Below, piece by piece: positions 1 to 64,000 of a DNA stretch of 64,000 bases (positions are counted from its first letter, which is position 1; each line of letters starts with the position of its first letter). The position numbers were made by a program, and so were the translations under genes. The notes under the pieces are model-generated. The model was not told the DNA's origin and searched no databases. It saw nothing but the letters and a program-made list of their open reading frames with translations. Origin of the DNA: Rhizomys pruinosus (taxonomy: Eukaryota > Chordata > Mammalia > Rodentia > Spalacidae); contig VZQC01005577.1 in assembly GCA_009823505.1 (NCBI GenBank), positions 751,950-815,949 of the forward strand, given 5' to 3'.

Positions 1-29
1 AGTAGAATATTCTTTGAAAAAAGAATCAC

Positions 30-150
30 TATGTGGTAGGCAGAGGCGGGTGGATTTCTATGAGTTCAAGGCCAGCCTGGTCTACATAGTGAGTTCCAAG
101 ACAGCTGGAGCTACAGGGAGACCCTGTTTCAACAAGACAAAAAGTAAAAA
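30..150 (+). repeat. B1 SINE, 5' truncated
   Basis: Shows aggcagaggcgggtgg, ttcaaggccagcctggtcta and gaccctgtttcaa followed by an A-rich tail. The first third is missing. Confidence 0.85.
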
Positions 151-1057
151 AGAATCACTACAAAAAGTAGGCCTACTATAAAAATGCAGTCATAGCTGAA
201 AGAGAAATCACCTCTTCATTTTAGGAAGTAAAGCACTGATAGTGCTCTGTGCACTAAGATAGTCATCACTGTGAGTGGAGAGGAAATAGAGTAAGACTAC
301 TGATTAGCACTGGGACAATGGAGAGAAATAGAGGGACGTTAGAACTGAAGGAAATACGGAGTCACGGGAGATGAGGCAGCTCTGGCTAAAGGTAGAACAA
401 AAAGGGAAAGAAATGCAATAAGGTAACCTAAAAGAATTAGCCTCTCCCACCCCCAAAGGAGTCTAGTTGATATTCTTTGGGAAAGCCTATCAAAATAAAA
501 ATGAAAAATAAAGAAAAAAACAATAGAAAAAGAATGTGAAGAGCACAGGACAGGGCTGTTTATGGGCACCGGCTACTTAAGGCAGAGCTGGGCAGGAGTG
601 CAGTCTCTGCAGGGGCTGCTTCCAGCCTCCACTCTATACTTTCCCTCCCATGCTCCCAGCTGCTGGGACCCATGGACAACCTTTATGAGGTCAGGTCACA
701 GTGTGTTCTGCTCTCCACAGGTAGGGTTCGGATGCTGGCCCGGGCTCTGGGCGGTTCTTCCAGTATCTCTTGGAGTTGCAGGTTCTGGCTGTCAGCTGGT
801 TTCTACCTCTGCTGAGTAATGGGTGCTTCTGATGAAAAGTTTCTCCCTCAGAGTCTAGAGCTATTCCGCTGGCCAGATTTCTCCATTGCAGTCTTGTGAC
901 ACTTGCTCTGAGTTTCATGAAGGGTCTTGTTTGGCCAAGCCACTGACTCAGCAGGTTTTCTTTATGGAGGTTTCTTGACACTGCTCCATCCCAATGCCCA
1001 GAAAAGTTAGATTTCCTTGCCTCTCTCTTCCTTTTCTCTACTCTTTAAAATGTTTCT
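151..1057. other. Non-coding stretch, nothing recognised
   Basis: AT-rich to about 540, then a GC-richer block to 1000. The minus strand has a 96-codon open frame (691-981) beginning MSRNLHKENLL. I recognise no domain, no splice context and no repeat family, and I do not call it a gene. Confidence 0.4.
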
Positions 1058-1243
1058 GGCCAGGTGTGGTGGCGTACCCCTTTAATCCCAGCACTCAGGA
1101 GGCAGAGGCAGGTGAATCTCTGTGAGTTCAAGGCCAGCCTGGTCTACATAGTGAACTCAAGGCCAGCTGGGACTCAAGGGAGACCCTGTCTCAAAAATAA
1201 AAAATTAACGTTTTGGTTGTTAGCCTTAGCCTCGTAAAGACCA
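1058..1243 (+). repeat. B1 SINE
   Basis: Starts ggccaggtgtggtggcgtac and ends gtctcaaaaataaaa. A near-repeat of aaaatgtttctgg before it and aaaagtttctggg after the AT tract suggests a target-site duplication. Confidence 0.9.
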
Positions 1244-1320
1244 AAAAAAAATAATAATAATAATAATAATAAAAATAAAAAAAAATAAAAAATAAATAAA
1301 AATAAATAAAAAATTAAAAA
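1244..1320. repeat. AT-rich simple repeat (taa/aaat)n
   Basis: An expanded SINE tail of taa, aaat and aaaataa units. Confidence 0.9.
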
Positions 1321-1325
1321 GTTTC

Positions 1326-1512
1326 TGGGACTAGAGAGAATGCTCAGTGATTAGATCATTGACTCCTCTTGAAGAAGACCTGGGTGTGAATCCCAGAACA
1401 GCCATCTGTAACTCCAGTTCCAAGGGATCCAACATCATCGTCTGTCCTCCACAAACCCTGCACAATGCGGGTGCACTTACACACATGCAGTCATAATGCT
1501 CACACACACTGA
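1326..1512 (+). repeat. Old B2/B3 SINE
   Basis: Diverged form of the tRNA-derived head (ggactagagagaatgctcag) and body (gtaactccagttcca, gtgcacttacacacatgcag). Confidence 0.75.
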
Positions 1513-1684
1513 TGCTTCTGAGACTACACTGCATAGTTCTGAGGCTCTGTCTTAAGCCCTGCTTAGGTTGTCTGTTCTTTGCACTCTGTCACTGGGAAGG
1601 GAGAGTGTGCCCCCAAACCCCGTCAGTCCCTCTAAGAGAGACTCTGGACTCCCACTCCTGCATTGTGCAGTTTGCTATTAAGAC

Positions 1685-1888
1685 TAGAGATAACTGAGCA
1701 TGGTACTACATGCCTTTAATCCCAGTATTTACTAGAGATAACCGAGCATGGTACTACATGCCTTTAATCCCAGAATTTACGAGGCAGAGGGAGGAAGATC
1801 TCTGTGAGGTTGACGCAGGCCTGGTCTACATAGTGAGTTTCAGGCCAGCCACAGCTGTACAGTGAGAGCCTATCTCAAAAACAAAAAA
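1685..1888 (+). repeat. B1 SINE with internal tandem duplication
   Basis: The first ~47 bases (gagataac(t/c)gagcatggtac to cccag(t/a)attta) occur twice in a row, 1687-1733 and 1734-1781, before the normal B1 body. Confidence 0.85.
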
Positions 1889-2124
1889 GCTATTAAAGTG
1901 TCACCTATCTCTTCTGATACCTATTATCCATTTTTTCTCAGTTTATTTCCCAGAGATTCCAGCAGCCCATGCCTGCATGTCATTTGCCATCTTCCACAAT
2001 CTTAAAGTTTTTTTTAAACTTAACCATATAGCAATAAAAATAGGATATATCATTTTCAAACCAGCAGAGATAAAAGAGAGGCAGTAGACAAAATTGGATT
2101 GATATTCTATAAGACAGTGAAAAC

Positions 2125-2308
2125 GAGGGCTGGCAAGATGGCTCAGTGAGTGAAACACTTGCCAGGCAAGCTTGATAACCTGAGTCCAGTCCTCAGAACC
2201 CACATAAAGGTGGCAGGAAATTAGACACTCTATAAAGTTGTCCTCTTCTACACAAGCGCTGTGACACACATGCCCACCCCCAACAATAAATAACTTTAAA
2301 AAAAAATA
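2125..2308 (+). repeat. B3 SINE
   Basis: gggctggcaagatggctcag, cctgagtccagtcctcagaa and ...ctctgtgacacacatgcccacc with an A tail. Confidence 0.8.
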
Positions 2309-2313
2309 GCAAA

Positions 2314-2426
2314 GGCCAGGTGTCATGGTGCATGTCTTTTTATTCTGGGCTCTCAGGAAGCCGAGGCAGGTGGATCTCGCTGAGGCCAGCCAGAACTACA
2401 TAGTGAGACCCTGTCTAAAAAAAACA
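2314..2426 (+). repeat. B1 SINE, shortened
   Basis: ggccaggtgtcatggtgcat to gaccctgtctaaaaaaaac, with a deletion in the middle third. Confidence 0.8.
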
Positions 2427-2430
2427 GTGA

Positions 2431-2760
2431 AAGGGAAAAGCCATTTATAAATGTCAAGCAAAAAGCATCAAAATGAGACTTCCTAGGGGATCTCATCCCA
2501 GATCTGGTAACCTTCAGCCTTGCCAGAGTGAGTCTCTCCCCGCCATCTCAGCTTTCAGCCTAGCCTGGATCTACAGACTCTATGGGCCTTATATATAACA
2601 GAGCATATTAAATTGGGGGGCAATCAGGGAGGTACAGATAGAGGAGGGCATCTCAATATCATCAAATTATATTGTAGGAAAATCACAAAGCTTCAATAAA
2701 AATCTGCTTAAAAATGGTTTTAAAGTTTCAATATTATATGTTAGAAATAAATTGAGTATG
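2431..2760. other. Unidentified sequence
   Basis: No SINE or reading frame seen. Around 2690 it carries cttcaataaaaat, a phrase also seen near 5800, so both may be old L1 3' ends. Confidence 0.3.
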
Positions 2761-2762
2761 TC

Positions 2763-2816
2763 AATAATAATATTAACTGAAGTCACTATTTTGTGACTTC
2801 AGTTAATATTATTATT
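2763..2816. repeat. Perfect inverted repeat, 24-bp arms, 6-bp loop
   Basis: Arms 2763-2786 and 2793-2816 are exact reverse complements; the loop is tatttt. No family sequence is recognised in it. Confidence 0.98.
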
Positions 2817-2838
2817 CACACAGTATATTGTGTGAAGC

Positions 2839-2921
2839 TAAGATTGTAGCTCAGTGGCAGAATGCTTACCTGGCACATAGAGGGCCCTGGGTTCAATCCC
2901 TAGCATATTAAAAGAAAAAAG
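2839..2921 (+). repeat. ID SINE
   Basis: tRNA-Ala/BC1-like head with gtagctcagtggcagaatgc and box B-like ggttcaatccctagc, then an A-rich tail. Confidence 0.85.
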
Positions 2922-4118
2922 GTTCCTTTCTCAATCCCCATAGCAAAAGAGAGCTGATACATGTAGAGTAACGGAAAACAAGATAAAACTTTCAGGGGAA
3001 ATCACCATTTTATAACATATTTCTATAAAATATAAGTTAACAAAACAGACTAAAAATGGTAGAAAATCTGATACTAAAAAAAACAATAAAGAAAATTGGT
3101 CAGTAGTCAAAGCTCTATCCCTCCCACTTAAGAAACTGCTGGACTCAGACCACACTTTCAAGAAATGGATAACCCTTCATCTTAGTGACTCAAACTGTTC
3201 CTAAGAAAAAGAGGGACAATTTCACAACTCATTTTGTAAGTTCAAAATGTCATAGACACCAAAATTGGAAAAGGATCGTAGGACAAGTCAAATTATAGAC
3301 CAATACTCCTTATGAACACATTTCAAGCCCCAAGTAAGGCTATCTGTGATGAGACAAAGCTTGCTTATTTACTGCTTATGTGTGGCTGTTTGAGTTGACA
3401 ACTCTCCCTCCCCTCATAAAACCCACATCTTAAAAACTCTGTAAATATTAGCACTGAGTCCAGAAAATGTAAAATGTAGCATATAACATATAATATATAT
3501 TTCAAGTCTAAGACATCACTGACTATAAGATGTACCATTACTTTATATACTAAGAGAAAAAACATATTGTCATGTCAACCATGACATAATGCTTCTTGAT
3601 ACTTAGACATTTTGCACTTACTGAAGCTTTTTAGACTCATTTATACAGATTTTTATCATAGATCATTCTCAATGCATTCATAATAAATAAAACATAGGCA
3701 AGATAAATGTGGTATGATACTATTAAAACTTCCTATTTAGAGTCCAGTTCTTCTAAATCACTGTTTAATGCAGGGCTTTGCTATTCATTCCTGGAATCAA
3801 GAGGTAGTAATGCAAGATGTCAGGAGTCCTACTGGTATTTCTTCTGTGTTTCCTTCTAAGCCACTGACACACATTCTGGAAGTTTCCTTTAATTTGCCAG
3901 AAGACAACAGCCAAGATTTGTTTTCCTTCCTCAAGTGGTCTTTAACTGTCTATGTAGGATTATAAGTGACCAAGTTTAAGCAAGAGCAAGTGGAAGATGC
4001 CATTGACAGGAGAGTGCACTCTAATTACAGAAATGTTCATTTCTTATGAAATTATTATGAAAAATATATGTGACGATAAAATAGGGTTTAGCTCAGGAAT
4101 GTAAGAATAGGTTTGGTT
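2922..4118. other. About 1.2 kb without recognised genes or SINEs
   Basis: AT-rich. The short open frames on either strand lack any homology I recognise. This is the longest SINE-free stretch left of Cct6b and may contain decayed LINE sequence. Confidence 0.4.
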
Positions 4119-4134
4119 TGGCTTTGGTTTTCAT

Positions 4135-4283
4135 TTTTTGTCTTTTTGAGACAGGGTCTGTTTGTAGTCCTAGCTGTCCTGGATCTCACTATGTAGACCA
4201 GGCTGATCTTGAACTCACAGAGCTCCACCTGCCTCTGCCTCCCAAGTGCTGAGATTAAAGGCATGTGTCACCACACCCAGCTT
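4135..4283 (-). repeat. B1 SINE
   Basis: Reverse form: tctttttgagacagggtctg through gattaaaggcatgtgtcacc and cacacccagctt. It abuts a B2 in the opposite orientation. Confidence 0.9.
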
Positions 4284-4480
4284 GACCCGGGTTCGATCCC
4301 CACCACCCACATGGCGGCCAAAAACCATCTGAAACTCCAGTTCCAGGAGAACTCCAGTTCCAGGGGAATCCGAGACCCTCTTCTGACCTCCGCGGCATTG
4401 CACGACACGGGTGCACAGACCTGCATGCAGACAGTACATTCATACACATACGGAAATAAATAAAATTAAAAAAAAAGAAT
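4284..4480 (+). repeat. B2 SINE, 5' truncated
   Basis: Starts inside the head at gacccgggttcgatcccc and runs to tacattcatacacatacgga plus an A tail. It has the tandem ctccagttccaggagaa form common here. Confidence 0.9.
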
Positions 4481-4593
4481 AGCTTAATATTAAAAAAATC
4501 TAATATGTTGCCATATTAACATATTATAAAGAAAAATCTCAATGTATGAAGAAACATATTTAATAAAATTCAAGAATCAAAAAAAAACCTGTT

Positions 4594-4741
4594 CCCAGGC
4601 ATGGTGGTTCAAGACTTTAAACCCAGAATTCAAGAGGCAGGGGCAAGTGGATGTCTGTGAGATCGAAGCCAACCTAGTCTACATATCAAGTTCCAGGCCA
4701 GCTGGGGCTACAGGAAAACCCTATCTAAAAAAAAAAAAAAA
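4594..4741 (+). repeat. B1 SINE
   Basis: cccaggcatggtggttcaag to gaaaaccctatct and a 17-base A tail. The tail runs into an inverted repeat. Confidence 0.85.
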
Positions 4742-4790
4742 AGCAAAGCAAAATTGATCCCTGTTGTCATGGATCAATTTTGCTTTGCTT
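4741..4790. repeat. Perfect inverted repeat, 20-bp arms, 10-bp loop
   Basis: Arms 4741-4760 (aagcaaagcaaaattgatcc) and 4771-4790 are exact reverse complements. It sits between a B1 tail and a truncated B3. Confidence 0.98.
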
Positions 4791-4918
4791 AGTTGGATCC
4801 CCAGAACCCACTTGGTGGGGAGAACCAGCTTCCAACTCCCACAACTAGTCCTCTAACCTATGCACGGATGCCATAGCATATGTACATGTACATACATACA
4901 TACATACATACTCATGCA
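4791..4918 (+). repeat. B3 SINE, 5' truncated, with (atac)n tail
   Basis: ggatccccagaacccacttg, ccaactcccacaactagtcc, then catacatacatacatacat. Confidence 0.7.
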
Positions 4919-4930
4919 AAATGAAGGGCT

Positions 4931-5142
4931 TTTTAAAGATTTTTACAAAGTATGTATATCTGTGTGTCTATATGTGGATGGGTGCACGTGAAGTTGCCTT
5001 CAGAGGCCAGAGGTGTTAGATCCTAGATCCTGTGGAGCTGGAGTTACAAGTAGTTGTGAATCACCCAACTTGGGTCTAGGAACCAAAGCCAGGTCTTTTG
5101 CAAGAGGAGTATGTAAAATTGTTAACCCATCTTTTCAACTCC
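4931..5142 (-). repeat. B3 SINE
   Basis: Reverse B3: tgtggatgggtgcacgtgaa, gaggccagaggtgttagatc, gtggagctggagttacaag. Confidence 0.8.
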
Positions 5143-5266
5143 AAATAATTTAAAAAAAAAAACTTAATTGATCTAATAGGCTAAACCTTGGTATATGACA
5201 GAGGTGTCATCACACATTAGTGGGTGTGGAATACTTGGTTAGCAACATGTAAAAAATTTAGATCCA

Positions 5267-5515
5267 GGGGCTGGAGAGATAGCCTAGTGGTTAAGAGCAC
5301 CAACTGCTCTTGCAGAGGACCCAGGTTCGATCCCCAGCACCCACATGGCTGGCTTAGAACCGTCTGTAACTCCAATTCCAGGAGAACTCCAGTTCCAGGG
5401 GAATCCGACACCCTCTTCTGACCTCTGCGGCATTGCACGACATGGGTGCACAAACCTACATGCAGACAGTACATTCAAACACATAGAAAATAAATAAATA
5501 AAATTAAACAAAATA
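5267..5515 (+). repeat. B2 SINE, full length
   Basis: ggggctggagagatagccta through gcattgcacgacatgggtgc to tacattcaaacacatagaaa and an (aaat) tail. Confidence 0.95.
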
Positions 5516-5537
5516 ATTATATAGCAATATATTAAGT

Positions 5538-5698
5538 TACCAGGCATGGTGGCGCACGCCTTTAATCCTAGCACTCAGGAGGCAGAGGCAGGTTGATCTT
5601 TGTGAGTTCAAGACCAGCCTGGTCTACAGAGTGAGTTCCAGGACAGCTGGGGCTACAGGGAGACCCTGTCTCAAAAAGACCAAAATAAATAAATATAT
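5538..5698 (+). repeat. B1 SINE
   Basis: accaggcatggtggcgcacg to gtctcaaaaagaccaaaata. Confidence 0.95.
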
Positions 5699-5880
5699 TA
5701 AGTAGAGAGCTTCTTGAGATTGAGAATATATATGAGCCTATATATGCCCCTGGGAAAGGGGGTATAAATATTATTAAGATGTTCTACATGAAGTTTGCAA
5801 AACTTCAATAAAAATTTTATCAAAAAAACTAAAAAGAATGTTTTATAGTGTCACAGGGATATGCATACACATTAAGGTTT

Positions 5881-5972
5881 TTTTTTTTTTTTAAATTAAT
5901 TTTTATTGATGCTTTGTGCATTTCATACATTTTTTCCAATTCAGTTCAGGCTTATTTCCCTTTCCCTCCCCC
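5881..5972 (-). mobile_element. L1 3' end, short 5'-truncated insertion
   Basis: T-tail, then aaattaatttttattgatgc and gtgcatttcatacatttttt. The flanks cacattaaggttttttt before and after (5866 and 5973) form a target-site duplication. The same 3' end recurs at 15.27 kb. Confidence 0.7.
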
Positions 5973-6064
5973 ACATTAAGGTTTTTTTAACTGCATGGGA
6001 GTAAACAATTTCCTCTACAGAGAACGGTATGGAAAACATGATGGCTAAAAGACAGGTGGTACTT

Positions 6065-6388
6065 TAACATTTTAAATTCATGCGTGTACATGTTTATGTG
6101 TGTGAGTGTATATACACATGTAGCACATGCGTGTGGAACCCAAAGGACAACTTCGAATGCCATCTTCGGGAACTGTCCACCTCTTTCTAGACAGTTCTCA
6201 CATTGGTCTGGAGCTCACCAACTAGACTGACTGGCTGGCCAGCCATCCCCAGGGAACCTCTTCCTCCTATCTCTGCCTCTGTGGTACTGGGAAAACAAGC
6301 ACAGTGCCACCCACCATGCATTTTTACATGGGACTCAACTCAAATCCTCACGCTTTATCAACTGTGCTAAATCCCCAGCCCCTTAGTG
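6065..6388 (-). repeat. B4 SINE
   Basis: Reverse order of a fused ID/B1-type element: ggaacccaaaggacaacttc, a gctcaccaactagactgact block, gggaaaacaagcacagtgcc, and the end ctgtgctaaatccccagccc. Confidence 0.7.
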
Positions 6389-6512
6389 TCTTTATTTCTC
6401 TATTCCTCTACAGAAAATCCAAAGCAAACAGCAAAATGTTGCTATTTATTAAGGCTAATGGCGGGCACCAAGGCGTATTATTTCTAGTCCTTTTGGTATA
6501 TTTAAAATATTT

Positions 6513-6836
6513 CAGCCAGGTATGATGGCACAAGACTGCAATCTGAACATTTGCAAGGCACAAGCAAGAAAGGAGTGTAAGTTCAAGGCCAGTTTGAACT
6601 CTATAACAAGACCGTATCTCTATTGTTTTTTCTCATGATTTAAACATTTTATATAGAAAAGGTCTTGCAGAGCCAAGCATGGTGGCTCACACCTGTAAGC
6701 CCCGGATGTTGGAGACTGAAACTGGAGTACTGCTGAGAGTTTCAGGCCAGCTTGGATTACAACAGTGATATATCCAGGCCAGCTTGGAGTATACTATAAG
6801 ACTCTTTTCCAAAAATCTTAAAAAAAATAAAAATAA
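6513..6836 (+). repeat. Two old B1 SINEs
   Basis: First 6513-6625 (agccaggtatgatggcacaa), second 6671-6812 (gccaagcatggtggctcaca). Both diverged; the second has its gccagcttgga segment twice. Confidence 0.7.
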
Positions 6837-6841
6837 AAAAG

Positions 6842-7067
6842 GGGGCTGGAGAGATGGCTCAGTGGTTAAGAGCACTGACTGCTCTTGCAGAGGACCCGGG
6901 TTCAATTCCCAGCACCCATATGGTGGCTAAGAACTGTCTTTAACTCCATTTCTAGGGGAATCCGATGCCTTCTTCATTACACGACACAGGTGCACCAACC
7001 TGCATGCAGACAGTACATTCATACACATAAAAGCAATAAATTAAAAAATATATTAAAAAAATAAAAA
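6842..7067 (+). repeat. B2 SINE
   Basis: ggggctggagagatggctca, ctcttgcagaggacccgggt, to catacacataaaagcaataa. A segment around 6975 is deleted. Confidence 0.9.
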
Positions 7068-7139
7068 ATTACAACATAAGGACTGGGTCAAAGAATGACT
7101 GATACAGTTAAATTCTGCCCAAACAATAAGCCTCTGCTG

Positions 7140-7298
7140 AAAAACTCTTTGGAAAGACTGAGAGAAAGATGAAAGATATGTATGGCAGAATGCATGAACT
7201 GAGGTGGGGTGGGGGGCAGGGAGAGGGGAATGTACCTAAATTGGACTGAACGATGATGTATGAAATATATAAAACATCAATAAAAATTAATGTTTTGA
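7140..7298 (+). mobile_element. L1 3' end fragment
   Basis: G-rich run ggtggggtggggggcaggga, then gtatgaaatatataaaacatcaataaaaatt. This is the sense form of the L1 3' end seen reversed at 5.9 and 15.3 kb. Confidence 0.55.
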
Positions 7299-7396
7299 AA
7301 TACACATGATATATCATATTAAAAAGCCTACATTACAGAATAAAGCAAAGGCTTAGGACCATTGTTCATAATGGAACTTTAAAACAGAACAGTAAA

Positions 7397-7527
7397 TCAG
7401 GCATCGTGGCACACACCTTTAATCCAGCACTCAGGGGGCAGAGGTAGGCCAGTCTCTGAATTCAAGGCCAGCTGGGACTACAACAGCGAGAGACTGTCTC
7501 AAAAGACCCCCCCCAAAAAAAACGTTA
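7397..7527 (+). repeat. B1 SINE
   Basis: tcaggcatcgtggcacacac to gagactgtctcaaaagaccc. The central part is shortened. Confidence 0.85.
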
Positions 7528-7942
7528 AGAAGTGTAATCGTTGACTTAGAAAGATATTGAACATACAGTAGAACTAAAACAAGTTATAAAATTGTAGGCT
7601 TTCAATCAAGGCCTTAAATGGTCAAAGCTTCTGTATGTATAAATAGGGCAGTTTCATCAATACCCTTGAGATATTTTAATACCTTGTCAACCTGGATCCC
7701 TGCAAAGGACATGGACAAGGAACCTAACAATAATGAGTACAATAGATTAGTTGCAGAGCTTTGAACAAATAGGTGTCAATATTATAGCTGTACAGCTATA
7801 TGGAAGAGCTGCATTTGAACCAAAAATAATTCATTTGTGGAGCTGATATTAACAATCCCTACCTTTCCAGGAGAGACCATCTTCCCATCTAGTCAAAGCT
7901 ATGGGGAATAGTACAGTAGTACAAACTGTTAAAAAATGAGGC
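7528..7942. other. Unidentified sequence
   Basis: No frame or repeat family seen. It contains an 18-bp perfect palindrome tatagctgtacagctata at about 7783-7800. Confidence 0.4.
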
Positions 7943-8092
7943 TAGCTGGGCATGGTAGTACATGCTTTAATCTCAGCACTCAGGAGGGAGAAGCAGGCAG
8001 ATCTCTGAGTTCAAGGCTAGCCTGGTCTACATAGTGAGTTCCAGGACAACTGGGGCTATAGGAAGACTCTGCCTCAAAACAGACCAAAGGAA

Positions 8093-8156
<64 letters not shown>
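7943..8156 (+). repeat. B1 SINE with (gaaa)n tail expansion
   Basis: agctgggcatggtagtacat to cctcaaaacagaccaaagg, then about 16 units of gaaa from 8092 to 8156. Confidence 0.95.
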
Positions 8157-8584
8157 ACAAGGCTGTAACTCTAGTACTCAGTAAACTCAAGTAGGAGGAG
8201 TCTAAATTCCAGGCTACATAGTCAGACCTTGTCCAAAATTTTTAAAGCTAAATATATACTAAATAAATCCAAACCTGTACTTAGGAAATGATGCCATATT
8301 TGTAAAAGAGTAGCAATATGAAATTACTGAAGGACTTTTGGGAGAAAATAAAAGATTTTATCTTACTACATTTATAATTTCTCAAAAACTAGAAATTGAC
8401 TTGGGTTCTCTAAAACTTGTGCTTAGAAGGCGGAAGAATCATAATAGATTTTATTTTATGAAAACTGAAATAGCATATTTTACTGGCAAGGGAGTTGAGA
8501 CTCAGTAAATATTCCCATCTTTATTCCTTTACTGTGAAAATATTTGTGTTCTTTGTACCATAATGAGGTGTTTTTGAAATGACT

Positions 8585-8733
8585 GAGACCAAAAGATACA
8601 TGCCACGTTTATTTTGTAACACTAAGAATGGCACAGCTGCGCAGCGGCAGGTGGACAGTACTGATGTTGGATTCAGTCTTTGCACAGCTACGCAGCCGCA
8701 GTTGGACATGAAGTGTGCTGAGGTTGGATTCAG
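8585..8733 (-). other. Cct6b: Cct6b 3' untranslated region
   Basis: From the stop codon the minus strand continues for about 150 bases to a polyadenylation signal, with cleavage expected near 8585-8595. The stretch contains an imperfect tandem duplication that begins at the stop codon. No SINE interrupts it. Confidence 0.7.
8608..8613 (-). terminator. Cct6b: Polyadenylation signal AATAAA of Cct6b
   Basis: TTTATT on the plus strand is AATAAA on the gene strand, 121 bases after the stop codon, in the context tgttacaaaataaacgtgg. It is the first canonical hexamer downstream of the stop. Confidence 0.7.
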
Positions 8734-8742
8734 TCAGTCTTT
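8631..8742 (-). repeat. Two-copy tandem duplication across the Cct6b stop codon and 3'UTR
   Basis: Plus-strand copies 8631-8681 and 8682-8742 both run gcacagct(g/a)cgcagc(g/c)gcag, then (g/t)tggaca, then gttggattcagt and cttt. They differ by substitutions and about 10 bases of insertion. The second copy includes the TGA and the codons for LKD. Confidence 0.8.
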
Positions 8743-8806
8743 GAGAAAAGACATCCCAGCTCGCATAATTTCATCAACCAGAAGAATGTTGCTGGCAATC
8801 ACTGTG
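8734..8806 (-). pseudogene. Cct6b: Cct6b last coding exon, intact, natural stop TGA
   Basis: It reads (C)TVIASNILLVDEIMRAGMSF, then LKD and TGA at 8734-8736. The acceptor is ...gtcctcag. EIMRAGMS is the conserved C-terminal segment of zeta subunits (usual ending SSLKG). The preceding exon supplies TG of the Cys codon, so phase fits. Confidence 0.94.
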
Positions 8807-9309
8807 CTGAGGACAAAGACGAGAGAAAGTCAAGCCTCCCAACCCATGCCTGTCTTTTCCCACCTATCTTTCACGGCCCAGGGCACCTTTTCTTTCAGCT
8901 ATACTGGAGTGAGATTTATGAAACAAAGATATTATAGATGCAAACACCACTCCTTGTGTTGTAACTTCAATTCCTTTGCTGACAAGGTGGAAGCCTAATT
9001 TCTATCTCAACAAAACTGCACTTAATTTTATCATGTCACTTGATTCCCCTGCTCCACAGATGGTACTATTTCAGTAGCATTGTCTTTCCCTTCCCACTCA
9101 AATAAATAATAAGGTCAAGGTTAACTTTTTCTGTAACTTACATGACTACAAATAAAATGCAAAGGCAATTGTAAAATGACAGAAGCTAGTCTTAACAGCT
9201 GATTACACACAGTGTCATACACTTAACTGTTTCAAAACAAAAACATCAAGAAAATTTCGAAGTTATCAGTTATATCCATGAAGAGCCTTCTCTGTCACTA
9301 CCAACTTAC

Positions 9310-9382
9310 CAAGAGTGAAGAAGATGTTTTTTCACACAATAATTATCCCAAACTCCTGCTTCTGCTGCTACCATCGGCTCAC
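9310..9382 (-). pseudogene. Cct6b: Cct6b exon ~13, intact in itself
   Basis: 73 nt, open. It reads (G)[20 protein letters not shown], then LHS and two bases of Cys. The acceptor is gtttttgctttgcag and the donor GTAAGT. The family sequence is [20 protein letters not shown], so conservation is high. WDNY is part of the equatorial core. Confidence 0.94.
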
Positions 9383-9407
9383 CTGCAAAGCAAAAACAAC
9401 CCATTTT

Positions 9408-9513
9408 ATTTGTTTGTTTGTTTGTTTGGTTGGTTTTGCGACAGGGTCTCCCCTATAGCCCCAGCTGGCCTGGGACTCACTATGTTGACCAGGCTGGCCT
9501 TGAACTCACCATT
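9408..9513 (-). repeat. B1 SINE, partial
   Basis: gcgacagggtctcccctata to ttgaactcacc; the distal third is missing where a B2 follows. It lies just outside the acceptor of Cct6b exon ~13. Confidence 0.9.
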
Positions 9514-9515
9514 TT

Positions 9516-9733
9516 GTTTTTTTTTTTTTAAAGATTTTATTTATTGTTTATTTTATGTGTATGAGTGTTATGCCTGCATGTATTTGTGTTCGACATCTAT
9601 GTAGTACCTGTTGAGGCCAGAAGAGGGTGTTGGATCCCAAAGAACTACAGTTATGGACAGCTGTTAGCCACCATGTGGATGCTGGGAATGAACAGAGTGC
9701 TCTTAACTGCTGAGCTACCTCTCCAGCCCCCTA
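9516..9733 (-). repeat. B2 SINE
   Basis: T tail, ttttatgtgtatgagtgtta, then body, ending gctgagctacctctccagcc. Confidence 0.9.
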
Positions 9734-9819
9734 CCCTGGCCCCCGCCACCCAATACCCCATTTCAATACTACAATCTTCATATCTTGTCAGTGTTCATTA
9801 GTGTAGTCTAACGGAATTT

Positions 9820-10690
9820 AATATGTTCCAGAACTACTTGTCTCAAAGTTGCCAATGACTTCTGCGCTGCTGACCACAGCCTTCTGCCTGCGCCCTCCTG
9901 GCTCCTCCGACACCACACTGCCTTGCCTTTTATGCCAGTGGCTCTCCTTCTTCCTGAGCTCCGAATGTTGGAGTGCCCACATGTACTTCCTAGGTGACAA
10001 CTCTCAAAGGTTTGCCTCCAACTTGTATCTCTAGAGCTCCAGATCATATCGGACTGACTAGTGTTCCCAAATACTACAGAAACGTCAAAGCTTGTTCCCT
10101 CAAGCCACAACCAACTCTATCTAGTCTTCTTCAGTAGTTAGTGGCAATTCCAACCTTCCAGTTGTTGAGCTAACTCTTCTCCAGATTGGAGAGTAGCCAG
10201 AATGATCCTTTTAAACATAAGTTGACCGTGTCATACCTCTGCTCAAAACTGATCCATGTTTCACTGCAAAGAGGAAAAAAAACTCAAGTCCTTAGATGAG
10301 CCTGGATGCTGTGTGATGTGACCTGTCTCCTCTGTCAGCCCCTCTTGGCCAGCTCTTCCTTCTCCCTACAACACCCAATCAAGTCCCCTTCATGGCTACC
10401 TTCCTCAGTTTCTTCAACTTCCTCAGCAGATACTTTCCCAGCTTACACAGTACAAACCTTTCTTTGCCACCCTTCAGTACCCTCCTGAATTAGCATTCCT
10501 GATCATCCTTACGTTGCTCTGTTAGTTCTCACCAAGCTGATGGTTTTCTCAGCTGCTAAAGTAACTTACTTGTTAAGTTTGTTGTTTGCCGGCTGTTTTC
10601 TCCCTCTATGTGAGAAGCTCACAGAGGCATATATTTTTTGTTTATTGTGCCCAGTATGATTCTGAATAATAACTATTCTAAGTTTTCTTT
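9820..10690 (+). mobile_element. L2 LINE fossil (3' end)
   Basis: The order of diverged L2 phrases is kept: tatctctagagctccagatc, agccagaatgatccttttaa, tgtcatacctctgctcaaaa, tttgtttattgtgcccagta. Very old, present before rodents diverged. Short open frames inside are remnants of its ORF2. Confidence 0.7.
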
Positions 10691-10701
10691 CAAAAAGTCA
10701 G

Positions 10702-10793
10702 GGGGCAGACTGGAGAGAGAGTTCAGTCAGTAAAATTATTGCTGTGTAAGTATGAGGACCTGAGTTTGATTCCCAGAACGCACATAAAACTTT
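10702..10793 (+). repeat. B3 SINE head, truncated
   Basis: cagactggagagagagttca, ctgagtttgattcccagaac. Confidence 0.65.
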
Positions 10794-10794
10794 T

Positions 10795-11254
10795 TTTAAG
10801 TTAGCATACAAAGTAATGGACTTTACTTTCATACACATGTGTCATATTTTATTCTCATTCCTCTCCCTTCCCAGATGCCCTCTTCCCATATCCCCTGCCC
10901 ATCCTAGAGCTGCTTCATTTTTTGCTCCCAAGAGGTCTGCTTTGTGCTTCCTCTGACATGTATTCCATTACTCTCCTCCCTTGAGTTCTCTCTGCTTATG
11001 ATCTCCTTTCTAGTTTACACACATACATGCACATGCATGCGCGTGCGCGCGCGCACGCGCGCGCGCACACACACACACACTCATAATTCTAAATCTAAGT
11101 TCTGTGTATGAGGAACACATCGAGTTTGTCTTTCTGAGTCTGGCTTATTTTGCCTAACATAATGATTTGTAATTTCATCCACTTTCCTGAAAATGTCATG
11201 ATTTCATTTTTCTTTATGGCTGAATTAAATTTCATTGTGTATATGTAATACATT
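10795..11254 (-). mobile_element. L1 fragment (3' region)
   Basis: Reverse L1: tctgagtctggcttattttg and ttcatccactttcctgaaaa, continuing at 11463-11590 after an inserted SINE. It holds a (gc)/(ca) alternating tract at 11036-11082 able to form Z-DNA. Confidence 0.7.
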
Positions 11255-11462
11255 TTTATTTTTCTTTTATTTATGTTGTATGTGTACACTAGGCTCCCTA
11301 GTCCTTGAGCCTTCAGGGGATTTCTGTCCTGCTCTGGGAGTGACGGGACATAGATGCGTGCCACCACTTCTAGCTTTTTGATGCAGGTTCCGGGAATTGC
11401 ACTCAGGTCATCGGGCTTGCACGACAAGTGCTTTCGTCCACTGAAGCATCTCATTGGCTCCT
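11255..11462 (-). repeat. B4-type SINE inserted in the L1
   Basis: tgtatgtgtacactaggctc, gatgcaggttccgggaattg, ctgaagcatctcattggctc: reverse order of a B4/B3 element, highly diverged. Confidence 0.6.
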
Positions 11463-11590
11463 ACACCACATTTTTCTTTATCCATTCATTTGTTGGTGGG
11501 CAGTTAGGCTGGCTCAAGTTCTCAGTTACTGTGACAAGTGCAGCAATAAACATGGATGCTCAAGTGTCTCTGACAAGGTTGACTCAATAA
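11463..11590 (-). mobile_element. L1 fragment, continuation
   Basis: ttatccattcatttgttggt and gcagcaataaacatggatgc are the reverse of the L1 ORF2 3' flank. Confidence 0.7.
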
Positions 11591-11740
11591 GCACTTCTTA
11601 AACGAATATTCTAAGATGCTCAAAAGTTAACTAGTGTCCCCCACATTTAAGTAAAGTAACCCAATCTACTACTATTTTATTATAATATCTGAGTCACTGA
11701 CAAACAACCTCTATTAAGCAGCTAATTTTTCTGATTCTTT

Positions 11741-11742
11741 GC
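11741..11742 (-). other. Cct6b: GC splice donor of Cct6b exon ~12
   Basis: The exon/intron junction is ACAG|GCAAAG. GC donors are a known minor class and usually have AG before and AAG after, as here, so the site may be functional. A GT to GC mutation cannot be excluded. Confidence 0.6.
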
Positions 11743-11845
11743 CTGTTTTCACATCTATGCCCACAAGTTCTTTTGATTCTGCATGTTGGGTCTGCATTTT
11801 TATCAGTGTTTCCTGCAGGTCATAACCAGAATTCTGAGTAAGAAC
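11743..11845 (-). pseudogene. Cct6b: Cct6b exon ~12, intact, with a GC donor
   Basis: 103 nt, open. It reads [20 protein letters not shown], then [14 protein letters not shown] plus the first base of Gly. The Asp of VGID corresponds to the conserved nucleotide-contacting Asp near the chaperonin C-terminus. The acceptor is ...cttattcataaag. The donor reads ACAG|GCAAAG, a GC-AG type intron unless mutated. Phase agrees with the next exon, which begins with the GT completing Gly. Confidence 0.93.
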
Positions 11846-11924
11846 CTTTATGAATAAGAAACAATAAATATGTGTGAAATACCTTTGCACATATATTTGA
11901 AAATTAAGTATAAAAATAAGGCAC

Positions 11925-12075
11925 TCGGTTGTGGGGTGGCACGCTCCTTTCATGCCAGCACTGGGGAGGAGAGGCAAGTGGATCTCTGTGAGACTGGGGC
12001 CAATATGACATACACAGCAAGTTCCAGGCCAGCTGGGGCTAAATAGTGAAACCTGTCTCAAAAAATAAATAATAA
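11925..12075 (+). repeat. B1 SINE, diverged
   Basis: ggttgtggggtggcacgctc to gaaacctgtctcaaaaaata, 80 bases from Cct6b exon ~12. Confidence 0.8.
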
Positions 12076-12144
12076 AAACAAGGCACTACTATTTAGTCTT
12101 GTGAAAACATAACCATAATAATCATATCCTTTAGACTTCCATTC

Positions 12145-12388
12145 TTTTTTTTTTAATTTTATTTATTTTTGTATGTGTATGAGTGTACTGTCTGCATGAA
12201 GGTTTGTGCACCCGTGTCGTGCAATGCCGCGGAGGTCAGAAGAGGGTCTCGGATTCCCCTGGAACTGGAGTTCTCCTGGAATTGGAGTTACAGACGGTTC
12301 TCAGCCGCCATGTGGGTGCTGGGGATCGAACCCGGGTCCTGTGCAAGAGCAGTCGGTGCTCTTAACCACTAGGCTATCTCTCCAGCCC
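12145..12388 (-). repeat. B2 SINE, full length, young
   Basis: Complete and close to the local consensus. tagacttccattctt flanks both ends (about 12132 and 12389), a clear target-site duplication. Confidence 0.95.
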
Positions 12389-12427
12389 TAGACTTCCATT
12401 CTTAAGCTAAATCAAAGTATCGCTTTA

Positions 12428-12590
12428 GCCGGGCGTGTGGCGCACGCCTTTAATCCTAGCACTTGGGAGGCAGAGGCAGGCGGATCTTTGTGAGTTTGAG
12501 GCCAGCCTGGTCTACAGAGCAAGTTCCAGGACAGCTGGGGCCACAGGGAGACCCTGTCTCGAAAAGACCAAAAAAACACACACACAAAAA
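12428..12590 (+). repeat. B1 SINE, young
   Basis: agccgggcgtgtggcgcacg to gtctcgaaaagaccaaaaaa. Flanks aaagtatcgcttt and aaagtatcccttt resemble a duplicated target. Confidence 0.95.
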
Positions 12591-12699
12591 AAGTATCCCT
12601 TTATTGATTTAGCATTATTTTCTAATTAAACATCTCCCCTATGAATATAACACTAATTTACACCAGAGTTCCACTGCACCCACAACATTTCTTTTCTTC

Positions 12700-12862
12700 C
12701 CTTTTTTTTGTGTTGTTTTGTTTTTATTTTTTGAAACAAAGTCTCCTAGCATAGATTGGTCTCAAGCAAACTCCTTATTTCCATATGTGGCTTGAGCCGA
12801 TCCTCCCGCCTTCCCCTCCCCACTTCCGGAACTACAGGCATGCACCATCACCACACCTAGCT
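12700..12862 (-). repeat. Old B1-like SINE
   Basis: tttgaaacaaagtctcctag, ccacttccggaactacaggc, accatcaccacacctagctt. Confidence 0.6.
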
Positions 12863-12901
12863 TATTTATTCTCTACAAAGAGATTGAAGATGGTTCTTGT
12901 G

Positions 12902-13098
12902 GGGGCTGGAGAGATGGCTCATAAGTGAAAACCACAGGCTGCTTTTGCAGAAGACCCAGGTTTGGTTCCCAGCACCTAGATGACAGCTAACAATCGTCCT
13001 TAACTCCAGTATCCAATATCCTGACTTCTATGGGCATTTCATAACACGGGTGCACCTATATGCATGCAGACAATACACTCATACACATAAAATAAAGA
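12902..13098 (+). repeat. B2 SINE
   Basis: ggggctggagagatggctca to caatacactcatacacataa. Diverged. Confidence 0.9.
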
Positions 13099-13411
13099 TC
13101 TAGTCCCTCTAGCCACATGCCCTCCATTCCTTCCTAAGCACTTGCTAAAGAAAACCAGCGAATCTGCAGCACCTTTGTGGCCCTCAGCTTCACACAGATA
13201 ACCATGACCCGGGACAACTGGGCTAGAGATGCTTATACTCCACACAGGCTAATTTCCAGACTAATGGCTGGTGAAGAACAGGCACTACACTGTACACCAG
13301 TACCACCATTTTGTGTCAACAGCCTCATCATTACTTAATGACTTTGCTGCTTTGGGGAAAGAAAAAATAGATATTTGATTCACAAACAACCCACAAATTA
13401 TGAATAACTAT
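13099..13411. other. Unidentified sequence
   Basis: About 300 bases with no recognised repeat, frame or splice context. Confidence 0.4.
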
Positions 13412-13742
13412 ATTTTATTTTAACAATATTTTACTTATTATTTTATGAATATGAATGTATTGCTTCCCTGAATATGAGAGCCCTCATGTCATATAATACC
13501 CACAGAGGTCAGAAGAGGGCATCAGATTCCCCTGGAACTGGAGTTATCGACCTGGGTACTCTTAGCTGCTGAGCCATCTTTCCAGCCTAAATTATGAATA
13601 ATTTTTTTTTATTTCGGTATGTGTATCAATGTACTGTCTGCATGCAGGTTTGTGCACCCGTGTCGTGCAATGCCGCGGAGGTCAGAAGAGGGTCTCGGAT
13701 TCCCCTGGAACTGGAGTTCTCCTGGAATTGGAGTTTCAGACG
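13412..13742 (-). repeat. Two B2 SINEs in tandem
   Basis: An older copy at 13412-13588 ends gccatctttccagcct. A younger copy at 13602-13742 is cut off at ttggagtttcagacgg, where a URR1-like repeat begins. Confidence 0.85.
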
Positions 13743-14440
13743 GCTCTGTGGGCATATCTGTGGGGCATTTCCTTGATTGTTGAATGATGTGGGAGAGTCC
13801 AGCCCACTTGGGTGGTGCCACCCCTGAGCAGGTAGTCTTTTCTTGTATAAGAAAGCAGACGGAATATGGGCCAGAGGAGCCATGCCAGTAAGCAGCATTC
13901 CTCCGTGGCCTGTAATCCAGGTTCCCAGCCTGGTCTGTACTCAAGGTTCCCGAGGTAGTTTGTACTCCTCCAGGTTCCCGCCCTGGCTCCCCTCAGCGAT
14001 GAACGGTTGTAAGCCAAATAAACCCTTTCCTCCCAAATTAGTTTTCATCCATGTTTTGTGGTTTTTTTTTTTTTTTTTTTTTTGGTCTTTTTGAGACAGG
14101 GTCCTCCCTGTAGCCCCAGATGGCCTGGAACTCAACTATATAGACCAGGCTGGCCTTGAACTTACAGAGATCCACCTGCCTCTGCCTCCCGAGTGCTAGG
14201 ATTAAAGGCCTGCACCACCAGGCCCAGCTTGGTCTGTGTTTTTTGTTGTTGTTTTTGTTTTTGTTTTGAGACAGGGTCTCCCTTTAGTCCCAGCTGGCCT
14301 GGAACTCGTATGTAGAGCCAGGAGGGCTTGAACATCCACTGCATCTGCGCTTCCCGGGTGCTGGGATTAAAGGCAGGTGCCCCCACACCCAGCTGGTCTG
14401 TGTTTTTATCACGGCAATAGAAAGCTAACTAAGATAGCAT
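13743..14440 (+). mobile_element. URR1-like non-autonomous element with two B1 insertions
   Basis: tgggagagtccagcccactt, tgtaagccaaataaaccctt and the end tatcacggcaatagaaagctaac match a rodent-specific repeat I know as URR1 (hAT-Charlie type; name from memory). Two reverse B1s sit in it at 14063-14229 and 14240-14393. Confidence 0.5.
14063..14393 (-). repeat. Two reverse B1 SINEs back to back
   Basis: Each begins ttgagacagggtc and ends ccaccaggcccagctt or ccccacacccagct. Both are followed by ggtctgtgtttt, the probable duplicated target. Confidence 0.9.
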
Positions 14441-14770
14441 TTTATCTAACAGCTTGCAGAATTAGAGGGGTGTTTGTCTGCATTTCCCACATGGTTTTCT
14501 ATTAAATATTTTACATATCCAGCAGAGAAAATATAGGGATAATAGCATAAAGCCCTTTTGGGAACATCATGAAGTAGTCACATTTTCCCCTGCATTTTTT
14601 GCTTCAAAATTTGAAGGAGCTCCAAAAATTCCCTTCAGAAACAGTTCATCGTTGTCTAATCCTAATAAAAATCTCAGAACTTAAACTTTAATTTGATTTT
14701 AGCATATATCTTTATTTTGTTGGCAGTATCCAAAATGCTATTACTTTCAGTTTAATTAGATTTTTTTTAA
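14438..14770. other. Unidentified intron sequence
   Basis: AT-rich, no recognised repeat or coding signal. Confidence 0.4.
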
Positions 14771-14777
14771 GTTTTTA

Positions 14778-15132
14778 ACTTTTTTTTTTTGGGTTTTTTT
14801 TGAGACAGGGTCTGTCTCCCTGTAGCCCCAGCTGGCCTGAAACTCATTGTGTAGACCAGGCTGGCTTTGAACTCACAGAGATCTGCCTGCCTCTGCCTCT
14901 CAAGTACTGGGATTAAAGGCAGGCACCACCATGCCCGGAAAATTTTTAACTTTTTTACATGTATGAGTGTACTGCCTGCATGCGTGTAAGTGCACCTGTG
15001 TTGTGCAATGCCTGCAGAGGTCAGAAGAGGGCATTGCATTCCCCTGGAACTGGAGTTACAGACTGTGGTTCACCACCATGTGTGTGTTCTGTCAGTCAGT
15101 GCTCTTAACCTCTGAGCCATCTCTCCAGCCCC
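14778..15132 (-). repeat. B1 SINE followed by B2 SINE
   Basis: B1 14778-14938 (gagacagggtctgtctccct to accaccatgcccgg), B2 14940-15132 complete from T tail to ctctccagcccc. Confidence 0.9.
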
Positions 15133-15272
15133 CAATGCTATTTATTACTTTTCAATTATGGGAAATGAAGGACTCCAAGCTGTTTAGCATTCTCAAATAC
15201 TGACAGCTTGAATTTGTTTGTTATAGTTTCTAGAAGAGGAGCTATTTTGATAATGTATTTAAAGATTCTGTT

Positions 15273-15821
15273 TTTTTTTTAAATTAGTTTTATTGATGCT
15301 TTGGTCATTCATACATTTTTCCAATTCAGTTAGGCTATGTTTCCCTGCCGCCCCCCCACCCCCACACCATCCCAGATGCATTCTGCCATAACTGTCCTGC
15401 ATCTTTCTCTGGTTTTTTTTTTTTTTCATTTTACTAAAGTGATAATCCATGAGTACAAGCATCCTTCATGCAAAACCTATCTGCAGGCTGTTGTGCCCAA
15501 AACACTACAGCCCCACCATCCAGTGGGGGGTGACAGGTTGTTTTGTTCAATCAAGTTGATCAAATGAGTGTCCAGACTACATTTGCTGTAGTTTTCACCA
15601 TTCACCCCAAATCGCAGCCCTTACATTCTACCACGCCCCCTCTTCCGCATGTTGTTCCCTAGGCTTAGAAAAGGGGGCACAGGTGGATGAGAGGTAAAAC
15701 AGTCCCACTCTCTCTGGAGCTGTTGACTTGGACTCTGTCAATTCTGGTGTTTCCTTTCATGGGCTGACAGTTTGTCCAGGAATAACCTTTCGATCCTGCC
15801 TGGCACGTTATGGCGTCTCCT
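15273..15821 (-). mobile_element. L1 3' end, 5'-truncated, about 550 bp
   Basis: T tail, ttattgatgctttggtcatt, a C-rich tract, then about 450 bases of 3'UTR. Flanking aaagattctgtttt copies at 15259 and 15823 are the target-site duplication, so the unit is a complete insertion of an L1 family that was active in this lineage. Confidence 0.75.
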
Positions 15822-15846
15822 AAAGATTCTGTTTTAAGAACGCAGG

Positions 15847-15959
15847 TTTTTTTTGTTTGTTTGTTTTTTGTCTCCCTGTAGACATTGCTGAAACTTGCTA
15901 TATAGACCAAGCTGGCCTCAATCTCACAGAGATTCACCTGCTTCTGCCACTGCCTCTGC
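15847..15959 (-). repeat. B1 SINE, partial
   Basis: gtctccctgtagacattgct to ctgcttctgccactgcctct. Head missing. Confidence 0.8.
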
Positions 15960-15985
15960 AAATTTTAACATAATAAAGATTACAA

Positions 15986-16246
15986 GGGGCTGGAGAGATG
16001 GCTTAGCAGTTAAGAGCACTGGCTGCTCTTGCAGAGGACCCAGGTTTGAATCCTAGCACCCACATGGAAGCTAAGAACCGTCTTAGGCTGGGCATGGTGG
16101 CACATACCTTTAATCCTAGCACTCAGGAGGCAGAGGCAGAGGCAGGCAGATCTCTGTGAGTTCAAGGCCAGCGTGGTCTACATAGTGAGCTCCAGGCCAG
16201 CTGGGACTAAAGGGAGACCCTGTCTCAAAAAGACAAAAAAAAAAAT
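15986..16246 (+). repeat. Composite SINE copy 1: B2 head joined to full B1
   Basis: B2 positions 1 to about 100 (ggggctggagagatggctta to ctaagaaccgtctta) run directly at 16084/16085 into ggctgggcatggtggcacat, a full B1 with A tail. The B2 3' half is absent. Confidence 0.85.
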
Positions 16247-16332
16247 TACTAATGTGCTAATGCCTTGAGTTAAAACATTATGACAGTGCTAGCAAAGATT
16301 TAAATAATCTATATAAAAATTATTCTCATAAT

Positions 16333-16421
16333 TGGTGCTGGAGAGATGGCCTAGCGGTTAAGAGCCAACCGCTCTTACAGAGGACCGGTTCGATCCCAAG
16401 CACCCACATGGAGGCCAAAAA
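16333..16421 (+). repeat. B2 SINE running into the assembly gap
   Basis: ggtgctggagagatggccta to cacatggaggccaaaaa, then N. Confidence 0.9.
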
Positions 16422-16782
16422 NNNNNNNNNNNNNNNNNNNNNNNNNNNNNNNNNNNNNNNNNNNNNNNNNNNNNNNNNNNNNNNNNNNNNNNNNNNNNNN
16501 NNNNNNNNNNNNNNNNNNNNNNNNNNNNNNNNNNNNNNNNNNNNNNNNNNNNNNNNNNNNNNNNNNNNNNNNNNNNNNNNNNNNNNNNNNNNNNNNNNNN
16601 NNNNNNNNNNNNNNNNNNNNNNNNNNNNNNNNNNNNNNNNNNNNNNNNNNNNNNNNNNNNNNNNNNNNNNNNNNNNNNNNNNNNNNNNNNNNNNNNNNNN
16701 NNNNNNNNNNNNNNNNNNNNNNNNNNNNNNNNNNNNNNNNNNNNNNNNNNNNNNNNNNNNNNNNNNNNNNNNNNNNNNNNNN
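16422..16782. other. Assembly gap (361 N)
   Basis: A run of N begins inside a plus-strand B2 and ends in unidentified sequence. Its true length is unknown. Confidence 1.
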
Positions 16783-17100
16783 TTCCTCCAAGGAGAGAGC
16801 CAATAGCCAATTAGATTTGGGATATACAGGCACATGGCTGCCTCTGCTGCACAGTATTTCCAGGCAGGTGAGGTGTAGCTGGTGCTGACGGTGGAGTCTT
16901 GCTTGACTCAAGGAGACCCGCATTTGCTTTATTGGTTTAGTGGCCCTTGGTAACACTCTCTGGTGTTCCAGAGGCCATCTGTACACTTGCATGTGTGGTC
17001 TCAATACATCTTTCCCATGTTAATGTCAGGTCTTCAGCAGCAGGGCCTTATCACCTCTATTCTTGCAGGTATCCCAGTTTAGAGGCAAGGAGCCTTTACC
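16783..17100. other. Unidentified 318 bases between the gap and exon ~11
   Basis: Not SINE-like. The minus strand has an open frame from 17004 into the gap (MRPHMQVYRWPLEHQRVLPR) and an AATAAA in aaaccaataaagcaaatg. It could be the 3' end of a processed pseudogene or an old LTR; I cannot decide. Confidence 0.35.
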
Positions 17101-17170
17101 TTTTGTGAGGCAATCTGTAATCAAGTACCATCAGATCTAACCAGTTATCTGGCCAGGAGGATGGTTGTAC

Positions 17171-17304
17171 CTTGGGAATAATAAGTAAGGCATCAGCAAA
17201 AGCCTGAACTCCAAGGCGAGCTCTTCCTTGAATACTGTGCTTGTGATTAACAAGAGCTTCAGCTAGTGCTACTTCTACTGCTCCAGCTCCAGGAACCACA
17301 GAAC
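17171..17304 (-). pseudogene. Cct6b: Cct6b exon ~11 (equatorial domain), intact in itself
   Basis: 134 nt, open. It reads (G)[20 protein letters not shown], then [13 protein letters not shown] and [17 protein letters not shown] is the group II chaperonin nucleotide-pocket motif, equivalent to GGGVA in GroEL. The acceptor is ccctctttgatag and the donor GTACAA is weaker than consensus. GRARLGVQ (Arg, not Gln, after RA) points to CCT6B rather than CCT6A. Confidence 0.94.
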
Positions 17305-17557
17305 CTATCAAAGAGGGAAATGTGGAAAGATGTGTCACAGAAGAAAAAGGGAGAGAGAAAAGCAATTAGTTATGCAAGTATGTTCTATTATTTTGACTAT
17401 GTCTGAATTGTTTTTGAAATTCAAAATAAATCAAATAAATTCCACCATTCAGTAATTACTAGGTTCCCCTATAAAGCATTCTGAAGTTAAATAATTAAGC
17501 ATAGCACAAATCAGCTTTTTTCACTGTTTATCCTCTGGAAAGTAAAAGGAGACACTT

Positions 17558-17722
17558 CTGGGGGTGGAGAGATGGTCCTGCAGCACACACGTCAGGCGGC
17601 TCGCAACCACCTGTGACTCCAGTTCCAGGGGATCCAATGCACTCTGAGCTCTGCAGACACCTGCACAAATGTGGTTTATGTAAGCACTAATACACACACA
17701 CACACACACACACACATATAAA
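17558..17722 (+). repeat. B2-type SINE with (ca)n tail
   Basis: gggggtggagagatggtcct, tgactccagttccaggggat, ending in 12 ca units. Confidence 0.75.
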
Positions 17723-17725
17723 TAA

Positions 17726-18112
17726 CAGGATCTCCCTGTAGCCCCACGTGGCCTGGAACTCACTATGTACATCAGGCTGGCCTGTATCACACATAGATCC
17801 ACCTGCCTCTGCCTCTCCAGTGCTAGGATTAAAGGTGTGTAACCGGGGCTGGAGAGATGGCCTAGTGGTTAAGAGCGCCGACCACTCTTACAGAGGACCC
17901 GGGTTCAATCCCCAGCACCCACACGGCGGCCAAGAACCATCTGAAACTCCAATTCCAGGAGAACTCCAGTTCCAGGGGAATCCTAGACCCTCTTCTGACC
18001 TCCACGGCATTGCATGACACGGGTGCACAAACTTGCATGAAGACAGTACATTCATACACATACAGAAATAAGAAAAAATTTTAAAAAAGGTGTGTACTAC
18101 CATGCCTGGCAA
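17726..18112 (-). repeat. B1 SINE split by a young B2
   Basis: The reverse B1 (caggatctccctgtagcccc to ggattaaaggtgtgt) resumes at ctaccatgcctggc. Between them lies a plus-strand B2 at 17845-18087 with aaaggtgtgta on both sides. Confidence 0.9.
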
Positions 18113-18189
18113 TAAATATATTTAAAGTAGGCATTTGTTTTACCTAGATCTTATATGACTACATAAAGATTATTATTTGTCAGTTATAG

Positions 18190-19130
18190 TGACAAGTGGA
18201 TGGATACAATGTCTGTTCTAAAAAATTTTAGAGCAATTTTCAACTGAAACTTTCAAAGTTCAGAAGCCTTGGAATGATGTATTTCAAACCCTGAAAGATA
18301 ATAACTACCAACCCAGACTACTATACCCACACAATTATCTCTCACAATTGAAAGAAAAAACTTTTCATAAATGGACTAAAGGAATTCATAACCACTAAGC
18401 CAGCTCTGCAGAAGGTACGCAAAGGAATCCTTTGGACTTAAGATAAAAACAAGTCAGGCTGGGCATGGTGGCGCACGCCTTTAATCTTAGCACTTGGGAG
18501 GCAGAGGCAGGCGGATCTTTGTGAGTTCAAGGACAGCCTGGTCTACAGAGTGAGTTCCAGGACAGCTGGGGCTATAGGGAGACCCTGCCTCAAAAAGACA
18601 AAAAAATAAATAAATAAATAAAAAATAAAAAAATGAAGTCAAACAAGAGATGGGAAACACCAAATTCTACAAAATTAACAAGATGACAGGAACTTATGCA
18701 CACCTTTCAATAGCAGTGATCTTAATTCCTTATGTAAAAGACTAAGAAACAGGATTAAAAAATCAGAATCCATCTATTTGTTGCTTTCAAGAAATACACT
18801 TCACCATCAAAGAAGGGTGCAATCATAGGGTGGAAATGGAAAAAGAGGGGCTGCAGAGATGGATGGTTCAGTGGTTAGGACCACTGACTGCTCTTGCAGA
18901 GGACCGGGGTTCAATTCCCCACATCCACATGGAAGCTAACAACTATCTGTAACTCCATTTCTGGAACTACATGTAATTAAAAGCCTTCTGCACAGCAAAG
19001 CCTTTAATCAAGTGAAGAGGCAGCCTACAGAATAAAAGAGGAAATTGCTAGCTATATATCTATGTAGGATCAGTATTTAGAATATGCAAAGAACTCAAGA
19101 ACAAGGCGTCAAAGAATCAATAAATGGGCT
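18190..19130 (+). mobile_element. L1 fragment with SINE insertions
   Basis: L1 phrases: cttttcataaatggactaaa, aatacacttcaccatcaaag, attaaaagccttctgcacagc, gaggcagcctacagaataaa. A B1 at 18456-18627 and a B2 at 18847-18967 interrupt it. No long frame survives. Confidence 0.75.
18456..18627 (+). repeat. B1 SINE in the L1
   Basis: aggctgggcatggtggcgca to cctcaaaaagacaaaaaaat. Confidence 0.95.
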
Positions 19131-19352
19131 TACTGGGGTTAGAGAAATGGCTCAGCAGTTGAGAGCACAGCTGCTCTTGCAGAGGTGCTGGGTTCAATGC
19201 CTAGCACGCACATGGCAGCTAAAACTATCCATAATGCCAGTTCCAGAAGATCTAATGCCCTCTTCTGACCTCCATGGGTATTGCATGACATGGATGCACT
19301 TACATACACACAGGCAATATACTCATACATAGAAAATAAAAGTAAAACATTA
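19131..19352 (+). repeat. B2 SINE in the L1
   Basis: tggggttagagaaatggctc to ggcaatatactcatacatag. The target aataaatgggct occurs on both sides. Confidence 0.85.
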
Positions 19353-19850
19353 AAAAATAAATGGGCTCAAAAAACCAGACCAAAAATAAATAAATAAATA
19401 CAAATGATACCAAATGCTGGAGAGGATGTGGGGAAAAGGGAACACTCACTCACTGCTGGTGGGATTGTAAACTGTCCAACCCCTATGGAAAACAGTGTGG
19501 AGAACTCTTAAAATACTCAAAATGAACCTACTACTTGACCCAGCCATACCACTCCTGGCTATATACCCAAAGAGCCATCCTACTGCAGAAATACGTGCAC
19601 AACCTTGTTTATTGCAGCTCTTTTCACAATAGCAAAGAGCTGGAACCAACCCAGGTGCCCCTCAACTAATGAGTGGTTAATGAAAATGTGGTATTATCTA
19701 CACAAAGGAGTTCTGTGCATCGATAAAGACATCATGAATTTTGCAGGTAAATGGGTGGAACTGGAAGCTGTTATGCTCAGTGAAGTCCCAGAATGACAAA
19801 TGATATATGGCATCCCTCATTTGTGGATCCTAGCACCAAACCCTTATAGG
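19353..19850 (+). mobile_element. L1 ORF2 3' region and 3'UTR start
   Basis: gctggagaggatgtggggaa, cactgctggtgggattgtaa, agccataccactcctggcta, gtaaatgggtggaactggaa: the classic end of L1 ORF2. Frames are broken; the 63-codon piece at 19605 is a remnant of it. Confidence 0.9.
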
Positions 19851-19939
19851 ATATGTTTGGCTGAAGGGAACCCCTTGCCTTCCCTTTCTGTGTATTTTCT
19901 TCATATCAGGTTATTCTAAGGGATTTCTGGTCTACCACC

Positions 19940-20225
19940 TTCCTTTTGAGGTCAGAGGACAACTTGTGGGAACTAGTTCTCTCCTTTCTTCATGTGGATC
20001 CTGAGGACGAAACTCAGGTTGTCAACCTTGGAACAAGCTCCTTTATTCACTGAGCCATTTTATTGGCCCTGAACCTTTTCATAGTTGAGTGGTGAGGTTC
20101 TTTATGGATTATAGGTGCAAACCCTTTTTTAAGTTATGATTTGCCAGTATCTTCCCTTTGATGTATGAGTTCTCTTATCACTTCTTTAAAGAATTTGCTG
20201 AAAAATTATGTCTAAAACACATAAA
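19940..20225 (-). repeat. B3 SINE then L1 remnant
   Basis: B3 to about 20068 (gaggtcagaggacaacttgt, attcactgagccattttatt), then reverse L1 (aagttatgatttgccagtat). Confidence 0.6.
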
Positions 20226-20431
20226 AATTAAATTTAAAAAGAGGGAAAAAAAGAATTAGACCCATAGGAAAAAGCAAAGCTAATCTGCTAACCAGCACTA
20301 AACACAGGACATAAGAATGATACTCTCTTGGACCAGTCTAAATTTCTGACCCACAGAAAAATAAGCAAATAAAATGGCTGATATATTTTCTAGCAAATAA
20401 ATAAATGGGCTAAAAAAAATCAGACCAAAAA

Positions 20432-20965
20432 TAAATAAATGTCAACTTGACACACCTGGGAAGAAGGAACCTCATATGAATTTCTCCATCAGCTTGGCTT
20501 CTGGGCATGTCTATGAGGGTGCTTCCTTGATTACTAGTTTGATGTAGGAGGGCCCAGCCCACTGTGGGCAGCACCGTCCCTGGGTATGTGGGCCTGGCCT
20601 GTGTACGAAAAGTAGCTGAATATGATCCTGGGACCAAGGTAATTTATGGAAGAAAGATTATGATTCCAGAGGGTAAAAGCCCATCGTGATGGGGAGGCAG
20701 GCACCAAGCAGGAGGCACGGAGGCAGAATCCGAAGAAAGCTGACAGCTCACATCTCCAGTGCTAAACAAGAAGAGAGAGAAGCTGGAAGTGGGGCAAAGC
20801 TATGAAGTCTCAAGCCCCACCCCCAGTGATGCGCTTCCTCCAGCAAGGCCTCACCACCCAAATAACACCACCCATGCCCAAACGGTCCAATATTTGAGCC
20901 TATAGGGGTATTTCTCATTCAGAACAGTACAGTGTTTATCACGGCAAGACAAAAGCAAACTAGAA
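20432..20965 (+). mobile_element. URR1-like element
   Basis: gtcaacttgacacacctggg, ggagggcccagcccactgtg, tgagcctataggggtatttc. Non-coding; the two halves look like different members joined head to tail. Confidence 0.5.
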
Positions 20966-21108
20966 CAGGGTGACTGCTGCGAAGTCTCATGACCTGAGTT
21001 CAATCCCTGGAGCCCAGTCTATAGAAGGAGAGAACCAACACCTGAATGTTGCCCTCTGACCTCCACATGCACATACTATGGTATGAATATGCCCACACAT
21101 ACAACACA

Positions 21109-21156
<48 letters not shown>

Positions 21157-21182
21157 TGCGCGCGTGCGCGCACGCGCGGGAC
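20966..21182 (+). repeat. B3-type SINE with (ca)n and (cg)n tail
   Basis: cctgagttcaatccctggag, cctctgacctccacatgcac, then (ca)n 21099-21150 and gcgcgcgtgcgcgcacgcgc, alternating purine-pyrimidine. Confidence 0.8.
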
Positions 21183-21406
21183 AAGTAAATAAGTAAATGT
21201 AAAAAAAATTAAAGAAGAAAGTTTAACAGATTTAAGTGTGGAGTTAATAGAAAGAGAGTTACTTACGGAAAGAATAAGATACACTCAAGAATCTGGGCAT
21301 GAGCTTCTCAAAGGAGAGTCTTGCATAAATGTCTCAGCAGTATCTATATATACTACTTTGATGACTCTAAAATTATAATTCAAGTGCTTAAAAAACTTCC
21401 CCTCAG

Positions 21407-21650
21407 TTGCATGACACGGGTGCACAGACCTACATGCAGACAGTACATTCATACACATAATAAAATTAATTAATTAATTAATTTAAAAAAGCCCGGCGTC
21501 CCTGTCGCACGCCTTTAATCCTAGCACTTGGGAGGCAGAAGCAGGCAGATCTTTGTGAGTTCGAGGCCAGCCTGGTCTACAGAGTGAGCTCCAGGCCAGC
21601 TGGGACTAAAAGGGAGACCCTGTCTCAAAAATACCAAAAAAATAAATAAA
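21407..21650 (+). repeat. B2 3' fragment fused to B1
   Basis: B2 tail (ttgcatgacacgggtgcaca) to 21488, then B1 (cccggcgtccctgtcgcacg). cttcccctcag at 21396 and 21655 brackets the pair. Confidence 0.85.
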
Positions 21651-21664
21651 TAAACTTCCCCTCA

Positions 21665-21913
21665 GGGGCTGGAGAGATGGCTCAGCGGTCAAGGGCACTG
21701 ACTGCCCTTGCAGAGGACCTGGGTTCGATTCCCACCACCCACATGACAGCTAAGAACTGTCTTTAAGCCAGGCATGGTGGTATACACCTTTTTTTTTTAA
21801 TCTTAGCACTTGGCAGAGGCAGCGGATCTCTGTGAGTTCAAGGCTAGCCTGGTCTACAGAGTGAGTTCCAGGACAGCTGGGGCTACAGGGAGACCTTGTC
21901 TCAAAAAGACCAA
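21665..21913 (+). repeat. Composite SINE copy 2: B2 head joined to B1
   Basis: ggggctggagagatggctca to aagaactgtctttaa at 21765, then gccaggcatggtggtataca, a B1 to 21913. The junction is the same as in copy 1. Confidence 0.88.
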
Positions 21914-22136
21914 GGGCTGGAGAGATGGCTCAGTGGTTAAGAGCGCCGACTGCTCTTGCAGAGGACCCAGGTTTGACTTCCAGCACCCACATGGTGGCTA
22001 AGAACCGTCTTTAAGCTGGGCGTGGTGGCTTTAATCCAGAGGCAGGCAGATCTCTGTGAGTTCAAGGCCAGCCTGGTCTACAAAGTGAGTTCAAGGCTAG
22101 CTGGGGCTACAGGGAGACCCTGTCTCAAAAAAAAAA
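21914..22136 (+). repeat. Composite SINE copy 3: B2 head joined to B1
   Basis: Follows copy 2 with no spacer: gggctggagagatggctcag to aagaaccgtctttaa at 22013, then gctgggcgtggtggctttaa. ttcccctc at 22137-22144 matches the target before copy 2, so copies 2 and 3 lie between one duplicated site. Confidence 0.88.
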
Positions 22137-22159
22137 TTCCCCTCTTTTTCCTTTATAAA

Positions 22160-22312
22160 ATTGCTATTTCTTCATGGGGTTTTGTGCCTACATGTCACAT
22201 CACACTGGAAGTCAGAGGTCAATTTTGGGAGTCTGTTCTCCCCTCCACTATGTGAGTCTCAGAGATTGAGATGGCTTGGTGACTTTACCCAGTGAGCCAT
22301 CTTGCCAGGGCT
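22160..22312 (-). repeat. B3 SINE
   Basis: gaagtcagaggtcaattttg, cagtgagccatcttgccagg. Confidence 0.75.
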
Positions 22313-22880
22313 TTTCCCTGACTCGTTATGGATATGAGCTTATAGGGTGGCTCCAGAGGGCCTTGGATGGAATAATTTAATAATGATAAAACCACGGGCC
22401 ACAAGGGTTGCACAAGGAGGTAAAGACATGTCTTTTCTAGTAAATGGAGTTTCTTGTGGGACTCCTAGAAAATTGCAGGTTTACAGCTGGGAATGGAGAA
22501 AGGTCATATACACTTAGGCCTTAAGCAAGGTTCACTGCTATTTAAACATTCTTATTTGAATTACCTTGTATAAAAGAAATATTGTCTCTATGTAGGCAAC
22601 CTTTACAGTGAATATTGTTAATTGTGCTGGAACTCTCAACTCGCAGCTGGTGAGAAGCTTCATGCAAACTCCAGGATGAGAGGTCCCTTTCCTCTCCCAT
22701 GGCCCCATAATTTTCCCTGTCCATCTTGCCTCACATATGACATAAAAGTGAAACTGGCCAGAAGAGCGAAGGGACGGAGAGGAAGGGAAGGGCATGTTGA
22801 GACACGGTTCATAAAATGTCCTTATGAGCCTAGTACCTTGGGCAATTAATATATATAATGAAGTTTTTAATTAAAAAAAT
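22313..22880. other. Unidentified intron sequence
   Basis: About 570 bases without recognised repeats. Open frames up to 85 codons on both strands overlap one another and lack splice context. Confidence 0.4.
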
Positions 22881-23239
22881 GTTGCCAGGTGTGGTGGCAC
22901 ATACCTTTAGTCCAATTTAGTCCCAGCACTCAGTAGGCAGAGGCAGGTGGATCTCTATGAGTTTTGACCTTGGTCAAAGAAATAAGACTGCAAAATTATA
23001 TGGATTTTTAAAAATATTTCATTTATCATTTTTATTCTATGTGTATGAATGTATTGGTTGCATGTGTGTAAGTGCACCAATGTCATGCAATGCCCATGGA
23101 AGTCAGAAAAGGAAAGCAGATCCCCTGGAAATGGAGTAGCAGGTGGTTGTTAACTGCCATATGGGGGCTGGGAACTGAACCTGGGTCTTCTGCAAGAGCA
23201 GCCAGTGAACTTCTTAACTGCTGAGCCATCTCTCCAGCC
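22881..23239. repeat. B1 fragment (+) and B2 SINE (-)
   Basis: B1 22881-22966 with a short internal repeat of agtcc; reverse B2 23008-23239 ending ctgagccatctctccagcc. Confidence 0.85.
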
Positions 23240-23504
23240 AAAACAAAATTATGTTTTTTAAACTTAAAATCAATTTGAAAATGTGACACTTAGGACCTTT
23301 CCTAGGGTTTAGTGCATTAAATGTGTAAAATGTATGAAAATGTAGGGAATTTGGGGGCAAGGTAATTAAGCCAGAGTTTTTTGGTATGGAACTCCTGGGA
23401 CTCAATGAAGTGTGCATTTTCTGTATTAGAACAGAACTGAAACTGCTACCAAAGAAAAAATTAGGTGGTCTTTTTTTTTAAAGATGCACTTGACCACATC
23501 CAGA

Positions 23505-23722
23505 ATTTTTTTTATTATTTTTTATGTGTATGATGTACTGTCTCCATGTAGGTTGGTGTACCCATGTTGTACAGTGTCAAGGAGGTCAGAAGAAGGCATC
23601 AGATTCCCCTGGAACTGGAGTTAAAGATGGTTCTTAGCCGCCGTGTGGGTGGTGGGAATTGAACCTGGGTCCTCTGCAAGAGCAGTCAGTGCTCTTAACT
23701 GCTGAGCCATCTCTCCAGCCCC
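23505..23722 (-). repeat. B2 SINE
   Basis: ttttttatgtgtatgatgta to gctgagccatctctccagcc. Confidence 0.93.
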
Positions 23723-23814
23723 ATGGTGGTCTTTTTTTAACCAAGGTAAGAGCCTTGTGTTAAAAATACATCAATTTTCACACCAAGATATGAATTTTAC
23801 ATCTTCTTGTATAG

Positions 23815-23908
23815 TTTTTGGTTGTTGTTGTTTGTGGTACTAGAGGTTAAACCTAGGGCCTTGCTCATGAGAGGCAAGCAATCTGCCACTGAGCTATTTT
23901 CCCAGCCT
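23815..23908 (-). repeat. ID SINE
   Basis: gtactagaggttaaacctag, gcaatctgccactgagctat: reverse ID/BC1-type tRNA-derived element. Confidence 0.75.
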
Positions 23909-23935
23909 TCCTGTATAGTTTTAGAAAGCTTCTGC

Positions 23936-24072
23936 AGGCGTAGTGGCACATGTCTCTAATCCTAGCCCTCAGGAGGCAGATCTCTGTGAGTTAAAGGCCA
24001 GCCTGGTCTACAGAGTGAGTTCCAGGACAGTTAGGGCAATAGGGAGACCCTGTCTAAAAAAAAAAAAAAAAT
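23936..24072 (+). repeat. B1 SINE
   Basis: gcaggcgtagtggcacatgt to gaccctgtctaaaaaa. Confidence 0.9.
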
Positions 24073-24574
24073 AGAAAGCTTATGACTTGATTAAATGAGC
24101 AAACTTGCTTTGGAATTGCCTATTTTTAAAACAAAATAATACAAAACCAACTGCTTCTGTCTCCGCAGTTTTTACTACTATCTCCTTTCTCTGCTTCACT
24201 TTATAAGTGTTGGAAGAGTTGTTTATCTACAGACAAGTATATATCCGTATAACTCATTCACATTTTTAAAAAGCTCCTTTACTTTCATTGGCTTAAAAAA
24301 ATTCCTTCCCTTAAAAGGGAATAAACTCAAAATATTATTTGTATATAAAAAGCGTAAAGAAGAAATGCACAAACACGCAAGTGTATCCATATGCCCACCG
24401 CCCCACCCAGCTTCAGACAGACATTACTGGCAGTTTTGGAAACTTCCCTGAACCTATTACCCTGTGAAAGCACAAGCTATGAAAATTTGTGGGATGCTAC
24501 TAAAGCAGTATTAAAGGGAAATTCACATAACTGAACACCTATATAAGAAAAGAAGCAAGCCCTTGTGCTGAATG
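24073..24574. other. Unidentified intron sequence
   Basis: AT-rich, no repeat family or exon recognised. Confidence 0.4.
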
Positions 24575-24800
24575 GTTTCAGTAGTCAACTTGACACACCT
24601 GGGAAGTGGGGAACCTCGACTGAAGCATGGTGTCTGTTGGACTGGCCTATGGGCCATATCTGTGAGGCTTTTTTTTTTTTTTGAGACAGGGTCTCCCTGT
24701 AGCCCCAGCTGGAACTCACTGTAGACCAGGCTGGCCTTGAACTCACAGAGATCCACCTGCCTCTGCCGCTGGGATTAAAGCTGTGCACCATGCCCAGCCA
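24575..24800. repeat. URR1-like fragment followed by reverse B1
   Basis: gtcaacttgacacacctggg to ccatatctgtgaggc, cut by a reverse B1 at 24669-24800. Confidence 0.6.
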
Positions 24801-24825
24801 AGGCATTTTCTTTCTTTTGTTTTTT

Positions 24826-25015
24826 TTTAAAGTAACTTTTATTATGTGTCGTGTATTTCTACTTTTTCTTTTTTTTCTTTTCAGTCCCAATTTAGAAACA
24901 TTGCCCTACTCCCCGCACCTCCCCACCCCACTTGCTATCCAATACAGCCTTCTGCCCATAACCACTTGCATGTTTCTATGCAGATCTTTTGCCAAGGGTT
25001 TTCACTGCAGAAGGC
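24826..25015 (-). mobile_element. L1 3' end fragment
   Basis: ttttattatgtgtcgtgtat, then agtcccaatttagaaacatt and a C-rich tract: same layout as the L1 end at 15.3 kb but a different subfamily. Confidence 0.5.
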
Positions 25016-25375
25016 TTCTCTATTTTGGACAGCCGTTTTAATAACAAGCTGAAACTCAGTTCTTTGACTGAAACTTCGTTCTTTGACCCTCGACTTCTAT
25101 GTTGTTGTTATTGTTCCCCCTCTTTTGTATTGCTCTGACATAATGCCTATATAAACCATTCACACTATGTATCAAAAATATTATTACCTCCTGAAAATAA
25201 ACTGTATGTTAATTCCAGAAAATATTGTTTAGGTCATTCACATTTTTCCCCTTTAATTGTTATGTTAACTCATAAAATAATGATACCTACCTTCCACCCA
25301 TATACAGAAATTACAGAGTCTGAAAATTAAGTGGTAGGCTTCAATTCTAGAGCCTATAAAGATTCACATTTCAGG

Positions 25376-25542
25376 GTGTTTTTGGTGGCACACGCTTTAA
25401 ATCCTAGCACTTGGGAGGGCAGAGGCAGTGCGGGATCTTTGTGAGTTCAAGGCCAGCCTGGTCTTCAGAGCGTATTCCAGGACAGCTGGGCCTAAGGGAG
25501 ACCCTGTCTCAAAAGACCAAAAAAAAAAAAAAAAAAAAAAAG
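25376..25542 (+). repeat. B1 SINE
   Basis: gggtgtttttggtggcacac to gtctcaaaagacc and a long A tail. Contains small indels. Confidence 0.9.
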
Positions 25543-25589
25543 TCACCATATAAACAACGACAGTTTACTTTCAGATAAAGAATATATAA

Positions 25590-26465
25590 CATAACTGATT
25601 TGTCTCGCTAGACTTTCAGTGGGGATTTGGTGTTAAGCATCCACAAATTAGTGAAAACATTCGGTGTTTGTTTTTCTGGGATTGTGTTACTTCACTTAGG
25701 CATAATGGCTTAGTTTCCATCCATTTCTCCAAAGTTTCAATTGATGTCATCTTCTTTTATGGCTCAAAAAGAACATCTGTGTAGATGTATAAATTTTTGT
25801 ATCCATTATATCTGTTGAGAGGCATTTGGGTTGCTTCCAATTCTTCACTAACGTGCATGTATCTTTGCAGTAGGATGAGTCTTGTGGGTATATACCCAGG
25901 AAGTGGTATAGCTATGGTCAGGTGGTGGGGACTCACTTTTTGAGTTCGTTTTTAAAGTGTTCTCCACACTCGCTTTACCATAATGGTTGCACAGAGTTTA
26001 CATCACCACCAGCTAGTGAATAGAGTATGTTCCTTTTCCCCAACTCTCCAACATTTGGTGTCTTTTGTTTCTTCTTTTTGTTGTTGTTGTGTTGTTGTTG
26101 TAGTTGCTGGCTTTTTTGTGAGTTTTTTTTTTCAATCTATTTTTTTTATTGAGCTTTGTGCATTTTTACAATTTCCATACAAATCGCGACCCATTTCCCT
26201 TCCTGGCCCCCCCCACCGCACCAGAGCTCAGCATTCTGCAAACAGGTTTTTCATTTTTTCTCCGTCTCTTCTAAAATTTTCGAACTAGAAGTTTACTGTT
26301 TGGGGCAGAAGTTCACCATTTTAGTCAATTCTTTGCCCCAGTCTTTTTTGTTGTTGTTCCTTCTAATTTGCATCACTCCAAACTATGCATATTTGCATGC
26401 CACATATATCAAGATTATGACATCAACAGGTTTTATCATCTTCAGCTTATATTTCTTTTTTCTTT
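25590..26465 (-). mobile_element. L1 fragments, reverse
   Basis: To 26090: ORF2 3' flank (atccatttctccaaagtttc, gtgggtatatacccaggaag, ggttgcacagagtttacatc). From 26135: a separate L1 3' end (tattgagctttgtgcatttt, then a C-rich run). Frames of 101-103 codons here are antisense L1. Confidence 0.75.
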
Positions 26466-27400
26466 AAAAAAAAAAACTGTCATGTTTTCCTTAGGAAGTG
26501 TTTGAAGGTCCTCCTTGGCAAGCCCAAAACAACCCTCAGTCCTGCCCTTGTTCTCCACACTGGGGTCTTCCCTTCCCATGGTCACCAATGAGTCATTTCG
26601 TCACTGCATCTGTCTTGATCTTCCTGTATGGTCTCTGTGATACAGCCTGGTAGTCCAACAATGGCAGTCTATACTCTGAAGAGGCTGAAACCCCAGTCGT
26701 GCTCAGTCCACACGCTGGATGTCTCCGCAGTCCCCGTCTGGCACTGAAGGTTTGGAGGATTCTTGGAGAGACATCAGTCTTTCTTTCTATATGGAAGATT
26801 GAAAAGCTGTGTTCTCATGTCTTTGAGTATGGCAGCCACAGGGTAGGTGCACTTGCCAGTAAGAATTGAAGACAGGCAAAACAACAGTGCTTTTTTTTTT
26901 TTTTTTTTTTACTTTTTGTCTTTTTACTAAGTTCTCAAGTTTTATACTTGAAGTGCAATTTCTCAGACCTTACTAATTATTTATTTCTGGTTATACTTTC
27001 CTTTTGGATGCTTAAAGCCACACAGCCCAGATTAACCAAGGTTTTTGTTTTCTCTAGGTCAGTTGAGGATCTGGTCCTCAGGGGTCACTTGGGTTTTAGG
27101 GGGGGAGGAAGCCTCTGGTTCCTTTTGGCTTTTCATTTACCAGGTCCATCCACTTGAGGACAAAGTCAGGTCTTACTAGATTAGGCTTCCCTTTTTGAAG
27201 CATGAGCAGACTTTCCTCTTTATAGGCTGGACACTGGCTGAAGTCCCATTAGTGGATCTCCAAGACCTCCCAGCATAAGAAGACTGGTGACTCACATTTG
27301 CAGGACATTTCAAGAGATGCCCCCCTGCATAGTCCCCTGGGACTTAGTTGACCTCTCAGGGCAAGGAACAAAGTTATCCCTTAGGTCCCTCAGCCAAATT
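26466..27400 (-). repeat. Old interspersed repeat, family not determined
   Basis: gaggctgaaaccccagtcgt, cgcagtccccgtctggcact, gaggattcttggagagacat resemble an old rodent LTR or L1 5' region read backwards. No coding content. Confidence 0.35.
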
Positions 27401-27436
27401 GGTAGGGATTAGAGGCGTGTGCCACCATGCCTGGCT

Positions 27437-27660
27437 ATAAAATTCACTTTTTTTTAAAGCATATTGCACCATAACTAAAGGGTATATCCCAAGAATGTAA
27501 TGTTTGTCATACATTGAGATCAATTTAATTTACTATCTTCATAAACTAAGAGAAAAAAGAAATATGACCTTAATAAACACAGAAAAAAATATTTGACAAA
27601 AGCCAACATCTTATAAAATTCTCATCAAACTAGGCACAAACTGTAAGGCTCACTGGGGCC
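27437..27660 (+). mobile_element. L1 ORF2 fragment
   Basis: ggtatatcccaagaatgtaa, atttgacaaaagccaacatc, ttctcatcaaactaggcaca are diverged L1 reverse-transcriptase region phrases. Confidence 0.65.
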
Positions 27661-27881
27661 AGGAGCATGTACCCGTACACAAAGGAGAGCCTCCCAAGGG
27701 AACGGAGCACTGAAGTCAGCCATAGACATCTGACCCACTCACTCCTCAGCCCAGCTAGAGCAGCAGCCTGTGAAGAGGAAAGACAAGACAGCAGCTGTGA
27801 CCTCCCTCCCCTACTTCCCTGCCTACCTTACCTCAAGATTCCAGTGTCAGTGAGCAAACAAACCTTCCTCAACTCTGTCAT

Positions 27882-28082
27882 CTTCTTTTTGTATGAGTGG
27901 ATTTCCTGCAAGTGTGTACCAGCACCCATGTTGTACAATACCCATTGAGGTCAGAGATGTCAGATCCCCTGGAACTGGAGTTATAGACGATTATTAGCAG
28001 CCATATGGGTGCTGGGAATTGACCCCAGGTCCTCTGAAAGAGTGGTCAAGGTTCTCAACTGCTGAGCCATCACTCCAGGCCC
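27882..28082 (-). repeat. B2 SINE
   Basis: ttgtatgagtggatttcctg to ctgagccatcactccaggcc. Confidence 0.9.
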
Positions 28083-28135
28083 AACTCTGCTATTTTTCAG
28101 ATGTTTTTCTTAGTATATTTTGGTACTATTTTAAT

Positions 28136-28622
28136 ATTTATTTTATTTTATTTGGTCTTTTTGAGATAGTATCCCCATAGTCCCAGCTGGACTGGAACTA
28201 ACCATGTAGACCAGTCTGGCCTTGAACTCATATTGATCCACCTGCCTCTGCATCCCAAGTTCTGGGATTAAAGGCATGCACTGCCACACCCAGCTTATTT
28301 TGGGGGGTGGGGGAGGGGTTGAGACAGGGTCTCCCTGTAGCCCAAGCTGGCCTGGAACTGTCTCTGAAGACCAGGCTGGCCTTGAACTCACAGACATCCT
28401 CCTGCCTCTGCCTCCTGAGTGCTGAGATTAAAGATGTGTGCTACAATTTCCAGTCTGGGTGTGGGGTTTCTTTGGGGGGGGTTGTTATTTTTGAGACAGG
28501 GTACTGTGTAGCCCAAGTGGACCTCAAATTTGCTCTGTAGTCAAGGATTACCCTGAATTTCTGACCTTCCTGTTTCCACTTGCCAGGAGCTGGGATTACA
28601 ACCGTGTGTCACTGTTCCCAGT
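28136..28622 (-). repeat. Three reverse B1 SINEs in a row
   Basis: 28136-28296, 28303-28455 and an older 28478-28622, each with ttgagaca(g/t)(g/a)gta or gtct and a final ccaca or gttcccag segment. Confidence 0.85.
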
Positions 28623-28681
28623 GTCATGCAGCAGTGCAAGGTCAGCAGATGCTCAGTGAGCTGGGCCACAAGCCCCGCCTG

Positions 28682-29040
28682 TCCTAGTTTGTCTTCCATT
28701 GCTGTGACAAAACACTCTGACCGACACCAACTTGGGGAGGAAAGGGTTTATTCAGCTTACATCTCCTGGGTCACAGTTGATCACTCAGGGAGCCCAAGGT
28801 AAGAACTCAGGGCAGGAACCTGGAGGCAGGAGCTGAAGCACAGGCCATGGAGGAATACTGTCCACTGGCTTGCTCCTGGCTTGCTCTCTGGCTCATGCCC
28901 AGCCTGCCTTCTTATACTGCCACTGCTCAACAATCAAGACAATACACCACAGATGTGGCCACAGGCCAATCCAATGGAGCAACCCAGGTGTGTCAAGTTG
29001 ACACTAAAGCTATCCAGCACACCGCCCATACTGCGCAGGA
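28682..29040 (-). mobile_element. URR1-like element
   Basis: ccattgctgtgacaaaacac, ccaacttggggaggaaaggg, gtgtcaagttgacac. It is the reverse of the family seen at 29.75 kb. Confidence 0.5.
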
Positions 29041-29059
29041 TTTTCCACTTTCCTTGTTT

Positions 29060-29354
29060 AGATTTTGTTATTTTTAACCATGTGTATGCAGGAGGGGATA
29101 TATGTACAAAGCACAAATGCCACAGAGGCCAGAGGCCTCAGACTCTCTGGAACTGGAGTAACTCTGTTGTGAGCTGCCCATGGTACTGAGAAATAAACAC
29201 AGATCCTCTACAAAAGCAGTATACGTAGCCAGGTGTGGTGGCACACTTGGGAGACAGAGGCAGGCGGATCTCTATGAGTTCAAGGCCAGCCTGGTCTACA
29301 GAGTGAGTTACAGGACAGCTGGGACTACAGGGAAACCCTGTCTCAAAAAAGATC

Positions 29355-29385
<31 letters not shown>

Positions 29386-29421
29386 CAGTACATACTCTAA
29401 CACTGAGCAATTTCTCCAGCC
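29060..29421 (-). repeat. B2 SINE split by a B1
   Basis: Reverse B2 to 29225 and from 29385 to 29421. A plus-strand B1 with an (aat)n tail lies between, flanked by gcagtatacgt and gcagtacatact. Confidence 0.85.
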
Positions 29422-29589
29422 TCCACTTTCTTTTCTATGGATAGTAGTCGTATATAAATTGGCCTTACTTTATTTTAGTTGTATTTCTACATATGATTTA
29501 TTTTGGTACTTTTCCTGTTATGACGCCTGTTTTCTTCCCTCTGAGAGGATTGAGCCCTTGTGATGGTTAGAGTTGTGGGGGGGAGGAGA

Positions 29590-29748
29590 TTGTTTGTTTG
29601 TAAACAGGATCTCACTATGTAACTCTAGCTTGCCTGGAACTCACTAAGCAGACCAGACTGGTGTTGAACTCTCAGAGGTCCACCTGCTTCTGCCTCCATC
29701 TTTAATCCCAAATGCTGGGATGAAAGGTGTCCCGCACCATGCCCCGGA
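29590..29748 (-). repeat. B1 SINE
   Basis: taaacaggatctcactatgt to gtgtcccgcaccatgccccg. Confidence 0.85.
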
Positions 29749-29751
29749 TGC

Positions 29752-30145
29752 AATGGTTATTTTTGTCAATTTGACATAATGTAGAATAAGCTGGGAAGGG
29801 GGTGGGAGTCTCAGTTAGAGACCAGCTAGAGAAGGTTGGTGTGTTACCATGTCTGAGAGGAAGTGTCTTGACTACAGTAGTTGCAGTGGGAAGTCTCACA
29901 CACTGGGTGGAACCATTCCCTGGGTTTGGGTCTTGATCTGTGCAAGACTGGAGAAAATGAGCTGAGCAGGCAGGCATTCAGTGTCTGCTCTCGTGTGGTC
30001 GTAACCAGCTGCTTCAAGTCCTGCTGCCTGGCCTTCCTCACCAGGATGGACTGTAACCTGGAACTGTGAGCTAAAGTAAACCTTCTCCCCCTTGCGTTGC
30101 TTTTGTCAGGGTATTTTATCACAGTGACAGAAGTGAAACTAAGTC
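29752..30145 (+). mobile_element. URR1-like element
   Basis: tgtcaatttgacataatgta to gtattttatcacagtgacag and aagtgaaactaagt, the family's typical 3' terminus. Confidence 0.5.
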
Positions 30146-30432
30146 CTCAAGACACATCTATCTGTTAGTTATGGAGGGCACTACATAAAGCTAGAAGTGC
30201 TATCAATCACAATATATGCACAAGTTGAAGCATAAAAAGTGTTTTTAAAAGCAAGGTAGTTTAACTCCTCCAAAAGTTCACAATTCATCAATTGCAGAAT
30301 CTGAGGACAACAAAGTGACATGTCAAAGAATTCAAAAGTCTTGTTTTAAAAAATTGATCAATGATCTCACAGAGGATTCAAATAAGCCGAAGAATTAAGG
30401 AATTCAATTCAGGACTTAGATCTTCAAACATG

Positions 30433-30597
30433 AGGCTGGAAAGATGGCCTAGTGGTAGAGAGCACTTGCAACACAGCCAGACCACCAGTGTGGGAGGAGA
30501 GAACCAACTCCCGAACACTGTCCTCTGACCGCTACATATAGCCACATATGTACATACATGCATGCATTCATACACACTTATAATAATAAATATAAAA
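30433..30597 (+). repeat. B2/B3 SINE
   Basis: aggctggaaagatggcctag to catgcattcatacacactta. Confidence 0.8.
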
Positions 30598-30599
30598 AT

Positions 30600-32396
30600 A
30601 TCAACCTAAGTGAGAAATATAACAAGAAAATTGAACTTTTTAGGGGAAAAACAACAATGATAAAAAAATGAAAAACTCAATCAATAAATAAATAAATAAA
30701 TAAGAAACCCAGTGGAAAGCATCCTTAAGATTGAGCAAAAGAAAGAAAATCAGGTACTGAAGACAAAGCTGGTCAATATGCCATCCACACAGCAGTAAAG
30801 GGAAATGACTCCAGGATACAGAAGACTATTCAAGTGAGATTACAGCAGAAAATTCCCCAAATCTAGGCAAAGAAACAAACATCTAAGTATAAGATTTTGT
30901 AGAAGTCAAAGAAGAAATTACCAGAAGACTGGGAACCATAGCCTAGAAATCGATTATTTGTCTAGCATGTACGAAGACATAAATTAACCCCCAATAGCAC
31001 AGAAAGCTATTAAGATGGGCTTTTGGCACACACCTTTAATCCCAGCACTCAGGAGGCAGAGGCAGGCAGGTCTCTGTGAGTCCAAGTCTGGCCTGGTCTA
31101 CATAATGAGTTCCAGGCTAGCTGAGGCTACAAGAAGACCCTGTCTAAACAAAAAAAAAAGATCAAACAACAACATTTTGAATAAACATTTAAAAAATTAA
31201 AGTAAAATCCTACCAACCAAGATTACAATATCCAGCAAAGCTGTCCTTTTTAATTGATGAAGAAATAAAGATCTTTCAGGATAAATACAAACTAAAGCAA
31301 TTCATGAACAGTAACCCAGGATTGCAGAAAACACTTAGAAAAACCACACACATAGAGGAACAAGATTAGTCTCAAGCTTAACAGCTTAAGGAAAAGCAGA
31401 TACCATGAAGAAGAGAATGAAGAACTGGCAAAGAATCAAGTATGCCCAACTTAGTAAATCACCAGACTCCTCAGATGAATAAAGGAAGGGGAAAGGCCTA
31501 GGATAAAGCTCAGAGTGCCTGGAAATCATGAAGAAATTGTAAATAGAAGCAACATATCTGAACAGAGTAAAAGCTATACATGACAAACCTATACATGGCA
31601 AGCCAATACTGTACTACATGGGGGAAGCCGAAAGCGTTTCCTCTAAAGTCAAGAATGAGACAAAGTACTCACTCTCTCTACTCTTACTCAATATAGGACT
31701 TGAATTTTTTTTTTGAGACAGGGTCTCCCTGTAGCCCCAGCTGGCCTGGAACTCACTCTGTAGACCAGGCTGGCCTTGAACTCACAGAGATCTGGCTGCC
31801 ACGGCCTCCAAAGTGCTAGGATCAAAGGGTAGTGTCACCACACCTGGCTTAAAGATGGTTCTAAGGCACCATGTGGGTGTTGGGAATTGAACCTGGGTCC
31901 TCTGCAAGAACAGTCAGTGCTCCTAACCACTGAGCCATCTCTCCAGCCCCAGGACTTGAATTTTTAACTAAAGCAATAATTCACAACAACAAAGAAAAAA
32001 AAGGAGTACAAATCAGAAGATGTCAAATTGTCCTTATATGTATTTGATATGCTCTTATACTTAAATCCATAGAGATTCCACCAGAAAACTCCTTTGTCTG
32101 ATAAACACTTTCAGAAAATTTGGCTGTATACAAAAAGGAGCACTTCTTAAAACCCACAGCTTTTCTAGATGCCAATAATAAACATGCTGATAAAGAAATC
32201 AGGAAAGCTGGGTGTGGTGGCACATGCCTTTAATCTCAGCACTTGGGAGGCAGAGGCAGGTAGATCTCTGTGAGTTCAAGGCTACCCTGGTCTACATAGT
32301 GAGTTCCAGGCCAGCTGGGACTACAGGGAGACACCGTCTCAAAAAAAAATACCAATAAGATTCTTCACAAAAATAGAATTCTAAAACTCACATGGA

Positions 32397-32442
<46 letters not shown>

Positions 32443-33325
32443 AGCCAGAGTAATCCTGAGCAAGAAGAGCAATGTTAGAGGTGTCACCATAGTGATTTCA
32501 AATTATATTACAGATCTACAGTAACAAAAACATTGTACTGACATGAAACCAGACACACAGACCAATGACACAGAACCCACACAACCTCAGCCACCTTATT
32601 TTTGACAAATTTGTCAAAAATATGTGCTGGAGAAAGGAGAACAATTATGTGAGAACAAAAACATCCATAAGTGGAAGAATAAAACTAGATCCTTATTTAG
32701 CACCCTGTACAAAATGAATTCAAAATTGACCAAAGATACCAACATAAGGCCTGAAACTTGGAAACTACTAGAGGAAAATACTTCAAGATACCTGTGGGTA
32801 AAACTTTCTGGATAGGTCTCCAAAAGCCCAGCAAAACATCAAGGATTGATAAATGGTATTGCATGAAACTGAAAAGCTTCTGCAAAGCAAGGGAAACAGT
32901 GAAGAGATAGCCTGCAGAACAGGAAAAATCTTTGCCAGCTATTCATCCGACAAGGAATCAAGATCTAGAATGCATAAACCTCAAGATGTAGGTCCCTCCT
33001 GTGAGCTGCAGAAGTGGTCTCTATCAGTGAGCAATGGATCCACATCTCTCCAATGGTGGAGGCTGGAGGATCAGACTGGAGGATGGAGGTAGCAGTTTCA
33101 GCCTTCTCTCAGTGGCTGCATCCCCTACATCCTCCCCAACCCTGGGTCCCAAGTTGTGCGTGGCAGTGGCTTTCTGTCATTTGTAGTTTCTAGTCTTGGA
33201 AAGACTGAGTCTCAAGAATGGACTTCCTCCCTCCTCTGAGGGTCAGCTAAGGTCTTGACATTAGACAAGGGGTTGCGGAAGCTGGGGAGTGGGGGAGTGA
33301 AGGGAGAACATATTAGAAATACATT
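30600..33325 (+). mobile_element. L1 with broken ORFs and 3'UTR, carrying SINE insertions
   Basis: ORF1-like A-rich region to 31.7 kb, then ORF2 phrases (attccaccagaaaactcctt, tacagtaacaaaaacattgt, ttgggtaaaactttctggat-like, gaaaagcttctgcaaagcaa) and a 3'UTR from about 33.0 kb. The reading frame is interrupted repeatedly. Insertions: B1 31008-31160, composite SINE 31710-31950, B1 32210-32352, (ca)n 32398-32442. Confidence 0.8.
31710..31950 (-). repeat. Composite SINE copy 4, with target-site duplication
   Basis: Reverse B1 to cacctggctt, then at 31848-31851 directly the reverse B2 head (aaagatggttctaaggcacc to gccatctctccagcccc). A 15-bp direct repeat aggacttgaattttt (31695-31709, 31951-31965) brackets the whole, so it inserted as one unit. 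Confidence 0.92.
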
Positions 33326-33332
33326 GTATCAG

Positions 33333-33786
33333 GGGCTGGGGAGATGGCTCGGAAGTTAAGAGCACTGGCTGCTCTTGCAGAGGACCCAGGTTCGATTTCC
33401 AGTTCCCACATGACAGCTAACAACCATCCCTAACTCCAGTTCCAGGGGATCTGACACTCTCTGCTGATTTCCACAGGCATTGCATGACACAGGTGCACCT
33501 ACCTGCATGTAGGCAATACACTCATACACATAAAATAAAAATAATTAAAGTATTTTTAAAAAAATACATTATAGCCAGGCGTTAAAGGCCCACGCCTTTA
33601 ATGGCAGCACTTGGGAGGCAGAGTCAGGCAGATCTCTGAGTTCCAGGCCAGCCTGGTCTACATAGTGAGTTCCAGGCCAGCCTGGTCTACATAGTGAGTT
33701 CCAGGCCAGCCTGGTCTACATAGTGAGTTCCAGGCCAGGTGGGGCTACAGGAGACCCTGTCTCAAAAAGACCAAAATAAACAAAAA
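33333..33786 (+). repeat. B2 SINE and B1 SINE inserted at the same site
   Basis: B2 33333-33557, B1 33572-33780. The target aatacattgtatc appears before the B2, as aatacattat between them, and after the B1. Confidence 0.9.
33637..33742 (+). repeat. 29-bp tandem repeat inside the B1
   Basis: gagttccaggccagcctggt plus ctacatagt occurs three times, with a fourth partial unit. Confidence 0.95.
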
Positions 33787-34020
33787 ATACATTGTATCCA
33801 TTTATGAAATTCTCAAAGAATTAATAAAAATATTACATTAATAAGAATTATAATAGTAACCAAATGTCTACCAACAAGTGAGTAAATAAATTTTAGTATA
33901 TTCACACAACAAGCTAATAATAAAATGGAATTAAATACTGATAGATAAAATAACATCAGTGAATTTCAAAATAATTATGCAGTGTAAAAGAAGCCAGGCC
34001 CGAAAAGAATACATATTTTG

Positions 34021-34265
34021 TGTTTTTTTTTCAATTAATTTTATTTGTTTCTGTATGTGTATGAATGTACTGTCTGCATGCAAGTCTGTGCACCCGTGTC
34101 GTGCAACGCCGCGGAAGAGGGTGTCGGACTCCCCTGGAACTGGAGTTCTCCTGGAATTGGAGTTTCAGACGGTTCTCAGCCACCATGTGGGTGCTGGGGA
34201 TCGAACCCAGGTCCTCTGTAAGAGCGGTCGGCGCTCTTAACCGCTAGGCCATCTCTCCAGCCCCC
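34021..34265 (-). repeat. B2 SINE, young, in an L1 remnant
   Basis: Complete. Target aagaatacatatttt on both sides (34005 and 34266). A 7-base segment before ggaagagg is missing relative to other copies. Confidence 0.95.
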
Positions 34266-34307
34266 AAGAATACATATTTTATTATTTCATTCATACAAAA
34301 TATTAGC

Positions 34308-34400
34308 AGTCAGGAGTGTGGCTGACTCAGCAGTAGAACATTTGCCTAGCATGATGTGGCCCTGGGTTTGAATCCTGACCACACACACATGGACACACAG
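34308..34400 (+). repeat. ID SINE with (ca)n tail
   Basis: gtggctgactcagcagtaga, ctgggtttgaatcctgacca. Confidence 0.65.
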
Positions 34401-34735
34401 ACACACAACACACACAGACACTCACACAAAAATCTTCTTACGTAAAATATTAGAAAATGCAAACTCCTCCATACTAACAAAAAGCAGACCCCGTGGTTAT
34501 CTGGGAATGGGGTAGCATATACATGAGTGAGGAAAGGATTATCAACAGACACTGAAGAAACTTTTTGGGCTAACAGATATGTTATGTTGATTGAGATAAT
34601 GTTCAGGATTGTTCAGTGTAAATGTGTGCAATTCATCATGCTAATTATGCCTCAATGAAATTCTTTTTTAAAAAACTGAGTAGTTGAAGTGATTAAAGAA
34701 AATAATCATTCATTGATTCGTCTATGTATTCTAGA

Positions 34736-34906
34736 TTTTTTTTTTGTCTCTTTGAGACAGGGCCTCCCTGTTGTAGCTCCAACTGGCCTAGAACTCAGTA
34801 TGTAGACCAGGCTGGCCTTGAACTCACAGAGATCCACCTGACTCTGCTTCCCCCCAACCCCAGCCCAGCACTGGGATTAAAGGTGTGTACCACCATGCCT
34901 GGTGCA
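34736..34906 (-). repeat. B1 SINE
   Basis: tctttgagacagggcctccc to accaccatgcctggtg, with an added tccccccaaccccagc. Confidence 0.9.
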
Positions 34907-35006
34907 TTCTAGATTTTAAGAATCAGGTACAACTACCAAAGGCTTCATCCCTGGATCAAATATCTTTATCCTGAAGAAAAAAATCCTGTTAGCATCTAGC
35001 AAAAGT

Positions 35007-35340
35007 AATAACACATACGCAGTAACCCTTACCTAAAGTCCCATATCATTTCCATTTAGGAACACATATGCAGTAACCCTTACATAAAGTAATAACACAT
35101 AGGCAGTAACCCTTATGTAAAGCAATAACACATAGGCAGTAACCCTTACATAAAGTAATAACACATAGGCAGTAACCCTTATGTAAAGCAATAACACATA
35201 GGCAGTAACCCTTACATAAACTAATAACACATAGGCAGTAACCCTTATGTAAAGTAATAACACATAGGCGTAACCCTTATGTAAAGTAATAACAAAAGGC
35301 AGTAACCCTTATGTAAAGTCCTGTATCATTTCCATTTAGG
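35007..35340. repeat. Minisatellite, 33-bp unit, nine copies
   Basis: Unit taataacacataggcagtaa plus ccctta(tg/ca)taaag. ttatgtaaag and ttacataaag versions alternate, giving a 66-bp higher-order unit in the middle. tatcatttccatttaggaac occurs within the first copies and again at the right edge. As 33 is divisible by 3, the minus strand is open with an 11-residue repeat (VRVTAYVLLLY); I take this as a by-product. Confidence 0.95.
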
Positions 35341-35439
35341 AACTGATGCACTTCCTGCTTGTCAGTAATAAAATATATGAAACTGATCATATTTCTTTAA
35401 ATTGTGTCAATACCAATACTACTAGTGATTATATTTGCT

Positions 35440-36400
35440 GTTTATATTCTCTTCCCTGGATTCAAATTGTCTACTTCAACCACTGCTGCATTATTCCATA
35501 TCTGTTTTTGCTTATCACATAAATATAACCATTATTTATATTACATATATGTACATATAACTCACATACCAGAAAATTCAGCCTTTTAACGTGTACTTTT
35601 CAATGGTGTTTTTCCTTTTGATGTTTTCTGCTTGTTTGTCTGAGACAGGTCTTATTATGTAGCCCAGCTGACTTCTAACTCATGATGCTCCTTGTCGCAG
35701 CCTCTTAAGTGTCAGGATTAAAGGTATGTACCACCATGCTTGGCTTTTTCTGTTTTTTAGTGTGGATATCAGGTTGTGGGACCATCACCACTATTGACTT
35801 CCTGAACACATTCATCCAGCCCCCTCCAGGAAAAGACGGTGTGCCCCTTAGCCATTATTCTCTGTTCTTCCCTTTTCCAGCACTTGTCAACCAGTAATCT
35901 ACTTTTCTTCTCTATGGATTTCCCTTTCCTGAACATTTTACATGAACAGAATTATATAATGCATGGCCTTTGGGATCAGGATCCTTTGACTTAGCATAAT
36001 GTTTTCGAGGTTCATTTGTGTTATATCAGTTCTTTATTCCTTGCTATCATATAGAAATACCACATTTTGTTTATCAGCCAATACACATTTGTATTCTTTC
36101 CATGTTTGTCTTTTATGAATAATGCTCTTACAAACATTTGTGTACATGTTTGTGTGTATGTGTTACGTGTCTCCTACTCTCTTGTAAATATCCCTAAGAA
36201 TGGATTTGCCAGGTCAGATGGAAACTCTATGTTACCAGGGTCCCAATTTCTTTATATCCTTTTCAAACAAGGACATATGATTGTTGTATTACAGCCATCC
36301 TTAGAATTTCAAATGACATCCTTGTGCTTCTGATTTTCATATTCCTAATGACTTATTTTGAACATATTTTCATATGCCTATTACTCTGTTTTTAAAAAAT
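35440..36400 (-). mobile_element. Old L1, reverse, with a B1 insertion
   Basis: catggcctttgggatcagga, acttagcataatgttttcga, gaataatgctcttacaaaca, ggatttgccaggtcagatgg: the reverse of an old L1 3' region. A reverse B1 lies at 35625-35745. Confidence 0.8.
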
Positions 36401-36482
36401 GCATTTACTGAATTATCTCTCTCAACTCTGTTTAGAGGTTAATTTGTTAATAAATGATCAATAAATTTTAAAAGTTAATATT

Positions 36483-36637
36483 CCTACTGGGCATGGTGGC
36501 ACACACCTTTAGTCCCAGAACTTGGGAGGCAGTGGGAGTTGGATCTCTGAGAGTTCAAGGCCAGCCTGGTCTACATGGTGAGTTCCAGGACAGCTGGGGC
36601 TACAAGGAGACCCTGTCTCAAAAAGACAAAAAAAGAA
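36483..36637 (+). repeat. B1 SINE
   Basis: tactgggcatggtggcacac to gtctcaaaaagacaaaaaaa. Target gttaatattcct on both sides. Confidence 0.95.
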
Positions 36638-36976
36638 GTTAATATTCCTTCCTAATTTTTCCCAAAATTACACTGCACCTGAGGTAATGGAGTAAGTTCT
36701 GGGTCATAAAAGCTTTCTTGTAATTTTAAGAACAAATTCCTAAAAACAAAAAAATAATATTACGGTATTAAATTAAGTGGTTTTTCATCTCCTAAAGAGG
36801 AGATAATTAAAAGAGCAGCACACCTTATTCTTATTCTTAATGAATACCCCAAAGGAAAAATTTCTACAATCCACTTTAGAAATTTTCTAAAGTGAAATGA
36901 GAGGATAATCATTCATGTCTTAAATACTATATATATCATGAAACATTTATTACTACTTTAAAAAAATGTGAGGCTC

Positions 36977-37140
36977 AGCCGGGCGTGGTGGCGCACACCT
37001 CTAATCCTAGCACTCGGGAGGCAGAGGCAGGCGGATCTTTGTGAGTTCAAGGCCAGCCTGGTCTACAGAGTGAGTTCCAGGACAGCTGGGACTACAGGGA
37101 GACCCTGTCTCGAAAAGACAAAAAAAATAAAAATAAAAAA
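36977..37140 (+). repeat. B1 SINE close to the exon ~10 donor
   Basis: agccgggcgtggtggcgcac to gtctcgaaaagacaaaaaaa. tgtgaggctca repeats on both sides. It ends about 37 bases into the intron. Confidence 0.95.
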
Positions 37141-37177
37141 TTGTGAGGCTCACCTCCACCACAAAAAGAGACCTCAC

Positions 37178-37513
37178 CATCTCCAATGGCATTTTTGACT
37201 GCACGAAGTCCATCTCTTATAGCGTCCTTAATTTGTATAAGATTATGTTTATTTGGTTCTTTGAATATAAGGTGACAGAGCGAGGGTTAACACAGTCTTC
37301 AATAAAAGTGAACTTTTCGGGGCTGGAGAGATGGCCTAGCGGTTAAGAGCACCGACTGCTCTTTCAGAGGACCTGGGTTCAATCCCCAGCACCCACACGG
37401 TGGCTGAGAACTCCAGTTCCAGGGGAATCCACGATACCCTCTTTTGACCTCAGCGGCATTGCACGACACGGGTGCACAAACCTACATGCAGACAGTACAC
37501 TCATACAGATAGA

Positions 37514-37552
<39 letters not shown>

Positions 37553-37597
37553 AATTTAAAAAATTAAAATAAAAATAAAAGTGAACTTTTTTTCACC
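37178..37597 (-). pseudogene. Cct6b: Cct6b exon ~10, interrupted by a B2 SINE and a one-base deletion
   Basis: The ancestral exon starts at 37597 after ...catcatttag with GGT GAA AAA AAG TTC (GEKKF, family GEEKF). After TTCACTTTTATT the frame runs into the SINE tail and meets TAA within four codons. The exon resumes at 37317 with the duplicated target AAGTTCACTTTTATT and reads [13 protein letters not shown]. It then slips one base near 37263-37269 (expected L-x-x-K-E-P) and continues [20 protein letters not shown] and AVKNAIGDG to the donor GTGAGG at 37177. Without the SINE and one target copy the exon is 147 nt, against the 148 needed to keep phase with the next exon. Confidence 0.93.
37318..37573 (+). 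repeat. B2 SINE inside Cct6b exon ~10
   Basis: ggggctggagagatggccta to gcattgcacgacacgggtgc and an (aaat)n tail; a segment of the middle is deleted. The 17-bp direct repeats 37301-37317 and 37574-37590 are identical, and both are coding sequence of the exon (AAAAGTTCACTTTTATT on the gene strand). It resembles the least diverged B2s in the window. Confidence 0.97.
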
Positions 37598-37725
37598 CTA
37601 AATGATGCCAAGAGAAGACATAATCTTAAGGTTTTGGATACAGTTTTGGGGTAAAGGTGGTAGAGTACTTGCTTATCATGGAAGAGACCCTGGCCCCTGG
37701 CCCCTGGCCGCTTTGATCTCCTCCC

Positions 37726-37730
<5 letters not shown>

Positions 37731-37756
<26 letters not shown>
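37731..37756. repeat. (ca)n microsatellite
   Basis: Thirteen ca units. Confidence 0.95.
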
Positions 37757-37758
<2 letters not shown>

Positions 37759-37811
37759 CATAACATATAATATACTGTACCATTCCTTTCATATAAAATA
37801 GCATTGTCAGA

Positions 37812-38010
37812 GGCTGGAGACATGGCTCAGTGGTTAAGAGCACTGGCTATTCTTGCAGAGGACCCGAGTTAAGTTCCCAGCACCCACATGGCAGCTAACA
37901 ACTATCCTTAATTTGAGTTCCAGAGGATCCGACACCCTCTTCTGACCTCCTTGGGCACTGCATGACACAGGTGCACTTACAATACACTCATATACATAAA
38001 ATAATAAATA
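37812..38010 (+). repeat. B2 SINE
   Basis: aggctggagacatggctcag to caatacactcatatacataa. Target tagcattgtca on both sides. Confidence 0.93.
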
Positions 38011-38135
38011 TAGCATTGTCATTATGAAACTCAAGAATGGTTTCTAATAGAATCTAATCTTCATGTAAATTTTTCAAAACAAGCATAACTAAAGACATTT
38101 TTGGTGTGTTTGTTTGTTTGTTTTCAGTCTTTTTC

Positions 38136-38385
38136 TTTTTTTGGTATTTTTGAGACAGGGTCTCCCTTTAGTCCTAGCTGGCCTGGAGCTTACTCTGTAG
38201 ACTAGGCAGGCCTTGAACTCAGAGATCCGCCTGCCTCTGCCTCCCAAGTGCTGGGATTGAAGGTGTGCACCACCATGCCTAGCTTAAAGATGGTTCTTAG
38301 CTGCCATGTTGGTGCTGGGAATCAAACCCTGGTCCTCTGCAAGAGCAGTCAGTGTTCTTAACCACTGAGCCATCTCTCCAGCCCC
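38136..38385 (-). repeat. Composite SINE copy 5
   Basis: Reverse B1 (ttgagacagggtctcccttt to accatgcctagctt), then at about 38284 the reverse B2 head (aaagatggttcttagctgcc to ctctccagcccc). ttttcagtcttttt before and tttttagtcttttt after may be the target, though the latter overlaps the next B1. Confidence 0.88.
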
Positions 38386-38540
38386 TATTTTTAGTCTTTT
38401 TGAAACAGGGTCTCCCTTTAGTCCCAGCTGGCCTGGAGCTGGCTATGTATATGTAGACCAGGCTGCCCTTAAACTCACAGAGATCTGCCTGCCTGCCTCC
38501 TGAGTGCTGGGATTAAAGCTGTGCACCACCATGCCTGGCC
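38386..38540 (-). repeat. B1 SINE
   Basis: tttttgaaacagggtctccc to caccaccatgcctggccc. Confidence 0.93.
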
Positions 38541-38554
38541 CAAGATGTGTTTTG

Positions 38555-38819
38555 TTTTGTTTATTTTGTTGTTTTGTTTTGTTTTGAGACAGGGTCTCCG
38601 CAGCTGGCCTGGAACTCACACTGTAGACCAGGCTGGCCTTGAACTCACAGAGATCTGGCTGCCTCTGCTTCCCCAGTGCTAGGATTGCTAGGATTAAAGA
38701 CAAATTGCCCAGCTTAAATATAGTTCTTAGCCACCATGTGGGTTCTGGGAATCTAACCCAGGTCCTCTGCAAGAGTAGTCGGCACTTAACTGCTGAGCCA
38801 TCTCTCTAGCCCCCCACCC
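38555..38819 (-). repeat. Composite SINE copy 6, with target-site duplication
   Basis: Reverse B1 from gttttgagacagggtctccg to attgcccagctt, then at about 38714 the reverse B2 head (aaatatagttcttagccacc to catctctctagcccc). Flanks ccaagatgtgtttt (38540) and ccaagacatatttt (38820) are a diverged target-site duplication around the whole unit. Confidence 0.88.
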
Positions 38820-38849
38820 CCAAGACATATTTTAAGGTAGTTAAAAAAA

Positions 38850-39004
38850 ATTTTTTTTGGTCTTTTCAAGACAGGGTCTCCCTGTAGCCCCAGCTGTCCT
38901 GAAACTCACTCTGTAGACCAGGCTGGCCTTGAACTCACAAAGATCTGCCTGCCTCTGCCTCCCAAGTGCTAGGATTAAAGGCGTGCACCACCACGCCTGG
39001 CTAA
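38850..39004 (-). repeat. B1 SINE
   Basis: ggtcttttcaagacagggtc to gcaccaccacgcctggct. 225 bases from exon ~9. Confidence 0.95.
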
Positions 39005-39228
39005 GTAGTTAAAATTTTCTACCACTTCAGAGGTTAAGACAGGGAGATTCTGAGTTCAAGACCAGCCCGGGCTACATAACAAAACTTTTAATAAACAGGT
39101 AAATAAGTTATAAACTTTCTCCTGTGGTTAGTCAGACTTCAAAATGCAAAATATAAATCAAAAGGTATAAAATGTCAAAAAGATGATTTAGGAATCACAT
39201 TATAACAACTATTCATAGAAATACTCAC

Positions 39229-39325
39229 TAGTGAATACTCAAATACAAGGCCAGGATGCCCCAAGCAATCTTCATTGAGGTCTTCAAAGGAATTGACAGC
39301 TAGTCCTCCACAGGCAAGAGTGAGT
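39229..39325 (-). pseudogene. Cct6b: Cct6b exon ~9, intact in itself
   Basis: 97 nt. It reads (R)[20 protein letters not shown], then [12 protein letters not shown]. The first base completes the Arg codon split from the previous exon. The acceptor is catataatttcag and the donor GTGAGT. Compare [20 protein letters not shown] in CCT6A; VNSFEDL is the CCT6B-like form. Open throughout, with conserved residues kept. Confidence 0.92.
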
Positions 39326-39394
39326 CTGAAATTATATGTGTCACCTTCACTTTGGTTATGGAAAATACAAAGTCTAATTTCTTTTCATTTTTTT

Positions 39395-39512
39395 CTTTTT
39401 CAGACAGGGTCTCACCTACTTTGTAACCCTGTCATGGAAATTCTCTTACCTCAACCTCCTAGGTACTGTAATTATAAACAGATATACATATTAGCCACCA
39501 CACCCAGCTAAG
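39395..39512 (-). repeat. Old B1-type SINE
   Basis: tttttcagacagggtctcac, caacctcctaggtactgtaa, ccaccacacccagct. Confidence 0.65.
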
Positions 39513-39627
39513 GCAAATTTCCTGAAGATGAAAAGATCTCCAACACAGAAGACTATAATGTGCTGTATTGTATGTTGGGAAGCAGTTGATTTTTAGTTGA
39601 CAAATAAAATAGTATATATTTACCAGG

Positions 39628-39669
39628 TACAAAATGGTAACTATTAGCTCTCATAGTTACCATTTTGTA
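39628..39669. repeat. Perfect inverted repeat, 17-bp arms, 8-bp loop
   Basis: tacaaaatggtaactat (39628-39644) and its exact reverse complement (39653-39669). Confidence 0.97.
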
Positions 39670-39759
39670 GAGAGAACGCTTAACACACTTTTTAAGATTA
39701 TTCAATAATACATAAAGTCATTTACCACAATCTCCATCTTATACAATAAATCCTTGAGC

Positions 39760-39935
39760 AGAACCCTACTCAATAAGAAAAGTTTTATATCATTTGACCA
39801 ACATCTCCCAAGCTCTGCATCATCCCCAGCACTCCATTCCCTAGCAGTTGTCACTCATATCTACTTCTGGCAGCTCAATATTTTCAACTTCCACATATAA
39901 GTGAGATCATACAGTATTACAGTTTTTTCTAAAAT
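39760..39935 (-). mobile_element. Old L1 fragment
   Basis: tgcatcatccccagcactcc, tcaacttccacatataagtgagatcat: the reverse of an L1 3' end common to old mammalian L1s. Confidence 0.7.
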
Positions 39936-39960
39936 CTGTTTTTTGTGTGGAATGGGGTAT

Positions 39961-40168
39961 ATCTGTTTATGTGTACCCGTGTAGGGCAGGGTGCCCACAC
40001 TCATCCGCATGTATCTGTTTATGTGTACCCGTGTAGGGCAGGGTGCCCACACTCATCCGCGTGTATCTGTTTATGTGTACCCGTGTAGGGCAGGGTGCCC
40101 ACACTCATCCGCGTGTATCTGTTTATGTGTACCTGTGTAGGGCAGAGTGCCCACACTCATTCAGGTGC
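39961..40168. repeat. Tandem repeat, 52-bp unit, four copies
   Basis: Units start at 39961, 40013, 40065 and 40117: atctgtttatgtgtacccgt, gtagggcagggtgcccacac, tcatccgc(a/g)tgt. The last copy has diverged. It may be grown from a B2/B3-like piece. Confidence 0.95.
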
Positions 40169-40199
40169 ATGTGGGATGTCAACTTCTCTGTCTTACTTT

Positions 40200-40610
40200 T
40201 TTTCAGACAGTCTTTCAGTGCAGGGGCATCAGTCTGCAATCGAACAGGCTGAAGAGAGCACACCCGGAGTTACTCCAGTAACATCCTGGGGACGACATCA
40301 GAGGGTGCAAATCTTTTTATGCAACAGACAGCTTATATAGGTTTGCATGGGCAGACCCTACATTGTGTGACATCACCTCCCAATGGCCAATCCTAGACCT
40401 CCATCACGCAGCATCCCAGCTTGCAGGGCGTATTCAGAAGAGGGGCATGCTGACAAGCAAGCTGACTCCTGACTTCTGAGTGTGTGCTAGCTGAAAACAG
40501 AGCATGCCCTGCATCCTTTGCTCTACCTAGTGTCAGATTGGTAGCTGCACATACTCGCTCAAGATAGGTCTGAGTTCAGGATTGCTGGCCCACATTTCAC
40601 CAAACATGAA
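40200..40610 (-). mobile_element. Probable solo LTR (reverse)
   Basis: On the minus strand the segment runs from tgtttggtgaaatgtgggcc through a GC-richer U3-like part, then a TATA box (cctatataagctgtctgttg at about 40330), then an R/U5-like part ending near tctttcagtg. No internal retroviral sequence adjoins it. Boundaries are approximate. Confidence 0.45.
40325..40345 (-). promoter_or_regulatory. TATA box in the reverse LTR
   Basis: Minus strand acctatataagctgtctg, with the spacing expected before an LTR transcription start. It would drive in the same direction as Cct6b. Confidence 0.4.
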
Positions 40611-40639
40611 ATGAAACTCAATATCTCAGCTAAACTTTC

Positions 40640-41230
40640 TGGCCAGGAAGCCTGCTGTGCTGGGGTTACAGGCCTCTGCACTGCTGCACTCAGCCTGCAT
40701 GCTGGGCTGCAGGCACACTGCACTGCTGCACTCAGCCCGCAGTGCTGGGCTGCAGGCACACTGCTGCACTCAGCCTGCCGTGCTGGGCTGCAGGCACACT
40801 GCACTGCTGCACTGCTGCACTCAGCCCGAAGTGCTGGGCTGCAGGCACACTGCTGCACTCAGCCTGCGTGCTGGGCTGCAGGCACACTGCACTGCTGCAC
40901 TGCTGCACTCAGCCCGCAGTGCTGGGCTGCAGGCACACTGCTGCACTCAGCCTGCCGTACTGGGCTGCAGGCACACTGCACTGCTGTACTGCTGCACTCG
41001 GCCCACCGTGCTGGGCTACAGGCACACTGCGCTGCTGCACTCAGCCCGCAGTGCTGGGCTACAGGCACACTGCACTGCTGCACTGCTGCACTCAGCCCAC
41101 AGTGCTGGGCTACAGGCACGCTGCACTGCTGCACTGCTGCACTCAGCTCCTACGTGGGCTGTGGCATCTGATCTCAGGTCCTCATGTTTGCACATCAAGC
41201 ACTTAACAAGCTGAGCCATTTCCCCATCCC
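40640..41230 (-). repeat. Minisatellite of ten units inside a B4 SINE
   Basis: Core unit gctgggctgcaggcacactg, cactgctgcactcagcc, in long (two ctgcactgctgc) and short versions, 46-58 bp, from 40660 to 41150. The right flank tacgtgggctgtggcatctg ... gagccatttccccatccc is the remaining end of a reverse B4, and the first unit, gctggggttacaggc, matches the B4/B1 segment that normally stands there. All frames on both strands are open, which explains long spurious ORFs of 154-186 codons. Confidence 0.9.
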
Positions 41231-41254
41231 GAAGTCCGTTTGTTAAAGATTAAA

Positions 41255-41650
41255 ATACACCAGGCATGGTGGTGCGCACCTTTAATCCCAGCACTTGGGA
41301 GGCAGAGGCAGGCAGATCTCTGTGAGTTCAAGGCCAGCCTAGTCTACAGGTAGTGAGTTCCATGACAGCGGGGTACAAGGAGACCCTTTTCTTTTTCTTC
41401 TGTCTCAAGAAAAACAAAAATAAAAAAAAAAAAATGGTGGAGAGATGGTTTAGCAGTTTGGATCGCCGACTGCACTTGCAGGACCGGGTTTGATTCCCAG
41501 CTATCCCACATGATGGTGAAGAACAATCTGTTAACTTCTAGTCCAGGGAATTCTGACACCCTCTTCGAACCTCCGGCACATTGCACAATCACGGTGCACC
41601 CGAAGCCTACTGCAGAAGTACATACAATACAAACGTAAAAAAAATAAAAA
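41255..41650 (+). repeat. B1 SINE then error-laden B2 SINE
   Basis: B1 41255-41415. B2 41437-41640 shows many single-base indels (cccaagcctactgcagaagt for the usual acctgcatgcagacagt). Confidence 0.85.
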
Positions 41651-41817
41651 AAAAAACATTTTTAAAAAAGAACTTTCTTCTTGTACTTCAACAAAAATTC
41701 TGAATTTAACAACTTTGATTTGTGATGGTTTGATTATTTATTCATATTAGGAACAAAATTTGAATTTTAGATAACACTATATTTTGCTCAGAATATATAC
41801 TTGTGACCCAATTTTTT

Positions 41818-41986
41818 ATTTGTTTTCGGGTTTTTTTTTTTTTTTTTTTTTTGAGACCGGGTCCTCCCTTGTACCCAGCTGCCTGGAACTCACTCTATAG
41901 TACCAGGCTGCCTTGAACCACAAAGATCGCCTGCCGCTCGCATCCCAGCTGCTAGGATTAAAGGCATGTGCCACCACGCCTGGCTT
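41818..41986 (-). repeat. B1 SINE, error-laden
   Basis: ttttgagaccgggtcctccc to caccacgcctggc, with several dropped single bases. Confidence 0.9.
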
Positions 41987-42026
41987 ACTTGTGACAATTT
42001 TAATACAATCTGTTTTTAAACAAGGG

Positions 42027-42360
42027 AGACTAGAGGGATGACTCAGTGGTTATAGGTATTTGCTGCTCTTCAGAGGACCTGGGTTTGGTTTCTAGAACCT
42101 GTCAGATGGCTGGCAACTACCAGTGGATACAATGCTCTCTTCCAGCCTCCCTGGGCACATACATACATACATACATACATACATACATACATACATTTTT
42201 TTTTTTTGGTCTTTTCCAGACAGGGTCTCCCTGTAGCTCCAGCTGTCCTGGAACTCACTCTGTAGACCAGGCTGGCCTTGAACTCACAAAGATCCGCCTG
42301 CCTCTGCCTCCCAACTGCTAGGATTAAAGGCATGCGCCACCACGCCTGGCCATACATACA
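42027..42360 (+). repeat. B3 SINE with (atac)n, split by a reverse B1
   Basis: gggagactagagggatgact to cctccctgggcac and (atac)n; reverse B1 at 42197-42347 sits inside the atac tract. Confidence 0.85.
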
Positions 42361-42498
42361 TATTTTTTAACATAGGTGTGCAGTGGTGTATGGTGCTTGT
42401 GTAGTGTACAGAAAGCTTCTGGTTTAACCCCCAGCACTACAAACAAAAAGGATCAATGGCACCAAGAACAACTTGGGATACATAATGTGCAAACTTAC

Positions 42499-42581
42499 CT
42501 TTCCATATTTCTTCTTTTTGCTCTGCGAAGAGCTATTATGTCATGTTTTGCAAGCATTTCTAAGGAAAATGGATCAATGCC
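42499..42581 (-). pseudogene. Cct6b: Cct6b exon ~8, intact in itself
   Basis: 83 nt, phase 0 in and phase 2 out. It reads [20 protein letters not shown] followed by AKRRNMER. The acceptor is ttgattgcag and the donor GTAAGT matches consensus. It belongs to the apical to intermediate transition of the zeta subunit; family sequence is GIDPFSLDSLAKHGIVALRR. No stop or frameshift. It lies 19.4 kb from the preceding exon because of L1 and ERV insertions. Confidence 0.92.
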
Positions 42582-42689
42582 CTGCAATCAAATTAACATT
42601 AAAGTCAGAAACAAATGCTTTGGTTTTGCTGTGCTGGTTACATCCATGCTATGAGAAGTCCTCTACCACTGAGCTACACTCTTAGCCTT

Positions 42690-43800
42690 AAAATTTTAAA
42701 CCATATTTCTCACACTTTTTGGACTCAACACACTTTGCATTCTTAGAAATTAAGGAGAATCATAATCTATGGGTAGAGCAATAAATGATTAGGAATTAGT
42801 TTAATACTATGTCTATTTACCAGAATAATAGCAGGTTCTCCCCTACAGCCTACAACCTGCCTAACTACAGACTCAAACTTGATAACAGCATCAGGCATGG
42901 GTTCCATCATGTGGATTACCCTGAAATTCAATAAGAAAGTGAATAGTTATTCTTTTATTTGTGGGGAGGCATTGAGACAGGGTCTCCCTGTAGCCTCAGT
43001 TGTCCTGGAACTCACTCTGTAGACCAGGCTGGCCTTGAACTCACAAAGATCTGCCTGCCTCTGCCTCCCAATTGCTTGTATTAAAGGCATAGGCCACCAG
43101 GCTGGCTGAATCCGGATGAATAGTTATTCTTATAACATTGTATCACTACTATAGCAGTGTGAGTTTCTTGCCAGGCCAATAATTAATGTTGCTTGCAGGA
43201 TTCACAGATGAGTAAGATTAACAATTGAGAACTCTTCTTTTGGTAATCAACACAGAATCCAAACTGGTCAATGTATAGAGAATAAGAGATTGTGGAGTAC
43301 TCAGCCTTACATGGGACATCTACCTTACACCCTTCCTGCAAAGGTTCAGAGAGCATCACAGACAAGGGAATAAATGACTAGAACAAACTGTTTTCTGGAC
43401 TCTGTTGTTGGGCAGTTGTGCGTATGAACTCACAGAGACTGTGACAGCATGCACAAGACCTGTGCAAGCTCAAACAAAATCCAAGCATGGATGGGGAGGT
43501 GGGCATGAAGCCTCACCCCTACCTGAGGAGCTACTGGCAATTAACAGCTGCTGGGGAAGGGAGAGTTGGTTATCTTTCAGAGTATTACACTCCCCATAGG
43601 CTGAACATGCTCCAGGAGGTAGCCCCACACCCAAGAGTATTTGGGGAACACAAACTGAACTCATGGTCTTTTAAAACAACACCAAAAAGTTGGGAGAGGT
43701 AGGGAGTGGGGGGAAGATCTGAGAAGACATGGGGGAGGGAGTTGAATTTTATAAAAATACATTGAATCAAATTCTCAAAGGATCAATTAAAATATTTTTC
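42690..43800 (+). mobile_element. L1 3'UTR (Lx-like), with a reverse B1
   Basis: ctgtgacagcatgcacaaga, ctgaggagctactggcaatt, aaagttgggagaggtaggga and the A-rich end at 43800 are typical of rodent L1 3'UTRs. The part from 42740 to 43330 is also L1. B1 at 42956-43117 lies between copies of tgaatagttattctt. Confidence 0.75.
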
Positions 43801-44009
43801 CACATTCCTTTGATCTTATATTACCCTAAAGTATACATACATATCCTTCATCCATATACCAAAACTTCCTAACTCTGAAAATAAATGGTAGCTTAGTTCT
43901 AGAACCCGTTAAAGGATTCACAATATAAGAGCACAGTTGTTTTCAGATCACATTAACATTGCTAAGTTTGCCTTACAACTAGGTAATTAATTAAAATATT
44001 ATTTTAAAA
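43801..44009. other. Unidentified intron sequence
   Basis: A segment atataccaaaacttcctaac ... ctctgaaaataaatggtag resembles 25295-25360 at low identity; probably two fragments of one old repeat. Confidence 0.35.
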
Positions 44010-44229
44010 TATTTATTAAATTTATTTTCATTTTATGGGTATGAGTATATTGCCTGCACAAATGTAAGTGCACCTGTGTCATCCAGTTGCCTAGAGAGGT
44101 CAGAAGAGGGCATCAGATCCCCTGGAACTGCCATTATAGATATTTGTTTCCACCATGTGGGTACTGAGAACACAACTTGGGTCCTCTGTAGCCAGTGCTC
44201 TTAACTGCTGAGCCATCTCTTTCCAGCCC
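44010..44229 (-). repeat. B2 SINE
   Basis: tattttcattttatgggtat to ctgagccatctctttccagcc, immediately left of the provirus. Confidence 0.9.
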
Positions 44230-44237
44230 TTAAAAAT

Positions 44238-44547
44238 TGTAGTAGCCAGTATGCTGAGAATTACGCATGCGCAGAACTTGTCCCTCATTAACCTAACTGG
44301 CCCTAGGCAGGCGAGACCATACAAGCAGCGTTGCAGACCTGGGCCAATCTCAAGGAGACAAGAGGAGAGTTGGAAGGTGAACAGTACGTAAACTCTAACC
44401 CTGCCCCCAATAAACGAATCTGAGACAGCTCACCCTCTGTCTGCATTCACCCAATTCCCAGGGTCTGTGTCTTGACTCTGTGCCTCTCACCCTTTCCTTC
44501 ACAGTCAGACCCCGAAATTCCCCAGCAGGCCTGGGGGATTGTCTACA
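44238..44547 (+). repeat. 5' LTR, 310 bp
   Basis: Begins tgtagtagccagtatgctga and ends gattgtctaca (TG...CA). It contains ccaataaacgaatc with AATAAA at 44409-44414. Confidence 0.82.
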
Positions 44548-44549
44548 TC

Positions 44550-44564
44550 TGGTGCCCAATGTGG
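44550..44564 (+). promoter_or_regulatory. Primer binding site, tRNA-Lys type
   Basis: tggtgcccaatgtgg, two changes from the Lys PBS tggcgcccaacgtgg of class II retroviruses, two bases after the LTR. Confidence 0.75.
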
Positions 44565-44629
44565 ATTTTTGACACCACCCCCGCCACCCTCCACCCCCAG
44601 TGCTGGCAAGGCACCCCCTTCCTTGATCG

Positions 44630-44635
44630 GTGAGT
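44630..44635 (+). other. Candidate retroviral splice donor
   Basis: cttgatcg|gtgagtagg fits the donor consensus and lies in the leader, 80 bases past the primer binding site. Confidence 0.5.
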
Positions 44636-47600
44636 AGGCCCCCTTCTGTGTTCTTTGTTTTTCGGCCATGTGCTAGGGTGAGCACCCATCTACCCCTCCC
44701 CATAGACCCCTCTCCTCCCTTACCATTTCCTGCCCTCATGGATATATTCCTCCCCACATTCAGGAACCATGGACCCTAAAGGCTCTCCCCCAGACCTTGG
44801 CCTTAAAATGAAATCCCGGGACTTGGATTCATTTGGGAGGAGGCCATTTGCATAGCCTCTCCTCGCCATAATTGCAAGGCTTAAGGGCTCCTCGGCGGAG
44901 GATGTTCTGCATGAGCATAACTCAGCCTGCCACTAGAACACCGACAAGTTGGCCCTGCCCTGTGTCCCTGACTTTCACCAGGACGAGGAAGGTTCTCCCC
45001 CCATTCTAAGCCCCCAAACTCCCTTCAGCTGCCCCTGCTAGGGATACTCCTTCACCCCCCACCAAGATACCCTTGGAGGGGGGGCCAGGAAGCTCTCTCC
45101 CACTGGAGGGACTAGAGACATCTCGTTAGGCTGCCTGTGTCTTTTGGGTAAGAAAGAGCTCAATTCTTTTCTTTTCTTTTTTACTTTCATTTTGGTTTTG
45201 TTTAAACTCAAGTTTCTGGTCTGGGGTGCTTGGTTAGGAGAAATTGGATGTAGTATTGCTCCTTGAACGTGGAGATTGGGGATGCCCTAACTCTCCACTG
45301 GTAAAATGTGAACATGGGGTTCACCTCAGTGATTTGGAATCCGGGCAAGGGATCTAGATTTTTGGTTCCGAGACCAACAGGGCATCGGCTCCCTGTGCAC
45401 AGCGTTTCCTCTCTTCATCGACTGTCTTGTGTTTATGGTAACTGTTCTTCCGTGTGTCAAAGTGTGCGCCTAAGGTTTTTTGTTTTGCTTTGTTTTTGTT
45501 TGCGTCTAAATTTTTATGTGTGTTTGTAAATCAGTAATTATAATTGTCTCATGTTGGTTCTGTCAAACAAAGTGGCCACTTCAAGTTTCAATCCTTTTAA
45601 GTGCACAGAATCATTCATTTTGGCATGCCAGACTAGATATGCACGTGCAAACTTAAAAAATTTATATTTAAAAATGCATTTAAAGGCCTAAAATTTGGTT
45701 CATATCTGCTTTCAAAAGGGATTGTGTGAGGTAACTTGCTTGCTTTGGAGTTATCTACCCCTTTTTTGAGACTTCTGCAGGCCAGATTCTCTGGGTGGAT
45801 GTATCCCTGATTTAACATTAACTAGCCTTCTGGACTGGGAATGAATTCTTGGACTGGGTGTGGTGGCACACACCTTTAATCCCAGTCCTTCCGAGGCTGA
45901 GGCAGGCAGTTCTTTGTGAGCTCAAGGTCAGCCCATCTGGTCTCCACCCAGCTGCTAAGCTTATCTCAAAAGACCAGAAATAATCAGCCTCTTACTAGCT
46001 AGTAAAATTTATATCAGCAGTTAGTCAGAAATCCTGGTCTGGCTTGGGAGGAGGTCTTTAGAGCTTGGGGAATTCTTGAGCTCTCTGGAGTGCCCATGTG
46101 GCAACCTTTCCCTCTCTGCTAGAGACCAATCTTGGGGTCTGGCACCTGGATCAGTGGGGTGCTGCATGGCTTCCAGGGGCTCTTGCCTCCAAGGGGTGAA
46201 GGAGAGCAGTCTGGAGCAGCTTTTAATCCTAGCACTTGGGAGGAGAGGCAGGCAGATCTTTGTGAGTTCAAAGCCAGCCTGATCTCCAGGACAGCCAGAG
46301 CTACAGAGAGACCCTGTCTCAAAAAAGACAAAAAACAAAAAATTATTGTGATCACTTTAAGATGATAGAGCAGCCCTCTTGCCCCGGGCTCCTGATGTTT
46401 TGAATGTGTGTGTTTGAGTGTTTCTAAACTATGGAACCTCAGTTCAGCTTATGGATAAGAACCTATTTGGAGGTTGAAAGTGCCATAAGCCCTCGTACTT
46501 AGTAAAATCTTATTCTGACATGCCTAATCAGAAATATAAATATTTTAGTGGTATAACTTGGGTACTCTAAAAAAAATCTTTCCAAATTCTCTTCCAGCAC
46601 TTGGGAGACAAAGGCATGTGGATATTTTGGTCTGGTTTGGGTGGAGAACTAATACCAGAATGGCCTGGGCCAGCCCTATTTCTTGCCTCCAGGGTGGGAG
46701 AGCTGCCCCTCCTGGGGTAGCTAATGGGCTTTATTGTGTTTCCTGTCTTCCCCTCCCCCTAGGAAGCAAACATACCTCCCTGGGTTTGAACTGGTGTCCT
46801 GCTGGTCTGGCCACTCCTGGAAGTTCCCAGCCCAGTGTGGTGGGTCACACCTCTAATCCTAGCATGCATTTAATCCTAGCACAGCCAAGGTTTCTAGGTG
46901 TAGAGATAATTACTGTAGAATTTCTGAGTCAGAAACAAATAACTGACCCAATTTAATCCTAAATTAAAAATAGGAAAATTTACCTCACAGCAGACGACCT
47001 CAGTGCTGTATAAATTGTGAAGATTAAAGTGTTGTTATGTTGACTGTTATAAACTTAAGAGTCATCTTTTACTCTGATTTAAGTTTTCATCTCTAATTTA
47101 GAGTTTTCATCAATGTGCTGAAGTTTTGGGTTTGAAACTAGTTAAACATAATTGTTTTATGGAGCTGTTTAAATGAATAGGCTTGCATCTAATGCTAATG
47201 ATTTACTTGATATCAAGTTGATTCACAAGTAAACTGTTATGTGAACTAAAACTGTTAAACATTCCTTTTTTATTATTCTTAGGAGATTCACTGGTTTCTT
47301 TAGATAAGCAAAAAGTACCTCTTCTTAAAAGTGCACTTTGCAGACGTTTCACTCCTTTTCCATTGAGTTTGAGTTAGGAGCTGTTACCTTGTAGCAGATC
47401 AGTATTAATATCTAGTTGGTTACAGAGGCTGACCATGAGGCTCTCCATGTGGATGCTGATCACACTGATTGATGGAGAAGGTATCTTTGTGGCATTGAGG
47501 TGGCAACCTCAGAGACATTTAAAGACTGAATTGAATTTTAAGCTAATGTGAAATCCTGACAGAGAACATTTTATTTTTATTTTTGTTCTACAAAAGAACG

Positions 47601-47636
47601 TTTGCTTCAGGGTTAATACCTATGTATTAAAAAACC
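44636..47636 (+). mobile_element. ERV leader and interior, non-coding
   Basis: No frame over about 130 codons; those seen include SINE parts. B1 copies at 45851-45972 and 46215-46342 and a B1 fragment at 46825-46880. The rest is not assignable to a retroviral gene. Confidence 0.5.
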
Positions 47637-48245
47637 AGGGCTGCAGAGATGGCCTAGTGGTTAAGAGCACCGACTGCTCTTACAGAGGACCTGGGTTTGA
47701 TCCCCAGCACCCACATATCGGCTAAGAACCGTCTTTAACTCCAGTTCCAAGGGGAATCCGAGACCCTTTTCTGACCTCTGTGGCATTGCATGACACGGGT
47801 GCACCAACCTATATGCAGACAGTACATTCATACACATAAAATAAATAAATAATTAAAAATTTAAAAAAGAAAGCCATATACTCCCAGATGGGAATTTTCC
47901 TTGTGGAGATTTTGAATGAGAAATGTTCCCCAAAGACTCAGATATTTGCACACTTGATCCACAGTTGTTGCACTATTTGGGAAGGTTTAGGAGGTGCCCC
48001 TTGCTGGAACAAGTGTGTCACAGGGTCAGGCTTGAGTGTGTAAAGCCTCGCCTTGCTTCTGTTTCACTCTGCTTTGTATTGTGATTTCTTGGCTACCTGC
48101 TCCTGCACCATGTCTGCCACCTGCTGCATGGTGAACTTTTATTCCTCCGGAACTGAAAGCCATAATAAATACTTTCTTCTTTCATAAGTCACTTTGGGTC
48201 ATAGTAGTTTATCATAGCAACAAAAAAAAGTAGCTCAGACACTCC
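47637..48245 (+). repeat. B2 SINE and URR1-like element inside the ERV
   Basis: B2 47637-47868. URR1-like 47895-48245 with ctccggaactgaaagccata and atcatagcaacaaaaaaaag. Confidence 0.7.
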
Positions 48246-48396
48246 CACAAATAATCTATTTATTGCAATCCAATGAAAAGTACCAGTGTAATGTTAAAAG
48301 ATTCTGTTTAGTTGTTGTGTTTATGGGATGTGTATGTGTGCAGACACAGATGTACTGTGACATGGCTGGAGGTCAGAGGACAACTTTGCGGAGTTG

Positions 48397-48503
48397 GTTC
48401 TCTTCTTCCACTATGATTGCAGCTAGTTCAGTCAATAGAGTGCTTGCTGTACAAACCTGATAACCGGAGTTAAATTCCTGCAATCATAGTGGAAGAAGAG
48501 AAC
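48397..48503. repeat. Perfect inverted repeat, 25-bp arms, 57-bp loop
   Basis: gttctcttcttccactatga plus ttgca (48397-48421) recurs as its exact reverse complement at 48479-48503. The left arm is in a B3-like piece. Confidence 0.97.
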
Positions 48504-48831
48504 ATTTTAATAAATAAATGCCTTAAAAGTATTTAAAATATTCTTCCATATTCCAAAATGTAAAATGTAACATGACAGATTTTGTGTTTCTGACATTGTG
48601 TCTGTGAAGGAAGGGCAGACTTTAGGCCCTTCACAATCCGCTGTTGGAGGCCTGACAGGGCTACTTGAATCCTCATAGACATAGTCTTTGGCCCAGAAGG
48701 AAAGTTTAAAAAGTTGCTGTGTGAAGCTGTTTGTCATTGACCATTTGCATCCCTGCTATAAACCAAGTGGCATGGTTGTCTGGGCAGATATAGAGGGTGT
48801 TTAGTCCTGAGATGTTTGAAACTAAGAGCTC

Positions 48832-49010
48832 AATTTTTTTTTTTAATTTTTGAGGCAGGGTCTCCCTTTAGTCCTAGATGGCCTGGAGCTTGCTCTGTAG
48901 ACCACGCTGGCCTTGAACTTATAGAGATTCACCTGCCTCTGCCTCCTGAGTCTCCCGAATGCTGGGATTAAAGGCGTGCATCACCATGCCCAGCTGAGCT
49001 CAATTTTTAT
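48832..49010 (-). repeat. B1 SINE inside the ERV
   Basis: ttttgaggcagggtctccct to caccatgcccagct. Target gagctcaattttt on both sides. Confidence 0.93.
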
Positions 49011-49092
49011 TGAACATTTCTGTGATTTTTCAAACTATTGTATTTGAGATAACTGTCCCATCTCGTTACACAGGAAATAAATGTTAATTACT

Positions 49093-49562
49093 AGGGCTGG
49101 AGAGATGGCCTAGCAGTTAAGAGCGCTGACTGCTCTTGCAGAGGACCCAGGTTCGATCCCCAGCACCCACATGGTGGCTGAAAACAGTCTTTAACTCCAG
49201 TTCCAGGGGAGTCTGACACCCTCTTCTGACCTCTATGGCATTGCACGACATGGGTGCACAAACCTACATGTAGATAGTACATTCATACACATACGAAAAT
49301 TTAAAATAATAAAATAAATGTTACTTAGAAAATCTGCACAATTAAGGGATAATCTGTTTATGAATGTTATGTCTCATGGTATCAAAAAGGGATATAAAAA
49401 GTGAAAAAATGTTGCCAGGTATGGTGGCACAGGCCTTAAATCCTAGCACTTGGGAGGCAGAGGCAGGCAGATCTTTGTGAGTTCAATGCCAGCCTGGTCT
49501 ACAGAGTAAGTTCCAGGACAGCTGGGGCTACAGGGAGACCTGTCTCAAAAAAGACCAAAAAA
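49093..49562 (+). repeat. B2 SINE and B1 SINE inside the ERV
   Basis: B2 49093-49315 (ggggctggagagatggccta), B1 49410-49562 (gttgccaggtatggtggcac). Confidence 0.93.
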
Positions 49563-51441
49563 AGTGAGAAAATGTTAAAAAGATATTTTTAATAAGGATT
49601 TATGTGAAGATGATGAAAAAAGTCTGAGGAGATTTGTTGTGACAGGTAAAAAGGACACTATATAAATAAGCTTAAATTTGTAAGGTTCAGTCAACTAGTT
49701 CAAGAATAGAAATGTATAACTAGTCAAGGTTTGTTTAAGAGTGTTCAGTTTTTGTCCAACCTTTATATGCATATCACATGGCACTTCAAGGTTTAGTAAA
49801 ATGATAAGATACCTGTATTAAGTTAAATTGGTATAAACACTCAAGCTAGTTTACTAGTAGCCTAAATAGGATTGTGAATATACAGAGTTGTTAATTTTCA
49901 GTCCTCTCCTGGCTTGAACCTGACTCCCTGTTACAGGTTTGGATTAAATGGGCACAGGCAAATGGTGGATTACCTATGGCTACTGAAAAATGTACTTTAT
50001 GTTTCTTGCAAGAGTTGCTTTTGATATTTCCCTTGACCTAACCAGATAATTTGGCTCAAAAAGCTGGATTCTATCTTCCTAAACAATCTGCATGCAGTCC
50101 AGAAGAAGACAATTTGGATGGGCTTGGTAATCCTTATCAGTTTGTTTCCTGTCTTCTGGTATGTATTACAACTCCTGTCTTTCTGGGAAAACTATAAATC
50201 AGGATAAAGGGTCTGAAAAAGAAAAAGATTGTTCCCATTTGTAGTAATTATAGTGAACAGTTTTACATTTAAAATAAGCCTGAAATTGTTTAATTCAATC
50301 TTGCAGGTTATGCCTGCTTAACATATGGTGTTAAGTCCCTCCTCCAGTCAGTATTATACAAGGCTGCTTGAACTTTTGTCCAAGCCTTATCTAGAATATT
50401 ATACAGTAATTAAAGGTGTTAGGCTGGTGTAACTTAGCCTTTCTGGATGGATAACCAACATACATAATGCCCGTACCAATTTGGCTGAAAACAAAAGTTG
50501 GTTAATCTGGGCTAACTGTATGGACCAAGAGAAAAGTATAACCAAATGAAAAGTAACCATTATATTTCCCTTAAAGTCTGAGAGATTGTGCCTCCAAACA
50601 CTAGATTTTAAGTCATTTAAAGTCATATGAGATTTGTTGTTACCAAATAACAAAGTTTCTTCTATTTAAGCAACTACCTAAGGGAAAACTCACACCATGA
50701 CTACTGAAATTTCTTGGAAAGCAGATGCTGAGTCCAGACACTATGGACAAATGAACAAAAGAAGCTGCCCAATAATGGATGCTTCAGAACCCCTGGTTGA
50801 GAAATTCTAATGGACTTTTAAGTTGTTGTGGTTTTTTTTTTTTTTTAATTCACCCTGTTCCTCTCTTAGTTACCCACCTAGAAAATGTACCTGGATACTC
50901 TCACCTTCACAGGCACTAGTCAAGGATTTTTTTCTCTCTGTAACTATACTTTTTGGGGTCTTTTAGATAGATCCACTGAGCAGGGGTACCCCAGTTGCCA
51001 CCTGCTAAGCCCCTTTTCAGCATGGATGAAGTCAGAGTGGTCAGCACCCTGATTCCCTCTTGGCAACTAGGGTAACCTCCTCAGAGGGTAATGTGATAAA
51101 AGTAGGAGCTAAAAATTGGCTAGGCAGTTTAGGGTCAAGACCCCCCAAAGAGCCAGTTTCTTTCTCAGCTGAGAGCTGAGGACTTCCTGGATCTGCCAGT
51201 GGGCTTCTGGTTGCTCTGACTCGTGGCTCATACATCCTTAACTCACTTGTCAGATTTATTGACCAGTAGGTAAATTCCATTAAAATCATGGTGCTAAGGA
51301 CACAATACAACCCCCCTAGCAGAGATCATTCCATCTTGGAAGACACCAACTGTGGTTCACTCTTGTGAACTTCCTTCAACGATTTGAAGGCCACATATTG
51401 AGAGGGAGAGATAAGAAAACCCCAGGTTTTCCTCATTCTGC
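49563..51441 (+). mobile_element. ERV interior upstream of the env-like frame
   Basis: Multiple stops in all frames and no SINEs. It may contain decayed env surface-unit sequence, but I cannot align it to anything specific. Confidence 0.35.
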
Positions 51442-51864
51442 TTGACCCCTTACCAAGTCTTCAATATTACACATCTACATGGTGAACTTGGTGACATTAT
51501 TAAAAGTCCCTGGTCGCAACAGTTTACTAACTACACCTTGACCCTTGGTTCTCAAGTTGTCTCCTTTAACTCTATCCACCCCAAGGTCATAGCCTTTGAT
51601 ACTAGCTTTGTTTCACAGGTGTGGTCTAAGCTAAAGTCCATTTCTGACCCTGCTACGTTGGTCCCCTGGGGCGTCCTCTGCCTCCTGGCCCTGCTCTGCC
51701 TTTTTCTCTTCAGGCGTCTGTTTCACTTTGCCTGCAGCCAATGCCAGGTCCCCAAAACAATGGCCCAGGTCCTCTCAGCAATGGACAGTAGGAATTCGGC
51801 ATGCACCCCTCCTGATGAGGTGATTTGCATCTGGCTCTCATCCATCCACAATTCACAGGAATGA
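51442..51864 (+). pseudogene. ERV env-like 3' fragment (transmembrane subunit end)
   Basis: 140 codons, open, ending TGA. Residues 1-70 look like a membrane-proximal ectodomain with two N-glycosylation sites (N8, N30). Residues 73-90 are a hydrophobic membrane span followed by Arg-Arg, then a Cys-containing cytoplasmic tail. The position 200 bases before the 3' LTR is where a transmembrane envelope gene ends. The Met is internal, with no fusion peptide or surface unit in frame, so this is a remnant. The last ~45 residues may run past the original stop. Confidence 0.55.
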
Positions 51865-52061
51865 CCTTGTCTCTCCCCTCCGCGGTACTGCTCCTGGCCT
51901 CTTCCCTCCGTGGCTGGCCAGTCAAAGACGGGTAAGACTCTGCCAAACCAGGCCAACCTAAGACAGACGCAGTCAAATGTCGGAATGCCAGAGGTGGGGT
52001 CAACAAGGTTCAGACAGAGCACCTGAGCTCCCACTGGACCACTCCTCATGCAAAATTAAAT

Positions 52062-52142
52062 ACAAAGGGTGGAAATGTAGTAGCCAGTGTGCTGAGAATT
52101 ATGCATGCACAGAGCTTGTCCCTCATTGACCTAACCTGCCCT
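52062..52142 (+). repeat. Polypurine tract and truncated 3' LTR
   Basis: acaaagggtggaaa, then from 52076 tgtagtagccagtgtgctga through cctaacctgccct. Only the first 67 bases of the LTR remain before a reverse B1 fragment. Confidence 0.8.
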
Positions 52143-52143
52143 C

Positions 52144-52545
52144 CAGCCTCTGCCTCCCAAGTTAGTACTAAAGGTGTGTGCCACCACGCCTGACCAAAAA
52201 AAAAATGTTATTTTTAAGAATTAAGAAGAATCCAGCCACACATGGTGGTGTGCACTTTTAATCCCAGCACTTGGGAGGCAGAGGCAGGTCTCTGTGAAAT
52301 TAAGGCCAGTCTGGTCTACATAGTATGTTCCAGGCCAGCCTGTGGCTACAGAGAGACCCTGTCTCAAAAAGACTAAAAAAAAAAAAATTACGAAGAATCC
52401 AAGCTGCGCACAGTGGCATATATCTGTATGTAATCACTCAAGAGGCTGAAGCAAGGAAGATCAAAAGTTCCAGGCAAATCTAGACTACATAGCAAGTTCC
52501 ATGACAGGCTGAGTTATATAGAGAGGCTCTGTCTCAAAAACAAAC
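52144..52545. repeat. B1 fragments
   Basis: Reverse fragment 52144-52193, plus-strand B1 52230-52385, older plus-strand B1 52398-52540. Confidence 0.85.
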
Positions 52546-52551
52546 ATTCTG

Positions 52552-52605
52552 GGGCTGGAGCTATAGCTCAGATGTAGAACACTAGCATGAATGAGACAAT
52601 AAGGC
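52552..52605 (+). repeat. ID-like fragment
   Basis: ggggctggagctatagctca then a short diverged end. Confidence 0.5.
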
Positions 52606-52667
52606 AAAAGAAATCCAAATAGCTTTTGCTTATATAGTAAGTTGTATCTATATTAAATGATAAAAAT

Positions 52668-53148
52668 GGGCTGGAGAGATGGTCTAGTGGTTAAGAGCAC
52701 CGACTGCTCTTGCAGAGGATCCGGGTTTGATCCCCAGCACCCACATGGTGGCTGAGAACCGTCCGTAACTCCAATTCCAGGAGAACTACAGTTCCAGAGG
52801 AATCTGACACCCTCTTCTGACCTTCGCAGCACTGCATGACACAGGTGCACAAACCTACATGTAGACAGTACATTCATATAAATTAATTAATTAATTAAAA
52901 TTTTAAAAATTATAAAAACAAAAATGTTGTCATTTTAAATAATTACATTTTATTTACTTATTTTGTGTTCCTGTTTTCATGTAGATGGGTGCATGTGGAT
53001 GCATGCATGCCACTGCATGTGTGTGAGTCAGAGGACAACTTTCAAGAGCCAGTTCTCTCCTTCTGTCATATGGGTCCATGGGGATTAAACTCAGGTCATC
53101 AGGCTTGGCAGCAAGTACCTTTACCTGCTGAGCCATCTCACCAGCTCC
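52668..53148. repeat. B2 SINE (+) and B3 SINE (-)
   Basis: B2 52668-52915 (gggctggagagatggtctag). Reverse B3 52944-53148 (gtcagaggacaactttcaag to ctgagccatctcaccagctc). Confidence 0.9.
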
Positions 53149-53576
53149 TGTAGATCAGGGGGAAAAAATTAAACCACTTAAAGTAAAAACCAATTTGTGT
53201 TAAAAAAATGTTAATGAAATTTACTTTCCAAAATACATACATAAGAGTGATTTCCATCTCTAAACTCCTTTAATGTCTGTTTAAATGGACAACAGGTAGA
53301 TTCTCATCTCTTTTTCTGCATTTAATTTGGTATAATACAATGTTGTTTTGTTTTAAATATGTGAAGAAAATCTAGCCCCATATAGGTAGATAATAGAAAG
53401 TGAGGACCATTTTAATACTCTTGGTCCTTTCAGACAACTCTGGATATTCCTCTTTGATTCTACAAGGATAACAACACTCAACAAGTAGTAGTTTCTCAAA
53501 GATTCGTTTCAGTGTGGATTCTGAAACCATGTCAATGACCTTTCAGACTCTCTCACATTAAAATCCACTAATCTGG
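53149..53576. other. Unidentified intron sequence
   Basis: 430 bases with no repeat, splice-flanked exon or frame recognised. Confidence 0.4.
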
Positions 53577-54601
53577 GGCTAGAGAGATGGCTCAGTGGTT
53601 AAAAGCATTTGCTGTTTTTGAAGAGGACCCAAGTTCAGTTCCCAGCACTCACATTGGGCAGGTCATAACCACCTGTGGCTCCAGAAGATCTCTTCTGGCC
53701 TCTGCCACCACGTGCATACATATGTGCACACTCAGACACAGACATACCCAGACACACACACACACACACACACCCCACATGTAAATAAAAACTGTTAAAA
53801 TGGTTTAAAAGGTGGGGGGGTGAGAGAGTTTTACTATGTAGCCCTGACTGGCATGGAAGGCAATGGAACCTACTATGTAGACCAGGCTAGCCTCAAACTC
53901 ACAGAGATCCTCTTACCTCTGGTCTCCTAAGTGCTGGGATTAAAGGAGTAGGCCACAACATCCAGCTAAAAAAAAAAAGTTTCAAAAAAGTCCTTTAATC
54001 TAAAGTGGCATAATGGTGCACACCTTTAATTCTAGGACTTGGGGGACAGAGGCAGGCAGATCTCTACAAGAATAAGGTCAGCCTGATCTACATAGTGAGT
54101 TCTAGGCCAGCTGGGAGTACAGCTAGACCCTGTCTCAAAAAGACCAAAAAAACAAAACAGGGCTGGAGAGATGGCTCAATGGTTAAGAGTATTCACTGGC
54201 TGCTCTTATAGAGAACCTGGGTTCGATTCCCAGTACCCACATGGCAACAAATAACTGTCTTTAACTCCAGTTACAAGGAGTCTGACATCCTCTTCTGACC
54301 TCCATGGGCACTGCACAACACTCATGCACCTACCATTACATGCAAGCATTACATTCATACACAGAAAATAAATTAAAAAACAAAAGTTGGGGCTGGAGAG
54401 ATAGCTCAGTGGTTAAGAGCACCGACTGCTCTTGCAGAGGACCTAGACTTGATTCCCAGCACCCACATGGCAGCTAGGAACCATCTTTACAGTTCCAGAG
54501 GAATCTAATGCCCTTTTCTGACCTCCACAGCATTGCACGACATGGGTACACCAACCTACATGCAGTACACTCATACACATAAAAATAAATAAATAAAATA
54601 A
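53577..54601. repeat. SINE cluster: B3+, B1-, B1+, B2+, B2+
   Basis: B3 53577-53790 with (ca)n at 53755; reverse B1 53815-53968; B1 54000-54150; B2 54160-54385; B2 54389-54601. Each has its own A tail. Confidence 0.88.
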
Positions 54602-54763
54602 AGTCTATTAATCTTGTGCTTTAAATTGGCTATTCATTCATACAGGACTTCATAAAATCATATTTTTAAAATAATTTAGGAAGTACTAGTTCATTGAGTT
54701 AGACAACAAATACTGTGAGGTATTTTCCTTTGAGTGATAGGACTGTTTCACTTTAAAAAAATC

Positions 54764-55610
54764 ACACTCGGGAGGCAGAGGCAGGTGGATTTCTGTGAGT
54801 TCAAGGCCACCTTGGTCTACAGAGTGAGTTCCAGGCCAGCTGGGGCTACAGGGAGAGACCTTGTCTCAAAAAGACCCCTGAAAAATAAATAAAATCCACT
54901 AAATATTCAAATCTAAATAATCATGCCTTGTTATTTTTTTTTTTCTTTTTGAGACAGTGTCACCCTATAGCCCCATCTGGCCTGGAACTTGCTATGTAGA
55001 ACATGCTGGCCTCAAACTCACAGAGATCCACCTGCCTCTGCCTCCCACGTGCTGGGATTATAGGCATGTGCAGCCAGGCCTGGCTCAATCTGTTGTTTAT
55101 TCTTTAAAATATAAATGGCTATTCATGGGGCTGGAGAGATGGCTTAGTGGTTAAGAGTATTGACTGCTCTTGCAGAAGACCCAGAATCAATTCCCAGCAA
55201 CCATACTGTGGCTAACAACTGTCTGTAACTCCAGTTCCAGGGGAATCTGATGCCCTCTTTTGACTTCTAATGACATTGCATGGCATGGGTGCACTTACAC
55301 ACATGCAGGCAACACACTTATACACATAAACTTAAATTAAAATTATTAAAAAATTGGGGCTGGAGAGATAGCCTAGCGGTTAAGAGCACCGACGCTCTTG
55401 CAGAGGACCCGGGTTCGATCCCCAGCACCCACATGGCGGCTAAGAACCGTCTGTAACTCCAATTCCAGGAGAACTCCAGTTCCAGGGGAATCTGAGACCC
55501 TCTTCTGACCTCCGCGGCATTGCACGACACGGGTGCACAGACCTGCANTGCAGAACTGCAAGGTACATTGCATTCATGCACATACAAAAGATAAATAAAT
55601 AAAAAAAAAA
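54764..55610. repeat. SINE cluster: B1+, B1-, B2+, B2+
   Basis: B1 54764-54890 (head missing); reverse B1 54940-55085; B2 55125-55350; young B2 55357-55610 with the ambiguous base and a scrambled tail. Confidence 0.88.
55548..55548. other. Single ambiguous base in a B2 tail
   Basis: An N in acctgcantgcag. The next 40 bases of the B2 are disordered compared with other copies, so this is likely a poor assembly join. Confidence 0.8.
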
Positions 55611-56230
55611 TTAAAAAGAAAAATTATTAAAAAAAGGGAGTTTTCCATGACAAAGTGGCTAGTTTAGCTCAAAAGTCTAATTACACAAAGGCTTTTTGCA
55701 AGACAGCCATCATGTGTTGTGTGGGTGAAACAGAAGAGCGAGGTTGAAACTATTAAAATTACCACGCAAAAATGGATAATACAAAAGATGATCCAACTCA
55801 AAGATCAAACATTTAATAAAATTATTGAAATTTTTAAAACACCGGGAACCACTTTCCAACATTTATGTTTGGTTTTGGTTTTCAAATGGATTTTGCCATA
55901 TGATGTTTGATATACATTTGGAAGGCAGAGAAAGCAGGCATGATCCGTGTGGGTTGCCAAGCCAGCCTGGTCTACATAGTGAGCTCCAGGTCAGCTGGAG
56001 CTATATTGAGATCTTGTCTCAAATAGACCCCACCCCCCAAAATTCAAATGGGTATAAAATTAAATAAATAATATAAATAAAATAAGATAAATAAAATGTT
56101 GATATGCAATTGTGCTCTATGTGCACATATGTGCGATGTGAGTGCAGGTGCCCTTGTAGGCCTCCAGGCATGAGATTCCCTGTAGCTAGAGTCATAGGCA
56201 GCTGTGAGCCATCCAAAGTTGATGATGGGT
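55611..56230. other. Unidentified sequence with old SINE remnants
   Basis: B1 remnant 55918-56035 (gaaagcaggcatgatccgtg, gagctccaggtcagctggag). B2-like reverse remnant 56095-56230. The rest is unassigned. Confidence 0.5.
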
Positions 56231-59200
56231 GTACAATCTTCTGGGGAACAGTAAATACACGGTCAGTCTCTGCAATAGGAGCATACTGTATGGTGAAGGT
56301 TTTGAAAGACAAGTGTGGAGAACCCTTAGATTGTCCACCAAAGCTGTAAGATCATTCAGAGCCAATGTCATCCAGTATGCAAGCGGGGGGCACTGTTTTT
56401 GGACCTTGTCCATTTAGAGGCTTAAAAGTGTGGCCTGCTGCTTAGCCCTAGTGGCAATACTCAACGTCTACATTATTGGCGGGCGAGCGGCTTTACGGAG
56501 GGTTTAACAAGCGCCTGCGGTTGACGTCTACACGTCCGACCACCTCAGTCTCTGCATTTATCACCTCTGTGCTCTAAATTGAGAGATGTGGACCCTCGCA
56601 TGCCTGTCCAGCTCCTATGCCACCAACTCCTTTCTGTCACAATGGTACTCTATATTCCTCTTGGAGACTCGTTCAAATCAAAGGCTCAAATAGAAACTCA
56701 TTCCCTTTAATATATGGTGTCACTAGCTTTGGTCATATTGGTTGTTATTTGTATCACCAGCAACAGATAAACATGTGCCTACGTTATCAGTCACAGTTAT
56801 TTTATGAGTACCAGAGAAGGGTCGGAGTACTAGTTGGGCTGTGAAAAACACTGAGCAGCGCATGAGAGACCCCAAGGTGTTTTCGCGCAGAAATGTTAGG
56901 GATGGGCCACTCTTGGAACTTTGGGCTCAGAAAAGCTTACTATGTGACAACCTGACTAACTCTGAAGAGGCTAAGGGTGGCACATTCTAAATAGGGAAGA
57001 ACCCGGAAGAAAGCTATCTGAGCAAAAACAGTGATGAGAAAAATGTATTTCCAGTGGAAAATAAAGACTTGGGCAGCAAATGGGATATTTTGATAAAAAG
57101 TCTGGCAGCAGTTTGCCCACAGCCCAGGTGCTTGCCTGATGCTGGGTTGGGGGGCAGTGGATTGGTGTCTTTGGTGGATGATATTGCAAGACAGCCTAAT
57201 GTAGGGAAAGAATACTAGGTTGGGCGTAGCGGCTTTTTAGATATAGAAGAATATTATTAACAGATCGGTGGACAAGTCGAAAAAAACAAGAACCCAAATA
57301 ATGAGCATAATGGGAGACATGCAGGGATATAATATTGACAGTTCTTGGATTCTTTGGAGAAACCTGTTTGGCAACTAGGAAGGATATTAAAATGGAGTTA
57401 TTGCGCGCTAAGGCATTAGTAAAGGAGAGGCTCTCCTGAACGAGTATAGGAGACATAAAAGGCATATAAGGAGAGGCCTCGGGATTTACAACTAAACAAC
57501 AAGAATCATACAGGCCAGGAGTCCACAGCGAAGACATAACAAACGACAAGAGTTGGCGGCCACGCCTTTAAATCCTAGTACTCGGGAGGGCAGAGGCAGG
57601 GCAGATCTTTGAGTTCAAACCTAGCCTGGACTTTACTACAGATAATTGTGGAGTTCAGGACAGGCGGAGGTGCGCTACAGCGGGAGACCCTGTCTTGTAA
57701 AAAAAAAAAAACTAAAACAACCGAACAAAAATGAACAACCAAAAAAAAAAAAAAAAAAGAAAGAGAAAAGATAAAAATAAAGATAATAACTTTCTCAGGT
57801 ACTTGCAAGTGGGACAAGGGGCGCAAGGCAGAGCCCAGCTAATCCTCCAACTTTTCAAATATGATTGTTAAAAAACTGAAAAGCATTTCTGCTCAACAAA
57901 TTACACAGGAAGACAAGGAGAGAAAAAATTGCAATGTGCGTTGATGACATTTAGCCAGGGTACATCCCACAAATGACGTGTAGCAAGACGTCTCGAAAAT
58001 TGACTGCATGGCGGATCATTTTGCAGCCTGTGCTGCTGCTATTAGGAGGCAGTGGAAGATTTGCAAGAGTGAAGGGTCATCAGTTCTTCCTACAAGGTTT
58101 CAGAGAGCTGCCAAGGTCAGGGTTTCGAGGCTGAACAAGCAGTTGTCCCTGCAGGTGGAAAGTAGCCCTGATAGGGCCATGCGTGAAGGCTTGTGAATGT
58201 GAAGCCATGGGTTTGGCAGCGGAGGACCCCAAGAAGACATGTCGATGGTCTATGCCAGAGACCTGGTTAGATATTTGTCAAGGAGGGCTGCATACAGGTA
58301 GTGGTACCGGCCTAAGAAAAAAGATGTATGTTACATGCAAAGCTGGAAGAGCCTTTAGCCATCTAAGCTCTTTGTAAGTCAAGTCCCAGAAGTCGCAACA
58401 TGGAGCCTACTGGACTTGGTTTTTGCACTGATGGTTTTCGGGTCTAGTTTTTTGGTCCAGGATTCCTGTCTCCGCCACGTATGCCCTCTATTCGCTCCCG
58501 TTATGTTTTGGGCAGGGGAAACTAGCTTGAATGTGTGTGTAAGTTCAGTTCCATCTGATTAATCAATGTGGTCAGTGATAAGGTTTAATTCTGTACTTTT
58601 ATTTTACTAGTGATAGAGCTTACAAGTATAATTATACTTGTCTCTGGCAAGTCTCAGAAGAGGACCTTCTGGCCTATGGCGTAGAAGCACTTATTAGAGT
58701 CAACCCAGATTGTGCTACATGTGCGCAAATAGAGCGATACTAGAGGTCACTATATGCAGAGCACACCATTTTGGGAGAGTCTAAATGCATTTTACATGTA
58801 TAATGTCAGGACCCTTTATGGCCAGGGGATGGATGTTAATGATAGGTACGTTTGGTTAGAAGTAAAATGGAAGTAATTCCCCCAAGTTTAAAGGCATGTT
58901 ATAAAAGCATGTATGGTGCATATCAATTATTTGTAACCACCAGGCAATCTGTTATTGGTTTACATGAATCTGAATAAAATGGGTGGTGGCCACTTTTTTG
59001 TAAAGTCTTCTAAGAAGATTTGGGCCATGCCTGGTATAAGATGTGAGGGAAGTAACATATGATTGGGGCAGGGACTTCGCAAGTGAGGTTTTTTTATATA
59101 TTTTCTTTGTCTTTTTTCTTGTGTTTATTGCCGCACCATTCGTTTTGCATGAATGTATTAGCTTATCTGCTATTTGCACAAAGGTTACTGTATGCTGTGC

Positions 59201-60047
59201 ACCTCATTTAACGGTATGCATGCCAGCAGGTGAGAAAGGAGTACAAGAGACCTTTGGGAGGGCGTCGAATGACACCCCGGGAACTGGATTCTCCTTGGAA
59301 TTGGGAGTCCTAAGAACGGTAAAATCTCGGCCGCCATGTAGGGTGCTGGGTATTGAACCCCAGGTCACTTTTACTTGACAAGAACAAAGCTGTCTTCGCG
59401 CTTCCTTATAAGCCTGAATCTTCTCTTGTTGAACAAAGTAGGCCATTCGCTCCTAGCCCATCTAAGCCTTCCATGAGTTAACAGAAGTAGCGCCTATTTT
59501 GCGTACCTTTTCTAGCAGTCGGCCACTCCTCGATGGATTTTCCTGGCTATTGCTCTTTTGGCGAGATCGTGACCTTTACTCTACATTGCTGCTCGCCTAA
59601 GCTTCTCTAAGCCGAACACAATTAGATTCCCGCCACAAGGACTCTAATTCCCTGGAAACCGTCAATTCTTTTCCACTTCAAAGGCTGTCAAAATTAAACA
59701 TTTCCTCCTGATATATTAAGTATCAGCGTACCCAAAACAACCATGGCTTTGGTTCATGGTTTTGTAATGTTTGAGTGTATACAACTTATAATGCGCTCGT
59801 GAACACGGTACAACACCTAGTGGACTAATACTAGTATAGATTCATTTGATATTATTATGAACTTTACTCAACCAACTAATGCCTCATCATCAATACAATA
59901 AACCATTTTTATACTGGAAGATTGAGGACCCCATACTTTCCCCTGCACGGACTTGTAGTTGAGGCAATAGAATGCAGAACATAGCACAGTGCTTAAAAAA
60001 GGTAAGAACCAAGTACATTGATCTGCAAGGTCAAATGTGCCAGCGAG

Positions 60048-60082
<35 letters not shown>

Positions 60083-62020
60083 GTTTATTTTTTTTTTAAT
60101 GGGAAGTTTCCTAGACCCAATGTGCCCGCCCATTTACTAGACCCACACACTAGCCCACCAGAGACATCATGTCATGACATAGCCAACTATTCCAATTCGT
60201 CGTTCTTCATCTAACATTTTCCTCCTTCCTCTGTCTTTCAATCATATTTACAAATTCTCTCAAAATAGGTAACATGTTAGATCGGGTTTTGTATGAAAGA
60301 GGCAAGAAGTTTCATCTTGTTTCAGTCCAGTATTTATAGACTTGTTTGGTTGTTTTTGTGTTGTTTCCAATATGCATTACAACCAATCCTGCTTCATCCA
60401 ATCAGGAACAAAAAACAAAGCGGTCTCGGGTGGCCCTACACGCACCAAAGAAATAAACTTACAACTAGGTTAACTTTATCAACGTGCGTTGTTTCTGGAT
60501 CTGGTTATGAGCATACAGAACTTTAAGGTCCATACGAGCTTATATGCATTCCTACTAGCTCCAGCCTATGTATGTTTCTCTAGGCAAAGCTTAGGCATTC
60601 TGGAATTGTGTGCTCCTTACCTCTTTAAATCAGTTGGCGCAACTGGCATAGGAACTCCACATTGGTAAGCATGGGGTTACCACATTGTCTTGTACTTCCC
60701 CTTACCTTACTTCGTCAGTAGGGGCATTGGGGCGTGGGTTCCAGCTCACTTGCTAATTCTGGAACGAATAGTACGTCAGGAAAGGCTAGACCAAGAGAGA
60801 AAAAAAACGACTCTCATGATTGCGGTTCCGGCAATAAAGCAATCTCGAAATCGTCCCTGGTGGTGGAGGATTCCCTGGTAAGCATTGTAACAACTAGTTA
60901 TAAGAGGTTACCTACCTAGCCACTAAGAGAAGGGGCTGAGGGACTTCTGGTCGTAGGTGTGGCGCACTTAAACAGGTTTGGCCTAAGTTTACTATTCCAA
61001 GTACTTTGTGCACGAAGAGGGGTTACTCCTACTCCTGTGTGGCCTCCACTTTCACTCAGCGCCACGTACGAGACATTTTAGAACAACCCACCAGCATAGG
61101 TGGATATGGAGAGTTAATCTCCATGTACAATTATCAATACAATTTCCAGCAGTTACCTCCCACGCAGCGTCGCTCTTGTTGGCCCAACTAGCGTGAAGAA
61201 CACTAAGTCTAAGAACCATACTACCTAGTAATGTAAAGGGGAAATTTCGTGCAAAATCTCTTAGTTTTCTATCTCTAAATGAGAAATTATGCCCGGGCAA
61301 TTCCTGGGTGTGAAGAGCCTATGCTTTTTCTCTTGGGTTGCTTATTAAATTGATACTTTGGAGCAGAGCCCAGGCCACCTATCTTTGAGACGATCAGTGC
61401 CATCCCTTAGGGGGCAACTGGTTGGGAACGCTGGGGAGAGCTTATGCTACTTCTCTGAAAGCTCTCAAGGAACCCAAACACAGTTAGAAGCTAACAATTT
61501 TCACTTTCAACGTATAGAGGGCCGTTTACGCGCTTAGGGCATAGATTTGCTACCCTGCTCAGTGCCGATAAATATATTTCACATGTATCACAAGGGGAGC
61601 TGACTTTTTCCTCCCAGTTGATGGACTTTGACCTTTAGGACTGAAATAAACCGCACACATTTCACGCATGGAAGTTGCTCATATTGTCGTCAGAATACTA
61701 CCAAAGACGAGGTGGTGCAAACGCTTATGTTTCGGCACAGTGGAGATCTCTCCAGCCCCCAGAGAGCCTCCCAACACAAAGGAATAATAGTAAAAGGCCG
61801 GAGGCTGCTCTATTATTGTCCTCTAAAGTTTGGATTACATTATATTAGAATACTTCCACCAAGTGGGTCGAGAAAGAACTGCCCTTGGAAGTGGCCATAG
61901 AGAGACCCTGCTGCACGGAGGAAACAGTGGACGGTCTCAACTTACTATGGGAGATGAAGGGATGCTTGGTACTGAAGACCACATAATCAATGAGCAAGAT
62001 ACGTTACATATTACATTAAG
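56231..62020. other. Tract of probable low-accuracy gap-fill sequence
   Basis: SINE density falls sharply. The copies that can be seen (B1 57548-57720, reverse B2 59090-59375) are riddled with one-base insertions and deletions. Homopolymer artefacts occur (60048-60098: T run joined to A run to T run). The many small open frames are not supported. It also contains a 20-bp palindrome at 58622-58641. Confidence 0.6.
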
Positions 62021-62031
62021 CTCTGTCTTAC

Positions 62032-62387
62032 CTTTTGATTGATAACAAATCCTTTATTGGATTCAGCACAGACTTTCTGTTTTAGGTCTATTATCTTCTA
62101 TACTCTATCTTCAATAAATTTTCTTTCAGCTTTTACCAATTTCTTTTTCTCTTGTGCAGGCTATAAAGAAACAGTGCCGGGCGATGGTGACACAGCCTTA
62201 ATCCTAGCACTTTGAGGAGGGAGGCAGGCGGATTCTTTGTGAGTTCAAGGCCAGCCGGTCTACGAGTGGAGTTCCTGACGCTGGGGCTTTACAGGGGACC
62301 CTGTTCTCAAAAAGACCAAAAAAAAAAAAAAAAAAAAAAAAAGAAAAGAAAAGTAAAATGAATGAAAGAAAACCAGAGCTCACTTCT
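62032..62387 (-). pseudogene. Cct6b: Cct6b exon ~7, split by a B1 SINE and carrying a TAG stop
   Basis: The exon starts at 62387 after ...ttaatctttag with A GAA GTG AGC TCT GGT TTT (T-EVSSGF, family EVNSGFFYK). It is then interrupted by an inverted B1 and resumes at about 62174, reading KLVKAERKFIEDRV*KIIDL and on through QKVCAESNKGFVINQK to the donor GTAAGA. TAG at 62098-62100 replaces the usual Gln or Lys codon. One Val codon of FVVINQ is missing. The junction after the B1 also appears to have lost bases relative to FFYKSA. The B1 itself shows many small indels, so single-base differences here may be sequencing errors; the insertion is harder to explain that way. Confidence 0.85.
62176..62360 (+). 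repeat. B1 SINE inside Cct6b exon ~7
   Basis: gccgggcgatggtgacacag to ctgttctcaaaaagacc and a 35-base A tail. Flanks ataaagaaacag (62163) and atgaaagaaaaccag (62363) are an imperfect target-site duplication of coding sequence. Indels in the body match the error pattern of the tract to the left. Confidence 0.88.
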
Positions 62388-62412
62388 CTAAAGATTAATA
62401 AGAACAAATTAT

Positions 62413-62740
62413 TACACTAGGTATGGTGACACATACCTATAATCCCAGAAGTCAGGAGGCTGAAGCAAGAGGTTCTACAAGTTTGAAGCTACCAAGCAAT
62501 ATAAGACCCTTCCTCAAAAAACCAAAAAAGACTGGATGGATGGTGCCACACCTTTAATCCAAGCACTTGTGGATAGCAGAGGCAGGCAGGTGTCTATGAT
62601 TTCAAGGCCAGCTTGGTCTACAAGAAGAGTCCAGGATAGCTGGAGCTACAGAGAAGAAAACCCGGCCTTGGTCGTCAAAAGACCAGAAAGGAGAAGAAAA
62701 AAGAAAAAAGAAAGAAAGAAAGAAAGAAGGAAAGAAAGGG
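62413..62740 (+). repeat. Old B1, then B1 with (aaag)n tail
   Basis: 62413-62520 (ctaggtatggtgacacatac); 62530-62692 (gactggatggatggtgccac), then gaaagaaagaaagaaag. Confidence 0.8.
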
Positions 62741-62910
62741 AGGATGGCCTCATAGGATAGCGCAGAAGTAGGATTACCCAAAAAGGCCAACTAAAACCAA
62801 ATTAAAGCAAATATAGAGTCCTCCTCTGAAGTTCAAGCAAAGGACGGGTCCACCAGTCGAAAAGACACAGAATACCCACCTCACCTGCAAGGAAATACTG
62901 TACAGCAGAG

Positions 62911-62966
62911 AGAAGGAAGGAAGGAAGGAAGGAAGGAAGGAAGGAAGGAAGGAAGGAAGGAAGGCA
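62911..62966. repeat. (aagg)n microsatellite
   Basis: About thirteen units of gaag/aagg. Reverse-frame ORFs here are repeat translations. Confidence 0.98.
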
Positions 62967-63091
62967 AACCCAAAAGCCAAAAGCCAAAAGCAAGCAAAAA
63001 AGTTAGTAAAGGGGATGGGGGAGAGAGGAGTCTATCTGAAGCATTTGGTAATAAGAAAGAGATTTAAAAAGGCTTTTGGAAAAAAGTAAGA

Positions 63092-63300
63092 GCTGGGCAC
63101 TGTAGCTCATACTTGTAATCCCAATACTCAGAAAACTGAGACAGGAGGGTTGCTGCAAGTCAGAGGCCATCCTGGACTAGAGATTGAAACCCTGTCTCCA
63201 AAGAGGAAGAGAGACAGAAGAGAGGGAGAGGGAGCGGTGCAGAGATAGGGAGAGGGGGATGAAACGAGAGAAAAGGGTGTATGGAGGGAGGATGGGAGAA
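63092..63300 (+). repeat. Old B1 with purine-rich tail
   Basis: agctgggcactgtagctcat to accctgtctcc, then a (ga)-rich tract to 63300. Confidence 0.75.
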
Positions 63301-63305
63301 GATCT

Positions 63306-63510
63306 GGGGCTAGAGAGATCGCTCAGCACTTAAGAGCGTGTACTGCTTTTGCAGAGGATTGAGCTCTGCTCCCAGCACCCACATCAGCAGCTCACAACTG
63401 CCTGAAACCCAAATACCAGAAGGATCTGATACCTTTGGCCTCTGGTGGCCCCTGCACTCATGTGGACATACCTATACACAGACACAAACCCATATAAATA
63501 ATTTTAAAAT
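63306..63510 (+). repeat. B3 SINE
   Basis: ggggctagagagatcgctca, gagctctgctcccagcaccc, to acatacctatacacagacac, 75 bases from exon ~6. Confidence 0.85.
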
Positions 63511-63580
63511 AATAGAAATAGTTTTTAAAAGGGAAGGAAAAATGTAAAGAGTTTCAAAAGTTACAAAAACAAACTGACAT

Positions 63581-63582
63581 AT
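63581..63582 (-). other. Cct6b: Disabled splice donor of Cct6b exon ~6
   Basis: Gene-strand sequence is GAAAAAAC|ATATGTCAG. Restoring one G at the first intron base would give a normal donor. The change is G to A in an ancestral C-G pair, so a CpG transition. Confidence 0.7.
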
Positions 63583-63693
63583 GTTTTTTCATATTCTAGT
63601 GATACACTGCAGATAAGGATAAATGCATCTTGCACTTGCTTCTTCATACTTGGATGGCGGGCACCATGGTCCAAAACTAATCCTCAGATCAAC
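63583..63693 (-). pseudogene. Cct6b: Cct6b exon ~6 (apical domain), with stop codon and lost donor
   Basis: 111 nt. It reads [13 protein letters not shown] then [10 protein letters not shown] and ends SLEYEKT with the last codon split 2+1, as expected for CCT6 (family [18 protein letters not shown]). The acceptor is ...tgttttaatag. An in-frame TGA at 63684-63686 stands where the family has Arg; CGA to TGA is a single CpG transition. The exon ends ...GAA AAA AC followed by ATATGTCAG, so the donor GT reads AT. A GT four bases further on would shift the frame. The flanking sequence looks clean, so I favour real mutations over read errors. Confidence 0.87.
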
Positions 63694-63819
63694 CTATTAA
63701 AACATGCAATGTTTCTCTGAATACACCTTCTAAAACTAGAATGATACTAAAAGTTTCAAACTGTTTCCTTGTATACTTCAACCCTAACATATAATTAGTA
63801 GAATCAGGAAAGAAAGATC

Positions 63820-64000
63820 TTGGACCAGCCCGAGGAGGATCCTGAGGGAGCCGCTTGAGCAGTTGCCGTCACCACCGCTACTGCCTCCGGCGCGACTGCA
63901 GCTCCAGGCCAGCCCACCTTCCTGCCCGGGCCTCGGCCGACCGCTCCCGGCCGCCCTCTCGCCGCCATCGGACTTCGCTTCCTCGTCCTGACGCCCCCCT
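63820..64000. other. CpG-rich unidentified segment at the window edge
   Basis: Abruptly GC-rich after AT-rich intron. CpG-dense, like a promoter or 5'UTR. The plus strand is open from 63880 to the end (AVAVTTATASGATAAPGQPT...), and the minus strand holds an ATG in agtccgatggcggcg with an open frame to about 63813. It lies upstream of exon ~6, where several Cct6b exons should still follow, so it is not the Cct6b promoter in a normal gene. A retrocopy 5' end is possible. Confidence 0.4.

Follow-up and report, generated by a model that had tools for sequence, protein, structure and literature searches.

The 64-kb window, by which we mean the whole stretch of DNA analysed, carries a spliced Cct6b (CCT zeta-2) gene on its minus strand, whose exons 6-14 lie collinearly between positions 63693 and 8734 (Table 1). 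In a tblastn search of the window with human CCT6A as the query, a sequence that matched PDB chain 6qb8_z over its full length, codons 206-531 of a CCT6 gene were recovered in order on that strand. CCT6B is given 14 exons in two earlier studies (PMC8750304; PMC2846930) and our numbering is an assignment within a 14-exon gene, each exon having been read together with its borders. The nine exons conform to this structure, with the agreement of the borders coming from the start of exon 6 alone, which corresponds to human c.615.

All nine acceptors are AG and six of the eight donors are GT, the remaining two being GC (exon 12) and AT (exon 6). The terminal exon 14 ends at a normal stop with an AATAAA signal downstream. 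A processed copy is ruled out by the introns and splice sites present at the locus. As an earlier sequence-only reading of this DNA had noted, six exons (8, 9 and 11-14) retain an open frame in the correct phase; the other three (6, 7 and 10) are broken. Exons 1-5 lie outside the window, whose edge falls around 300 bp upstream of exon 6. Zfp830 is presumably the neighbour to be expected for Cct6b, and an Rfam scan of the window gave no matches at gathering scores. The GC donor of exon 12, which was absent from the sequence-only reading, may have retained its function.

Table 1 Exons, lesions and repeats of the Cct6b locus, in positions of the window
Feature	Position	Strand	Remarks
Cct6b exon 6	63583..63693	-	111 bp, codons 206-242, split codons at both ends
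Premature TGA, codon 208	63684..63686	-	Arg in most aligned relatives
Exon 6 donor, reading AT	63581..63582	-	Position set by human c.615-2A>G and Microtus isoform P0210
Cct6b exon 7, B1-interrupted (B1 position probable)	62032..62387	-	Exon and border reading
B1 SINE with A-tail in exon 7	62176..62342	+	Indel-rich, probably uncorrected sequence; end approximate
Probable B1 3' target-site duplicate	62365..62376	+	Imperfect, by eye; partner 62165-62174
Premature TAG, codon 272	62098..62100	-	Gln in 15/15 aligned rodent CCT6B
Missing valine codon (290 or 291), exon 7	62042..62047	-	Exon reading and alignment
Cct6b exon 8, intact	42499..42581	-	Exon and border reading
Cct6b exon 9, intact	39229..39325	-	Exon and border reading
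Cct6b exon 10, B2-interrupted	37178..37597	-	Exon and border reading
B2 SINE with A-rich tail in exon 10	37319..37573	+	
B2 5' target-site duplicate, 17 bp	37301..37317	+	Identical to 37574-37590
B2 3' target-site duplicate, 17 bp	37574..37590	+	
One-base loss, exon 10, around codon 375, near 37268	37264..37270	-	
Cct6b exon 11, intact	17171..17304	-	Exon and border reading
Cct6b exon 12, open	11743..11845	-	Donor at 11742-11741 is GC
Cct6b exon 13, intact	9310..9382	-	Exon and border reading
Cct6b exon 14, normal stop	8734..8806	-	Exon and border reading
AATAAA polyadenylation signal	8608..8613	-	

The joined translation of the nine exons is nearest to CCT6B and not to CCT6A, as had been claimed from the sequence, and among the best 120 of 1384 matches it agrees with the proteins of Cricetulus at 88%, Microtus at 87%, Arvicanthis at 86% and Rattus and Mus at 85% each. 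That the locus is a spliced and broken Cct6b is well supported. In a tree of the window locus and 22 chosen relatives (19 CCT6B and 3 CCT6A), built over the stretch that the window covers, the 19 CCT6B sequences and the window were split from the three CCT6A sequences with a support of 100. The window locus is sister to eight muroids (mouse, rat, hamster, vole, deer mouse and gerbil sequences), with supports of 93 for the eight excluding the window and 98 for the eight and the window excluding Jaculus. Spalacidae are expected to branch outside the other Muroidea and inside Dipodidae. The position of the window matches this expectation, in a tree that contains no spalacid, uses a broken gene and misplaces two known species: it joins Peromyscus to mice and rats (support 93) and puts the gerbil Psammomys outside hamster, vole and mouse (83), placements that contradict accepted relationships. 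Since these errors occur at similar support, the value of 93 separating the window from the eight muroids is not strong. The window does keep residues that are found in other rodents and changed in the eight muroids, for example the Met in RRNMERL and the Arg in NPRSV, and this favours its position because decay would not restore such residues.

The window shows one locus only, so it is conceivable that we are looking at a decayed segmental duplicate with an intact Cct6b elsewhere in the genome. The protein database that we searched is clustered at 90% identity and an intact spalacid CCT6B could be hidden in the Cricetulus cluster, which has 30 members. No spalacid-named CCT6B appears among the best 120 of 1384 matches in one search or the 120 listed of 1099 in another, which speaks slightly against a duplicate given that many of the matches are unnamed and that such clusters can hide members. 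In PMC2846930, however, every recognisable pseudogene of the CCT6 class in human, mouse and rat was traced to CCT6A, with no decayed CCT6B duplicates among them, and overall we consider a segmental duplicate unlikely.

With regard to the lesions themselves, both premature stops of the sequence-only reading are present, a TGA in exon 6 (63686-63684) and a TAG in exon 7 (62100-62098), as are the lost donor of exon 6 and the in-frame loss of a valine codon in exon 7 (near 62046). The place of the donor is fixed because exon 6 is defined independently by the human CCT6B variant c.615-2A>G, which sets its start (PMC8750304), and by the Microtus isoform P0210, which is without exactly the 37-codon stretch of this exon and keeps the frame. 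Exon 7 in addition contains a B1 SINE with a one-base loss adjoining it, and exon 10, which carries a B2 SINE, has also lost one base, so that there are two one-base losses in total where a single one had been claimed.

To judge how far each lesion can be trusted we used the SINE copies of the window as gauges of sequence quality. There are 40 B1 hits in the window, 28 of them long enough to use, and these were compared with their consensus. The copy in exon 7 shows 14 indel events relative to the consensus, with 5 substitutions. In the other 27 copies the indels number 0-6 each (53 in total, with 373 substitutions), and the excess in exon 7 holds under four gap penalties, with 11-14 indels under stiffer penalties vs at most 5-6 elsewhere. 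Many of these indels are a single base gained or lost within a short run, a pattern typical of uncorrected long-read sequence and not of SINE ageing. In the exon 7 B1 stretch the sequence was probably left uncorrected, and for this reason we do not count the adjoining one-base loss; this loss is probably an example of the read errors that the sequence-only reading had allowed for among the small lesions. The consensus-based non-CpG divergence of 0.239 for this B1 was likewise discarded, as pairwise alignment showed it to be an artefact of the indels. Its poor target-site duplicate (10 vs 12 bases, by eye) proves little in so error-like a stretch and the location of the B1 in exon 7 is probable. 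The B1 at 36978-37127, which lies some 50 bp past exon 10, is by comparison free of indels, with 9 substitutions in 143 positions, and the exon 10 area therefore reads cleanly; the target-site duplication of the exon 10 B2 is identical over 17/17 bp.

The error-like B1 in exon 7, together with a gap of 361 bases and a single N in the window, could be taken to mean that the animal has an intact gene, the lesions being errors of reading or assembly. A read error, however, does not explain a B2 whose target-site duplication is clean over 17/17 bp; the two stops and the donor resemble substitutions, exon 6 (111 bp) is free of indels and in the remainder of exon 7 (126 bp) the only indel is the loss of a whole codon, so that an intact gene appears quite improbable. 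Five inactivating lesions at the original locus, outside the error-rich stretch, are well supported as assembled: the two premature stops, the lost donor of exon 6 and, in exon 10, the B2 and the one-base loss. The sequence-only reading had counted six or more, with two SINEs inside coding exons as the ones least easily put down to read errors. The case also illustrates that a single uncorrected stretch can inflate the tally of gene-inactivating lesions.

In order to assess constraint on the protein we took the 169 positions at which the other 203 aligned sequences are invariant to 98% or more (hits of 450-580 residues, with one plant protein left out). The window has changes at 7 of these sites, compared with 0-2 in the eight other muroid CCT6B proteins, 4 in Castor and 10 in Jaculus; the CCT6B of Jaculus, presumed functional, has more such changes than the window. 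In relative-rate comparisons the window was the more changed in 24/24, with p<0.05 in 4/24, the comparisons being non-independent. So slight an acceleration points to a protein that was probably maintained along most of the branch, its loss coming late. The exon 10 B2 differs from the consensus of its 10 nearest copies at 12 non-CpG and 3 CpG positions of 200 and appears older than would be expected from the state of the coding sequence, and part of these differences may be subfamily markers. Dating of the loss by SINE divergence was attempted and rejected, as the B1 is unusable and the age of the B2 is at odds with the coding decay, and we give no date.

Full-length CCT6B is ruled out by the stops in exons 6 and 7, the lost donor and the B2 and frameshift in exon 10. 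Continued transcription of the locus, yielding either a non-coding RNA in testis or an N-terminal fragment encoded by exons 1-5, would fit the intact polyadenylation signal, the mostly intact splice sites and the barely raised protein rate, but is very improbable given that the exon 10 frameshift, present besides the B2, leaves no frame open to the end when exon 6 or 7 is skipped.

The best explanation, to which we assign a probability of roughly 0.7, is that the window contains Cct6b at its original, intron-bearing locus in a muroid that probably lies just outside the group of mouse, rat, hamster, vole and gerbil, most likely a spalacid (the family of blind mole-rats, zokors and bamboo rats), and that this gene was long constrained and then inactivated. 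It would probably be a unitary pseudogene of Cct6b arising by natural loss, an ordinary kind of event. Under this explanation the coding sequence would have been under constraint through most of the lineage, with later inactivation by the stops in exons 6 and 7, the lost donor of exon 6 and the B2 and frameshift in exon 10, and the loss would have been tolerated as CCT6A fills the CCT6 place of TRiC in male germ cells. We infer that no intact copy of Cct6b exists elsewhere in the genome and, if so, the lineage has likely lost the subunit altogether. The mostly non-significant acceleration, the number of changes in Jaculus, the old-looking B2, the misplacements in the tree, the sperm defects of knockout mice described below and the error-rich stretch all count as points against natural loss of the original gene.

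Mice from which Cct6b was removed by three groups are all reported to be fertile (PMC6735960; PMC8176918; PMC8750304). In the line of Lu et al., which carries a deletion of 44,827 bases, 3 males gave 102 pups in 11 litters, with a printed mean litter of 8.5 vs 10.2 in wild type; none of their lines was reported to differ significantly (PMC6735960). Cazin et al. found normal fertility and sperm in their knockout and considered a homozygous human splice variant in an infertile man most likely not the cause (PMC8750304). Yang et al. also found normal fertility, with fewer normal sperm, a bend at the base of the nucleus and a slight decrease in Cct4 and Cct7 (PMC8176918); the more abnormal sperm of these knockouts indicate that Cct6b is not wholly without effect. 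A major role for CCT6A in spermatogenesis has been suggested in PMC10761714, and substitution by CCT6A is compatible with this suggestion and with the three fertile knockouts. In the animal studied here CCT6A may have replaced CCT6B, as the sequence-only reading proposed.

The locus resembles these mouse lines in that CCT6B loss is compatible with male fertility and differs from such laboratory-engineered knockouts in being apparently a natural loss with accumulated lesions. Natural loss agrees with the mouse results and comes as little surprise after them. That an entire lineage, probably all or part of Spalacidae, is without the testis zeta subunit of TRiC and builds its sperm with a CCT6A-only chaperonin we regard as an evenly balanced proposition. 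If true it would amount to a natural knockout, with the CCT6A/CCT6B duplication of mammals dispensable for male fertility in the wild; it would demonstrate that loss of the duplicate can also occur in nature, and would allow one to ask which sperm trait follows. CCT6A and CCT6B were both present in all mammals examined in PMC2846930. The locus is like the CCT6A-derived pseudogenes of human, mouse and rat described there in being decayed CCT6-class sequence, and unlike them in being CCT6B at an intron-bearing locus.

Among the papers listed in our literature searches, judged by titles and the beginnings of abstracts, none reports natural CCT6B loss. The nearest comparison is with the blind mole-rat Spalax galili, for which 139 unitary pseudogenes are reported (PMC8851862): like these, the present case appears to be a single-copy gene lost in a subterranean rodent, and unlike them CCT6B (and 'CCT') is absent from the main text of that paper. 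The loss may already be in print in its supplementary lists. Among the genes discussed in PMC8851862 is Trim17, which is highly expressed in mouse testis and whose mouse knockout is fertile.

Within the B1 SINE that interrupts exon 7 of Cct6b, a probable unitary pseudogene on the minus strand, we counted 14 indel events, and the indel-rich stretch at 62150-62345 is therefore probably uncorrected sequence. A second, older B1 at about 62540-62655 also carries several indels. The unusual donor of exon 12, listed below with the gaps in the assembled window, could belong to a functional GC-AG intron or could be an additional lesion.

Gaps in the assembled window and the exon 12 donor of Cct6b
Feature	Position	Strand
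Run of N, 361 bases	16422-16782	
Lone N	55548	
Cct6b exon 12 donor, GC in place of GT	11741-11742	-

A GC-rich sequence at 63805-64000 lies approximately 110 bp upstream of Cct6b exon 6, where intron would be expected. Composition counts across 63801-64000 gave a GC content of 0.69 and 19 CpG, and by eye the sequence looks like part of a CpG island or of another gene's first exon.

On visual inspection, an open frame of 140 residues at 51442-51864 resembles the final portion of a retroviral envelope gene; a Pfam search with this frame returned zero matches at an E-value of 0.01. A tandem array at 40679-41147, with unit lengths of about 38, 51 and 89 bases, is free of stops in three plus-strand frames, and these open frames are probably a chance product of the repeat.
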